A stretch of 49,849 bases of DNA from Bacteroidaceae bacterium (lineage in GTDB: Bacteria > Bacteroidota > Bacteroidia > Bacteroidales > Bacteroidaceae). Every line of letters begins with the position of its first letter. Position 1 is the stretch's first letter. The notes beneath the pieces are model-generated. The model was not told the DNA's origin and searched no databases. It was given only the letters and a program-made list of their open reading frames with translations. The stretch covers positions 1 through 49,849 of the forward strand of contig JAFNXM010000012.1 of assembly GCA_017383485.1 (NCBI GenBank), written 5' to 3'. Below, one piece after another: positions 1-49,849 of this stretch. A program made the translations under genes and the position numbers.

Positions 1-12
1 AATTAGGATGAA

Positions 13-213
13 ATGGCAAATCTAAATCGCATAAAAGTAATACTTGTCGAAAAGCAGAAAACAGGCAAATGGTTGTCAGAGCAATTGGGTAAGTCAACAT
101 GCACTGTCAGCAAGTGGTGTAGCAACTCTATTCAGCCTGATTTGGCTACATTAAATAAAATAGCTGAGTTATTGAATGTGGATGTAAGAGATTTGATAAC
201 ACCCTCTAAATAG
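13..213 (+). CDS. XRE/Cro-type helix-turn-helix regulator
   Basis: A 66-residue protein that is almost entirely one Cro/C1-type DNA-binding domain. Residues about 18-45 (TGKWLSEQLGKSTCTVSKW and following) form the helix-turn-helix, and the tail (IAELLNVDVRDLI) is the usual last helix of the fold. The ATG at 13 follows AGGATGAA, a plausible ribosome site, so the gene appears complete although it begins near the window edge. It lies 83 nt upstream of the giant helicase-nuclease gene on the same strand. Small regulators of this kind often act as controllers of restriction or defence genes, so autoregulation of this pair is a reasonable inference; the operator cannot be identified from sequence alone. 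Confidence 0.85.
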   Translation: MANLNRIKVILVEKQKTGKWLSEQLGKSTCTVSKWCSNSIQPDLATLNKIAELLNVDVRDLITPSK

Positions 214-296
214 CCTCGGCAGATATTGATGTACATACTTTAGTCTTTTTTGAGATTAATAATGGCAAGAACCAAAAAACTATTCAATTTGAAAGT

Positions 297-3200
297 ATGT
301 CTCTTTGGGATAGAATAAAAAAATCAATAAGCGATACGGTAGATAATCCTACTAAGCTGATATCTCGTGATGCTTCACGCTACGCCTTTATTGATGTGGA
401 GGTTGGTATGAAAGATCATCGTATTCACGATATTGGTGCGCTTAGATGGGATAGAGCAATTTTTAACTCTGCCAACAAAAAGGAATTGCTTGAATTCTTG
501 AACGGCGTGGACTTTGTGTGTGGGCATAATATTGTCCACCATGATGCAAAATATCTTTTCGGTGATGTCCCTCACCAATGGATGTTAGTCGATACGTTAT
601 ATGTTTCGCCGTTGCTGTTTCCTGAAAAGCCATATCATCATCTATTGAAAGATGATAAATTGATTAGCGATCAGATAAATAATCCAGTCAATGACTGTGA
701 AAAGGCGCATGACCTGTTAATGGACGAAGTCGCCCGATGGAGTACATTATCGGAAGATAAAAAGAGTATCTATGCTACATTATTGGATGGTATAACTGAA
801 TTTGAGGGTTTTCTCAATTTTGTTAATGCGAAAGTATTAGAGGCTGATGATTTAGTAAATTTGATACGCTCTACATATCAAGGAAAGATCTGTGAGCATG
901 CAAATATTGAAAATATAATTGTTCAATGTCCTTGTGAATTGGCTTATGCTTTAGCCTTGATAGACACAACAGATCATAGGCCTATTACTCCTGCGTGGGT
1001 ACTATGTAATTATCCCAATGTCGAAAATATTGTTAGGCTATTGCGACACACTAGGTGCCTTCGTGGTTGTAATTATTGTAATAAAGACCTTGATGTTCAT
1101 TATAACTTAAAGCAATATTTTGGTTACGATCAATTTCGTACATATGAGGGTGAGCCGCTACAAGAGATGTCAGTGAGAGCAGCAGTTGAAGGCAAATCAT
1201 TACTTGCTATATTCCCTACTGGTGGTGGTAAGTCGCTTACATTTCAGTTGCCAGCATTGATGGAGGGGCGTTCCGTACATGGCCTGACAGTTGTAATCTC
1301 TCCGTTACAATCGCTTATGAAAGACCAAGTAGATAATCTTGCGGAAAGGGGTATTGCTGATGCTGTAACAATAAATGGCCTTCTTGATCCGATTAGTCGA
1401 TCGCTTGCTATTCAACGTGTTTTAGATGGCGATGCTTCGCTATTATATATCGCACCTGAAATGCTACGCTCGAAGACAATCGAGAAGATTTTATTGGCAC
1501 GACATGTAGTGCGCTTTGTAATAGATGAAGCTCATTGTTTTTCATCATGGGGACAAGATTTTCGTGTTGATTATCTCTATATCGGTAAATTTATAAGTGA
1601 TTATCAGAAAAAGAAGAAACTCATTACACCGATACCTGTTTCGTGTTTTACAGCTACGGCCAAGCAAAAGGTTGTACAGGATATATGTGACTATTTTAAG
1701 CAAACGCTTAATCTCGATCTTCAGCTATTTGCCTCTACTGCTTCACGAACTAATCTGCGTTATTCTGTTATTCACACAGATACAGATGAAGATAAGTATG
1801 CAAAGTTGCGTTCGTTAATAGCAGAATCGTCGTGCCCCACTATAGTCTATGTATCAAGAACTAAAAGAACGAAACAACTGGCTGAGAAATTATCACGTGA
1901 TGGATATAAAGCATTGCCTTTCAATGGCCGAATGGATGCTGATGAGAAGATTGCCAATCAGGATGCTTTTATGTCGGATCAGGTACAAATTATTGTAGCC
2001 ACATCTGCATTTGGCATGGGGGTAGATAAAAAGGATGTTGGACTGGTCGTACATTATGATATTTCTGATTCGTTGGAGAACTATGTACAGGAGGCTGGAC
2101 GCGCAGGACGAGATCCAGAGTTACAAGCTAGATGTTATGTGTTATATAGCGATTCAGACTTAGACAAACACTTCATCCTACTAAATCAGACAAAACTGAG
2201 TATCAGTGAAATTCAGCAAGTTTGGAAAGCTGTGAAAGAGATGACAAAGCATCGTGTGCGCGCATGCTGTTCTGCATTAGAAATAGCACGCAAAGCGGGT
2301 TGGGATGACTCTGTATCTGATATTGAAACGCGTGTTCGCACAGCTTTAGCTGCTTTAGAACAAGCAGGTTATTTGGAGCGTGGCAATAATGTGCCACATG
2401 TATATGCTACGGGTATCACAGTCAAAAATGTAGATGAGGCGCGTAGGCGTATAAATGAGTCTGTGCTATTTGAAGATGAGGAAGTTGAAAAGGCTGTTCG
2501 TGTCATCAAATCGCTAATTTCCCAGAAGTTCTTTGCCAAAGCTCAAGAGGAAGTAGCAGAATCACGTGTCGATTATTTGGCGGATATTCTTGGACTGAAG
2601 AAGAACGAAGTTGTGTCAGTTGTTGAACGAATGCGTCAAGATGGTATATTAGCTGATACAAAGGATATTTCAGCATATTTGAATGATACCGGAGAGTCAG
2701 AACACAAGTCCAAGCGATTATTGGAACAATTCACAAAATTAGAACGATACATACTTAATAACATTCCTGATGATGCTCTTAGAATTTCGTGCAAACAATT
2801 GAATGACAATGCTCAGAAAGAGGGATTAACATCAGCGACAGAAAAAGATATTCGAACATTGCTCTACTTTCTCACAATAAAGGGGTACACTCGTAAGAAA
2901 GAAGATGCGGCACATAATATAGAAGTTGTCCGACAGGCAGATTTGGATTCCATTATAAAGCGATTTGAAAAGCGTTTGGCTATTTGTCAATTTGCTGTGG
3001 AATGGTTATTCAAGCAGACATTATCTTTTGCAGGGGAGGAAGAGAAAAAGCGAGGTGTGCAATTTTCTATTGTCGAACTACTCAATGATATAAAGATGAG
3101 TTCTAACCTTTTTGGCTCATTACAAGATGTGCAACTTGAAGATGTTGAGGAAGCATTACTATATTTATCTAAAATTGGGGCATTGAAATTAGAGGGTGGT

Positions 3201-5162
3201 TTTCTTGTCCTCTATAATGCTATGGATATTCGTCGCATTAAAGATAATCGATTGCGCTATAAGCAGGAGGATTATCGTATGTTAAACGAATTCTATAAGC
3301 AGAAGATACAGCAAGTTCATATAGTGGGTGAGTATGCTAATTTGATGGTTAAGGACTACAATGCAGCTCTACAATATGTGCAAGATTATTTCCAAATGGA
3401 TTATAAACGCTTTGTGGCAAAGTATTTCAAAAACGAGCGTATTCGAGAGATAGAGCGCAATGTTACGCCAGGAAAATACAAACAACTCTTTGGCTCACTT
3501 TCAGATAAGCAAATGGAGATAATTTCTGACAAAGAGTCAAGATGCATTGTAGTTGCTGCTGGTCCAGGAAGTGGAAAAACGAGGGTGTTGGTACATAAAT
3601 TAGCATCATTACTCTTGCTTGAAGATGTAAAACACGAACAATTACTGATGCTAACCTTTTCGCGTGCTGCTGCTACGGAGTTCAAACAACGACTTATGGG
3701 ATTGATCGGTAATGCTGCACATTTTGTAGAGATAAAGACATTTCATTCCTATTGCTTTGATTTGCTTGGTAGAATCGGTAATCTTGATGATGCAAAAGAT
3801 GTAGTGTTACGCGCAGCGCAAATGATAAATGACGGGGAGGTAGAACCAAATCGCATAGCAAAGACTGTCCTCGTGATTGACGAGGCTCAGGATATGAGTG
3901 CTGAAGAGTATGCGTTAGTACACGCCTTGATGACTGCAAACGAGGAGATGCGTGTAATTGCTGTTGGTGATGATGATCAAAATATTTTTGAGTTCCGTGG
4001 GTCTAATTCAAAGTATATGGCAAAACTGCTCTCAGAGTCCAATGGGCGTTTTGTTGAGATGACAGAGAATTACCGCAGCTCACAACATATAGTGAATTAT
4101 GCCAATAATTTTGTCAAATCTATAAAAGACAGAATGAAGAACCGTCCAATCATATCGATGAGTTCTGAGACTGGAAGTGTAAGTATAACACAACATGCAT
4201 CGACCTATATGTATCAACCTCTCGTTGATGATTTAATGAAGCATCGTGGGCGTGGCACTATGTGTGTCCTCACTCAGACTAACGAAGAGGCGGTAACTAT
4301 GGTGGCACTTTTGAGAAAGTATAACCTAAAGAGTAAACTTATTCAAAGCATGGATGGTTTCCGCTTCTGGAATATGGCAGAGGTGAGATTTTTCCTAAAA
4401 TGTATTGAGACTGATACTCATACTCCTCTCATTGCAGATGAAGTGTGGGAAAAGTCGAAACAGCGGACATATTCTGCCTATACCGACTCGGCTAGTCTTT
4501 GTTATTTACAGCAATGTGTTAAGTTATTTGAAGAGACTAATAAAGCAAAGTATTTGACCGACTTCAAAGAGTATATATTTGAGTCATCGGCAGAAGATTT
4601 TTGTGATTTGCAAAATGCAGATGTGGTAGTTTCAACTATACATAAATCCAAAGGAATGGAGTTTGATGATGTGTATATGCTAATCTCCGAACCACGACAA
4701 TTGACCGATGAGGTGCTTCGCCGATATTATGTGGGTATAACTCGTGCTAAACAACGACTATCTATACATACTAATAGTTCTTTTTTTGATCAATCGAGCA
4801 TTGTTCAAAAAAGTATAGAACATACTATTTACGATATGCCTAATGAGATTGTTCTTCAACTCTCACATAAAGATGTAAATTTAGGCTATTTCAAATACCG
4901 TAAGAAGGAGGTGCTTGCATTGCGTGCTGGACAAAAACTCCGATATGAAAATGGTTACCTGTTTGACATAAAAACGAATAAGTCAGTATGCCAATTATCA
5001 CAGAAGATAATGGGTGAACTATCCACTTGGAACGAAAAAGATTATTTTGTATCGGATGTTTCTATTCGTTTTATTGTAGCATGGCGACCTAAAGATGCCC
5101 CAAAAGATGAAAAAGAATCTGCGATATTACTTGTAGATTTAGTCTTGAACAAAGTGGATTAA
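297..5162 (+). CDS. DEDDh exonuclease - RecQ helicase - UvrD-type helicase fusion protein
   Basis: A 1621-residue protein with three enzyme modules in order. Residues about 28-150 look like a DnaQ-fold 3'-5' exonuclease with a full DEDDh set: D33 and E35 (FIDVEVG), D83 (GHNIVHHDA), H138 and D143 (AHDLLMDE). Residues about 280-720 are a RecQ-type SF2 helicase with Walker A TGGGKS at 308-313, DEAH at 410-413 (VIDEAHCFSSWGQDFR) and a QEAGRAGRD motif VI. After a long helical linker, residues about 1070-1510 are an SF1 UvrD/Rep-like helicase: GPGSGKT 1089-1095, DEAQD 1195-1199, GDDDQNIFEFRG, HKSKGMEFDD from 1449 and YYVGITRAKQRL from 1477. A cysteine cluster near residue 257 (CLRGCNYC) precedes the RecQ core. 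All catalytic motifs look intact. The gene is AT-richer than most of the window. The combination suggests DNA resection or degradation, perhaps in defence or repair; that role is inferred. Confidence 0.9.
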   Translation: MSLWDRIKKSISDTVDNPTKLISRDASRYAFIDVEVGMKDHRIHDIGALRWDRAIFNSANKKELLEFLNGVDFVCGHNIVHHDAKYLFGDVPHQWMLVDTLYVSPLLFPEKPYHHLLKDDKLISDQINNPVNDCEKAHDLLMDEVARWSTLSEDKKSIYATLLDGITEFEGFLNFVNAKVLEADDLVNLIRSTYQGKICEHANIENIIVQCPCELAYALALIDTTDHRPITPAWVLCNYPNVENIVRLLRHTRCLRGCNYCNKDLDVHYNLKQYFGYDQFRTYEGEPLQEMSVRAAVEGKSLLAIFPTGGGKSLTFQLPALMEGRSVHGLTVVISPLQSLMKDQVDNLAERGIADAVTINGLLDPISRSLAIQRVLDGDASLLYIAPEMLRSKTIEKILLARHVVRFVIDEAHCFSSWGQDFRVDYLYIGKFISDYQKKKKLITPIPVSCFTATAKQKVVQDICDYFKQTLNLDLQLFASTASRTNLRYSVIHTDTDEDKYAKLRSLIAESSCPTIVYVSRTKRTKQLAEKLSRDGYKALPFNGRMDADEKIANQDAFMSDQVQIIVATSAFGMGVDKKDVGLVVHYDISDSLENYVQEAGRAGRDPELQARCYVLYSDSDLDKHFILLNQTKLSISEIQQVWKAVKEMTKHRVRACCSALEIARKAGWDDSVSDIETRVRTALAALEQAGYLERGNNVPHVYATGITVKNVDEARRRINESVLFEDEEVEKAVRVIKSLISQKFFAKAQEEVAESRVDYLADILGLKKNEVVSVVERMRQDGILADTKDISAYLNDTGESEHKSKRLLEQFTKLERYILNNIPDDALRISCKQLNDNAQKEGLTSATEKDIRTLLYFLTIKGYTRKKEDAAHNIEVVRQADLDSIIKRFEKRLAICQFAVEWLFKQTLSFAGEEEKKRGVQFSIVELLNDIKMSSNLFGSLQDVQLEDVEEALLYLSKIGALKLEGGFLVLYNAMDIRRIKDNRLRYKQEDYRMLNEFYKQKIQQVHIVGEYANLMVKDYNAALQYVQDYFQMDYKRFVAKYFKNERIREIERNVTPGKYKQLFGSLSDKQMEIISDKESRCIVVAAGPGSGKTRVLVHKLASLLLLEDVKHEQLLMLTFSRAAATEFKQRLMGLIGNAAHFVEIKTFHSYCFDLLGRIGNLDDAKDVVLRAAQMINDGEVEPNRIAKTVLVIDEAQDMSAEEYALVHALMTANEEMRVIAVGDDDQNIFEFRGSNSKYMAKLLSESNGRFVEMTENYRSSQHIVNYANNFVKSIKDRMKNRPIISMSSETGSVSITQHASTYMYQPLVDDLMKHRGRGTMCVLTQTNEEAVTMVALLRKYNLKSKLIQSMDGFRFWNMAEVRFFLKCIETDTHTPLIADEVWEKSKQRTYSAYTDSASLCYLQQCVKLFEETNKAKYLTDFKEYIFESSAEDFCDLQNADVVVSTIHKSKGMEFDDVYMLISEPRQLTDEVLRRYYVGITRAKQRLSIHTNSSFFDQSSIVQKSIEHTIYDMPNEIVLQLSHKDVNLGYFKYRKKEVLALRAGQKLRYENGYLFDIKTNKSVCQLSQKIMGELSTWNEKDYFVSDVSIRFIVAWRPKDAPKDEKESAILLVDLVLNKVD

Positions 5163-5209
5163 TTGAGATGATGTTATTCGTTTTAACGTGAGTTCGGTGT
5201 AAGAAATTC

Positions 5210-5223
5210 AGACCTATAGGTCT
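5210..5223. repeat. 14-bp perfect palindrome in the helicase 3' flank
   Basis: AGACCTATAGGTCT reads identically on both strands and lies about 50 nt after the helicase stop codon, followed by ACTTTTTAAG. It could be a protein-binding site or part of a weak terminator; no function is evident. Confidence 0.4.
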
Positions 5224-5290
5224 ACTTTTTAAGATTATTCAAAGAGAATCTTAGAAAAATTGCTGTAATCTTGCAGAAGTATAATATACT

Positions 5291-5323
5291 CATTAGTGTC
5301 AAATTTTTTATTGGACACTAATG
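5291..5323 (+). terminator. Perfect 10-bp inverted repeat, possible terminator after the helicase gene
   Basis: CATTAGTGTC and GACACTAATG pair perfectly around a 13-nt T-rich loop, 130 nt downstream of the helicase stop. There is no clean U-run directly after the stem on the plus strand, so termination is plausible but not certain. Confidence 0.4.
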
Positions 5324-5359
5324 GTTGCAGATTTTTCGGTACATGTATATTACTTAAAA

Positions 5360-5387
5360 GTGGGTGTACTTCGAAGAGCACACCCAC
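5360..5387 (-). terminator. Terminator of the gcv/lpdA operon
   Basis: GTGGGTGT (5360-5367) pairs with ACACCCAC (5380-5387). Read on the minus strand, the hairpin comes shortly after the lpdA stop codon and is followed by CTTTTAAG. It therefore fits a rho-independent terminator for the minus-strand operon, facing the convergent helicase gene. Confidence 0.65.
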
Positions 5388-5408
5388 CTAAATCTGTAGG
5401 CTATAAAA

Positions 5409-6755
5409 TCATTGCAAAATAATTTCGCTGAGAGTAGGGTGAGCGTGTATCGTATTTTTCAACAAGTGGCGCTTAGCACCTGTGCGCATCAGTATGGTGG
5501 CTTCGTGGATGAGGTCTGATGCATGTGCTCCCATGATATGTGCTCCCAACAAAGTCTCGTCGGCATGCCAGATGTATTTGGCATAACCATCACCTTCGCC
5601 CATCGATACAGCCTTGCCATTTTGGCGATAGTAGCACTTCTGCATGGTATACTCGAGTCCAGCGTCCTTGCATTCCTGCTCAGTTTGGCCCACGGTAGCG
5701 AGTTCGGGATAGGTGAATACGGCTGAGGGGACAAGGTTCAAATCCACTGATGTGGGGCGACCGAGGATGTGGTCCAAAGCTACGATGCCCTGGAATGTCG
5801 CTACGTGTGCCAGACCGCTCAGGCCATTACAATCCCCTATAGCATAAATGCCTGGGGTGGTGGTTTGCATATTTTCATCTACAGTGATGCCACGTGGGGT
5901 GAATGCCACTTCTTCGGGATTCAGCTGCAGACTCTCTACGTTGGGCGCTCTACCTACTGACATCAAGACGAGGTCAGCTGTGACTTGACATGCTTTGCCC
6001 TTTTGCGTGAAATGGACTTGCAAGGCATTCTCTTCTTCGCAGCGCTGGATTTCGCAAACTGCTGCACCAAGATTGAAATTGATGCCTGCACGCTTCAATC
6101 CCGTGCGCAATCGCTTGGCCATATCCTGGTCGAAACGAGGCAGGATTTCAGGAGCATATTCTACTACTGTGACCTGGCTGCCAAGTGTGTTGAATATTGA
6201 TGCGAACTCCATTCCTACGACTCCACCACCAATGACGCAAAGACGAGCGGGTAGGGTGGTAAGGTTGAGCATTTCGGTAGAGGTGACTACACCAGGCAGG
6301 TCAATACCAGGAATTGGTAGCAACCGTTCGTGTGCACCCGTGGCGATGATGATATTAGCAGCCTGCAAGGATTGACCGTCGTCTAAAGTCACTTGCCCCT
6401 TGCTGACGGCAATGGCTTGGTGGGGATAGGTTGTGATGCCTGGATGTTTCATTAGTGCTTCGACGCCCTCGCGCAGTCCAGACACAATCTTTTCTTTGTA
6501 GTCGACGATTGGGGTGAGGTCGGTAATAGACTGAGGGGCAGTGATGCCCAGTCCCAAAACATTTGATTGACGAGCAGCATGCAGCTGTTCGGCCATGTGG
6601 CAGAAACTCTTGGTGGGGATGCAGCCTCTGTTGAGGCATGTGCCACCCATTTCTCCCTTTTCAACCAAAGCGACTTTCAACCCCTCGTGAGCAGCCTTTA
6701 GAGCAGTTTCGTACCCTCCAGGGCCAGCTCCTATTATGATGATATCGTATGTCAT
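5409..6755 (-). CDS. lpdA: Dihydrolipoyl dehydrogenase (glycine cleavage L-protein)
   Basis: A 448-residue flavoprotein that reoxidises dihydrolipoyl groups with NAD+. The N-terminal FAD-binding Rossmann motif is GAGPGG at residues 9-14. The redox-active disulfide is C40-C45 in GGTCLNRGCIPTK. A second Rossmann motif, VIGGGVVGMEFAS, binds NAD, and the C-terminal HAHPTLSE carries the catalytic His439/Glu444 pair. Length and layout are typical of the family. It is the last gene of the lplA-gcvTHPAPB operon, so its main partner here is most likely GcvH, although one L-protein may also serve 2-oxoacid dehydrogenases. The start ATG sits just after a 9-bp tandem repeat tract that separates it from gcvPB. 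Confidence 0.95.
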   Translation of the reverse strand: MTYDIIIIGAGPGGYETALKAAHEGLKVALVEKGEMGGTCLNRGCIPTKSFCHMAEQLHAARQSNVLGLGITAPQSITDLTPIVDYKEKIVSGLREGVEALMKHPGITTYPHQAIAVSKGQVTLDDGQSLQAANIIIATGAHERLLPIPGIDLPGVVTSTEMLNLTTLPARLCVIGGGVVGMEFASIFNTLGSQVTVVEYAPEILPRFDQDMAKRLRTGLKRAGINFNLGAAVCEIQRCEEENALQVHFTQKGKACQVTADLVLMSVGRAPNVESLQLNPEEVAFTPRGITVDENMQTTTPGIYAIGDCNGLSGLAHVATFQGIVALDHILGRPTSVDLNLVPSAVFTYPELATVGQTEQECKDAGLEYTMQKCYYRQNGKAVSMGEGDGYAKYIWHADETLLGAHIMGAHASDLIHEATILMRTGAKRHLLKNTIHAHPTLSEIILQ

Positions 6756-6787
6756 AGGTCGGTTTTAGTTTTGATTTAGAGTTTTCG

Positions 6788-6859
6788 GAGCGCTCAGAGT
6801 GCTCAGAGTGCTCGGAGTGCTTGGAGGACTCGGAATACTCGGAGGACTCGGAACTTTCC
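6788..6859. repeat. 9-bp tandem repeat tract between gcvPB and lpdA
   Basis: Seven consecutive 9-nt units with consensus GAGTGCTCG (variants GAGCGCTCA, GAGTGCTCA, GAGTGCTTG, GAGGACTCG, GAATACTCG) run from 6788 to 6850, with a degenerate eighth to 6859. The units are nearly self-complementary, so the transcript between gcvPB and lpdA could form alternative short hairpins. Copy number may vary by slippage. The tract also opens a minus-strand reading frame of Ser/Glu/His repeats that overlaps lpdA out of frame; it is not taken as a gene. Confidence 0.85.
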
Positions 6860-6875
6860 AAACCCATCAGAACTT

Positions 6876-8348
6876 TTAAAAAGTAAACTTAGCATTCTTC
6901 ACAGCAAAAACATCGTCTGGACGACGGATTGGTGTGTGGTGAGGTGCACCATGCAGCAATGCTTTGTCGTCCTTAGCCTCGAGGGCTATCTTGCGCATCA
7001 CTTCGATGAATTGGTCGATAGTTTCTTTGCTTTCGGTCTCGGTTGGCTCTATCATCATGGATTCGTGGAAGAGCAATGGGAAGTAGATAGTAGGTGCATG
7101 GTAACCGTAGTCGAGCAAGCGTTTAGCAATGTCAAGTGTGGTCACCTTGTCTGCATCATGTGCACCGCCACCATATTCTTCGAGCAAACCGTCGAATACA
7201 AATTCGTGCTTGCAAAGTCCGTCGATAGGCAACTTATAATAGGCTTTCAGTTGTTCCTTGATATAGTTAGCATTGAGCACAGACAATTTACCAGCCATCG
7301 GGATATACTCGCGTCCCATGCTGAGGATATAGGTATAGGCACGCACCAATACGGAGAAGTTGCCGAAAAGGGGTGATACACTGCCAAGGGCGCTATCGCT
7401 ATATGTAATATGGAATAGTCCGTCTTCGCCCTTCACCACTTTGGGGTTGGGCAGAAACTCTGCCAGTGCTGCAGTTACCCCAACAGGACCGCTACCAGGA
7501 CCACCGCCGCCATGAGGGGTAGAGAAGGTCTTGTGCAAATTGATGTGCATCACATCAAATCCCATATCGCCAGGACGACACACACCAAGCATGGGGTTGA
7601 GGTTGGCGCCGTCGTAGTACATCAAACCGCCACATTCGTGAATCAGTTGGGCGATTTGTGGTATCTGAGTTTCGAATATACCCAGGGTGTTGGGATTGGT
7701 CATCATCATACCAGCAACTTCATCATTGAGCAATCCCTTTAATGCTTCAACATCGACTGTGCCTTGAGGAGTGCTGCCCACCTCGACAATCTGCAAACCA
7801 CATACGGCAGCCGAAGCAGGGTTGGTGCCATGAGCAGAGTTGGGTACAATAATCTTGGTGCGCTTGTGGTCGCCACGTGATTGGTGATAAGCACGGATAA
7901 CCATCAACCCTGTCAATTCGCCGTGTGCACCAGCACAGGGATTTAGGGTAAATTCGCTCAGACCAGAGATTTCGGAAAGTGCACGTTGGAGGTTGTAGTA
8001 TAATTCCAAAGCACCTTGTGTCAAACATTCTGGAGTAGTGGGGTGAAGCGAGGTGAATGCAGGTAGTGCAGCCATTTCCTCATTGATTTTAGGGTTGTAC
8101 TTCATCGTACAACTACCCAAAGGATAAAAACCTGTATCTACACCAAAATTATTGTTGCTCATATTGGTATAATGGCGCACCAGAGTCAGTTCATCTACTT
8201 CAGGCAATTCAGGTTTGTTCTGGCGCAACAGATTTTCATTGATATCGCCGATATGATGTTCGCCCCAATGGTTTTTGGGCAACGAATAACCACTTCTGCC
8301 AGGCTTTGAAAGTTCAAAAACCAATGGACTATAATATTTATTGTTCAT
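6876..8348 (-). CDS. gcvPB: Glycine dehydrogenase (decarboxylating) subunit 2, P-protein beta
   Basis: A 490-residue PLP-binding half of the split P-protein. With GcvPA it decarboxylates glycine and passes the aminomethyl group to the lipoyl arm of GcvH. The PLP lysine is K273 in HINLHKTFSTPHGGGGPG, and the glycine-rich loop follows immediately. Other conserved blocks are NNFGVDTGFYPLGSCTMKYNP near residue 66 (cited in part) and SAHGTNPASAA near 171. Length is normal for the split form. It starts 23 nt after the gcvPA stop and lies upstream of lpdA in the same operon. Confidence 0.95.
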   Translation of the reverse strand: MNNKYYSPLVFELSKPGRSGYSLPKNHWGEHHIGDINENLLRQNKPELPEVDELTLVRHYTNMSNNNFGVDTGFYPLGSCTMKYNPKINEEMAALPAFTSLHPTTPECLTQGALELYYNLQRALSEISGLSEFTLNPCAGAHGELTGLMVIRAYHQSRGDHKRTKIIVPNSAHGTNPASAAVCGLQIVEVGSTPQGTVDVEALKGLLNDEVAGMMMTNPNTLGIFETQIPQIAQLIHECGGLMYYDGANLNPMLGVCRPGDMGFDVMHINLHKTFSTPHGGGGPGSGPVGVTAALAEFLPNPKVVKGEDGLFHITYSDSALGSVSPLFGNFSVLVRAYTYILSMGREYIPMAGKLSVLNANYIKEQLKAYYKLPIDGLCKHEFVFDGLLEEYGGGAHDADKVTTLDIAKRLLDYGYHAPTIYFPLLFHESMMIEPTETESKETIDQFIEVMRKIALEAKDDKALLHGAPHHTPIRRPDDVFAVKNAKFTF

Positions 8349-8371
8349 AGTGAATCAAAATTAAGTTGAGA

Positions 8372-9691
8372 TTATACCAAAGACAAGAAACGCGCTACTT
8401 CTTCAGGGGTACGTTTCTCAGTCACAGCAAAAATGATTTTATCTGCTTCGCCCTCTACCAAAACACCAGCCAGGATACCAGCCTCTGCCATACGTTTGTG
8501 GAAAGCCTTTGCACCTTCTTCGCCAGTAAATTTCAATGTAAATTCATTGAAGAAAGGCGCCGAGTAGCAAGGCTCAAACTTGCCAGTTTCCAGTAATTTG
8601 TCATGGAGATAATGTGCTGCGCTATAAGATTGCTGGCATACTTCGCGCAATCCTTGTTCTCCCATCAACGACAGATACATAGCGACATGCAGACACATAT
8701 AACCCTGAGCAGTACAAATGTTTGATGTGGCCTTTTCGCGGCGGATGTGTTGTTCGCGTGCTTGCATAGTCAATACGAAACAGCGCTGGCCTGCTGCATC
8801 AACAGTTTCGCCTACGAGTCGACCTGGCATCTTGCGAATCAATGCCTTTGTAGTGCAAAGATAGCCAATGTAGGGACCACCGTAGCCGACGGGAATACCA
8901 AGGCTCTGAGCATCACCACAGGCAATGTCTGCTCCCCATTCGCCAGGAGTGCGCAATACTCCAAGCGTAGATGCAATAGCATTGACTACAAAGAGGGCCT
9001 TGTGCTCATGACATTGGTCTGCCCAACCTGTAAAATCCTCGACGATGCCCCAGTAGTTGGGTTGAGCCACGATGACACCTGCGACGTCATCTTGCGCTAA
9101 AGCTTCATCTACGAAAGCCTTGTCGGATACACCTTCAATCTGTGGAATTTTTACTAACTCAACACCATGATATTTGGCATAAGTAGCCACTACATCAAGT
9201 ACTCTTGGAGCAAAGGTTGATGCAATCAGCACTTTGTTGCGCTTCTTGGCAGCAGCTACGCACATCATCATGGCCTCGGCAGTAGCCGTAGCACCATCAT
9301 ACATCGAAGCATTTGAGATGTCAAGGCCAGTGAGGCGTGCCATCATAGTTTGATATTCGAAGATGTATTGCAGTGTACCTTGTGAAATCTCAGCTTGATA
9401 GGGGGTGTAAGAGGTAGAAAACTCCGAGCGAGACATAATATAAGGAATCACCGATGGGGTATAATGGTCGTACGAACCAGCTCCTGCGAAAATGGTCAAA
9501 AGCTTGTTTTGGTCAGCCAATGCCTCGATATGATTTCTAATCTCTATTTCAGACATTGCAGAGGGTAAGTCCAGTTCCCTCTTCAACTTTAATTGTTCAG
9601 GCACTTCGCCATACAAATCGTCTAATGAGTCGACGCCGACGACTTGTAGCATTTGGTCAATGTCTGCCTGAGTGTGTGGTATGTATTTCAT
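8372..9691 (-). CDS. gcvPA: Glycine dehydrogenase (decarboxylating) subunit 1, P-protein alpha
   Basis: A 439-residue N-terminal half of the split glycine decarboxylase. It has the PLP-fold type I architecture but lacks the cofactor lysine, as expected for this subunit. The opening MKYIPHTQADIDQML and internal blocks FAGAGSYDHYTPSVI and YTPYQAEISQGTLQ are typical of GcvPA. It forms a heteromer with GcvPB, encoded 23 nt downstream. A 110-nt gap with a strong inverted repeat separates it from gcvH upstream, which may set its expression relative to gcvH. Confidence 0.95.
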   Translation of the reverse strand: MKYIPHTQADIDQMLQVVGVDSLDDLYGEVPEQLKLKRELDLPSAMSEIEIRNHIEALADQNKLLTIFAGAGSYDHYTPSVIPYIMSRSEFSTSYTPYQAEISQGTLQYIFEYQTMMARLTGLDISNASMYDGATATAEAMMMCVAAAKKRNKVLIASTFAPRVLDVVATYAKYHGVELVKIPQIEGVSDKAFVDEALAQDDVAGVIVAQPNYWGIVEDFTGWADQCHEHKALFVVNAIASTLGVLRTPGEWGADIACGDAQSLGIPVGYGGPYIGYLCTTKALIRKMPGRLVGETVDAAGQRCFVLTMQAREQHIRREKATSNICTAQGYMCLHVAMYLSLMGEQGLREVCQQSYSAAHYLHDKLLETGKFEPCYSAPFFNEFTLKFTGEEGAKAFHKRMAEAGILAGVLVEGEADKIIFAVTEKRTPEEVARFLSLV

Positions 9692-9715
9692 AGAATAGGC
9701 TTGAATAAAAATGAC

Positions 9716-9781
9716 AAACGATGAGACTGAATTTAGCTTGGTGTAGAAACATCATTCAAATTCATATCAGTCTCATCGTTT
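9716..9781 (-). promoter_or_regulatory. 15-bp perfect inverted repeat between gcvH and gcvPA (possible attenuator)
   Basis: AAACGATGAGACTGA (9716-9730) is exactly complementary to TCAGTCTCATCGTTT (9767-9781), with a 36-nt spacer. In the minus-strand transcript the hairpin is followed by GUCAUUUUUAUUC and then gcvPA. It could be a partial terminator, an RNA-processing or stabilising element, or a remnant of an inserted palindrome. The repeat is directly visible; the role is inferred. Confidence 0.6.
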
Positions 9782-9801
9782 ATATGTGGGTTAATTCGTT
9801 C

Positions 9802-10167
9802 TTATTCGCAAATGCGATTGTATTCGTCTTCGCTCATCAGATTTTCTAATTCAGAAGGGTCTGAAAGTTTCACTTTGATAATCCAGTTAGCAAAAGCATC
9901 TTCGTTAATCAACTCAGGTGTATCTTCAAGAGCGTCGTTGCGTTCTACGACTTCACCTGATACGGGAGAAATCAAGTCGCTGGCAGCCTTAACACTTTCC
10001 ACAGCACCAAATTCTTCGCCTGCTGAAACTTCGTCGTCCACTTCAGGCATATCAACGTAAACCACGTTGCCCAATTGGTGTTGCGCATAGTCAGTGATAC
10101 CTACGTAACCATATTCGCCTTCTACTCTTACATATTCGTGTGATTCGCTAAAATAAACGTTTTCCAT
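9802..10167 (-). CDS. gcvH: Glycine cleavage system H protein
   Basis: A 121-residue lipoyl carrier that shuttles the aminomethyl intermediate among P, T and L proteins. The lipoylation site is K60 in the family motif GAVESVKAASD, within the beta-hairpin. The C-terminal segment with ANWIIKVKLSDPSEL and LMSEDEY matches standard H proteins. The length is slightly under the E. coli protein but normal for the family. It lies 54 nt after gcvT in the operon, and lipoate ligase is encoded two genes upstream, presumably to charge K60. Confidence 0.96.
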   Translation of the reverse strand: MENVYFSESHEYVRVEGEYGYVGITDYAQHQLGNVVYVDMPEVDDEVSAGEEFGAVESVKAASDLISPVSGEVVERNDALEDTPELINEDAFANWIIKVKLSDPSELENLMSEDEYNRICE

Positions 10168-10221
10168 GATGATTTAGATTTAATGTGTTTTTTTAATTAT
10201 TGATTTGATTTAGGTTGTGAT

Positions 10222-11319
10222 TTATTTCTTGTAATTCTTTTCATAGAAGCGCTTCTTGGTCACTACACCTTCTTGCAATTTTCTATGTATTTTTACTTTG
10301 ATAGGCTTGCCCAATACGGCTTGGTCAATGTTTACCATCGCCATACATACACTCTTGCCGGTTGATATAGAGCAATAGCCAGTGGTTACTTCGCCTACCA
10401 CTTCTTCGCTTTCTGCATCCACTACTTCATAGCCATGGCGAGGAATAGCTCTGGCATTGAGTTCGATACCCACGACTTTTCGTTTCAAGCCTTCAGCCTT
10501 TTGTTGCACCAAGGCTTCCTTGCCAATGAATTGAGGTTTGTCTAGTTTGACAAACATTCCCAATCCAGCTTCCAATGGCGTGATGTCGTCTGTTAATTCA
10601 TCACCATATAGGGGCAGACCCACTTCGAATCTTAATGTATCACGGCAACCCAAGCCACAAGGCTTCACTTCGCCAGATTTCATCAATTCATCCCAAGCCC
10701 ATTGTATATAGGCGTGCGAACCATAAATTTCAAATCCGTCTTCGCCTGTATATCCAGTGCGGCTAACTATGATAGTTTCGCCGTGATGTTCAGTTTCCTT
10801 GAATGTGTAAAATGCCAATTCGCTGCAAGACAATTGCAATATTCTTTCACATACAGCTTCTGCATTGGGACCTTGTATAGCAATTTGTCCATAACTTTCG
10901 CTTGCATTTACTGTGGTCACATCAAATCCCTTAGCATGTTGTTCAATCCAAGCGTAATCTTTGTCAATATTTGCTGCATTGACCACAAGTAAATACTTTT
11001 CGTCCGCCATTTTGTATACCAAGAGGTCATCCACGGTTCCACCATTGTCGTGGAGCATCATGCCGTAGTAAATTTTCCCAATTTCAGCACCTTCGATATT
11101 GTTGGTAAAAATGTATTGCACGAACTTTTCAGCCTCTCTGCCTTCTACAAACACTTCGCCCATGTGGCTCACATCAAATACGCCGCAGGCTTGTCTCACG
11201 GCATTGTGTTCGTCTGTGATATCTGAGTATTGCAGTGGCATTTCAAATCCACCAAAGGGTACCATCTTAGCACTTAGTGCCAAGTGTTTTTCGTATAAGC
11301 ATGTTCTTTTGTCTGACAT
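10222..11319 (-). CDS. gcvT: Aminomethyltransferase (glycine cleavage T protein)
   Basis: A 365-residue folate-dependent enzyme that transfers the methylene group from aminomethyl-lipoyl GcvH to tetrahydrofolate and releases ammonia. Family blocks include VPFGGFEMPLQY near residue 20, FDVSHMGEV near 48 (D and H conserved), GYTGEDGFEIY in the middle, and the C-terminal GEVTTGYCSISTGKSV. Length is standard. It is the second gene of the operon, 41 nt after lplA. Confidence 0.96.
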   Translation of the reverse strand: MSDKRTCLYEKHLALSAKMVPFGGFEMPLQYSDITDEHNAVRQACGVFDVSHMGEVFVEGREAEKFVQYIFTNNIEGAEIGKIYYGMMLHDNGGTVDDLLVYKMADEKYLLVVNAANIDKDYAWIEQHAKGFDVTTVNASESYGQIAIQGPNAEAVCERILQLSCSELAFYTFKETEHHGETIIVSRTGYTGEDGFEIYGSHAYIQWAWDELMKSGEVKPCGLGCRDTLRFEVGLPLYGDELTDDITPLEAGLGMFVKLDKPQFIGKEALVQQKAEGLKRKVVGIELNARAIPRHGYEVVDAESEEVVGEVTTGYCSISTGKSVCMAMVNIDQAVLGKPIKVKIHRKLQEGVVTKKRFYEKNYKK

Positions 11320-11360
11320 AGTATTTTAGGTTATAGATTTAGGTTTTAAAGGTAATATGA

Positions 11361-12398
11361 TTATGATTCTATTTTTTTAACTGCTTGAGCAAGAATCTGT
11401 ATCAAGTTTTCACGACTGAGTCCCTGTATACACCGATAGGGTTGCATCTCTTCGACGATACGTTCCATCTCATGCTGAGTAAATTCTACATCCTTAAAGG
11501 CTTCGTTGAAGGTGAAATTGGCATCACATTCTTCAAAATAATCGCCTTCCACTTGCACTTGTTCTATACGTCCATCAAGCAGAGCAAAGGCCAAGGTCAC
11601 TTCGCCGCATCCTTTTATGTATTGGGTTAAGACAATATCTTTTTTTCGCTTTTCCCTAAATAAGTACTCAGGGTCATAGTAATCCGCTTCGATAGATTTG
11701 ATATATTGGATATCTTCCTCGGTCAAACGGATTGTACGATCGGTCATCGTTTCCAGCAAATGTGCTTCTAATTGGTCGATATCTATCGTCAGTATATCCT
11801 TCAGCAGGGCCACACGGCTTTTAACACTTTTCACACCATGTGACTTCATCTTTTCTGGATTTGGACACAAGGCTCCGCTCATCAAATCCGATTGCGTGCT
11901 ATAAAGCAGAGTGCCATGCACTATATTACGCTGTGACAAATGATAGAAAGCATTACCACTGATTTTCTTACCATCCAGCAATATGTCATTACGTCCCGAT
12001 ACCTCAGCATCTACCCCAATTTCCTGTAGCGCGCCAGCTAATTTGTTGGCATAAACTTTGAATAAAGGTTCCACCGCACCTGCACCAGTAACAAGGCTTA
12101 TCATGATATTATTGTCATCTGCAAAGATGCACCCGCCTCCACTTTTACGACGGATTATGTCTATGCCATTAGCACGACAAAAGTCAATATCAATTTCAGC
12201 GTTGGCATCTTGATGTCTGCCCATCACCACAGTGTTGCTCACTTTCCAGGTGAACAGATATGTATCTTCGGGCAAATGTTTTGCTATATATTCCTCTGCA
12301 GCCAAATAGAAAGCAGCACGCTTTCCTTTAGCCGAAGCAGGCAACTCTACTCTGCACGCAGGAAATAGATTTTCAGTATGTTCGGACAATATATCCAT
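11361..12398 (-). CDS. lplA: Lipoate-protein ligase
   Basis: A 345-residue ligase that attaches free lipoate to acceptor proteins, here most likely GcvH. The N-terminal catalytic domain shows RRKSGGGCIFADDNN (residues about 83-97) and the lysine motif DGKKISGNAFY, both hallmarks of the family. A C-terminal accessory domain follows. A longer frame exists from a GTG at 12443, but the TAnnTTTG promoter box at 12433-12440 would place the transcript start inside that extension, so the ATG at 12398 is preferred. It is the first gene of the glycine cleavage operon. Confidence 0.92.
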   Translation of the reverse strand: MDILSEHTENLFPACRVELPASAKGKRAAFYLAAEEYIAKHLPEDTYLFTWKVSNTVVMGRHQDANAEIDIDFCRANGIDIIRRKSGGGCIFADDNNIMISLVTGAGAVEPLFKVYANKLAGALQEIGVDAEVSGRNDILLDGKKISGNAFYHLSQRNIVHGTLLYSTQSDLMSGALCPNPEKMKSHGVKSVKSRVALLKDILTIDIDQLEAHLLETMTDRTIRLTEEDIQYIKSIEADYYDPEYLFREKRKKDIVLTQYIKGCGEVTLAFALLDGRIEQVQVEGDYFEECDANFTFNEAFKDVEFTQHEMERIVEEMQPYRCIQGLSRENLIQILAQAVKKIES

Positions 12399-12432
12399 TA
12401 ATAAATTAAACAGTAGATTTAGGTATCGACAC

Positions 12433-12464
12433 CAAAAATACACAATCGATTAGAATTTTGCAAA
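12433..12464 (-). promoter_or_regulatory. Promoter of the lplA-gcv operon
   Basis: On the minus strand TTTG (complement of 12461-12464) is followed by a 20-nt spacer and TATTTTTG (complement of 12433-12440). This matches the Bacteroidota primary promoter TTTG-N19/20-TAnnTTTG closely. It implies transcription starts near 12425 and rules out the upstream GTG as the lplA start. Confidence 0.75.
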
Positions 12465-12566
12465 TAAAAATGCAGATATTTTCTCCGTTTAAAGAATTAG
12501 CAGTTTTTTAAACATTTATTTGCATTAAATATGCTGAATGGGAAAAGCAATTAGACAAAAAAGTCC

Positions 12567-12574
12567 TATCTTTG
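12567..12574 (+). promoter_or_regulatory. -7 promoter box of the M49 peptidase gene
   Basis: TATCTTTG matches the Bacteroidota TAnnTTTG -7 element, 33 nt before the ATG at 12608. No clear TTTG -33 box is seen at the expected distance. Confidence 0.6.
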
Positions 12575-12607
12575 CAATTCGTATATCTTTAAAAGAAATA
12601 TAAACAA

Positions 12608-14668
12608 ATGAAAACTAAATTTTTTACAACAATTATGCTACTCACCGGCTTCACCACTGCACAGGCACAGACGCCAGATAGCTTCAACTATTGCGACGAA
12701 AAATTTGCGGACATTCAAATGCTGCGCTACAAGGTAGATGGCTTTGAAGACCTCAGTCTGAAAGAAAAAACATTTATTTACTATCTACAAGAAGCAGCCC
12801 TTGCTGGCCGCGATATCTTGTTTGACCAAAATGGTAGATACAACCTTCGTATACGCCAGATGCTCGAAGCTGTGTATACAGAATATCAGGGTGATAAGAA
12901 TAGTGCCGACTATAAAGCATTCGACACTTACCTTCGCCGTGTATGGTTCTCAAGCGGTATCCACCACCACTATGGTTCGGAAAAGTTTGAGCCAGGTTTT
13001 TCTGAAGGATGGTTGCGCTCAGCTCTTGCGTCAATTAATTATACAGAACCTGAGTATATCAAGGGACATGACGGTAAGGCTTCATGGGAAGAACTGATGC
13101 CTGTCATCTTTGATGCAAATGTAATGACCATGCGTGTCAATCAAAAGGATGGCGAGGACTTGATTCTAACTTCTGCCAGCAATTACTATGCACCTGGCAT
13201 TACTCAAAAAGAAGTCGAAGAATTCTATGCGAACCGCAAGGCTAACAATGACCCTACGCCTATAATGACTGGTATGAATAGCCGATTGCAACGTGACGAG
13301 TTTGGTCGTCTCACTGAACGTGTGTGGCGTGTTGGAGGAATGTATAGTGGCGCTTTGGAACGTATAGTGGAAAATCTTGAAAAGGCACTCCCTTATGCTT
13401 GTACAGAGAAACAAGTCGTCGTACTCAAGCGACTCATTGAATACTATCGTACTGGTGACCTTCGTACTTTTGACAACTATTCAATTCACTGGTTGCAAGA
13501 TACTGAATCTCGAGTAGACTTTGTCAATGGTTTTACTGAAAGTTATGGCGACCCTCTGGGCATGAAGGCTTCTTGGGAATCTATCGTCAATTTCAAGGAT
13601 ATTGAGGCTACAAAGCGTACAGAAAGAATGTCTGCCAATGCACAATGGTTCGAGGATAATGCACCAATAGATGCACGCTTCAAGAAACCTGAGTGCAAAG
13701 GTGTCACTGCAAAGGTTATCACTGCTGCCATCCTGGGTGGCGACCTCTATCCCTCTACTGCTATCGGTATCAATTTGCCTAACTCAGACTGGGTTCGTCG
13801 TGAATATGGTTCAAAGAGTGTCACTATTGGCAACTTGACACATGCTTACGCTATGGCTTCACAAGGTTCGGGTATGAGCGAAGAGTTTGTAGTGGACAAA
13901 GCTACACGTGAAATGCTCTCTAAATATGGCCCAGCTCTCGACGACCTGCATACAGACCTTCACGAATGTTTGGGACATGGTTCTGGACGCTTGCTCCCAG
14001 GCACTGACACCGAAGCGCTCAAGGCTTACTCTTCAGTGATCGAAGAAGCTCGTGCAGACCTCTTCGGTCTTTACTACGTAGCTGATGCAAAGATGCTTGA
14101 ACTCGGTCTCGTCCCCAATGCCGAAGCCTATCAAGCACAATACTACACCTATATGATGAATGGTTTGATGACGCAATTGGTGCGTATCAAGGCTGGTGGC
14201 ACTATCGAGGAAGCTCACATGCGCAATCGTGCCCTTATAGCTCGTTGGGTATTGGAACAAGCGACCGTGGATGCTAAGGCTAATGGCACAAAGCCAGCTG
14301 TTGAATTGACCAAGAAGAAAGGAAAGACCTACGTTCGCGTCAACGACTATGCAGCACTTCGCAATTATTTTGGCAGGTTGCTTGCCGAGGTACAACGTAT
14401 CAAGAGCGAGGGTGATTTCGAGGCAGCACGCCAACTCGTAGAAGCTTACGCCATCAATATTGATGCTAAGTTGCACCAGGAAATCCTCGACCGATATGCT
14501 CGACTGTCAGCTTCACCCTACAAGGGCTTTATTAATCCTGTTTACAAAGCCGTACGCAATGCTCAGGGCGAAATCACAGACGTCACCCTTGACTATACAG
14601 AGGGTTATGCAGAGCAGATGCTTCGTTATAGCAAGGAATATCGCACATTGCCACTGGTCAATGAATAA
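12608..14668 (+). CDS. Secreted dipeptidyl peptidase III family metallopeptidase (M49)
   Basis: A 686-residue zinc peptidase, expected to release dipeptides from peptide N-termini. The first about 20 residues (basic MKTK, a hydrophobic stretch, then TAQAQ) form a signal peptide, so the enzyme acts in the periplasm or outside. The M49 zinc signature HExxGH is at residues 452-457 (HECLGH), and the second motif EEARAD at 479-484 supplies the further zinc ligand. Length is close to other M49 enzymes. It is monocistronic: its own -7 box lies upstream and a terminator at 14748-14791 lies downstream. It is divergent from the lplA operon. Confidence 0.93.
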   Translation: MKTKFFTTIMLLTGFTTAQAQTPDSFNYCDEKFADIQMLRYKVDGFEDLSLKEKTFIYYLQEAALAGRDILFDQNGRYNLRIRQMLEAVYTEYQGDKNSADYKAFDTYLRRVWFSSGIHHHYGSEKFEPGFSEGWLRSALASINYTEPEYIKGHDGKASWEELMPVIFDANVMTMRVNQKDGEDLILTSASNYYAPGITQKEVEEFYANRKANNDPTPIMTGMNSRLQRDEFGRLTERVWRVGGMYSGALERIVENLEKALPYACTEKQVVVLKRLIEYYRTGDLRTFDNYSIHWLQDTESRVDFVNGFTESYGDPLGMKASWESIVNFKDIEATKRTERMSANAQWFEDNAPIDARFKKPECKGVTAKVITAAILGGDLYPSTAIGINLPNSDWVRREYGSKSVTIGNLTHAYAMASQGSGMSEEFVVDKATREMLSKYGPALDDLHTDLHECLGHGSGRLLPGTDTEALKAYSSVIEEARADLFGLYYVADAKMLELGLVPNAEAYQAQYYTYMMNGLMTQLVRIKAGGTIEEAHMRNRALIARWVLEQATVDAKANGTKPAVELTKKKGKTYVRVNDYAALRNYFGRLLAEVQRIKSEGDFEAARQLVEAYAINIDAKLHQEILDRYARLSASPYKGFINPVYKAVRNAQGEITDVTLDYTEGYAEQMLRYSKEYRTLPLVNE

Positions 14669-14683
14669 TTCATAGGTTGATTG

Positions 14684-14716
14684 GCAGGCAGGTGGTGACT
14701 TTGTTTGACTGCCTGC
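14684..14716 (+). terminator. Hairpin after the M49 peptidase gene
   Basis: GCAGGCA (14684-14690) pairs with TGCCTGC (14710-14716) just after the stop codon. A second small stem, ACTGT/ACAGT, surrounds an A8 run next to it. It may stabilise the mRNA 3' end rather than terminate. Confidence 0.4.
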
Positions 14717-14747
14717 TACTGTAAAAAAAACAGTCACTTCTTATACA

Positions 14748-14791
14748 ATTCGCAATTTCCTCATTGAGTGGGGGAGTTGCGAATCTTTTTT
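14748..14791 (+). terminator. Rho-independent terminator of the M49 peptidase gene
   Basis: ATTCGCAA (14748-14755) pairs with TTGCGAAT (14777-14784), followed directly by CTTTTTTA. This is a standard terminator for the plus-strand transcript. Confidence 0.7.
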
Positions 14792-14898
14792 ATGGCAAAA
14801 GCCCGTTATGGCTCTGGTAATAGGAAATGTTTAGAATACAATGCCTTGACCAATCGCAGATAGAAAAAGAAAATATAGGGATGATATAAAGAAAAAAA

Positions 14899-14982
14899 CT
14901 CAAGGCTTTGTAAAAATTTCGCTACGGCAAATTTAAAAAACTCAAGACTTTTTTTTGACGAGGACTTACCTTGTTGTCACCT
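14899..14982 (+). repeat. 21-nt-period repeat array A (four units)
   Basis: Four consecutive 21-nt units start at 14899, 14920, 14941 and 14962. Units 1, 3 and 4 show the family core (CTCAAGGC, CTCAAGAC, GGACTTACC) followed by T/A tracts; unit 3 ends in the shared GACGA. Unit 2 is the most degenerate. It lies between convergent genes. Same orientation as arrays B-E. Confidence 0.75.
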
Positions 14983-15029
14983 TAACAAATATAGGGGGGA
15001 GAAAAGATTTGATAGTAGTGGAGGATAAA

Positions 15030-15073
15030 ATCAAAAAAGCCTGCGGTGGTGTCTGTCGGACCACTTGCAGGCT
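15030..15073 (-). terminator. Rho-independent terminator after lysA
   Basis: AGCCTGC with GGTGGT (15038-15050) pairs with ACCAC and GCAGGCT (15060-15073). On the minus strand the stem is followed by TTTTTTGATTTT. This is the likely end of the clpC-rfbC-lepA-ftsE-lysC-lysA transcript. Confidence 0.8.
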
Positions 15074-15131
15074 GTATGTGTGTGTGAATCGCCCCCCGAA
15101 CGATGCGTGGGCACTTCGTATCAAGGGCCAA

Positions 15132-16325
15132 CTACACCTCTGAATATACTGCGGGCGCCAATGGGCGACTGTTGTAACATGAAGCCATGGACTGACCATA
15201 AGCACCGGCCGAATGTATGGCCAGCAGATCTCCCCGCCGGGTATGGGGGAATTGCTGTGCAATAGCAAAGATATCACTGCTTTCGCAGATAGGACCGACG
15301 ATGTCGTAGGTTTCGGTGGCTGCATCGTGGGATGCGGTGAGGTGAGTGATGTGATGACGCGCGCCGTACATGGCTGGACGAATCAGGTCGTTCATCCCTG
15401 CATCGAGGATGACAAATTTCTTCGCTTCACCCTCCTTGACATAAAGTACACGTGAAATGAGGTGGCCGCATTGACAAATGATGGAACGACCCAATTCGAA
15501 GTGTATTTCCGTGCCCTGTGGTAGGCGAAGGTGTGAATGGAAGGTGTGAAAATATTTGGCAAAGTCGGGCAGGGGATGGTCCAATGGATGACGATAGTCT
15601 ACGCCGAGTCCACCGCCTACGTTGATGCTTTGCAGGGCGATGCCCTGGTCTGTCAGTTGGCTCACGATGGTATTGATACGCTCGCACAATGTTTGGAACA
15701 CGTGCATCTGTTCGATTTGCGAGCCAATGTGGAAATGTAGTCCAACCAGTGTGACTGCGCTCAATTGCTTGGCCTCCTCGACAGCTTGCGAAAGGTGTGC
15801 CAGCGAGATACCAAATTTGTTTTCGCTCAACCCCGTAGTAATCTTCTCGTGAGTGTGTGCATCTACGTCAGGATTTACACGAAAGGCTACGCGTGCCTGG
15901 CGATGCATTTTCTCGGCTATTTCGTTGATGACACGCAGTTCGGCCAGGCTTTCGACGTTGAAACATCCAATTTCGTGCTCGAGTGCTAGGGCGATTTCAG
16001 CGTCTGATTTGCCCACCCCTGCATACACTATTTGATGACTGGGTATACCCGCCTGGATAGCACAGGCGATCTCGCCCCCACTGACACAATCTGCGCCAAG
16101 GCCGTGGCTGGCAATAATCGATAGAAGTTTGGGGTCGTGGTTGGCCTTGATGGCGTAGTGTACATGATAGTTGGGATATTTCCCTGATTCTGTGACTACG
16201 GTCTCCAATGTATGGCGAAGCAGTGCAATATCATAGTAATAGAATGGAGTGTGTAGTGATTGGAATTGGTCAATAGGAAACATACGTCTATATTTAGTTG
16301 GTGTGTTGGGAATGAGGGTAGACAT
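15132..16325 (-). CDS. lysA: Diaminopimelate decarboxylase
   Basis: A PLP-dependent fold III decarboxylase that converts meso-diaminopimelate to lysine, the last step of lysine synthesis. The PLP lysine lies in HYAIKANHDP, the glycine-rich phosphate loop in NVGGGLGVDYRHP, and the active-site cysteine in GPICESSDIFA. From the ATG at 16325 it has 397 residues. A TTG at 16337 would extend it slightly, while an internal ATG at 16283 (MFPIDQFQ) would give 383 residues, which fits related proteins best. It follows lysC by about 35 nt, so the first and last enzymes of the aspartate-to-lysine route are co-transcribed. Confidence 0.93.
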   Translation of the reverse strand: MSTLIPNTPTKYRRMFPIDQFQSLHTPFYYYDIALLRHTLETVVTESGKYPNYHVHYAIKANHDPKLLSIIASHGLGADCVSGGEIACAIQAGIPSHQIVYAGVGKSDAEIALALEHEIGCFNVESLAELRVINEIAEKMHRQARVAFRVNPDVDAHTHEKITTGLSENKFGISLAHLSQAVEEAKQLSAVTLVGLHFHIGSQIEQMHVFQTLCERINTIVSQLTDQGIALQSINVGGGLGVDYRHPLDHPLPDFAKYFHTFHSHLRLPQGTEIHFELGRSIICQCGHLISRVLYVKEGEAKKFVILDAGMNDLIRPAMYGARHHITHLTASHDAATETYDIVGPICESSDIFAIAQQFPHTRRGDLLAIHSAGAYGQSMASCYNSRPLAPAVYSEV

Positions 16326-16360
16326 GGCATTAACCAAACCTACCCCCGTAGTATATACTC

Positions 16361-17674
16361 TTAATTAAAGAGATGCTGGCTTAGTGCTTGCAAAGCCTTG
16401 GCTTTGTCTTCTTCTCGAATCAAAAATGAGATGTTGTGGTTGCTACCACCGTATGAAATCATACGAATAGGTACATCGGCCATGGCTTGTGTCACCTGAC
16501 TTTCAAATCCGATATTTTCCATCACGAGGTCGCCCACGACGCAGATGATGCACATGTTGTGGTCCACTTCGACCGTACCACACTTTTTCAATTCCTCGAG
16601 GATGGGCACGATGCGGCTGGTGTTGTCGATACTCAACGAGATACCGACCTCTGATGTAGTGACCATGTCAATGCTGGTGTTGTAGGTCTCGAAGATTTCA
16701 AAGACTTTGCGCAAGAAACCTGTAGCGAGGAGCATACGGCTTGACACAATCTTGATAGCAGTGATGTTTTCCTTTGCAGCTACAGCCTTGATGCAACCAC
16801 CCGTCATGACATTGTTGATGAGTGTGCCAGGTGCCGAGGGTTCCATCGTGTTGAGCAAACGTACGGGTACGCCGGCAAAGCGAGCGGGCTGGATGCATGT
16901 GGGGTGCAGAATCTTGGCACCGAAGTAAGCCAATTCGGCTGCCTCCTCGAAGTGCAACTGACGAACGGGGGTAGTACCCTCGACAACGCGTGGGTCATTG
17001 TTGTGCATACCATCGATATCGGTCCAAATTTGGATCTCGTCTGCACGAAGCGCTGAACCAATCAAACATGCGGTGTAGTCGGAGCCACCACGGCGCAAGT
17101 TGTCAATACCGCCACCACTATTGCGGCAGATGAAACCCTGTGTGATGTAAATATCATAGCCCCGGTGCTTGTCCAGAATTTCGCGCAAGTGTTGGTTGAT
17201 ATATGCGGTGTCGGGCTCGCCATTTTCGTCTATCTTCATATAGTCAAGTGCTGGGAGCAAGCACACATTGACGCCCAACTCCTTCAGATAATTGGTCATC
17301 ATATTGGTGCTCATCAATTCGCCTTGGGCGAGGATAGACTTTTCGGCATCTTCGTTGAAAGTAGCGCCAGCAAACGAATGCAGGTGCATGAAGATATCGT
17401 CGAGGATTTGTGCGGTGGCGTTCAACATATCGTTGTTTGAAAATAGTTTCTCAATATGTTGGAAATATGTTGTACGCAAGTGATTGATTACGGCGCTGGC
17501 TGATTCGGGATTGCGCTTGCGCAGATAATCTGCAATTTCTACTAAGGTATTTGTCGTACCAGACATGGCAGAGAGCACTACGATTTTTTGCTCGCCGTCG
17601 TTGATTAAATCTGCTACATTCTTGATGCGCTCAGGACTTCCAACTGAAGTGCCACCAAACTTTAATATCTTCAT
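16361..17674 (-). CDS. lysC: Aspartate kinase (monofunctional)
   Basis: A 437-residue kinase that phosphorylates aspartate, the entry to lysine, threonine and methionine synthesis. The N-terminus MKILKFGGTSVGSPERI carries the KFGGTSV signature, and the central block GGSDYTACLIGSALRA is the substrate/ATP site. The C-terminal about 130 residues hold two ACT domains, for example the segment with VTTSEVGISLSIDNTSR. There is no homoserine dehydrogenase fusion. Feedback control by lysine through the ACT domains is likely from family knowledge. It sits between the ftsE-like gene and lysA. Confidence 0.95.
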   Translation of the reverse strand: MKILKFGGTSVGSPERIKNVADLINDGEQKIVVLSAMSGTTNTLVEIADYLRKRNPESASAVINHLRTTYFQHIEKLFSNNDMLNATAQILDDIFMHLHSFAGATFNEDAEKSILAQGELMSTNMMTNYLKELGVNVCLLPALDYMKIDENGEPDTAYINQHLREILDKHRGYDIYITQGFICRNSGGGIDNLRRGGSDYTACLIGSALRADEIQIWTDIDGMHNNDPRVVEGTTPVRQLHFEEAAELAYFGAKILHPTCIQPARFAGVPVRLLNTMEPSAPGTLINNVMTGGCIKAVAAKENITAIKIVSSRMLLATGFLRKVFEIFETYNTSIDMVTTSEVGISLSIDNTSRIVPILEELKKCGTVEVDHNMCIICVVGDLVMENIGFESQVTQAMADVPIRMISYGGSNHNISFLIREEDKAKALQALSQHLFN

Positions 17675-17738
17675 AATTTTTTGTTGCCTTTTATTATAAC
17701 GTAAACTTATTTTCTTGCTGCAAAATCAGACTGGCTTA

Positions 17739-18452
17739 TTAGCCCTCTATCTCTATTTCTTCGCTCAAGCAAATAGGATTGTTGTATTCCTGTGTGATAT
17801 CTTCGACCTTTCCATCCTTGCATATATAGACTACGCCAGGGTATGAACGCAAGAGGGCTAAATTGTGTGTCACCATAACGACTGCGGTATTTTTTTCGCA
17901 AACGGAACGTAGCAACTGGATTATTTGCTTTCCTGTCTCATAATCTAAATTCCCAGTCGGTTCGTCTGCAAGAATCAACTTAGGGTGGTTCAATAGTGCA
18001 CGTGCAATAGCAATGCGTTGTTGCTCGCCACCTGATAGTTCGTGTGGATAACAATTGGCTTTGTCCTGCATACCAACTTCCTGCAACACTTCATTGATTC
18101 GAACTTCTCTTTCAGATTTTTCTGTCCAATCAGTGGCACGTAATACGAAGTCCAGATTCTTGTAAACGGTGCGGTCGTTCAGTAACTGGAAATCCTGGAA
18201 AACAATGCCCAATTGCTTTCTCAGTGATGGAATATGTTTAGGCTTTAATTGACACAAATCAAATCCCAGGACTTCTGCCTTGTTCGCTTCTACGGGCAAT
18301 TCACCATAGAGCGTTTTCATCAGAGAACTTTTACCAGAGCCAACCTTTCCGATAATATATACAAATTCGCCTGCCGAGACATTAAAGTCTACATCGGTCA
18401 GAATGGTTTTATCCTCTAAAGCAATAGTAGCATTTGATAATTCGATGTACAT
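17739..18452 (-). CDS. ftsE: FtsE-like ABC transporter ATP-binding protein
   Basis: A 237-residue ABC ATPase. Walker A is GKVGSGKSS (residues about 35-43), the signature motif is [15 protein letters not shown], Walker B is [12 protein letters not shown], and the switch histidine is in VMVTHN. The Q-loop reads VFQDFQLL, as in FtsE/LolD-type proteins. FtsE with FtsX controls peptidoglycan hydrolases at the septum, but no ftsX gene lies in this window, so assignment within the FtsE/LolD group rests on similarity and on the known ftsE-lysC-lysA order in Bacteroidales. It starts 30 nt after lepA. Confidence 0.85.
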
Positions 18453-18482
18453 ATATAATAATATATAATGATGGATGTGAAA

Positions 18483-20264
18483 TTAGTCTAACTTGAGAAC
18501 TGCGAGAAAGGCCTTTTGTGGCACTTGTACGTTGCCTATTTCCTTCATACGTTTCTTACCACGCTTTTGCTTTTCAAGCAATTTTCTTTTACGGCTGATA
18601 TCACCGCCATAACATTTTGCAGTTACGTCCTTGCGCACTTGTTTTACCGTCTCACGAGCAATAATCTTAGCACCGATGGCTGCCTGGATAGCAATATCAA
18701 ACTGTTGACGTGGCAGAAGTTCCTTCAACTTTTCACACATACGACGACCGAAGTTTACGGAGTTGTCCACGTGGGTTAAAGTAGACAGCGCATCGACAGG
18801 TTCGCCATTGAGCAGGATATCAAGTTTGACCAATTTTGAAGGTCTAAACCCAATTGGGTGATAGTCGAACGAAGCGTAACCCTTGGAAATAGATTTGAGT
18901 TTGTCGTAGAAGTCAATCACGATTTCAGCCAATGGCATGTCGTAATAGAGTTCGACACGATTGCCCGACACGTACTCTTGCTTGATGAGTTCGCCACGCT
19001 TGCCCAGACACAGGGTCATGATATTGCCGATGTAATCGGTGCGGGTGATGATAGAGGCGCGGATATAGGGCTCTTCGATATGTTCGATTTCCAGAATGTC
19101 GGGCATACCAGCAGGGTTGTGTACCTCCTTCATCTCTCCATGCTTGTCGTAGATATGGTAGGATACGTTGGGTACGGTGGTGATGACGTTCATGTTGAAC
19201 TCTCTGTCCAAACGTTCCTGCACAATCTCCATGTGTAGCATTCCCAAGAAACCGCAACGGAAACCAAAACCGAGTGCTACGGATGATTCGGGTTGGAAAG
19301 TGAGTGACGCGTCATTCAGTTGCAACTTTTCGAGTGAAGCGCGCAACATTTCAAAGTCTTCGGTCTCGATAGGGTAGATACCAGCAAAGACCATAGGTTT
19401 GACTTCTTCGAAACCCTCGATCGCTTTTTCGCAGGGATTCTTTGCTGATGTAATAGTATCACCAACTTTGACCTCGGTGGCAGTTTTAATCCCCGACACG
19501 ATATATCCTACGTCGCCACAAGTCAGAACTTGTCTCGGTGATAAGTCCATTTTTAGTACACCTATTTCATCTGCGTCGTAATGCTTTTGAGTATTGACGA
19601 AAACGACATCTTCACCCTTGCGGATACTACCATTGACGATTTTAAAGTAAGCGATAATACCGCGGAATGAGTTGAATACAGAGTCAAAGATAAGGGCTTG
19701 CAGTGGCGCATCTGGGTCACCTTTTGGCGCAGGTATGCGCTCAATTACTGCTCTAAGGATATCTTCCACGCCCTGACCTGTCTTGCCCGACGCATGTATG
19801 ATTTCTTCCTCTTTGCAGCCCAGCAGTTCGACGATCTCGTCGGAAACTTCTTCGGGCATTGAGTTTGGCATATCGCACTTGTTCAGCACGGGGATGATCT
19901 CGAGGTCATGTTCGATAGCCATGTACAAGTTTGAAATGGTTTGAGCTTGAACCCCCTGCGTAGAGTCGACGATGAGCAAACATCCCTCGCAAGCCGCGAT
20001 ACTTCTACTCACTTCGTATGAAAAGTCAACGTGTCCCGGAGTGTCAATCAGGTTTAATACATATTTTTCGCCGTCCAAGGTGTATTCCATTTGGATAGCG
20101 TGGCTTTTGATAGTGATACCTCTTTCTTTCTCCAAATCCATATCATCCAGCATCTGACCTTCTGTCACGTTGACAGTGTTGGTGTATTCCAACAAGCGGT
20201 CTGCCAGGGTACTCTTACCATGGTCGATATGTGCGATGATACAAAAATTTCTGATATGCTTCAT
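18483..20264 (-). CDS. lepA: Elongation factor 4 (ribosomal back-translocase)
   Basis: A 593-residue translational GTPase. GTP-binding motifs are all visible: AHIDHGKST (G1), RGITI (G2), DTPGHVD (G3) and NKCD (G4). The EF-G-like domains and the LepA-specific C-terminal domain follow, ending in [19 protein letters not shown], a family hallmark. The length matches bacterial LepA. LepA binds ribosomes and affects elongation and initiation under stress. It sits 27 nt after rfbC and 30 nt before the ftsE-like gene. Confidence 0.97.
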
Positions 20265-20291
20265 TTTATCGTTTGTAATATATTCAAGAAT

Positions 20292-20846
20292 TTAAAACTT
20301 TTCTGCTGCTTCAAAAGATACAGCATGGTTCAGGTCCTTTTCGCTCAACAAAATTTCGCCTTCCTCAGTGATAGGCCATTCGATACCTATCTGCGGATCG
20401 TTGTAGATAATGCTACATTCTGCTTCGGGAGCATAACGATTGTCTACTTTGTAGGTGAAAACCGCAGTATCTGAAGTTACTTGAAAACCATGTGCGAATC
20501 CGCGTGGGATAAACAACTGTCTTTTGTTTTCAGCACTGAGTTCTACAGCTACATATTTACCATAGGTGGGCGAATCTTTACGTAAGTCTACTGCCACGTC
20601 TACCACACTACCGCTTAAGACTCTGACCAATTTTGCTTGCGAAGCATCTCCTTTTTGATAGTGTAAGCCACGCAACACGCCCTTGGTAGACATGGACTGG
20701 TTGTCTTGAATAAAGTGTACAGGATAACCCACTGCTTTGTCGAAATCTTCTGCTCTGTAAGTTTCCATGAAATAACCTCTGGCATCTTCGAATACCTTTG
20801 GCTCCAGAATCCAAACATCTGGTATGGTGGTTTTAATGTAGTTCAT
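20292..20846 (-). CDS. rfbC: dTDP-4-dehydrorhamnose 3,5-epimerase
   Basis: A 184-residue cupin-fold epimerase in dTDP-L-rhamnose synthesis. Key blocks are RGYFMETYRAEDF near residue 24, VLRGLHYQKGD (catalytic histidine) near 57, PRGFAHGFQV near 113 and the tyrosine in FTYKVDNRYAPE. The length is typical. The other rfb genes are absent, so this enzyme is separated from the rest of its pathway. It is placed between clpC and lepA in one run, with gaps of 61 and 27 nt. Confidence 0.95.
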   Translation of the reverse strand: MNYIKTTIPDVWILEPKVFEDARGYFMETYRAEDFDKAVGYPVHFIQDNQSMSTKGVLRGLHYQKGDASQAKLVRVLSGSVVDVAVDLRKDSPTYGKYVAVELSAENKRQLFIPRGFAHGFQVTSDTAVFTYKVDNRYAPEAECSIIYNDPQIGIEWPITEEGEILLSEKDLNHAVSFEAAEKF

Positions 20847-20907
20847 ATTTTGAATTTGCTTTTCTGATTTTCTATTGTTTTGTTGAGGAAAGTGCTTGTA
20901 GTCATCA

Positions 20908-23034
20908 TCACTCGTTTGCTGTTCCTACAATCATTCCGTCGACTTCGTCAAACAAGATTTTGCCTTGCAAGTTGGGCGTCTCAAGTATCATGTCGCAGAT
21001 ATTATCCTCGATATGCACTTGTATAGCTCTTTTCAGTGAGCGTGCACCATATTTCTCGTCAAATCCTTTTTTGACAACGTACTTATAGGCTTTTTCTGTC
21101 AGTTGGATACTCAGACCTTTTTCTTCAAGACGTTTTGAAATATCATCAATCTCAATCTTTGCTATCTTGAGTGCATCTTCGGCTGTCAGTGATTCAAACA
21201 TGATGATGTCGTCCAGACGATTAAGGAATTCTGGAGGGAATTGTTTTGACAATGCTTTCTTGACAATACTCTCAGCTTCGATATTTTGTGAAACACTTGC
21301 ATCCCTGAACCCGATTCCAGCACCAAAGTCCTTCAATTGACGTGTTCCGCTGTTCGAAGTCATGATGATGATCGTATTTCTGAAATCTACTGTCGTACCA
21401 TTGCCGTCTGTCATTCGACCTTCGTCCATTACTTGGAGCAAGGTGTTGAATACGTCAGGGTGAGCCTTTTCAATTTCGTCAAGCAGTACAATAGAGTAGG
21501 GGCGACGTCTCACCTTTTCTGTCAATTGTCCTCCTTCTTCATAACCTACGTACCCCGGAGGTGCTCCGAGCATACGGCTTGTGCTATATTTCTCGCCATA
21601 TTCACTCATGTCGATACGTATCAAGGCATCTGCACTACCAAACATACTTTCTGCCAAGCACTTCACAAGGTGAGTCTTACCAACACCCGTTGCGCCGACA
21701 AACATAAATGTGCCGATGGGGCGTGTATTGCTCTTGAGTCCCACCTTGTTGCGAGTAATGGCACGAACTATTTTTTCGATAGCCTTGTCTTGTGCAATGA
21801 CGCGGTTGGAGAGATCTTGTTTGAGAGTGCGCAACTTTTCGCTTTCATTATGCGACATGCGCTTCACTGGGATGCTGGTCATCATAGATACGACTTCTGC
21901 AATATCATCTGCATCCACCGTGCTTCTGTCCTTCTTCAGACTGTCAATCCAAGCTTTGCTCAGAGCATTCATCTGTTCGGTCAGTTTAGCGATAGCGTCG
22001 CGCAGACTTGCGGCCAATTCATAGTCTTGATTCTTAGCCGCCTCAGTCTTTTGAAACTTCAAAGCATCAATTTCCTTTTCCAACGATGTAATCTCTGCAG
22101 GTACTGTCACGCCTATCAATCGGATACGGCTTCCTGCTTCGTCCATAGCATCTATAGCTTTGTCGGGGAATGCTCGGTCGGTGACGTATTTCTCTGTCAA
22201 CGACACGCATGCTTCAAGTGCTTCATCGGTATACTTTACGGTGTGATGCTCCTCGTATCTGTCGCGGATATTTTTCAGAATCGTCAGCGTCTCTTCTGGA
22301 GTAGTGGGCTGCAATGTGATTTTTTGAAAACGTCGTTCCAGAGCGCCATCTTTTTCAATACTTTTCTTGTATTCATTGATAGTAGTTGCTCCAATACATT
22401 GCACTTCGCCTCGTGCCAATGCGGGTTTCAGGATGTTAGCAGCATCCAGCGATCCTGGCGCACCACCTGCACCGATGATAGTATGGATTTCGTCGATGAA
22501 GAGTATGATTTCTTTGTGTTCGCGCAATTCCTGAATGATGCGACGCAGTCTTTCTTCGAACTGACCGCGATATTGTGTGCCAGCTACTATTGAAGCCATA
22601 TCCAGTGCTACAATCTTTTTGCCCATCAATGAATGTGGTACTTTTCTTGTCGCAATCAGTGTGGCCAAACCCTCGACCACTGCGCTTTTTCCCACCCCTG
22701 GTTCTCCCAATAGGATAGGGTTGTTCTTCTTGCGGCGGCTCAGGATTTGTGCGATGCGCTCTATTTCCTTTTCTCTGCCGATTACGGGGTCAAGCACGCC
22801 CTCTTCTGCCAACTTCGTCAGGTCTGTGCCGTAATTTTTGATAGTCGGCGTATCAGTAGTCACTGTATTTTCATTCTTGCGTTGACTTCCGTTGCGATCT
22901 GCACAGGCATTTCCCTCACCTTCGTTAGGGAATGCATCTGGTGCATCGTCTGCAAAACTGAAATCTGCACGTATGGGATTTACCTCGTGCAATATCTTTT
23001 CTTCTGCGTTGTTCAAATGTTTGTTCAGTTTCAT
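20908..23034 (-). CDS. ClpC/ClpA-type AAA+ unfoldase lacking the N-terminal domain
   Basis: A 708-residue Hsp100 ATPase. AAA domain 1 has Walker A GEPGVGKS (about 110-117) and [13 protein letters not shown] middle region includes the UVR-like stretch [19 protein letters not shown] domain 2 has GATGVGKTH and [13 protein letters not shown]. The C-terminal D2-small domain follows. The usual paired Clp-N repeats of about 150 residues are missing; only about 65 polar, acidic residues precede domain 1. The ATG at 23034 is chosen; a TTG-started extension to 23121 overlaps the promoter box. Partner is probably ClpP, but a ClpP-binding loop was not verified, and ClpC is the best family guess rather than certain. 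Confidence 0.88.
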
Positions 23035-23118
23035 TCTTTTAGTAATTCTGTTTGTTGTTTTTGTGTCGAGCGCACCCTCATGTGCGCATGCGCGTTTATT
23101 TGTATATAAAAATCTGGG

Positions 23119-23126
23119 CAAATATA
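23119..23126 (-). promoter_or_regulatory. -7 promoter box upstream of the clp-lepA-lysA run
   Basis: Minus-strand TATATTTG fits TAnnTTTG. It lies about 85 nt upstream of the clp ATG. No convincing -33 TTTG is present at the usual distance. Confidence 0.55.
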
Positions 23127-23258
23127 CATCTTTTCTTCGAGATTTATGCGAAAAGTTTTAAAAAAATGCGTTGAAATGGATGTTTTTTGTTTTGTAAAGC
23201 GATAAAATCAAAAGTATGGATTTGCTAAATTTGAGCGGTTGATTCTGACTTTTCACAA

Positions 23259-23342
23259 ACCTAAGGATAATTTTTACGAGGCGTCGCGAAATTTTAAAAA
23301 GGTCTAGGCTTATTTTTACAATCCCTAGGCTTTTTTTAGGGT
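23259..23342 (+). repeat. 21-nt-period repeat array B (four units)
   Basis: Units start at 23259, 23280, 23301 and 23322. Cores are CCTAAGG, GGCGTCGCG, GGTCTAGGC and CCCTAGGC, each followed by an AT tract; unit 1 ends TACGA and unit 3 TACAA. It lies between divergent genes and keeps the same orientation as the other arrays. Confidence 0.8.
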
Positions 23343-23444
23343 GTGTTTGGTTGTGAGTATTATGGTTAAATTCAGTTGCTGTTTTGATGCTTTGGATGTA
23401 GCTACAAATTGTAAAGATAAATAAACAAAAAACGGCTTGATGTC

Positions 23445-23475
23445 TTGTGTCTTAATTTTTCTTGTCATAACTTTG
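23445..23475 (+). promoter_or_regulatory. Promoter of trmN6
   Basis: TTGT (23445-23448), a 19-nt spacer and TAACTTTG (23468-23475) fit the Bacteroidota promoter pattern, 29 nt before the ATG. Confidence 0.6.
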
Positions 23476-23504
23476 TGCTGAAATCGTAAAACGAAGTTAA
23501 GAGC

Positions 23505-24203
23505 ATGAGTGGGTTTACTTTCAAGCAATTTCATGTGGAGCACGATAACAGTACCATGAAGGTCGGTACAGATGCGGTGCTTTTAGGTGCATGGGCAGAG
23601 GTTGGAGAGGGAGCAAAGGTCTTGGAAATAGGATGCGGATGCGGCGTGATTAGTATGATGCTTGCTCAAAGATTTAATTGTAGTGTTACTGCTATTGATA
23701 TTGATAAACCATCAGTGAACGAGGCGAATATGAATTTTGATAAAGTGCAATTTGAATGCGTTCCAAAAGCACTTGTCGCAGATATTCGTGAATATACTCC
23801 GTGTCAACGGTTTGATGTGGTAGTGAGTAATCCACCCTTCTTTTCAGAAACACTTTTGCCGCCATCTCAACGCAGGGCTGCTGCTCGAAATTGTCAACTT
23901 CTTCCTTTTGTGGAATTAATTAAACATACGGTCAGATTAATGTCTGCGAAAGCTACATTTCAAGTGATTATTCCAACTTCTGAGGTTGAAAAATTTCTCG
24001 TTGAAACCAATAAAAATGGCTTAAATATGCTCCGAAGAACGGATGTTATTACAAAGCCAGGAAAGCTCCCCAAACGATCAATGTTGCAATTTGTCAATTA
24101 TTCGTTAGATACCCCAATTTTATACAACGAATTGATTTTGTCAAATGCTGATGGTTCTCGCTCAGATGCTTACAAAGAACTATGTAGAGAGTTTTATTTA
24201 TAA
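23505..24203 (+). CDS. tRNA1(Val) A37 N6-methyltransferase, TrmN6/YfiC-like
   Basis: A 232-residue class I SAM-dependent methyltransferase. The opening FTFKQFHVEHDNSTMKVGTD is characteristic of the YfiC/TrmN6 group. The SAM loop is LEIGCGCGVISMMLAQ, and the N6-adenine catalytic motif is NPPF (VVSNPPFFSETL). E. coli TrmN6 methylates A37 of tRNA-Val; the same activity is inferred here. It has its own promoter and no co-directional partner within 200 nt. Confidence 0.9.
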   Translation: MSGFTFKQFHVEHDNSTMKVGTDAVLLGAWAEVGEGAKVLEIGCGCGVISMMLAQRFNCSVTAIDIDKPSVNEANMNFDKVQFECVPKALVADIREYTPCQRFDVVVSNPPFFSETLLPPSQRRAAARNCQLLPFVELIKHTVRLMSAKATFQVIIPTSEVEKFLVETNKNGLNMLRRTDVITKPGKLPKRSMLQFVNYSLDTPILYNELILSNADGSRSDAYKELCREFYL

Positions 24204-24302
24204 TTTAATAAAATTCCATTATGTACTAAAATACAATAAAATACTTGTGTGATTTTTGTAGTTCCTGATTTGAAGGTATCTCTAAAAGCCAATAGTGGTA
24301 TA

Positions 24303-24362
24303 AAACCCTTGAAAACTTAAAAGTTCTTAAAAACTTCAAATAAGTTTGAATAATAAGGGTTT
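24303..24362. repeat. Inverted repeat between trmN6 and the M23 peptidase gene
   Basis: AAACCCTT (24303-24310) pairs with AAGGGTTT (24355-24362). The AT-rich interior contains several AACTT/AAGTT complementary pieces, so a branched fold is possible. It could terminate trmN6 or be a leader element; no T-run makes this decisive. Confidence 0.4.
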
Positions 24363-24366
24363 AGGG

Positions 24367-24397
24367 TTGCTCATTTCTTTGATTTTTCTTAACTTTG
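24367..24397 (+). promoter_or_regulatory. Promoter of the M23/LysM peptidase gene
   Basis: A GTTGC element near 24367, 19-nt spacing and TAACTTTG (24390-24397) precede the ATG at 24429. The box position also argues against the TTG at 24408 as start. Confidence 0.6.
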
Positions 24398-24428
24398 CAC
24401 TCGTTAATTGAAAAATACACTTACGCCA

Positions 24429-25349
24429 ATGAATTTAAGAGCATTTGGAAAGGCCGCGGCGATGCTTTTCTTGACAATTTCTCCACTCGCCACACAAGCA
24501 CAGGACCTTTTAGCAGATCAGGCACCAATCGACCGTAAAATGAAGACTGTTGATTCGGTGGCTTTGGAACGTATTGCTATTGAACGTTTTGAAAAAGATT
24601 TTTCTGAAAACTTGTATGGTGAAAATTGGAATACCATGAATCCTTTTTGTTATGCCTCAAAAGATATTCCCAATACTTACAAGATTGACTTGAGAAGCTT
24701 TGCAATGCCTGTTCCCAACAAGAGCTACGCTAAGGTGACAAGTAGATTTGGTTACAGACCACGTTTTGGCCGCATGCACAAAGGTATTGACTTGAAGGTT
24801 TATACTGGTGATACCATTTATGCAGCTTTTGACGGAAAGGTTCGCATCAAGAAATACGAAGGCAAAGGTTATGGTTACTATTTGGTATTGCGCCACGAAA
24901 ACGGTCTTGAAACAATCTATGGCCACCTTTCAAAGCAATTGGTGAATATCAACCAAGAGGTAAAAGCTGGTCAGCCCATTGGTCTTGGTGGTAACACAGG
25001 ACGCTCATTTGGTTCGCACCTGCACTTCGAAACTCGTATCATGGGACACCCCATCAACCCTGAGTTGCTTTTCAACTTTGCTATGCGTGACGTTACCAAC
25101 GACTTCTATGTCTTCAACAAGACAGCATCGCAAAATGACTACAACAGAATGGCAAGCGCAGGTAATGCTAAGAAAACAGCAAACCCAGCAGGCTCACAAA
25201 CAACTGGCAAGCATTGGTATAAGGTAAAGTCTGGTGATAATTTGTCTAAAATCGCCAAGAAATTGGGTGTAAGTGTAAATCAATTGTGTAAGCAAAATAA
25301 TATCAAGACAACTACTGTTCTCAAAGCTGGACGATTGTTGAAGTATTGA
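24429..25349 (+). CDS. Secreted M23 peptidase with C-terminal LysM domain
   Basis: A 306-residue cell-wall endopeptidase candidate. The first 25 residues form a signal peptide ending TQAQ. The M23/LytM domain at about 95-215 has zinc ligands H117 and D121 (MHKGIDL), H166 (IYGHLS), and H198/H200 (GSHLHFE), all conserved, so it should be catalytically active rather than an EnvC-like degenerate protein. The last about 45 residues (HWYKVKSGDNLSKIAKKLG) are one LysM peptidoglycan-binding module. A TTG start seven codons upstream is possible but less likely. It is a single-gene unit closed by the terminator at 25372-25407. Confidence 0.92.
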   Translation: MNLRAFGKAAAMLFLTISPLATQAQDLLADQAPIDRKMKTVDSVALERIAIERFEKDFSENLYGENWNTMNPFCYASKDIPNTYKIDLRSFAMPVPNKSYAKVTSRFGYRPRFGRMHKGIDLKVYTGDTIYAAFDGKVRIKKYEGKGYGYYLVLRHENGLETIYGHLSKQLVNINQEVKAGQPIGLGGNTGRSFGSHLHFETRIMGHPINPELLFNFAMRDVTNDFYVFNKTASQNDYNRMASAGNAKKTANPAGSQTTGKHWYKVKSGDNLSKIAKKLGVSVNQLCKQNNIKTTTVLKAGRLLKY

Positions 25350-25652
25350 TAATAGCAGAAATAAATATCAATGGTGAGGTCTGTGTGCAGGCCTCACCAT
25401 TTTTTTCTCCTTCTTTTGTTCAATAAAAGATATTTAGAGTAAATTCTCCTACTTTTTGTCCCCCCTGCCTAAAATTGAAACACATATCTTTTCGTCTTTT
25501 TGTTTATTTCGCCATCAAAGAATACCATGGAATAACACGTATATTCAAAATCGAAAACGTGGCAACTATTATAAACAACCAGTAATATTCTTTTAAAATG
25601 ATGTATTCAAGTATATGCCGTTAAAACTTGGATTAAAATTTTGTTTCTTCCG
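25350..25652. other. 303-nt convergent intergenic region
   Basis: Contains the M23 terminator at its left end; the remaining AT-rich 240 nt show no gene or clear repeat. Confidence 0.6.
25372..25407 (+). terminator. Rho-independent terminator of the M23 gene
   Basis: GGTGAGG (25373-25379) pairs with CCTCACC (25392-25398) and is followed by an ATTTTTTT run. Confidence 0.85.
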
Positions 25653-26684
25653 TCAGACAATCGCTACCTTAATCACGCCATCCAATTTGTTCTCAAAGAT
25701 GCGGTAGGCTTCCTCAATTTCACTTAATGGAAAACGATGTGTGATGAGTGGAGTGGTATCTATCTTTCCCGTTTCGATAAGGCGAAGAATTTCGTCACAA
25801 TCGCAACCATCCACGCCACCAGTCTTAAAGGTGAGGTTCTTGCCATACATATCGGGTAGGGGAAGAACTTGAGGCTGGTCGTAAAGAGCAACCACTGTTA
25901 CGATGGCATTGGGGCGTGCACACTCCCATGCCAAGCGGAAGGTATCATCGGCTCCTGCGACTTCAAGCACTCTATCAGCTCCACCGTGGTCGCTATTTTT
26001 CAAAACAAAATCTTTACAATCTTCAGGGGGAGTGAGCAATACATCAGGGTAATGCTCTTCTACGAAACGTCGTCTTTCTTCAGACTTCTCACATACAATG
26101 ATACGTTTGGGGTGTTTCAGCATCACGCAAAGGAGGATACAGATGCCTGTAGGTCCTGCACCAATAATAAGTACGGTATCCTCCTCGGTAACCTCTGAAA
26201 TGCGAGCAGCCCAAAAGCCTGTGGCGAGTACATCGCCTACGAGCAATGCTTGTTCGTCGCTGACGCTATCTGGAATACGGTTCAGCCCTTGATTGGCAAG
26301 CGGTACACGCACATATTCTGCTTGTCCGCCATCAATACGACATCCCAATGCCCATCCACCATTCAGGTCGGTGCAATTGTTCACATTGCCATTTTTGCAG
26401 AAGAAACACTCTCCGCAGAAGGTCTCTACATTTACGGTCACTCGGTCGCCAAGCCTTACATTAGTAACCTCAGAGCCAACTTCTTCAACCACTCCCACCA
26501 TTTCGTGTCCTACAGTAATGCCTGGTACTGCACGAGGCACGCTTCCGTGCTTGATGTGAAGGTCGCTGGTACAAATGCTACTCATTGTCACGCGAACAAT
26601 GGCGTCGGTTGGTGCTATGATTTTAGGCTTCGGCTTCTCCACCAATGCGAACTTTCCTTTTTCTATGTATGTGTATGTTAGCAT
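25653..26684 (-). CDS. Zinc-dependent alcohol dehydrogenase (MDR family)
   Basis: A 343-residue medium-chain dehydrogenase. Catalytic zinc ligands are C38 and H60-E61 (VGHEMVGVVEEVG), and the structural zinc site is C90, C93, C96 and C104 (CGECFFCKNGNVNNC). The nucleotide-binding loop is IIGAGPTGICI. The substrate is not evident; similar enzymes act on secondary alcohols or polyols. It is the last gene of a four-gene minus-strand cassette, and its start overlaps the end of the nucleotidyltransferase gene by 7 nt, suggesting translational coupling. Confidence 0.9.
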   Translation of the reverse strand: MLTYTYIEKGKFALVEKPKPKIIAPTDAIVRVTMSSICTSDLHIKHGSVPRAVPGITVGHEMVGVVEEVGSEVTNVRLGDRVTVNVETFCGECFFCKNGNVNNCTDLNGGWALGCRIDGGQAEYVRVPLANQGLNRIPDSVSDEQALLVGDVLATGFWAARISEVTEEDTVLIIGAGPTGICILLCVMLKHPKRIIVCEKSEERRRFVEEHYPDVLLTPPEDCKDFVLKNSDHGGADRVLEVAGADDTFRLAWECARPNAIVTVVALYDQPQVLPLPDMYGKNLTFKTGGVDGCDCDEILRLIETGKIDTTPLITHRFPLSEIEEAYRIFENKLDGVIKVAIV

Positions 26685-27337
26685 AAAGTGTTAATCCATA
26701 TTTTTGACCACTCAAACAATATTATGGACGCTTCGTTAAAGTCAACATTTTCTCCATTTTTATACTTCAAGAAAGTTTCAGTAATTCTCCGCTCTTCAAT
26801 AGAAGCAACTTGAAGCAAACGGCTTTGATGTTGGATGTAGTTACCTGTCTGCTTGTAGATGATTGCCTGCACCACAAAGGAAGCCGACTTGTACAGTCCT
26901 TTCAAAATCTCCACACTTTTTTCATGCAGCATGTTGTGTACACATCCGTGATAGATGTTGCAAGCACCTATCTTGATGGTTCTATCAATAGCTATATGGT
27001 CAATGGGTGTTAGCAATTCATCCAAACTTCCCTTTATGGGTGTTGTGTCGTGATAGAATTGGAAAAGGTCGGAAGGTTCCCAATTCAAAATCTCATCTTT
27101 GCCCGACACAAAACCACAGATCTGCTCTCTATTTGGTAATGTGTCCAGCATATCATGATAAGCCTTAATGTCCGATGCACTCAATGTATCCAAGATTACC
27201 ACAACATCAATATCACTATTCTCTGTGGCTTCATTACGAGCATAACTGCCTTGCAAACCAACAAACCAAATACGACTTCCAAAAACTTCATTGAGTTGCT
27301 GAAGAAAGTCATTCATCCAAACGTTTATATCTATCAT
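26678..27337 (-). CDS. Nucleotidyltransferase-fold protein
   Basis: A 219-residue protein with the Pol-beta-type nucleotidyltransferase signature near residues 28-48: GLQGSYARNEATENSDIDVVV, quoted in part as GSYARNEA and SDIDVVV, the two aspartates being metal ligands. The remainder is helical, with a HEPN-like or four-helix character (LHEKSVEILKGLYKSASFVVQ). This resembles stand-alone adenylyltransferases and antibiotic-modifying nucleotidyltransferases, but no substrate can be assigned. It is coupled to the downstream dehydrogenase gene by a 7-nt overlap and starts 13 nt after the SDR gene. Confidence 0.8.
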   Translation of the reverse strand: MIDINVWMNDFLQQLNEVFGSRIWFVGLQGSYARNEATENSDIDVVVILDTLSASDIKAYHDMLDTLPNREQICGFVSGKDEILNWEPSDLFQFYHDTTPIKGSLDELLTPIDHIAIDRTIKIGACNIYHGCVHNMLHEKSVEILKGLYKSASFVVQAIIYKQTGNYIQHQSRLLQVASIEERRITETFLKYKNGENVDFNEASIILFEWSKIWINTLC

Positions 27338-27350
27338 ATCCCCTCCGAGT

Positions 27351-28058
27351 TTATATATTCTCTAAAACCCACCCATTATCTCCGTGGTAAATCATCTGCC
27401 GAGTCATACCACCATCGATGCAGATGTTTTCGCCCGTGATGAAACCAGCTTTATCACTACAAAGAAATAGGACCATATTGGCTATGTCCATAGGATTGCC
27501 AACCCTTCCAGCTGGTTGCTGAGTGGCATCGGGACCTTCGTAAATGGTGTATGCCGTATCAATCCACCCAGGGGAAATGGAGTTTACTCTAGCTCTACCC
27601 GACAGACTCACTGCCAATGCGTGAGTAAGTGCAGCAATCCCCCCTTTAGCTGCTGTATAGCTCTCGGTTTGTGGCTGACTCATACGGTCGCGAGAGGAAG
27701 ATATATTGACGATGGATGCCCCCTCGGCCAAATGTGGCATAAAGAGTTTTACTAAATAGAATGGTGCGGTCACTCCCACATTTAGAGCGTATTGGAACTC
27801 CTCGTACGAGCATTCATCTATTCCTTTCATCAGTGGCAAAGCATTATTGATAATGATATCCACTTTGTTGTGCTTGCTAAGCACTTCGCTTGCAAAAGTT
27901 TCTAGCACTTCTTTCCTGGAGATATCTCCAACGAAATGCTCGCCCTCTTGCTTGTCAATTACACTGACTATTGCGCCCTGCTTACGGAACTCATCGGCAA
28001 TGCATCTGCCAATGCCATTTGCACCACCTGTTATGATGACAACTTTATTTTTGAACAT
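27351..28058 (-). CDS. Short-chain dehydrogenase/reductase
   Basis: A 235-residue classical SDR. The cofactor loop is TGGANGIG (about residues 10-17), the NNAL structural motif follows, and the catalytic S-Y-K set lies in NISSSRDR and SYTAAKGG. The C-terminal INGENICIDGGMTR-like segment (TGENICIDGG) is typical. The ATG at 28058 is preferred to a TTG six nt upstream. Cofactor preference and substrate are unknown. It is the second gene of the cassette, 10 nt after the DUF1648-like gene. Confidence 0.92.
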   Translation of the reverse strand: MFKNKVVIITGGANGIGRCIADEFRKQGAIVSVIDKQEGEHFVGDISRKEVLETFASEVLSKHNKVDIIINNALPLMKGIDECSYEEFQYALNVGVTAPFYLVKLFMPHLAEGASIVNISSSRDRMSQPQTESYTAAKGGIAALTHALAVSLSGRARVNSISPGWIDTAYTIYEGPDATQQPAGRVGNPMDIANMVLFLCSDKAGFITGENICIDGGMTRQMIYHGDNGWVLENI

Positions 28059-28068
28059 AAACAAGCTT

Positions 28069-28467
28069 TTATTTATTTCTTTTGTAGGACCTGACTACGC
28101 TAATCGTAAAACCAACAATTGCTGCCAACAAGATTATTGGCTCAGCCAGCATAAATATTGGCATTGTTCCCGATGTCAGTGTTACCATCGTTGATGAAAA
28201 TAAGACAAGGCAGACACCAGATGCCAAAATAACCACGCCCTTTTGGAGTTTCTGCTTCATATGCCCAATTGTATATGTAATCAGGCAAACAACAACTCCC
28301 ACCAGGATATACAAAAGCAATACACTTCGTGGCATTGTGCCTCCTGCATTCCCTTGAATGTCATAGTGAGCAGGAAGTTGTTCGGGCAAATGATGCCATC
28401 GCAACATGATGGATAAAGCATTTAAAGCAACAATCAAGAGCGGGATAAGCCAACTTTTTTTATTCAT
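28069..28467 (-). CDS. DUF1648-like small membrane protein
   Basis: A 132-residue integral membrane protein with about four hydrophobic segments (residues about 5-22, 48-68, 78-100 and 103-124). The loop after the first helix, HLPEQLPAHYDIQGNAGG, matches the DUF1648 pattern (P-x-H-x-D/N-x-x-G) found in SdpI-type immunity proteins and related membrane proteins. An upstream in-frame ATG at 28524 would add a very polar, low-complexity leader and is considered less likely. First gene of the minus-strand cassette; its function is unknown. Confidence 0.75.
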   Translation of the reverse strand: MNKKSWLIPLLIVALNALSIMLRWHHLPEQLPAHYDIQGNAGGTMPRSVLLLYILVGVVVCLITYTIGHMKQKLQKGVVILASGVCLVLFSSTMVTLTSGTMPIFMLAEPIILLAAIVGFTISVVRSYKRNK

Positions 28468-28565
28468 ATCTGTATTTTTGTTCTTGTTGTGTGGTTTGTT
28501 TTTCTGCTCCCAATAAATTGGCATAAAAAGGATTACTTATTATTCGAACGTGTCTATTTGAGGCT

Positions 28566-28603
28566 TTTGTAAAATTAATAAACACCACCCACAGTTGGAT
28601 GGT
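28566..28603 (-). terminator. Terminator of the glutaminase operon
   Basis: CACCACCC (28582-28589) pairs with GGATGGTG (28596-28603), allowing one G-U. On the minus strand this hairpin follows the glsA stop by 9 nt and leads into TTTATTAATTTT. Confidence 0.7.
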
Positions 28604-28611
28604 GATATATA

Positions 28612-29526
28612 TTAAAATATAGACGATTGTGTTTCGGTGGTCAATAGCTCCAGTGCCTTGATGCCCATTACGGAGTTGCCCCTTGAATTGAGTCGTGGAC
28701 TCCAAACGGCGACGGCATATTGTAGGGGATAGATGGCTACGATACCACCACCCACACCACTTTTGCCGGGCAACCCTACCAGATAACTGAATTCACCCGC
28801 TTCGTCATAGAAACCGCAAGTTTGCATGATGGCGTTCATGCGCTTAACTTGCGAGGAGGTGAGTGTGATGCCAGCATAGTCAAATTTCTTACGATGATTG
28901 GCAAAGACCAGAAAGGCCTTGGACAATTCTCGGCAACTCATTTCGATAGAGCACATCATGAAGTAGAAGTGAAGCACGTCCTCGATATCATTTTCGATCG
29001 TGCCATGGTATTTCAATAGATTGGCAATTGCTGCATTGAGGTACCCCTTCTCGCGCTCCGATAGGGCTACTTGTTTATTGTAACAGATGCTCTCTTCGCC
29101 CGAAATTTCGTGTACAAACCGAAGGAAATCTTCGTGAGGGTGTTCCAAATGCGAATAGAGAATATCTGCCATTACTATGGCGCCTGCATTGATGAATGGA
29201 TTGCGGGGAATACCATGCTCGACTTCCAACTGCACCAATGAATTAAAGGCTGTACCCGAAGGTTCTTTGCCCACCTTCTTCCACAAATTATCGCCCTCAA
29301 TAGACAAGCACATGGCCAGGGCAAAGACTTTCGAGATACTCTGAATGGAAAATCTCGTGTCGGCTTGCTCAATAGCACCCACCTCGCCATAAATAGTATG
29401 GATGCACATCCCAAATTGGTCGGGGTCTACTTTCGCCAATTCGGGGATATAATCAGCCGCCTTACCCTCTTGTGCATAGGGCAAGATGGCTTGGTGGATA
29501 TTTTCAAGCAGTTTGTTGTAGTCCAT
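28612..29526 (-). CDS. glsA: Glutaminase A
   Basis: A 304-residue serine-dependent glutaminase that hydrolyses glutamine to glutamate and ammonia. It has a beta-lactamase-like fold: the SxxK catalytic pair is S63 and K66 (SIQSISKVF), with further family blocks NPFINAGAI, a tyrosine-containing middle region, and KSGVGGGIVAIYP near the C-terminus. Length is standard, with no signal peptide. It begins 3 nt after the PqqD-like gene, so it belongs to that transcript; whether its glutaminase activity has anything to do with the upstream genes is unknown. Bacterial GlsA also supports acid resistance. Confidence 0.94.
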   Translation of the reverse strand: MDYNKLLENIHQAILPYAQEGKAADYIPELAKVDPDQFGMCIHTIYGEVGAIEQADTRFSIQSISKVFALAMCLSIEGDNLWKKVGKEPSGTAFNSLVQLEVEHGIPRNPFINAGAIVMADILYSHLEHPHEDFLRFVHEISGEESICYNKQVALSEREKGYLNAAIANLLKYHGTIENDIEDVLHFYFMMCSIEMSCRELSKAFLVFANHRKKFDYAGITLTSSQVKRMNAIMQTCGFYDEAGEFSYLVGLPGKSGVGGGIVAIYPLQYAVAVWSPRLNSRGNSVMGIKALELLTTETQSSIF

Positions 29527-29529
29527 ACC

Positions 29530-29799
29530 TTATGCTTCGCACAATCCCTGCTTCACCCATTCGTCCAGCAGTGTCTTGGCATCTTGTAATGCCACTGCTT
29601 CTTCGACATCGTATTCCTGGCAGAGCAATGCCGCCATATCTTCCACGCTGAATACTTTGCCCACGAGTGCTTCCCACAGGTAAGTAGCACTTTCGTTCAG
29701 ATTGATAAGTTTGCTGTAATCCAGGTTTTCGATACCAGAAGCGATGATGACATTCTCACCGCAAACATTATGTAGTTCAAATCCTTCTTTGATTTTCAT
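29530..29799 (-). CDS. PqqD-like (RiPP recognition element) protein
   Basis: An 89-residue protein with the PqqD fold: NLNESATYLWEALVGKVFS, then a helical region with CQEYDVEEA and TLLDEWVKQGL. In peptide natural-product pathways such domains bind leader peptides and present them to modifying enzymes, but stand-alone PqqD-like proteins also occur outside such pathways. The ATG at 29799 (MKIKEGFELH) is chosen; a longer non-ATG frame back to 29931 has no family likeness and overlaps the peptidase gene. It lies between the S24/S26 peptidase and glsA. Confidence 0.85.
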   Translation of the reverse strand: MKIKEGFELHNVCGENVIIASGIENLDYSKLINLNESATYLWEALVGKVFSVEDMAALLCQEYDVEEAVALQDAKTLLDEWVKQGLCEA

Positions 29800-29819
29800 G
29801 ATATATTTTTTGTTTGAGA

Positions 29820-30302
29820 TTATACGTTTGTGTTGACAGGAAACAGCTTCAACCAAATTCTGCGGTAGAAGGCAAGAATCCATCGTCTCATTGGGGTGAC
29901 GGCAAGCCAAATCTTCGAGTAGACTTTCCACTTCAGCCCCTCTGCACTGTCGGGCACACTTCTTCCCTTACGATAAAATGCTGTGACCACACCAATCACA
30001 TCTTTCACCAGGCAATGCTCTGTGCCGGCTACGTTGCCATCTCCCATCAAGGTGAGTTGGTCTCCTTCGCGACGAATGATGCGGTGCAGCACATACAGCC
30101 TTGGAGCCACTTCTGCCAGGACGACGTCGCCGCGCTTTAGCGCCCCTTCGTTTGGGCGGCACAGGGTCACTTTGTCTCTGCCGTTTTCCAAAAACAGGCG
30201 CATGCTGAACCCATGTACACGAATCGTAGCACTGCCCAGCGTGTCAATCTTCTGCTTGACGTCTGGTATCAGGATATGATTGGGTATAGTGATGTTTTTC
30301 AT
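29820..30302 (-). CDS. S24/S26 (SipW/LexA-like) peptidase
   Basis: A 160-residue protein with the signal-peptidase/LexA beta-fold. The putative nucleophile is S33 in VHGFSMRLFL. The second catalytic position is H73 in YVLHRIIRREGDQL rather than lysine, followed by LMGDGN, which matches the Ser-His type (SipW/ER-type). No clear N-terminal membrane anchor is present, unlike typical signal peptidases; the C-terminus is basic and amphipathic. It could process a peptide made by neighbouring genes, though no precursor was found. The ATG at 30302 is preferred to an upstream non-ATG start. Confidence 0.8.
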   Translation of the reverse strand: MKNITIPNHILIPDVKQKIDTLGSATIRVHGFSMRLFLENGRDKVTLCRPNEGALKRGDVVLAEVAPRLYVLHRIIRREGDQLTLMGDGNVAGTEHCLVKDVIGVVTAFYRKGRSVPDSAEGLKWKVYSKIWLAVTPMRRWILAFYRRIWLKLFPVNTNV

Positions 30303-30334
30303 GTTTTGAAACCTCTGCTTTTTTTGTACCAAAG

Positions 30335-31234
30335 CTATTCTTGGTAATAGGCATCAATAGCTTCGCTACTCATTCTCACTGCCGCTTCATCAGGCAAGCA
30401 CTTCAAGTAGAAAGTCGGCACGCGTCTCACGATATTTGAAATGGTTTCGCAAATTTTCTTATACGACGCCTTGTCCCAAATCATTGTGCTGGTAGATGAT
30501 AGCACCGAGGCAAAAGAGGGTAGGGTGGACTCGCGGCGAATGATATTCTCGGGATATTGCTCTAAGCGCACTACTGCACGCACAGGTACAGATTGATTCT
30601 TGTAACAAGGGGTTTTGCCGCTCCATGGTGTGCCATAGACTTTCACTTCGTCAGTCTCGGGCAGATAGCGCAGGGCGGGATTGTCATCATTCAGCAGTTC
30701 TGTACCCTCGATATACTTCAGCCATCCCTTTGAGTGTGTACTCTTGCCCGTGCCGCTTTTGCCTAGGAACAGGTGGCCGCCACCCTTGTACATCGTCACC
30801 GAGGAGTGCATCAAGATAATGTTATGATAAGCGCCGGCAAAGGCAAAGGCTATCATCAAGGCATTGTTCAGACCAAAGCTGCGGTTGGCGGTGTCGCCAT
30901 ACAGACTTGCTTCGAGGTGTGTGAACTGCTTGTCGGTCAGCAGGGCACAAGCAGCGCCGCCCTCCGTGTTGCCTATCAATATCAAATAGCCATCGACGTC
31001 CGTACGCGTATAGATGCCGTGATTGATGCCTCCGCAATCAAACTGTCCCACCTCCTTTCCAATGGGAGAAAAGGGCACTAAGTCATCTTTGACCAACATC
31101 GTAAACAAGCTGGCTTGCTCTGTTTCTGGAATATGAAATGGGGCGTAGGAAGGCATTAACTGTCTCACATCGTCTGCCTCGCGATAATCTACGTCAAATA
31201 CGGCTTCGGCTACGCGAAAATAGAGGTGATTCAT
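30335..31234 (-). CDS. HPr kinase-like (HprK/PEPCK-fold) protein
   Basis: A 299-residue protein whose C-terminal half resembles HPr kinase. The P-loop GKSGTGKST is at residues 158-166, preceded by HSSVTMYKGGGHLFL as in HprK, and followed by LLNDDNPALR at 180-189, equivalent to the metal-binding aspartates. The N-terminal half is unlike HPr kinase and has no recognised domain. Kinases of this type occur next to PqqD-like proteins in some lasso-peptide and other RiPP clusters, where they phosphorylate the peptide. The neighbouring PqqD-like and S24/S26 genes support that analogy, but the substrate is not known. Confidence 0.82.
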   Translation of the reverse strand: MNHLYFRVAEAVFDVDYREADDVRQLMPSYAPFHIPETEQASLFTMLVKDDLVPFSPIGKEVGQFDCGGINHGIYTRTDVDGYLILIGNTEGGAACALLTDKQFTHLEASLYGDTANRSFGLNNALMIAFAFAGAYHNIILMHSSVTMYKGGGHLFLGKSGTGKSTHSKGWLKYIEGTELLNDDNPALRYLPETDEVKVYGTPWSGKTPCYKNQSVPVRAVVRLEQYPENIIRRESTLPSFASVLSSTSTMIWDKASYKKICETISNIVRRVPTFYLKCLPDEAAVRMSSEAIDAYYQE

Positions 31235-31303
31235 CTGCGACTAAATCTTTTTTATAATATAAGATACGGCGAAATGCTGTGGTAAGCAATACACCAATCG
31301 GCA

Positions 31304-31714
31304 CTATCTCTCTTTGAATTGGAATTCCTCTCTTGTCAGTTCGATCAAGAGCGTTTGATACCTGCGGCGCTGTTCGCGTCTCACCTTCAGGTATTTCTTT
31401 TCAGCCCTTTCCTTTGTTTTGGCATAAATCACGCTGCACACATAGCCGCCCGGGTAAGTCATTTCCATCTTCTGCTTCATTTGCTGTGCGTAGTCCTCTC
31501 TGAATAGCAGGAAGTCCGTCCCCTTTTCCAGTTCAGCGCCGACCAATTCCTGCACAGGCGAGATGTATACCAGGGTGTCATTCAGATTTTCTGCAAACCC
31601 AAATGCCCAAACGCGTTGCACTTCTTCTGCTTTTTGTTTCTTCTGTGCTGCAGCCATATTAGGCAAAATTAATGCCACAGCCACAAGCATCATCCATTTA
31701 TAAAATGTTTTCAT
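31304..31714 (-). CDS. Small secreted protein of unknown function
   Basis: A 136-residue protein with a signal peptide (MKTFYKWMMLVAVALILP, cleavage likely after NMAAA). The mature part is charged, with the pattern VWAFGFAENLNDTLVYISPVQ followed by a lysine/arginine-rich C-terminus. I recognise no family with certainty; it is likely periplasmic. It precedes the HprK-like gene by 69 nt on the same strand and may be the first gene of that operon. Confidence 0.75.
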   Translation of the reverse strand: MKTFYKWMMLVAVALILPNMAAAQKKQKAEEVQRVWAFGFAENLNDTLVYISPVQELVGAELEKGTDFLLFREDYAQQMKQKMEMTYPGGYVCSVIYAKTKERAEKKYLKVRREQRRRYQTLLIELTREEFQFKER

Positions 31715-31752
31715 GATCCGGAAGTTGAAAAATATTTTTATATAAAACTTTG

Positions 31753-31783
31753 CGAAGATAGTGAAAAGTAGTCAAAGAGAAAA
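31753..31783 (-). promoter_or_regulatory. Weak promoter upstream of the secreted protein/HprK-like operon
   Basis: Minus-strand TTTT (31780-31783), 19-nt spacer and TATCTTCG (31753-31760) approximate TTTG-N19-TAnnTTTG, with two mismatches. Confidence 0.4.
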
Positions 31784-31828
31784 GCGAAAAACCTATAATT
31801 TCGTCATATTTAATCTGTGCTCAAAAAA

Positions 31829-31912
31829 AGTCTTAGCTTTTTTAAAAAAGGTCAAGGTTTTTTCAAATTATGTTAGACCTTTTTTCAACGAGGCCTTAGG
31901 TTGTGAAATATA
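31829..31912 (+). repeat. 21-nt-period repeat array C (four units)
   Basis: Units start at 31829, 31850, 31871 and 31892. Cores are AGTCTTAGC, GGTCAAGGT, GTTAGACC and GGCCTTAGG, with T-rich tracts between; unit 3 ends CAACGA. Lies between divergent genes; same orientation as the others. Confidence 0.85.
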
Positions 31913-31959
31913 GGTTTGTGTTGAGGGGAAAATGATTTTAAAAAGTGGTAAATACTTTC

Positions 31960-31990
31960 TTTGCGATTTGGATTTTATTGGCTAAATTTG
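31960..31990 (+). promoter_or_regulatory. Promoter of the ICMT-like methyltransferase gene
   Basis: TTTG (31960-31963), 19-nt spacer and TAAATTTG (31983-31990) match the Bacteroidota consensus fully. The box lies within a longer GTG-started frame, so translation must begin at the ATG at 32017. Confidence 0.8.
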
Positions 31991-32016
31991 CGGGGCATTC
32001 AAATATTGATTTCAGT

Positions 32017-32691
32017 ATGAAAAATATAAAGTTGCTGGTTGGTGCTTTGTCGAAGTGGATAGCTGGTGTTGTGCTTGTCTTTGCGCTCCTGTTTCTGCCT
32101 GCATCAACTTTGTGTTATCCAGGTGGTTGGTTGCTTTTGGCTATACTATTTATCCCAATGCTTTTGATGGGTGTTTTTCTCTATATTTATGCTCCAGATT
32201 TGCTGGAGAAACGGTTGCGAGGTAAGGAGGAGCGCGTGAAGCAAAAGAGTGTGGTGGCTTGGTCGGGATTACTCTTTGTGGTGAGTTTCGTTGTGGCTGG
32301 TTTTGACTTCAGATATGGTTGGTCAGCGATGCCTGGCTGGATGCCGTGGATCGCTGGCCTGCTGCTTGTCGCTGCGTATGTAATGTATGCCGAGGTGATG
32401 CGCGAGAATGCCTGGCTATCCCGTAGCATTGAGGTAATGGATGGACAGCAGGTAGTGAGCAGTGGACTCTACGGCATAGTGAGGCACCCGATGTACACGG
32501 CTACGATACTGATGTTTTTGATGATGCCACTGGTGCTGGGTTCCTGGTGGGCGTTTCTGGTGATGGTGCCCTACGTCCTTGTCATCGTGAGACGCATAAA
32601 TGATGAAGAAGAACTGCTTGAAAGAGAGCTGGATGGCTATCTTCAGTACAAGCAACGGGTGAAGTGGCGATTGTTGCCTTTGCTCTGGTGA
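32017..32691 (+). CDS. Isoprenylcysteine carboxyl methyltransferase-like membrane protein
   Basis: A 224-residue integral membrane protein with five or so hydrophobic segments. The C-terminal signature SGLYGIVRHPMYTA, followed by a hydrophobic hairpin and RINDEEELLERELDGYLQY, places it in the ICMT/phospholipid methyltransferase group, which uses SAM at the membrane. The bacterial substrate is unknown; eukaryotic relatives methylate prenylated cysteine. A GTG start at 31945 is ruled out by the promoter. It ends at a clear terminator, so it is transcribed alone. Confidence 0.85.
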   Translation: MKNIKLLVGALSKWIAGVVLVFALLFLPASTLCYPGGWLLLAILFIPMLLMGVFLYIYAPDLLEKRLRGKEERVKQKSVVAWSGLLFVVSFVVAGFDFRYGWSAMPGWMPWIAGLLLVAAYVMYAEVMRENAWLSRSIEVMDGQQVVSSGLYGIVRHPMYTATILMFLMMPLVLGSWWAFLVMVPYVLVIVRRINDEEELLERELDGYLQYKQRVKWRLLPLLW

Positions 32692-32734
32692 TATTTCTCT
32701 GTGAATACTACCTACTGACACCTTTCTGTCATGG

Positions 32735-32767
32735 CGCTTTATATATTTCATATATAGCGCTTTTTTG
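32735..32767 (+). terminator. Rho-independent terminator after the ICMT-like gene
   Basis: GCGCT (32735-32739) with an inner TATATA pairs with TATATA and AGCGC (ending 32761), followed by a T6 run. Confidence 0.8.
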
Positions 32768-32854
32768 TATTTATTCGGTTGGGTTCTAAAGCAAACTTTG
32801 GTAGTTTTAATAAAAAATATCAATCCAAACTGGCCGTTTTTCGCCTATTTTTTA

Positions 32855-32862
32855 TATTTTTG
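32855..32862 (+). promoter_or_regulatory. -7 promoter box of the DEAD-box helicase gene
   Basis: TATTTTTG fits TAnnTTTG about 70 nt upstream of the ATG at 32932; the -33 box is unclear. Confidence 0.5.
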
Positions 32863-32931
32863 CACGTTAATATAAATAACGAAGTGGGTGATGCTTTGTT
32901 TCATTCACTCAGCAAATGAAATTTGTCTGAA

Positions 32932-34275
32932 ATGATAGATACAAACGAGATAATGCAGCGACTGGGATATGTGCCCAATGAGATGCAGTGCGAGATGATG
33001 GCACGTGGTGCACAGAGTGAAGGCCTTGTGCTGCTCTCGCCGACAGGTTCGGGTAAGACCCTGGCCTATTTGTTGCCCCTGTTGCAAGGGCTGGACTTGA
33101 TGCAACAAGGCATACAGGCGATTGTGGTCGTGCCCACCCGAGAGCTGGCAGTACAAGCAGAGGAGATGCTCGGCGCCATGAAGGTGGGCGTGAAAGCAAT
33201 GAGCGTGTATGGCGGACGACCTGCTATGGACGAGCACCGCAAGATGCGCGAAGTGCGTCCACAGGTGATATTTGGTACTCCGGGCCGCCTGCTGGACCAT
33301 TTGTCTAAAGAAAATATTTTGCCACACGGCGTCAAGACCCTTGTGATAGACGAGTACGATAAATGTCTGGAAATGGGTTTCCGACAAGAAGTTGGCAGAT
33401 TGATGCAGGAAATGGCTGGCGCCGTGCGCATGTGGATGACTTCGGCTACACGTATGAGCGATTTTGACGAATTCGTATCTGGTCAGCGCGTGGCAACAGG
33501 ATCAAGAAAAAGACAGTTTGCAATCGTAGATCACCTGGGCGAAGATTCGGCTGTGACAAATAGAATCGAGGTGAAATACGTACCTTCGCCCGAAAAGGAT
33601 AAGTTGACGACTATGCTGAAGTTGGTTTCGGCATTGCAGGGTCAGCAAGCGATACTCTTCGTAGCACACCGTGAAAGCGCCGAACGTGTGGGTGATGCTT
33701 TGAAGCGCGAGGGGTTTGCCTCGGTCGTTTACCACGGCGGCATGGAGCAAGAGCACCGTGAGCGCGCGTTGTATAAGTTGCGCAATCAAAGTGTAAATAT
33801 CATGGTGGCAACAGATATTGCAGCCCGCGGGCTAGACATCCCCGAGGTGAGACACATCATCCACTATCATTTGCCTATGGATGAGGCGACCTTCACACAC
33901 CGTTCGGGACGCACTGCAAGATGGGATGCCAGCGGCTATGCCTATCTGATAGTAGGCCCACAGGAACAATTGCCAGAATATGTGGGCGAGGTGGCAGAGA
34001 TGAATGTCGACGATGTGAGCATACGCCCCTCGATGCCAGAGATGGTGACGCTGTATATCGGTCGTGGTAAGAAAGAAAAACTTTCCAAGATGGACGTGCT
34101 GGGATTCCTCTGCAAAAAAGGCAAACTCACCAATTCAGATGTCGGACGTATTGATGTGGCAGCACATTATTCGCTCGTGGCAGTGAAACGTGAATGTGTC
34201 AAGCCCTTGTTGCGCCAAGTGGCAGGAGAAAAGATAAAGGGTATGAAGACGATAATTGAGGTAAGCGGAAGATAA
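32932..34275 (+). CDS. DEAD-box RNA helicase, DbpA-like, with DEYD motif
   Basis: A 447-residue SF2 RNA helicase. Motif I is SPTGSGKT (36-43), Ia PTREL (68-72), Ib TPGR (116-119), III SAT (TSATR) and VI HRSGRTAR. Motif II reads DEYD at 140-143 instead of DEAD. The last about 80 residues (MVTLYIGRGKKEKLSKMDVLG and following) match the DbpA RNA-binding domain, which in E. coli targets 23S rRNA hairpin 92. A role in large-subunit assembly is therefore likely. A TTG start at 32923 is possible; the ATG nine nt later is preferred. Confidence 0.9.
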   Translation: MIDTNEIMQRLGYVPNEMQCEMMARGAQSEGLVLLSPTGSGKTLAYLLPLLQGLDLMQQGIQAIVVVPTRELAVQAEEMLGAMKVGVKAMSVYGGRPAMDEHRKMREVRPQVIFGTPGRLLDHLSKENILPHGVKTLVIDEYDKCLEMGFRQEVGRLMQEMAGAVRMWMTSATRMSDFDEFVSGQRVATGSRKRQFAIVDHLGEDSAVTNRIEVKYVPSPEKDKLTTMLKLVSALQGQQAILFVAHRESAERVGDALKREGFASVVYHGGMEQEHRERALYKLRNQSVNIMVATDIAARGLDIPEVRHIIHYHLPMDEATFTHRSGRTARWDASGYAYLIVGPQEQLPEYVGEVAEMNVDDVSIRPSMPEMVTLYIGRGKKEKLSKMDVLGFLCKKGKLTNSDVGRIDVAAHYSLVAVKRECVKPLLRQVAGEKIKGMKTIIEVSGR

Positions 34276-34380
34276 TAGATGATTTTTGGGGGTAGGGCAG
34301 TGTTGGTGACTAAACGCCTCGGGCGATTTCAGACTCTACAGAGACTTGATGGCAAAACTTTGAAATTTTAGAAAAAAGAT

Positions 34381-34896
34381 ATGACTCAAATAGTAAAAAT
34401 AAAGGACAGCGTGTTGCGTCAAGCAGCAGAAGAAGGCATGGATGCTTTCGTGCAAGTATTTGTAGATGCCATCTCAGAAGCTGTAGGTGGCGAAATGACT
34501 GCGGAGACTTTTGCCAAACTTCATCCAGACCAAATCACCCTGTGGGGCTATTCCATCCTGCGCAGTGAAGTGATGGATGGCGGTTTCGTGCAATTGATTC
34601 ACAACGGTTATGCCCCCTTCTTCTTCAACAACCCCTTTGCCAAGGCAATGCGTCTCTGGGGACTGAAGGACTTGTGCAAGTTGGTCTACAAAGCAAAGGA
34701 CGAGTATGACCTGACCGGCGACTCACTGACACGTGAATGTACAGAGGACGAGTTTATGGCATTGTTTGAGGCACATCCACAATTTGACGATTTGGATGAT
34801 AAGTTCGTGGAAAACGAAGAAGAATATACGGCTGCTATTGCACAATACGTGGACGAGCACATTGAAAACTTTGCAGAGATTGTTGCAGATAGATAG
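34381..34896 (+). CDS. DMP19/DUF4375-like protein
   Basis: A 171-residue acidic protein. The motif ITLWGYSILRSEVMDGGFVQL with a following FFFNNPFA fits the DUF4375 (DMP19-type) family, in which a conserved N-G-G-F-x-Q block is diagnostic. DMP19 of Neisseria is a DNA-mimic protein that binds a repressor; whether this relative behaves so is unknown. Its C-terminal third is strongly acidic (DDLDDKFVENEEEY). It lies 105 nt after the helicase gene and 42 nt before smpB on the same strand, so co-transcription is likely. Confidence 0.75.
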   Translation: MTQIVKIKDSVLRQAAEEGMDAFVQVFVDAISEAVGGEMTAETFAKLHPDQITLWGYSILRSEVMDGGFVQLIHNGYAPFFFNNPFAKAMRLWGLKDLCKLVYKAKDEYDLTGDSLTRECTEDEFMALFEAHPQFDDLDDKFVENEEEYTAAIAQYVDEHIENFAEIVADR

Positions 34897-34938
34897 TGTG
34901 ACGCCTTCTTGACTTCCAAAGCATAAAAGTAGATAAAT

Positions 34939-35412
34939 ATGGCAAAGAAAAATATAGCAAAGCCAGCAAAGATAAATATCAAGAACAAGCGCGCCGAGCA
35001 CGATTTCTTCTGCATCGACAAGTATACGGCAGGTATCGTGTTGACGGGTACAGAGATTAAGAGTATCCGTGCAGGTAAGGCCAGCCTTGTAGATACCTTC
35101 TGCTACATCCACAATGGTGAGATGTGGGTAAAAAATATGCACATCTCAGAGTATTCCTTTGGCTCGTATAATAATCACCCCGTACGTCGTGACCGAAAAT
35201 TACTCCTCAACAAGAAAGAAATAAAATCCCTGGCAGACGATACCAAAGCACCCGGCTTTACGATAGTACCCCTGCGCTTGTTTATTGACGACAACAATCG
35301 TGCCAAGTTAGTGATAGGCCTTTGCAGAGGTAAGAAAGAATACGACAAACGTGCTACGCTCAAAGATAAGCAAGACCGCCGCGAGATGGACCGTGCGATC
35401 AAGCGCTTTTGA
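34939..35412 (+). CDS. smpB: SsrA-binding protein
   Basis: A 157-residue partner of tmRNA in ribosome rescue. Recognisable blocks are [36 protein letters not shown], and the C-terminal [22 protein letters not shown] (each cited in part) that forms the tail entering the mRNA channel. The length is normal. The tmRNA gene itself is not in the window. It precedes metH by 103 nt; this gap has no obvious terminator. Confidence 0.96.
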
Positions 35413-35515
35413 TAATAGATGAAGCGTTATAGATGAGCAATCAAATACAGTAGATGAGCGAACAAACGGATTTGAGATAGATGTAAATTGAGTTTTACAA
35501 CGAACGAACTAAACT

Positions 35516-38257
35516 ATGCAAAATTTGCAAACACTGGTACAAAATCGCGTCTTGATATTGGATGGTGCTATGGGCACGATGATTCAGCGCTATAAATTGA
35601 CTGAAGCAGACTATCGTGGCACACGTTTTGTAGACCTTCCAGGCATACAATGTGGCAACAATGATTTGCTCACTCTCAGTGCTCCGCATATCATAGAGGA
35701 TATTCATCGTAAATATCTCGACGCAGGGGCAGACATCATCGAGACCAACACCTTCAATGCGCAACGCGTATCTATGGCAGATTATGGATGCCAGGCGCTT
35801 TGTCGGGAGATGAACTTGGCTGCAGCAAAATTGGCAAGAAGACTGGCTGACGAATATACGCAAAAGCAACCCAGCAAACCACGCTTTGTCGCAGGGTCGA
35901 TAGGTCCAACCAATCGTACCTTGTCAATGAGTCCCGATGCCAATAATCCTGCGCTCAGAAATTTGACTTTCGATGAATTGGTTGATGCTTATCAAGAACA
36001 AATCGAAGCATTGCTCGAGGGTGGTGTAGATGCTTTGCTCATCGAGACCATCTTTGACACATTGAATGCTAAGGCCGCACTTGTTGCTACTGAAGAAGCG
36101 TTCAAGCGCTTTGCGGCAGTGCCAGTGATGCTAAGTTTGACCCTTGCAGACAAGGCAGGACGTTCCTTCTCTGGTCAAACCTTAGACGCCTTTTGGGCAT
36201 CCGTACAGCATTATCCCATCTTCTCGGTAGGGTTGAACTGTTCGTTTGGCGCAGACCAAATGAAACCCTTTCTCAAACATTTGTCACAAATAGCACCTTG
36301 CTATATCTCGGCCTATCCCAACGCAGGTTTGCCCAATGCCCTTGGCGAGTACGATCAGACACCACAGGATATGGCACGTTTGGTAAGAGAACTAATCGAA
36401 GAAGGCGTGGTGAATATCATAGGCGGTTGCTGTGGTACGACTAACGAATACATCGCTGCAATTACCCAAGAGATTAGCCCACTACCTCAATTCACATCGC
36501 CCAGACAAACAATGCCTGCCGACGAGCGACTCACCCTTTCTGGACTTGAGGCAACGTCTCTGTTTGGCGATAATGCTTTCCTTGCAATTGGTGAAAGATG
36601 TAATGTTGCAGGTTCTCGTAAGTTCTTAAGACTCATTAAGGAGAAAGATTATACCTCGGCAATAGAAATAGCACGTCAGCAGGTGCTGGACGGCGCCATG
36701 TGCATTGATATCAACCTGGACGACGCTATGCTTGAAACAGTCGAGGAAATGACACATTTTCTCAACTTGCTTGCCGCAGAACCTGAAATTGCCCGTGTAC
36801 CCTTTATGATAGACTCGTCAGACTGGAACGTCATCGAACAAGCATTGAAGTGTGTCCAAGGCAAATGTATTGTCAATTCTTTGTCGTTGAAAGAGGGTGA
36901 AGCGCTTTTCTTAGACCGAGCACGCCGAGCACGCCGATATGGTGCTGCTATCGTAGTGATGGCGTTTGATGAGCAGGGTCAAGCGACGACTTATGAACGC
37001 AGAATCGCTATCTGTGAACGTGCCTATCACCTCTTGACAGAGCAAGTCGGTATGCCTGCACATGATATCATATTCGATCCTAATATCCTGGCGATTTGTA
37101 CAGGTATTGATGAGCACGACCAATATGCCCTTGATTTCATCCGTACTATCGAGTGGATAAAGCAACATTTCCCCTCTACGCATATAGTCGGCGGATTGAG
37201 CAACCTTTCCTTCTCGTTCCGTGGCAATAACTATATTCGTGAAGCGATTCACACGGTGTTCCTGCATCATGCGAGAGCAGTGGGTATGGATATGGCTATA
37301 TTGAATCCAAGTACACAGATTGCCTACGAAACGCTGCCTGCTGAACTGCAAAGCGCTATCAGTGATGCCCTGTATTGCCGTGGTGAAGGTGCCGAGGGAT
37401 TGATTGCAGTGGCAGAAAAGTATCATGAGAAAACTGTCGGCGGTGCGGTGAAAGAGAGTAACGAGTGCAAGGCCATGTCGCTATGTGAAAGGTTGTCACA
37501 TTATCTCCAGCAAGGCAATCAAAAGGACTTGTTGGCAGACCTTGAAATCGCTTTGCAAGAATACCCCAGTGCTGCAGAAATTATCGAGGGACCATTGATG
37601 GCAGGTATGAACCGTGTAGGCGAACTGTTTGGTGCCGGTCAAATGTTTCTGCCTCAGGTAGTCAAGGCTGCTCGTACGATGAAGGCAGCAGTCGAAGTGT
37701 TGCGTCCACATTTGCTTCAAGGTGCAACAGATACTCCAAGTCGTGGTAAAGTATTGATGGCAACGGTCAAGGGCGACGTGCACGATATCGGCAAAAATAT
37801 CGTCGCAGTAGTCTTGACTTGTGGCGGATTTGAAGTCATAGATTTGGGTGTGATGTGTCAGACCGAGGATATCGTTCAAGCAGCAATCGAGCATCAAGTG
37901 GATATGGTCGGACTTAGCGCCCTTATCACTCCAAGTCTGCACGAAATGGAAGAAGTCGCTCGTGCGATGCAAGCAGCAGGTTTGCGTATCCCCCTGCTGA
38001 TAGGTGGTGCGACTACGAGCAAACTCCATACGGCATTGAAGATTTCACCCCTCTACGATGGTCCTGTGACTTGGATAAACAATGCTTCGCTTGTAGTTCC
38101 CGTCGCTACCCAACTGATAAGTCCCGATACCCGTGATGCCCTTGTAGCTCAGAATGAGGCAGAGCATCAACAAGTGGTCGAGCGTCATCTCAACATGGAG
38201 GAAAAACCACTAACGACTTTGGATGAGGCTCGTGATAATCGTCCCGTTCTATTTTAG
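35516..38257 (+). CDS. metH: Cobalamin-dependent methionine synthase without reactivation domain
   Basis: A 913-residue enzyme that methylates homocysteine using methyltetrahydrofolate and cobalamin. Domains in order: homocysteine-binding barrel (residues about 1-320; zinc cysteines C242, C305 and C306 in GLNCSFG and GGCCGTT), pterin-binding barrel (about 340-620), B12 cap helices (about 650-740) and B12-binding domain with DVHDIG at 754-759, where H756 coordinates cobalt. It ends where the SAM-dependent reactivation domain of the about 1220-residue E. coli enzyme would begin. The end is clean, with no sign of a frameshift into that domain. No cobalamin riboswitch is seen upstream. Confidence 0.93.
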   Translation: MQNLQTLVQNRVLILDGAMGTMIQRYKLTEADYRGTRFVDLPGIQCGNNDLLTLSAPHIIEDIHRKYLDAGADIIETNTFNAQRVSMADYGCQALCREMNLAAAKLARRLADEYTQKQPSKPRFVAGSIGPTNRTLSMSPDANNPALRNLTFDELVDAYQEQIEALLEGGVDALLIETIFDTLNAKAALVATEEAFKRFAAVPVMLSLTLADKAGRSFSGQTLDAFWASVQHYPIFSVGLNCSFGADQMKPFLKHLSQIAPCYISAYPNAGLPNALGEYDQTPQDMARLVRELIEEGVVNIIGGCCGTTNEYIAAITQEISPLPQFTSPRQTMPADERLTLSGLEATSLFGDNAFLAIGERCNVAGSRKFLRLIKEKDYTSAIEIARQQVLDGAMCIDINLDDAMLETVEEMTHFLNLLAAEPEIARVPFMIDSSDWNVIEQALKCVQGKCIVNSLSLKEGEALFLDRARRARRYGAAIVVMAFDEQGQATTYERRIAICERAYHLLTEQVGMPAHDIIFDPNILAICTGIDEHDQYALDFIRTIEWIKQHFPSTHIVGGLSNLSFSFRGNNYIREAIHTVFLHHARAVGMDMAILNPSTQIAYETLPAELQSAISDALYCRGEGAEGLIAVAEKYHEKTVGGAVKESNECKAMSLCERLSHYLQQGNQKDLLADLEIALQEYPSAAEIIEGPLMAGMNRVGELFGAGQMFLPQVVKAARTMKAAVEVLRPHLLQGATDTPSRGKVLMATVKGDVHDIGKNIVAVVLTCGGFEVIDLGVMCQTEDIVQAAIEHQVDMVGLSALITPSLHEMEEVARAMQAAGLRIPLLIGGATTSKLHTALKISPLYDGPVTWINNASLVVPVATQLISPDTRDALVAQNEAEHQQVVERHLNMEEKPLTTLDEARDNRPVLF

Positions 38258-38263
38258 TCAAAC

Positions 38264-38278
38264 CTTGTTTGAAACAAG
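38264..38278. repeat. Short inverted repeat between metH and the GH5 gene
   Basis: CTTGTTT and AAACAAG are exactly complementary around one base, giving at most a 5-bp stem with a 5-nt loop. It may be a weak terminator after metH; there is no T-run. Confidence 0.35.
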
Positions 38279-38314
38279 CAAAGACTACCCCTTAAACAAT
38301 AAAATCCTATACAC

Positions 38315-39595
38315 ATGAAAAAGATATTTCAAATTCTGTTTCTGTTCATTATCTCTGTCAACGCTATGGCAACAGATTTCGTGAAAGTGAAAAATGGTCA
38401 ACTTGTCAAAGATGGTAAGCCTTATTACTTCGTGGGCACAAATATGTGGTACGCCCCGATTTTGGCATCAGAGGGACAAGGAGGCAATCGTGAACGCCTG
38501 ACCAAAGAATTGGACCAATTGAAGAAATTGGGCGTGAAGAATCTGCGCATCCTCGTCGGTGCAGACCGTGGCACAAAGAATGCAGTGACCGTATATCCCG
38601 TGTTGCAGGAAGCGCCAGGCGTTCTCAATGATACCTTGCTCAGAGGGTTGGACTATCTAATGGTCGAGTTGCAAAAGCGTGATATGCTCGCTGTGCTCTA
38701 CTTGAACAATGCTTGGGACTGGAGCGGTGGTTACGGATTCTATCTCAGAGAAGTGGGTCATGGTGATTCGCCATTTTCGGGTGGCGAGGGATATAATGCC
38801 TATGTGGACTATGCCAAAGCATTTTCTACCGACAAAAAGGCGCAGATGCTCTATCTGAACTTCGTGAAGTCTATCGTCACACGTACCAATACGATTACGG
38901 GCAAACCTTATGCTGAGGACCCTGCGATAATGTCATGGCAATTGTGTAACGAACCAAGACCTTTCTCTCGCGACAAGGCAGAACAACAAGGTTTCTATAA
39001 CTGGGTAGTCAAGACTGCTTCGTGCATCAAGCAATGGGACAAGAATCACCTGGTGTCGCTAGGTAGCGAGGGCACAATCGGTTGTGGTCCAAGCGAAGCG
39101 CTCTATACTCGTCTGCACCTCACGCCACATATCGACTATCTGACGTTGCATATTTGGCCCGTGAACTGGCGTTGGGCTACTCCCGACAGACTCTATAACT
39201 CTTTGCCCATGGTTTATCAGAAGGCAGACGAATACATTGCCGAGCACATGCGTATTGCTAAGCAGACTGGCAAACCAATGGTGATAGAGGAGTTTGGTTA
39301 TTCTCGTGACAATACCTTCCGAGCACCTGCCACACCTACTCGTGCACGTGATGCCTTCTATTCCTATATATTCAGTAAGGTCATCGAGAGTGCGCAAGGC
39401 GATGGTTGCATAGCAGGTTGCAACTTCTGGGGATGGAGTGGTGCAGGCAGACCCACCGATGTGCAGTGGTTGCCAGGACATGACTATCTCATCGACCCAC
39501 CACACGAACCACAAGGCTGGTATTCGGTGTACGACGAAGATGTGACAACGATTATGAAGATACGTGAGGCGGCGAAGCAACTGAAGAAGAAATAA
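38315..39595 (+). CDS. Secreted GH5 glycoside hydrolase, probable endo-beta-1,4-mannanase
   Basis: A 426-residue enzyme with a signal peptide (first about 19 residues). The (beta/alpha)8 barrel has the GH5 catalytic glutamates: acid/base E213 in LCNEPRP and nucleophile E326 in VIEEFGYSRD. The block AIMSWQLCNEPRP and the tryptophan-rich LHIWPVNW segment agree with mannanase subfamilies (GH5_7-like) rather than cellulases. It would cut beta-mannans in the periplasm or outside. There are no carbohydrate-binding modules and no neighbouring SusC/D-type genes, so it is not part of a visible polysaccharide utilisation locus. Confidence 0.88.
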   Translation: MKKIFQILFLFIISVNAMATDFVKVKNGQLVKDGKPYYFVGTNMWYAPILASEGQGGNRERLTKELDQLKKLGVKNLRILVGADRGTKNAVTVYPVLQEAPGVLNDTLLRGLDYLMVELQKRDMLAVLYLNNAWDWSGGYGFYLREVGHGDSPFSGGEGYNAYVDYAKAFSTDKKAQMLYLNFVKSIVTRTNTITGKPYAEDPAIMSWQLCNEPRPFSRDKAEQQGFYNWVVKTASCIKQWDKNHLVSLGSEGTIGCGPSEALYTRLHLTPHIDYLTLHIWPVNWRWATPDRLYNSLPMVYQKADEYIAEHMRIAKQTGKPMVIEEFGYSRDNTFRAPATPTRARDAFYSYIFSKVIESAQGDGCIAGCNFWGWSGAGRPTDVQWLPGHDYLIDPPHEPQGWYSVYDEDVTTIMKIREAAKQLKKK

Positions 39596-39626
39596 TTTCG
39601 TCTCAGTAAATCATACACGCCAACAG

Positions 39627-39710
39627 AGTCTTGGTTTTTTATAACGAGGTCTTGGAAAATTCAAACAAGGTCTTGGGAATTTTCAACGAGGTCTAACCTT
39701 AGAGAAATAA
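39627..39710 (+). repeat. 21-nt-period repeat array D (four units)
   Basis: Units start at 39627, 39648, 39669 and 39690. Cores AGTCTTGG, GGTCTTGG, GGTCTTGGG and GGTCTAACC are the best conserved of all five arrays, and units 1 and 3 end AACGA. It lies between co-directional genes (GH5 and ruvA). Confidence 0.9.
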
Positions 39711-39830
39711 AATAAATATTCCCAAACCGAGTACGAATACAATAAATCAGACTCAACGCCGTTTAGTATATTAATGGTATTATGCCAAGTCGTGGTGTAT
39801 ACTAACTATAAAATTGTATATTTATATATT

Positions 39831-40436
39831 ATGATAGATTATATCAGAGGAGAATTGGCAGAGTTGACGCCCACCTATGCAGTGATTGAAGCTTGTGGGG
39901 TAGGGTATCAGTTGTTTATCTCGCTCAATACCTATACAGCGATTCAGAACAAGAAGGAAGCAAAACTCTTTGCCTACGAAGCAATACGCGAGGACGCCCA
40001 TCAACTGTATGGTTTCTCCACACAACGTGAACGTGAATTGTTCCTGCTCCTGTTGAGTGTGTCGGGCATAGGCGGTCAGACGGCACGAATGGTGCTTTCT
40101 GCCTTTACGACGCAAGAGTTGGTCAATGTCATTAGTTCGGGTGACGACAGAACCCTGCGCGGTGTGAAAGGCATCGGACCCAAGGCTGCTGCAAGAATCA
40201 TTGTGGAACTGAAGGACAAAGTGGCCACTCTCGGTATCACAGGTGCTGCTGCGACAAGTGTTCAGGAAGCGCAAGCAGAGGCGCAGACTAGTCCTGTATG
40301 CGAAGAAGCTGTTGCCGCTCTCGTTATGTTAGGATTCTCGCCAGCACCTACAACCAAGGTGGTGAAAGCAATCTTGAAAGACAACCCTACCTATCGTGTC
40401 GAAGAGGTTATCAAGGTTGCCTTGAAGATGTTGTGA
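39831..40436 (+). CDS. ruvA: Holliday junction branch migration protein RuvA
   Basis: A 201-residue DNA-binding subunit that tetramerises on Holliday junctions and loads RuvB. The N-terminal OB domain begins [12 protein letters not shown], the two helix-hairpin-helix motifs are [14 protein letters not shown] and [16 protein letters not shown], and the C-terminal domain with [19 protein letters not shown] contacts RuvB. The ATG at 39831 gives the standard length; an upstream extension to 39774 lacks family likeness. A weak TAAAATTG box lies at 39809-39816. Its position directly before sprA is a conserved Bacteroidota arrangement. Confidence 0.95.
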
Positions 40437-40452
40437 TAAGTTGACAAGGGCT

Positions 40453-40506
40453 AGTTTACTCGTCCACTAAAAACTCGTTTACCAGTTGACTCGTCTACTT
40501 TAAAAA
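40453..40506 (+). repeat. Two near-identical direct repeats in the sprA leader
   Basis: Copy 1 (from 40453, AGTTTACTCGTCCACT) and copy 2 (from 40484, AGTTGACTCGTCTACT) are 31 nt apart, each followed by an A-rich run. They lie just upstream of the sprA ATG. They could be a binding site or a small duplication. Confidence 0.45.
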
Positions 40507-40523
40507 AGACTACGGAATCGCAA

Positions 40524-43500
40524 ATGAATTTGTATTACAAAATACTATTGATAGTACTGGGGGTAACACTGAGTGGTGTTGCTCTTGGTAATCAATTCCG
40601 TACCTTGCAAATAGACGAAACTGATATCCAAGTCTCTGATACTATCCAACCTCGCTTCCCCGTACAAAAGACCTCAGCAGAGGAGATGAAGACCGAAAAA
40701 ACTTCGGGAGATTTGCGCAATCCTGAGAACCTGAAGACAGATATTTTCTATGATGAAAAGACTGGTGAATATCGCTTTGGTACGAAATTGGGTGACAACT
40801 TCCTCACAGCACCTTTCTATATGTCGCCAAAGGAGTACGAAGAATGGTGTGCCAAGCGTTCAGCAATAGATTTCTTCCGCAAGAAGAACAAAGACGACTT
40901 TGATGCTAAGGGTAAAGAGAAATTTGACTTCACCGATATGAAGTTTGACCTTGGTCCCGCCAGCAAAATATTTGGTCCTGGCGGTGTACGCATCAAGACT
41001 CAAGGTTCGGCAGAACTGAAGATTGGTGCTAATACACGTTTTGTCGACAACCCCTCGTTGTCTGAGCGCAACCGCAGAGTCTTTGGCTTCGACTTCAACG
41101 AAAAGATTAATCTGAGCGTTTCGGGTAAGGTGGGTGACAAGGTTAATATGGATTTTAACTACAACTCGGAAGCAACTTTCAATTTTGATACACAAAATAT
41201 CAAACTACGCTATGAGGGCAAGGAGGACGAGATAATCAAACTTCTCGAAGCAGGTAATGTGTCCCTACCTTCCAACTCGTCGTTGATACGTGGTGCCCAG
41301 TCGCTCTTTGGTATCCGTGCCGACACGCAGTTTGGTAAGTTGAAGTTGCAGACTGTAATGTCACAAAAGAAATCAAGCAGTCAGTCTGTCAACTCGAAGG
41401 GAGGGGTGCAGCTCACGCAATTTGAAATCCCAGTCGACGAATATGATGAAAACCGTCACTTCTTCCTCTCACACTTCTTCCGTGAACGCTACGACGAGAA
41501 CATGAAGCAATTGCCCAACATTGTCTCGGGTATTGATATCAATCGTATCGAAGTATGGGTGACCAACAAGAGTGGTGCTACCAATAATACAAGGAATATT
41601 ATCGCCCTGACCGATTTGGCTGAATCAGAGCATACTGGCAATCCCATGTGGGGGACTTCTTCGCTTATTCCTCCAACCAATGCTGCCAATGGACTGTATC
41701 AAACACTGACGACCGAATGGGTGGATGCTCGTGATATCTCGATGACCAATCCCGTCCTCGACGGTGCTGGTCTTGTGGGTGGAGATGATTACGAGAAGTT
41801 GGAATCTGCACGCTTGTTGACGTCATCTGAGTATAAGTTGAATGCTTCGTTCGGTTATATCTCTTTGCGTACGACGCTCCAGCCTGACCAAGTACTTGCC
41901 GTTGCCTACGAATATACCTATCGCGGTACACGCTATCAAGTCGGCGAATTCTCTACAGACTTGAAAGACAACAAATCGGCTCTATTTGTTAAAGCATTGA
42001 AGAATACAGCCTGTACGCCTCAGATGGCCAACTGGGACTTGATGATGCGCAACGTTTATTCACTTGGTGCAACGTCTGTGCAAAAGGATAAGTTTAAGTT
42101 GGATATCAAGATATTGAGCGACTCTACGGGCGTCTACCTCTCGTATTTGCCCGAACCCGATTTGAAGAATCAGAAGATTCTCTCACTCGTTGGTCTCGAT
42201 AGATTGGACAATAACAACAAGCATAACCCAAATGCTTACTTTGACTTTGTAGAAGGTTATACGATTGACTCTGAATCGGGAAGAATCTTCTTCCCCGTAG
42301 CAGAACCATTTGGCGAAAATCTGCGTCGTGTTATTGGCAATCCTGCTGTTGCGGATCGCTATGTATACCAAGAACTCTACGACTCGACCAAGACTATTGC
42401 GAAGCAAATTGCCGAGAAGAACAAATACCGCATCGTCGGTGAATACAAGGCAACCAAGCGTGACGAAATCCAACTCGGTGCAATGAATATCCCTCGTGGT
42501 TCTGTGGTCGTGACAGCAGGTGGTGTCACCCTGATGGAAGGTTCAGACTATACCGTCGACTACTACTCTGGTATCGTCAAGATTTTGAATAAGAGCATCC
42601 TCGATGCTGGTACCAACGTCAATGTGAGCCTTGAGAGCAACACAGATTATGGCATGCAGCGCAAGAGTATGTTTGGTGTCAACTGGCAGTACGACTTCAC
42701 AAACAACTTCCAAATCGGTGGTACCTTGATGCACCTTGGCGAAAAACCACTCACCACAAAAGTCTCGATGGGTAGCGAACCATTGAATAATACTTTGTGG
42801 GGACTGAACCTGTCGTGGAAGAAGCAGAGTCAATGGTTGACGGATATGATAGATAAGTTGCCCTTGATAGAATGTTCAGCACCTTCGAGCATCAACCTAA
42901 CGGCTGATTTTGCTCACCTCATTGCTGGTAAGAACAAGGGTTCACAAGGCAACGCTTCCTATATCGATGATTTCGAAAATGCCAAAAATGGCATCGACAT
43001 CAGCAACCCCGAGGAGTGGAACATCAGTAGTGTGCCTTCTACATTCGCCGAGTCGTCTTTGCTCAATGATGTACGCTCGGGATACAATCGTGCTAAATTG
43101 GCATGGTACACTATCGACCCTATCTTCACACGTCGTTCGTCGTCTATCACCCCTGGGCATATCAAGGGCGACTTGAAGCAACTATCAGATCCCGACGTAC
43201 GTGAAGTGTACAAGAACGAACTCTTTCCCAACAAGAGCATCAACTTCCGTGAGGCATCGACGCTCAATGTCCTCAACCTGGCCTATTATCCCAACGAACG
43301 TGGACCTTACAACCTCGACCCTAACCTTGATGTTGACGGTAAATTGCTGCAACCAGAGAAGCGTTGGGGTGGTATGATGCGCAAGTTGGAAACGAGCGAT
43401 TTCGAAAGTGCTAATATAGAGTACCTCGAGTTCTGGATGATGGACCCCTATATCAAGTCTCGTCAAAACGGCACTTTACCTGCTCAGGGCGACCTCTATT

Positions 43501-46500
43501 TTAACCTAGGTGAAATCAGCGAGGACATCCTTAAGGACGGCAAGAAATTCTATGAAAGTGGCTTGCCCATAGATGGTGATGCTACGCAAGTGGTGGATAC
43601 CCAATGGGGTAGGGTGCCTACACAAAATAGTGTGACCTATGCCTTCAATACCGCTAGTGATTCACGCCAGAAACAAGACGTGGGATACAACGGTCTGACA
43701 TCTGAGGAAGAGTTGGAATTCCCAGCCTACAAAAATTACCTCGAGCAAATCCGTCCTATCGTGCGTCCCGAGGTCTACGATTCTATAGTAATGTCGCCCT
43801 CTGCCGACCGCTATCACTACTATCGTGGTACTGATTTTGATGAACGAGAAGTACCTATCTTGCAGCGATACAAGGATATCAACAATCCTAACGGCAACTC
43901 GGTAGATGCCGACCATTCGCCAGAAAAATACAGCACGGCATACAAGACACAACCTGACGTCGAGGATATCAACCAGGACTACACTTTGAACGAGTACGAG
44001 AAGTACTATCAGTATCGTGTACGTATCTCGCCCGAGGAAATGCAAGTGGGCAATAATTATATCGTCGACAAGCGTACGGCAAACATTCAGACACGTGATG
44101 GCGAGAAGCGAGAAGTAGATTGGTACCTCTTCCGTATTCCACTCGACCTATACGAAAAACGACAAGGCAATATCGCCGACTTCTCATCAATCCGTTTTAT
44201 CCGTATGTATATGACAGGGTTTAGCGAACCTGTCGTTCTGCGTCTTGCTACCTTGGATTTGGTCTATGGACAGTGGCGCTCGTACGAACAAGCACTCTAT
44301 GCAGATAAGGCACCAGAGGTGAGTGGTACGATGAGCGTATCGGCGGTCAACTTTGAGGAGAACAATGAGAAGACGCCAGTCAACTATGTCTTGCCTCCTG
44401 GTATCAGTCGTGTCATAGACCCAGGTCAAGACCAAGTGCTGCAAAACAACGAGCAAGCTATCTCGATGACCTTGCGCAATCTTGCTTCGGGCGATGCACG
44501 TGCTATCTACAAGAACCTGCAACTCGACTTGCGCAGGTACAAACACTTGCAGATGTTCATCCACGCCAACAGTTTGCCTGGTCAGGTGCCCGTCGCTGAT
44601 GGTCAGACCAGTCTGTTCTTGCGTCTTGGTTCGGACTACAAGAACAACTTCTATGAATACGAAATCCCCTTGGCTGTGACGCCCGAAGGCAAATATGCCA
44701 ACTCAGACGCTGGTGCTCGTATCGTATGGCCAGCATCAAATATGCTTGACATTGACCTCAGTATCTTCACCGACTTGAAGCGCAATCGCAATCAGCAGAA
44801 GGCACAAGGTCTTGCCACCTACCACCAGCCCTATAGCGAGTACGACACAGACAAACCTGCCAACAAGGTGAGCATCGTTGGTAATCCCTCGTTGGGCGAG
44901 GTGCGTACCATCATGATAGGGGTGCGCAACAATTCACGTACGCTGCAACATGTTGAAGTCTGGGCCAACGAATTGCGCTTACAACAGTTCTCCAACAAGG
45001 GCGGATGGGCAGCCCAGGGAGCGCTCAATATGCAACTGTCCGATTTGGCAAGTGTCAACCTGACGGGGCATGTCGAGACTGATGGCTTCGGTGGATTGGA
45101 GGAAGGCGTATCGCAACGTCGTGACGACAACCTCTACCAATACTCAGTCACTACGAATGTCGACGCTGGTCGTCTGTTGCCCGAAAAGGTGAAACTCAAG
45201 GCGCCTATATATTATTCGTATAGCAAGGAGCGTACTTCGCCTCGCTACAATCCCCTTGACACGGATATGGAGATGGAAGAGTCGCTCGAATCTGCTACGA
45301 CCACCGAGCGTGATAGCATCAAGAATATCGCCGATCGTGTGGTGGAAAATCGCAACTTCTCTATCTCTGGTGTGCGCTTTGATATTGCGAGCAAGAAGTA
45401 CTCGATGCCTTACGACCCCGCCAACTTCACCGTGGGCTATTCACATAGTCGCCGCAACACCACAGGACACGTCACTGCTTGGGAAAAGGACGAAAACTGG
45501 AAAGTCAACTTCGGATATGCCTACAATCCTAACTTCAAACCCTTCGAACCGTTCAAGAAGTTGAAGGGCAAGAGCAAGTGGTTGAAGATTGTGAAGGATT
45601 TCAACGTCAACTATGCGCCACAGTCCTTGACCTTCAGCACTGACCTCGTACGCCGCTACTACGAGTTGCAGGAGCGTGATATGGAGAACCTTGAAAATCA
45701 GTCCTTGCCACTGACATGGAGCAGCGACTTCACATGGAATCGCAATTTCGCCCTACGTTGGGACCTTGCCAAGAGTCTCCACTTCAACTTCTCGTCAGGT
45801 ACCAATGCTGAGGTAGAACAACCCTATACTGCCGTCAACGAGGACCTTTATCCCGACCGCTACACGGCATGGAAGGACTCTGTATGGCAGAGCATTCGCC
45901 ATCTGGGTACACCGCTCACTTATCAGCAGAACTTTGATGCTTCGTGGCAAGTTCCGCTCAACAAACTGCCACTTTTCGACTGGTTGACCGCTGATGCTAA
46001 GTACAACGCTACCTACAATTGGAACCGTGGTACGTCGCTCAGCACGGGCATGAATATGGGTGGTGTGGTATCTTCGTCTCGCACTGCTTCGGGCAATGTA
46101 CGCCTCAAGATGGAGACGCTCTACAACCACATCCCATTCCTCAAGGAGGCGAATAAGCGCTTCTCGACTTCGGGTATCAATTCGGCAGCCAACAAGAAGA
46201 ATCAGGCGAAGAAAAACTATACCTCTGAGGTGCAGTTGAAACCCGACACCACCGTCACCGTCAAGCACAATCAGCGTAGCAAGAAACTACGTGTCACAGC
46301 ATTGCGTCCCGATGGCACTAAGTATCCCGTTAAGTTTAAGGTGCTGGACAATAATAGCATACAAATCCTGTCGCAAGATACGGTCAAGGTGAAAATCACC
46401 GTACAACCCAAGAAGCGCAAGGAGGAACAAGGGTGGTATCAAGGTCTGCAACTGACTGCTCGTGTAGCTATGCTAGTGCGCAATGTCAGTGTCTCGTACA

Positions 46501-47951
46501 CCAATAAATATAGCATGGCGTTGCCAGGTTTCTTGCCCTTGGCTGGCGACATCTTTGGTCAGCGCGCCACCGATGGCGGCTATGCACCAGGTCTGCGCTT
46601 CGCCTTTGGCATGGTCGACGATTCCTATATTGATCACGCTGTGCGGCAAGGGTGGTTGTTACAGAGCGACAGCATCATCACACCAGCCACATCCAACATG
46701 GGCGAGGACTTGCAAATACGTGCTACGCTCGAACCCTTCACCGATGTCAAGATTGACTTGAATGCTTCACGTTCGACGTCGCAAAACTCCTCTACACAGT
46801 ACATGATTGAGGGTATGCCACGTACCTATAGTGGTAGTTTCAACATGACGACGATGAGTATCCACACCGCTTTCGAATCGATGGGCGATGTAGATCGTGG
46901 ATACAAGAGTGCTTCGTTCGACCGCTTCCTAGGTAAGTTGCAATACTTCCAACAGAAGGCTGAAGCACTATACCGTGGCAGCACCTATCCACATGGGTCT
47001 ACCCTTGCGGGACAACCTTTCGATCCCAAGAATGGTACAGTGGGCCAATATTCAGCTGGCGTCATGATACCAGCCTTCCTCGATACCTACACACTCTCGG
47101 GTCGTGATGGATTGTCGCTGATGCCTGCACTGACGGCATTGCTGCCCAACTGGACCATTAAGTACGCTGGCCTGGCGAAGTTGCCACGCATGAAGAAGGT
47201 GTTCAAGAGTTTCAATATCAACCACTCGTACAAGAGCATCTATAGCATCGGTTCGTACAACACATTCACATCGTTCCAGGCGATGAATGGCTGTCACGGT
47301 TTCATCACCGACGTTACCACTGGTCTGCCCACACCATCTACGATGTACGATATGTCGACCGTATCACTCAACGAAACATTCTCGCCCCTCGCAGGTATTG
47401 ATATGACCTTCAACAACAACCTCACAGCCAAGGTCGAATATCGCAAGACACGTGCTCTGACGCTCAGCATGACTTCGGGTCAAATCACTGAGGCGCGTTC
47501 CAACGACTTAGTCGTAGGTCTCGGTTACAAGATTGCCGATCTCAACCTCTTTGCCCCCCGCAAGGCAGTGCGTATGAAGGGCGATAAGCGCAGCAAGGGT
47601 AAGTCGGCGAAGGGTGGCGAAGACGAATCGAAATCCAGCAGTAGCAGTTCGTCGTCCAAGGGTCGCTCGAGCAGTAGTGGTGGTTTCAGTCAAGACTTGA
47701 ACCTACGTTTCGACTTGACCTTCCGCAATCAGAGTGGTCTGAATCGCGACATCATGACGGCGCTGACGCAAGCGACCTCGGGCAATCGTGCCTTGCAAAT
47801 CTCATTCTCTGCTGACTATGCGCTGAGCAAATACCTTACGCTCACAGCCTACTACGACCGTCAGTTCAACAAACCACTCCTCACCACCTCGTCATACCCC
47901 ATCACCACCCAAGACTTTGGCGTGACTGTGAAGTTTGTGCTAAATCGATAG
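40524..47951 (+). CDS. sprA: Type IX secretion system outer-membrane translocon protein SprA
   Basis: A 2475-residue protein, close to the length of characterised SprA (about 2400). It starts with a signal peptide (MNLYYKILLIVLGVTLSGVALG) and continues with the SprA N-terminal repeats (for example the GPGGVRIKTQGSAELKIG stretch near residue 155) and long alternating beta segments, ending in aromatic-rich strands TLTAYYDRQFN and a final DFGVTVKFVLN. SprA forms a giant single-chain beta-barrel through which folded T9SS cargo passes, with PorV and partners; those genes are not in the window. A basic, serine-rich insert at about residues 2350-2390 precedes the last strands. It is preceded by ruvA and followed by a strong hairpin. 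Confidence 0.97.
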   Translation: MNLYYKILLIVLGVTLSGVALGNQFRTLQIDETDIQVSDTIQPRFPVQKTSAEEMKTEKTSGDLRNPENLKTDIFYDEKTGEYRFGTKLGDNFLTAPFYMSPKEYEEWCAKRSAIDFFRKKNKDDFDAKGKEKFDFTDMKFDLGPASKIFGPGGVRIKTQGSAELKIGANTRFVDNPSLSERNRRVFGFDFNEKINLSVSGKVGDKVNMDFNYNSEATFNFDTQNIKLRYEGKEDEIIKLLEAGNVSLPSNSSLIRGAQSLFGIRADTQFGKLKLQTVMSQKKSSSQSVNSKGGVQLTQFEIPVDEYDENRHFFLSHFFRERYDENMKQLPNIVSGIDINRIEVWVTNKSGATNNTRNIIALTDLAESEHTGNPMWGTSSLIPPTNAANGLYQTLTTEWVDARDISMTNPVLDGAGLVGGDDYEKLESARLLTSSEYKLNASFGYISLRTTLQPDQVLAVAYEYTYRGTRYQVGEFSTDLKDNKSALFVKALKNTACTPQMANWDLMMRNVYSLGATSVQKDKFKLDIKILSDSTGVYLSYLPEPDLKNQKILSLVGLDRLDNNNKHNPNAYFDFVEGYTIDSESGRIFFPVAEPFGENLRRVIGNPAVADRYVYQELYDSTKTIAKQIAEKNKYRIVGEYKATKRDEIQLGAMNIPRGSVVVTAGGVTLMEGSDYTVDYYSGIVKILNKSILDAGTNVNVSLESNTDYGMQRKSMFGVNWQYDFTNNFQIGGTLMHLGEKPLTTKVSMGSEPLNNTLWGLNLSWKKQSQWLTDMIDKLPLIECSAPSSINLTADFAHLIAGKNKGSQGNASYIDDFENAKNGIDISNPEEWNISSVPSTFAESSLLNDVRSGYNRAKLAWYTIDPIFTRRSSSITPGHIKGDLKQLSDPDVREVYKNELFPNKSINFREASTLNVLNLAYYPNERGPYNLDPNLDVDGKLLQPEKRWGGMMRKLETSDFESANIEYLEFWMMDPYIKSRQNGTLPAQGDLYFNLGEISEDILKDGKKFYESGLPIDGDATQVVDTQWGRVPTQNSVTYAFNTASDSRQKQDVGYNGLTSEEELEFPAYKNYLEQIRPIVRPEVYDSIVMSPSADRYHYYRGTDFDEREVPILQRYKDINNPNGNSVDADHSPEKYSTAYKTQPDVEDINQDYTLNEYEKYYQYRVRISPEEMQVGNNYIVDKRTANIQTRDGEKREVDWYLFRIPLDLYEKRQGNIADFSSIRFIRMYMTGFSEPVVLRLATLDLVYGQWRSYEQALYADKAPEVSGTMSVSAVNFEENNEKTPVNYVLPPGISRVIDPGQDQVLQNNEQAISMTLRNLASGDARAIYKNLQLDLRRYKHLQMFIHANSLPGQVPVADGQTSLFLRLGSDYKNNFYEYEIPLAVTPEGKYANSDAGARIVWPASNMLDIDLSIFTDLKRNRNQQKAQGLATYHQPYSEYDTDKPANKVSIVGNPSLGEVRTIMIGVRNNSRTLQHVEVWANELRLQQFSNKGGWAAQGALNMQLSDLASVNLTGHVETDGFGGLEEGVSQRRDDNLYQYSVTTNVDAGRLLPEKVKLKAPIYYSYSKERTSPRYNPLDTDMEMEESLESATTTERDSIKNIADRVVENRNFSISGVRFDIASKKYSMPYDPANFTVGYSHSRRNTTGHVTAWEKDENWKVNFGYAYNPNFKPFEPFKKLKGKSKWLKIVKDFNVNYAPQSLTFSTDLVRRYYELQERDMENLENQSLPLTWSSDFTWNRNFALRWDLAKSLHFNFSSGTNAEVEQPYTAVNEDLYPDRYTAWKDSVWQSIRHLGTPLTYQQNFDASWQVPLNKLPLFDWLTADAKYNATYNWNRGTSLSTGMNMGGVVSSSRTASGNVRLKMETLYNHIPFLKEANKRFSTSGINSAANKKNQAKKNYTSEVQLKPDTTVTVKHNQRSKKLRVTALRPDGTKYPVKFKVLDNNSIQILSQDTVKVKITVQPKKRKEEQGWYQGLQLTARVAMLVRNVSVSYTNKYSMALPGFLPLAGDIFGQRATDGGYAPGLRFAFGMVDDSYIDHAVRQGWLLQSDSIITPATSNMGEDLQIRATLEPFTDVKIDLNASRSTSQNSSTQYMIEGMPRTYSGSFNMTTMSIHTAFESMGDVDRGYKSASFDRFLGKLQYFQQKAEALYRGSTYPHGSTLAGQPFDPKNGTVGQYSAGVMIPAFLDTYTLSGRDGLSLMPALTALLPNWTIKYAGLAKLPRMKKVFKSFNINHSYKSIYSIGSYNTFTSFQAMNGCHGFITDVTTGLPTPSTMYDMSTVSLNETFSPLAGIDMTFNNNLTAKVEYRKTRALTLSMTSGQITEARSNDLVVGLGYKIADLNLFAPRKAVRMKGDKRSKGKSAKGGEDESKSSSSSSSSKGRSSSSGGFSQDLNLRFDLTFRNQSGLNRDIMTALTQATSGNRALQISFSADYALSKYLTLTAYYDRQFNKPLLTTSSYPITTQDFGVTVKFVLNR

Positions 47952-47956
47952 GCTTT

Positions 47957-48060
47957 AACAACAGATGGCACTGATGTATCAGATATTATTCAATAAATCT
48001 GTTATATCAGTGCCATCTGTTGTTTATAAAAAGTACCCAGGATACCCGTGATACGTGGAT
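47957..48060. repeat. Palindromic repeat element, copy 1 (possible sprA terminator)
   Basis: A perfect 19-bp inverted repeat, AACAACAGATGGCACTGAT (47957-47975) with its complement at 48006-48024, surrounds a 30-nt centre. The right flank to 48060 includes GATACCCGTGATACGTGGA. A second copy lies at 48494-48597 with the same right flank but with the centre in the opposite orientation. It starts 6 nt after the sprA stop and may end that transcript. Confidence 0.8.
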
Positions 48061-48331
48061 AAATATCTCCAGCGTATCTCGTGTATCTTCTCGTATTTTT
48101 ATTTGGGGAGCTCACGCAGATTCCACGGATTTCACGGAGGGCACTTGCTCCGCTCGTGCTGACCATTCGGGACATTCTGCAATGTCCACCTGAGTCAGGG
48201 GGACGAGCACCAAAGGTGCGGAGGGGGTATGTAAACATATGTTATCTCCGGCGTATCGCGGGTATCTCGTGTATCTTCCAGTAAATATTGGGGTTCACAC
48301 AAACGAAGTTCGACGTTAAAGTCAACTCCTT

Positions 48332-48464
48332 GGAATCTATAAAAATATATTTCAAAAGATTCTACAGATTTGCGTGAGGCTAGAAGAAAAAGCTCACGCA
48401 AATCTTGGGAATCTAAAAAATAAATTCAAAAAATATTTTAAAAGATTTTCTAGATTTGCGTGAG
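48332..48464. repeat. Direct repeat pair with internal 13-bp inverted repeat
   Basis: Two related stretches, 48332-48378 and 48408-48464, both begin GGAATCTA and end AGATTTGCGTGAG with A/T-rich middles. Between them CTCACGCAAATCT (48393-48405) is the exact complement of the shared end at 48366-48378, forming a hairpin. Confidence 0.7.
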
Positions 48465-48493
48465 ACAAAAAAACTATCTGCTGGATTATTATT

Positions 48494-48597
48494 TAACAAC
48501 AGATTAAACAGATGGCACTGATATAACAGATTTATTGAATAATATCAGTGCCATCTGTTGTTTATAAAAAATACCCAAGATACCCGTGATACGTGGA
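48494..48597. repeat. Palindromic repeat element, copy 2
   Basis: An 18-bp inverted repeat (48507-48524 with 48542-48559) carries the same CAGATGGCACTGATAT arm as copy 1. The centre (ATAACAGATTTATTGAATA) is the reverse complement of the copy 1 centre, while the right flank GATACCCGTGATACGTGGA is in the same direction in both. Confidence 0.8.
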
Positions 48598-48657
48598 GGC
48601 ATTTCTGCGCTTTGATCTACTCCTTATACTCCACACCTTCATGCCCCCCCCAAAAAA

Positions 48658-48741
48658 GCCTAAGGGAAATTTAAAAAAGCCTAAACCTTTTTTGAAAAAG
48701 GTCTAAGGAAATTTTTACGAGGCCTAAGCTTTTTCAGGCGA
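48658..48741 (+). repeat. 21-nt-period repeat array E (four units)
   Basis: Units start at 48658, 48679, 48700 and 48721. Cores are GCCTAAGGG, GCCTAAACC, GGTCTAAGG and GGCCTAAGC; unit 3 ends TTACGA. An A6 run precedes unit 1. Same orientation as arrays A-D. Confidence 0.9.
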
Positions 48742-48875
48742 TCATTTGTACCCCATCCATAAATTGCACTCTACAATTGGCTTTGCGTATGTGTTTTTAT
48801 CTATATAGATCATTTCTAATATAGCTATCCTATTTTTTTAACACTTCAAAGCACATTATTTACTTTTTTTATATT

Positions 48876-48883
48876 TATTTTTG
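48876..48883 (+). promoter_or_regulatory. Orphan -7 promoter box
   Basis: TATTTTTG fits TAnnTTTG and has no annotated gene downstream. A 56-codon frame begins 26 nt later. It may drive that frame, a small RNA, or be chance in AT-rich sequence. Confidence 0.35.
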
Positions 48884-48908
48884 CAATGTCTTTCACGACT
48901 CTTTTGTG

Positions 48909-49079
48909 ATGAGATGGGGAGGTGAACTCTCTTTGTCAGAGCAAATCAGTCCACGCCGAGCCAATTGTGGCAGATGCTTCAATGGAGGCAGTTGTCCCTG
49001 GCGGATGGGTGGGAATAGTGAGAGATATTACATAATGAAGGCGTTTACTACGCACTGTTTGGGACTCTCTGAAATCTAG
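48909..49079 (+). CDS. Candidate 56-residue cysteine-rich peptide (uncertain)
   Basis: An ATG-started frame, MRWGGELSLSEQISPRRANC followed by GRCFNGGSCPWRMGG, ending LGLSEI. It has four cysteines, a glycine-rich centre and no membrane segment or signal peptide. The only support is the TAnnTTTG box 26 nt upstream and a length above many spurious frames in this desert. I recognise no family; it may well be non-coding. Confidence 0.2.
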   Translation: MRWGGELSLSEQISPRRANCGRCFNGGSCPWRMGGNSERYYIMKAFTTHCLGLSEI

Positions 49080-49391
49080 CAAATTTACAGAACCATTGTC
49101 TTGAACTCTGCAACGGTAGATGTCCTGTGGGTATGATTATACATACTCCTATGAATAGCCACGATTGTATTCATTTGGATGCAATCTTTGGTGCATTCAT
49201 AGGTCGCTATATCATATCGGCGTGGGCTATTGGTACTCAAAAATACGCTAAAATCAGTTGTTAGAGATTTGGAGGTCTGTTCGTGTAAACGACTGAAAAA
49301 AGGCAAGAATATGCAAAAATTGAATCTTAAACTATCTTGACGAAAGAGCGATTAGTTTAGGATATAGGGGAACATTCTCGGGAATAGTTTT

Positions 49392-49399
49392 TATCTTTG
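49392..49399 (+). promoter_or_regulatory. -7 box of the recombinase remnant
   Basis: TATCTTTG matches TAnnTTTG 28 nt before the remnant's ATG at 49428; no clear -33 box. Confidence 0.45.
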
Positions 49400-49427
49400 C
49401 GGCGAAAATTTTAAGCGCAAGATAAAA

Positions 49428-49849
49428 ATGAAAATTACAACTTATTTAACAGATTGCAAGCGCAAGGTCGCTGAGCAGAGTCCGTTCCTTAATAATTTAG
49501 GGCGAGAGTGAAACGCATATCTGTGTTTTCGTTTGCGTGACAAGAATCTCGATCTCAAAGTGAGAACGGATATTCTTGTCATGAGTAAGTTTTGGGATAA
49601 CGACATCTCTGGTTATGGCAAGACAAGGAAACTTTCTTCTGCTGACAATAAGAAGGTCAATACTCTTGCCACCGACATCATCACCAAGTTAACAGATGAG
49701 TAGATGCCGAAATGGCTGTTGTTGTTGGGGTACGAGAAGTAGTGAACCGCTGTATGTTCCCGGAGGTGGAGCAGAAGCGTTCCACTCCAACCTTCATTGA
49801 TCGCTTTGAGCAATACCTCAATGAGCACAAGATGGCAGAGAACTCATAC
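49428..49849 (+). pseudogene. Decayed tyrosine recombinase (integrase), runs off the window
   Basis: Translation from the ATG at 49428 gives MKITTYLTDCKRKVAEQSPF and then hits TGA at 49509. The same frame continues with CFRLRDKNLDLKVRTDILV and FWDNDISGYGKTRKL, typical of the N-terminal arm-binding region of Bacteroidota tyrosine recombinases, then stops again at TAG (49701-49703). A shifted frame from about 49703 continues with EMAVVVGVREVVNRCMFPE and FIDRFEQYLNEHKMAENS, the core-binding (SAM-like) domain. Two nonsense codons plus a frameshift mark it as inactive unless recoded. The catalytic domain would lie beyond the window edge. Confidence 0.8.

Follow-up and report, generated by a model that had tools for sequence, protein, structure and literature searches.

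Five short intergenic stretches in a 49,849-nt window of a Bacteroidales genome (the window being the whole stretch of DNA analysed) consist of imperfect units repeated in tandem, and raise the question of what such arrays are and what they may do for the chromosome that carries them. The source genome (G000) is a 1.68-Mb draft, 63.6% complete, from a rumen-type bacterium. A preliminary description had placed four 21-nt units at each of the five sites, which was confirmed on the sequence:

Array 1, 14899..14982, no strand assigned: four modules, degenerate, flanked by convergent genes, a peptidase M49 (12608-14668, +) and a PLP-dependent decarboxylase (15132-16337, -)
Array 2, 23259..23342, no strand assigned: four modules, one of class S (core 23280-23288), flanked by divergent genes, a ClpB/ClpA-like ATPase (20908-23121, -) and a methyltransferase-like gene (23505-24203, +)
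Array 3, 31829..31912, no strand assigned: four modules, P-type, flanked by divergent genes, one at 31304-31714 (-) and an ICMT-like one at 31945-32691 (+)
Array 4, 39627..39710, no strand assigned: four modules, P-type, between the co-directional genes 38315-39595 and 39774-40436 (ruvA)
Array 5, 48658..48741, no strand assigned: four modules, P-type, 3' of sprA (40524-47951)
Lone module-like unit, 38256..38276, no strand assigned: one unit just past the gene 35516-38257, which may be due to chance

A unit model, with the genome as its training set, decoded all five arrays, array 1 being the most degenerate-looking, and successive arrays lie 7.8-9.0 kb apart. With regard to the lone unit, single units are frequent in control sequences too when scanned with this model. 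An Rfam search of the window gave no match.

Abundance, Pitch and Module Classes

The source genome was surveyed with a hard-EM unit model, whose type 7 drifted into an end cap and was trimmed off. Arrays of at least two units numbered 235 and those of at least three units 205; the reversed genome yielded 37 and 12, and a single second-order Markov genome 6 and 0, respectively. Of the arrays of at least three units, 201 were left after trimming. The further copies that the preliminary description called for thus exist, as about 200 arrays of at least three modules. Among 200 arrays of 3-8 units, 183 have less than 20% of predicted-CDS cover and 13 more than 80%, gene coordinates being simple ORF calls. 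The 21-nt periodicity also holds genome-wide: in non-coding DNA, 403 of 440 core-to-core distances of up to 110 nt, measured free of any register, are exact multiples of 21 (198 at 21, 128 at 42, 56 at 63, 15 at 84 and 6 at 105 nt), every other distance occurring at most three times. This pitch equals two helical turns and, as proposed earlier, is compatible with protein binding on one face of the DNA. The modules abut, their linkers are shared and unique spacers are absent, in agreement with the earlier exclusion of a CRISPR locus.

Two main classes of module, P (GGTCTW...) and S (GNCGTCGCG), are each found in both orientations. The S class, in which GNCGTCGCG is followed by AAATTT, represents the most constant part across the genome; the window harbours a single copy, in array 2 (exact S pattern 23276-23294). 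The core GGTCTWAGG described earlier is present as one variant of the P module, but the S class had been missed and both orientations occur. P modules such as AAAAAAGGTCTAACCTTTTTT may, judging from their sequence, form short hairpins with T tracts. Among G000 cores, 0.8% are palindromic at each of the four outer positions; the modules of two relatives, G056 and G018, are dyads.

Spacing of the Arrays

Arrays keep their distance from one another. In G000, the ratio of observed to expected array pairs is 0, 0, 0.07 and 0.31 in successive kilobases up to 4 kb, and exceeds 1 beyond. When arrays overlapping predicted ORFs are included, the spacing has a coefficient of variation (CV) of 0.39 and a minimum of 1.9 kb (n=165). 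An exclusion of 4-4.5 kb suffices by itself to explain the evenness in G000. Across four further species, whose cores are unrelated, only 1 of 119 intervals is shorter than 4.5 kb, compared with 18.7 expected under a null of uniform placement with gaps outside the model, the positions for this test and for the two-family test below having been picked by hand from decoded lists. In the sparse species, for which the arrays are those among the matches listed and form a partial sample, the CV is 1.06 (G056) and 1.09 (G007), against null values of 0.96 and 1.09, and the exclusion is alike. G016 harbours two unrelated core families, whose arrays lie at least 5.1 kb apart (P=0.03, five arrays carrying the result); in this species, 17 of the 21 listed arrays of at least two units were kept, some only in part, and four were dropped as spurious.

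The exclusion between arrays had been overlooked in the preliminary description, as had the S class, the relatives with different sequences and the 7.8-9.0-kb spacing.

Arrays in the Sister Species and in More Distant Genomes

The sister of the source genome, "Prevotellaceae bacterium cow7.9" (G026), has flanks that are 94.4% identical to those of G000. All 15 array sites that could be tested by both flanks are common to the two genomes, while modules at these sites have been gained, lost or swapped, one of them being inverted in place. In one pair of orthologous arrays (L120 5524 and C3 48795), compared by eye, mirrored changes were seen in complementary modules.

Several relatives possess arrays with a pitch of 21 or 22 nt, whose cores are species-specific and unrelated to those of G000. 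Eleven lag-21 runs were noticed in other species, including a low-complexity A/T repeat (L166) and a non-dyad (L175); in other families, three samples of 10-20 kb yielded one lag-21 run (L239). The modules of G056 (GTTTG-n7-CAAAC) lack A/T tracts and still keep the 21-nt pitch, so that bending by such tracts, put forward earlier, is not supported as a general property of these arrays. The constancy of the 21-22-nt pitch despite differing sequences speaks for recognition of double-stranded DNA from one face.

Conservation of array position between distant species showed no sign, in small numbers (3 of 8 array gaps, compared with 26 of 96 other gaps). In the upstream regions of ruvA-sprA, inspected by eye over 420 nt in 30 loci, an array was seen only in G000, a weak negative, since for many minus-strand matches the side inspected appears to be that of sprA. 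The exact S pattern occurs once each in 2 of 17 genome_contigs stretches (L122 Verrucomicrobia and L125 Atribacteria), with no surrounding 21-nt array by eye, and had no match in viral_contigs, on which ground a phage origin was rejected.

A Proposed Function

We tentatively favour the view that the arrays offer tandem sites to a DNA-binding protein that evolves fast and that would occupy one face of the helix, act in cis over 4-5 kb and serve an architectural function. The arrays would be stable chromosomal sites where a putative sequence-specific protein of the lineage loads side by side; with a repeat of 21-22 bp, about two helical turns, bound units would face alike and could cooperate. 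An occupied array would act in cis over approximately 4-5 kb, such that a second array is not established or kept there, and the likeliest role would be in chromosome organisation, as nodes of loops or supercoil domains. In favour of this reading are the 21-nt register, the exclusion in G000 and four other species, the separation of the G016 families, the shared sister sites, the location of arrays closer to the upstream stop codon, seen for 67 of 96 co-directional gaps, and the lack of orientation bias relative to genes or GC skew. Against it, no candidate binder was found, five arrays lie behind the cross-family result, the evenness in G000 calls for nothing beyond the exclusion, and positional conservation shows no sign at a distance. 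The earlier interpretation is partly supported: the pitch fits binding on one face, whereas the assignment to nucleoid proteins is still one that we infer. A wider generalisation, namely a lineage-wide chromosome-organising class of two-turn tandem sites with exclusive domains of about 4-5 kb and a fast-changing reader protein, each species writing its own 'words' on a persistent layout, is in our opinion rather unlikely.

Copying with Immunity and Known Repeat Elements

A close rival, which we consider somewhat unlikely, is that arrays are copied to new sites in a transposition-like manner with target (cis) immunity: an enzyme would bind the modules, an existing array would block insertions within about 5 kb, and families would differ by species. 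The exclusion is alike while density varies, and its presence in the sparse G056 and G007, where evenness is random-like, is accounted for by copying with immunity no less well than by a requirement for regular coverage. Further, two G026 arrays (L123 919 and L124 7432), each with one flank mapped and in rearranged or one-sided places, have no array at the corresponding G000 position. The 15 shared sister sites, however, argue against copying, as does the mutual exclusion of unrelated families in G016. Moreover, the flanks of 183 arrays show no conserved termini (at most 0.22 bits per position), and their scores for target duplications and inverted repeats are at the level of re-paired controls.

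The ends of Mu and Tn7 carry tandem transposase sites of approximately 22 bp, a layout which the arrays resemble. In the available text of PMC7350765, the cis-immunity of Mu is strongest around 5 kb and falls off to 25 kb, a range similar to the exclusion observed here. The arrays nevertheless have no element between ends and no termini. The rve domain was without match in 5 of the 14 genomes searched (G016, G018, G037, G038 and G040; 80-94% complete), all of which have arrays or 21/22-nt runs in the samples; weak or clear matches were obtained in the other nine, including G000. A search for Mu-transpos_C gave no match in any genome, and likewise none in the controls, so that it carries no weight.

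Readings as REP/RAYT, MITE/BrickBuilt, CRISPR or terminator elements fail or are weak. REP and BIME elements form species-specific families, a point of resemblance that would also suit copying, and comprise hundreds of intergenic units per genome, clustered and in both orientations, as far as the accessible part of PMC2817692 describes them; the present arrays differ by their strict 21-22-bp pitch without spacers and by the kilobase-scale exclusion. RepRanger detected neither clustering nor periodicity of REPs in its mapped genome, according to the portion available (PMC12306157). A REP unit is a hairpin-forming imperfect palindrome of 20-40 nt. The definition of REPs given in the accessible text of PMC3733652 includes a GTAG or CGTC tag on one end; CGTC is found within the S core and is absent from P modules and from the cores of G056, G007 and G018. 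The sole Y1 transposase match in G000 (63.6% complete; C36 3988-4443) lies amid different palindromes of the GCCCTTTCAGGGC type, patterns of which have 25 matches in G000, 23 of them on C36, and no RAYT/Y1 gene flanked by array modules was found in this incomplete genome. BrickBuilt, a minisatellite-like MITE of the Bacteroidales member Porphyromonas gingivalis, is also tandem, spacerless, intergenic and made of imperfect copies, but its unit measures 23 nt and it has a leader, a tail and inverted ends, with 1 to 22.8 units at 19 sites (PMC4596501, in the part available); the arrays described here have a 21-nt unit, no leader, tail or inverted ends, about 200 sites and mixed module classes. 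No known MITE, REP or IS end was thus matched in the flank, Y1-transposase and repeat tests, consistent with the preliminary description, and no description of such arrays was found in the open-access library searched.

Self Marks, RNA and Recombination

It is improbable that the arrays serve as self marks of each species, in the manner of DNA uptake sequences. Like these (USS/DUS), they are lineage-specific words present in many copies and without strand bias, and even spacing of uptake sequences is discussed in PMC1939737, whose accessible text also places 65% of those of H. influenzae under a gene-related objection; however, uptake sequences are single short motifs, whereas the arrays are multi-module and nearly all intergenic (183 of 200).

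An action through RNA, or as terminators or insulators at gene ends, is very improbable. The potential hairpins with T tracts in P modules would suit it, as would the stop-codon proximity noted above, the array being closer to the upstream stop codon. However, a terminator-like match was found in only one of the three arrays of 14001-34000 (region total 19, compared with 17.7 in shuffles), 38 of 179 arrays lie between divergent genes, and the arrays show no preference in gene orientation, in support of the earlier description; an oriented intrinsic terminator was rejected on these grounds. The S module is randomly oriented with respect to co-directional genes (39:36), GC skew (72:73) and contig gene bias (69:76), and a directional role was discarded on the latter two counts. 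Folding is no better in the arrays than in arrays assembled from random modules (z 0.11, se 0.08, n=179, a test addressing structures beyond single modules), which discounts a long-hairpin RNA; it is only at offset 3 that inverted core pairs (at least 8/9) are in excess (6.6%, against 2.8% for pairs between arrays), and at offsets 1, 2 and 4 they fall below background. Such readings also leave the exclusion unexplained. Coding repeats were likewise rejected: with 21 nt equal to seven codons, a frame is open across 122 of 184 arrays where random modules would give 101.1, an excess that is real but small and that the likeness of adjacent modules could produce.

Equally doubtful is the proposal that exclusion is a by-product of recombination deleting close pairs of similar arrays: of the two breakpoints of a G000/G026 inversion, one falls within an array and the other 41 nt from one (C36 150602 and 146505), and the minimum neighbour distance is larger for opposite than for same orientation (4.2 versus 2.7 kb), but neighbours less than 5 kb apart comprise 16 in the same and 5 in opposite orientation, contrary to the expectation from direct-repeat deletion, and the unrelated G016 families also stay apart.

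Implications

The arrays appear to represent a means, so far undescribed, by which a bacterial chromosome is marked or organised. The exclusion, seen in five species whose arrays are unrelated (the sister pair aside), would be a measurable trace of cis action over 4-5 kb. Whether a domain-forming protein or insertion immunity underlies it, the sites and the pitch are known and many species are available for comparison, which opens to testing questions on supercoil domains and loops in bacteria and on the turnover of intergenic repeats. If a fast-changing reader protein does exist, the arrays would represent a bacterial counterpart of the fast-evolving codes of centromeres or recombination hotspots.

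A genome-wide family of modular arrays

The five intergenic 21-nt sites that the preliminary description had claimed for the window are real and belong to a family spread over the source draft genome, G000 (1,677,617 bases, 39 contigs, 63.55% complete), in which the window is contig C11. A unit model trained on the G000 contigs, gathered as stretches totalling 1,677,201 bases including the window, revealed 235 arrays with at least two units and 205 with at least three, compared with 37 and 12, respectively, in the reversed genome and 6 and 0 in one Markov genome; 201 arrays with at least three units were left once an end-cap unit type was trimmed. Further copies and 21-nt spacing beyond the window had been proposed as checks: about 200 arrays were found, versus few in the controls, and, with no register assumed, 403 of the 440 core-to-core distances not exceeding 110 nt divide evenly by 21. 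Among 200 arrays of three to eight units, 183 are intergenic (less than 20% CDS) and 13 lie for more than 80% in predicted CDS. As also described for the window, they occupy co-directional (96), convergent (45) and divergent (38) gaps, in proportions close to those of all 518 gaps of at least 120 nt (303, 104 and 111, respectively). The upstream stop codon is the nearer end in 67 of the 96 co-directional gaps.

Each module consists of a 9-bp core (38% AT) and a 12-bp AT-rich linker (84% AT). The 184 intergenic arrays comprise 841 modules, of which 506 are of type P (RGYCTW and three variable bases), 244 of type S (ACGA, then GVCGTCGCG, then AAATTT) and 7 of a minor third type, 84 being unclassified. 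Modules are found in both orientations (P and p), the most frequent orders being p-p-S-P (12 arrays), p-P-S-P (9) and p-S-S-P (7), and outward-pointing P modules usually flank S (pS 113 versus PS 52; SP 93 versus Ps 30). S orientation in G000 shows no relation to gene direction or GC skew, and a comparison of 183 arrays revealed neither flank conservation nor terminal inverted repeats nor duplicated target sites.

Arrays exclude one another over kilobases

In the window, 7.8–9.0 kb separate the five arrays. Over G000, arrays placed in gaps have a mean neighbour spacing of 8.3 kb with a CV of 0.42 (144 intervals), whereas 1000 runs of random placement, with each gap weighted by its length, give a mean CV of 0.82 (0.67–1.01). 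Intervals below 3 kb represent 0.7% versus 24% expected, and the observed/expected ratio of pairs is 0 at 0–1 kb and 1–2 kb, 0.07 at 2–3 kb and 0.31 at 3–4 kb, exceeding 1 between 4 and 13 kb. None of the 179 array-holding gaps contains two arrays, and when arrays overlapping predicted ORFs are added, the spacing has a CV of 0.39 and a minimum of 1.9 kb (n = 165). Since a simulated hard exclusion of 4–4.5 kb alone reproduces the evenness (CV 0.48–0.43 versus 0.43 observed), the data show exclusion, not a ruler.

Exclusion implies a cis effect of each array that reaches over several kilobases. An architectural nucleoprotein complex at the array would make close neighbours redundant or harmful. 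Copying of arrays to new places, with target immunity around existing ones, also fits; the immunity range of Mu, about 5 kb (PMC7350765), is a striking parallel, but the arrays have no termini. Recombination instability between arrays is disfavoured, because neighbours less than 5 kb apart are mostly co-oriented (16 same versus 5 opposite).

Same pitch, unrelated cores in relatives

Relatives were scanned for self-similarity runs at lags of 13–35 in 81 loci (662 kb in total, of which 58.6 kb are non-coding), namely, 20-kb samples from 20 genus members, the rest being shorter or from other genera. Runs peak at lags 21 (11 runs) and 22 (3 runs), with at most two at any other lag, and occur at the threshold used in 7 of the 20 genus samples (G007, G010, G016, G018, G038, G040 and G056), a tally that omits A/T-repeat and non-dyad runs; by eye, looser settings give additional genus samples. 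In G000, where 184 intergenic arrays are known, the same scan yields 86 lag-21 runs (at most eight at each other lag) and thus misses about half; it yields none in 100 kb of E. coli K-12. Three further genera of the family have one 21- or 22-nt run each (L208, L217 and L230). A single intergenic lag-21 run was seen in another family of the order (L239 18419–18494).

By eye, the cores of different species are unrelated. GTTTG-n7-CAAAC of G056 has 345 exact matches (control 0) and occurs in 1 of 58 genus genomes; CTCCGAGA has 238 matches in G007 at up to two mismatches (control 1), and GGTTAGT..CTTAACC, with a 22-nt pitch, 54 in G018 (control 0). G016 carries GCAGTGCTTGC/GCAAGGCGTTT plus GGCAAGGCCTGCC. 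The motif ATTCCATTCCCTCACA was observed beside or inside repeats in two species (L168 4562–4687 and L175 11609–11732; G016 and G003). As pitch and layout are kept and sequence is not, the arrays point away from RNA and towards a putative protein that reads one face of double-stranded DNA. The A/T-tract bending suggested previously is not a general feature, because G056 modules have no A-tracts.

Compared with uniform placement from the first to the last array of each contig, intervals below 4.5 kb number 0 of 41 in G056 (expected 5.4) and 0 of 49 in G007 (6.3), both among the arrays listed, 0 of 13 in G018 (1.9) and 1 of 16 in G016 (5.1). Beyond exclusion, evenness among the arrays listed is like random in G056 (CV 1.06 versus 0.96) and G007 (1.09 versus 1.09); G016 spacing is more even than random (0.50 versus 0.92). 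The two core families of G016, with five and twelve arrays, stay at least 5.1 kb apart (P = 0.03). Exclusion across unrelated families argues against copying with immunity, whereas exclusion that is alike across species while density varies favours it over architecture.

Conservation and change in a sister species

The exact S pattern is present in 2 of 58 genus genomes, G000 (109 matches) and its sister species G026 (17); among 119 genomes sampled across the order, G000 alone has it. In a named genome collection, it occurs in 17 stretches, 15 of them from 'Prevotellaceae bacterium cow7.9', at places matching G026, and two with one match each in unrelated genomes. Among 23 arrays decoded in 119,891 bases of S-bearing G026 loci, 15 have both flanks at a single G000 place (mean flank identity 94.4%), 8 falling outside this comparison. 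All 15 sites hold a G000 array, which speaks against copying, whereas two of the other eight G026 arrays (L123 919 and L124 7432), for which a single flank maps and G000 has no array at the corresponding position, speak for it.

Aligned modules differ at two positions or fewer in 49 of 60 cases and at five or more in 5; 17 module-sized gaps were found, some reflecting model boundary differences. The central two modules are flipped in place between inverted outer modules in L130 5659–5730 versus C10 31273–31345. One chromosomal inversion between the species breaks within an array at one end and 41 nt away from an array at its other end; at the breakpoints of a second rearrangement in these loci (C35), G000 carries no array. 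By eye, complementary modules 1 and 3 of L120 5524–5595 and G000:C3 48795–48867 carry mirrored substitutions between species, as template switching or a pairing constraint would give. G026 contigs C11, C28, C29 and C84 have exact S matches no more than about 130 nt from their ends, as if arrays broke the assembly or varied between members of the population; of the 184 arrays of G000, only one comes within 250 nt of a contig end.

Transposase genes and other features

A Y1 (IS200/REP-associated-like) transposase gene was observed in G000 (C36, L039, 3988–4443) amid clusters of its own palindromes (38–4777), of the GCCCTTTCAGGGC type and CCCAGGGTGTCG; ten palindrome patterns gave 25 matches, of which 23 form three clusters on C36. 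Gene and palindromes make up a REPtron-like unit of local extent that has no relation to the 21-nt arrays. That this transposase sits among its own, different repeats weighs against copying with immunity, as does the absence of an rve match in 5 of 14 genomes searched. Of 151 family genomes, 55 have Y1_Tnp genes, with one each in G000, G056 and G010; G007, G016, G018 and G040 are not among the genomes listed, a listing that omits 76 genomes lacking a match, so a Y1 enzyme may be involved in the family. The window also holds:

297–5162: 1621-aa protein, one half RecQ-like helicase, the other UvrD/PcrA-like
6785–6852: about 7.6 tandem copies of the 9-bp repeat TCGGAGTGC, in an intergenic gap
35516–38257: MetH, 913 aa, covering model positions 2–899 of 1182, without the C-terminal part

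Relation to known repeats and possible function

The arrays fail the RAYT and tag tests for REPs, the unit-length and leader/tail tests for BrickBuilt elements and, in agreement with the preliminary description, the spacer test for CRISPR. They resemble BIMEs at the loosest level, both being intergenic mosaic repeats. RepRanger detected neither clustering nor periodicity of REPs in the genome it mapped; even spacing is discussed (PMC1939737) for uptake sequences, which, unlike the arrays, are single short motifs. As the arrays fail these tests and no account of 21–22-nt arrays with kilobase exclusion was found in the open-access literature searched, we regard them, in descriptive terms, as categorically new; a cautious reader may, pending a mechanism, group them with intergenic mosaic repeats as a new form. 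Both copying with target immunity and an architectural role fit the exclusion, the latter being slightly ahead.
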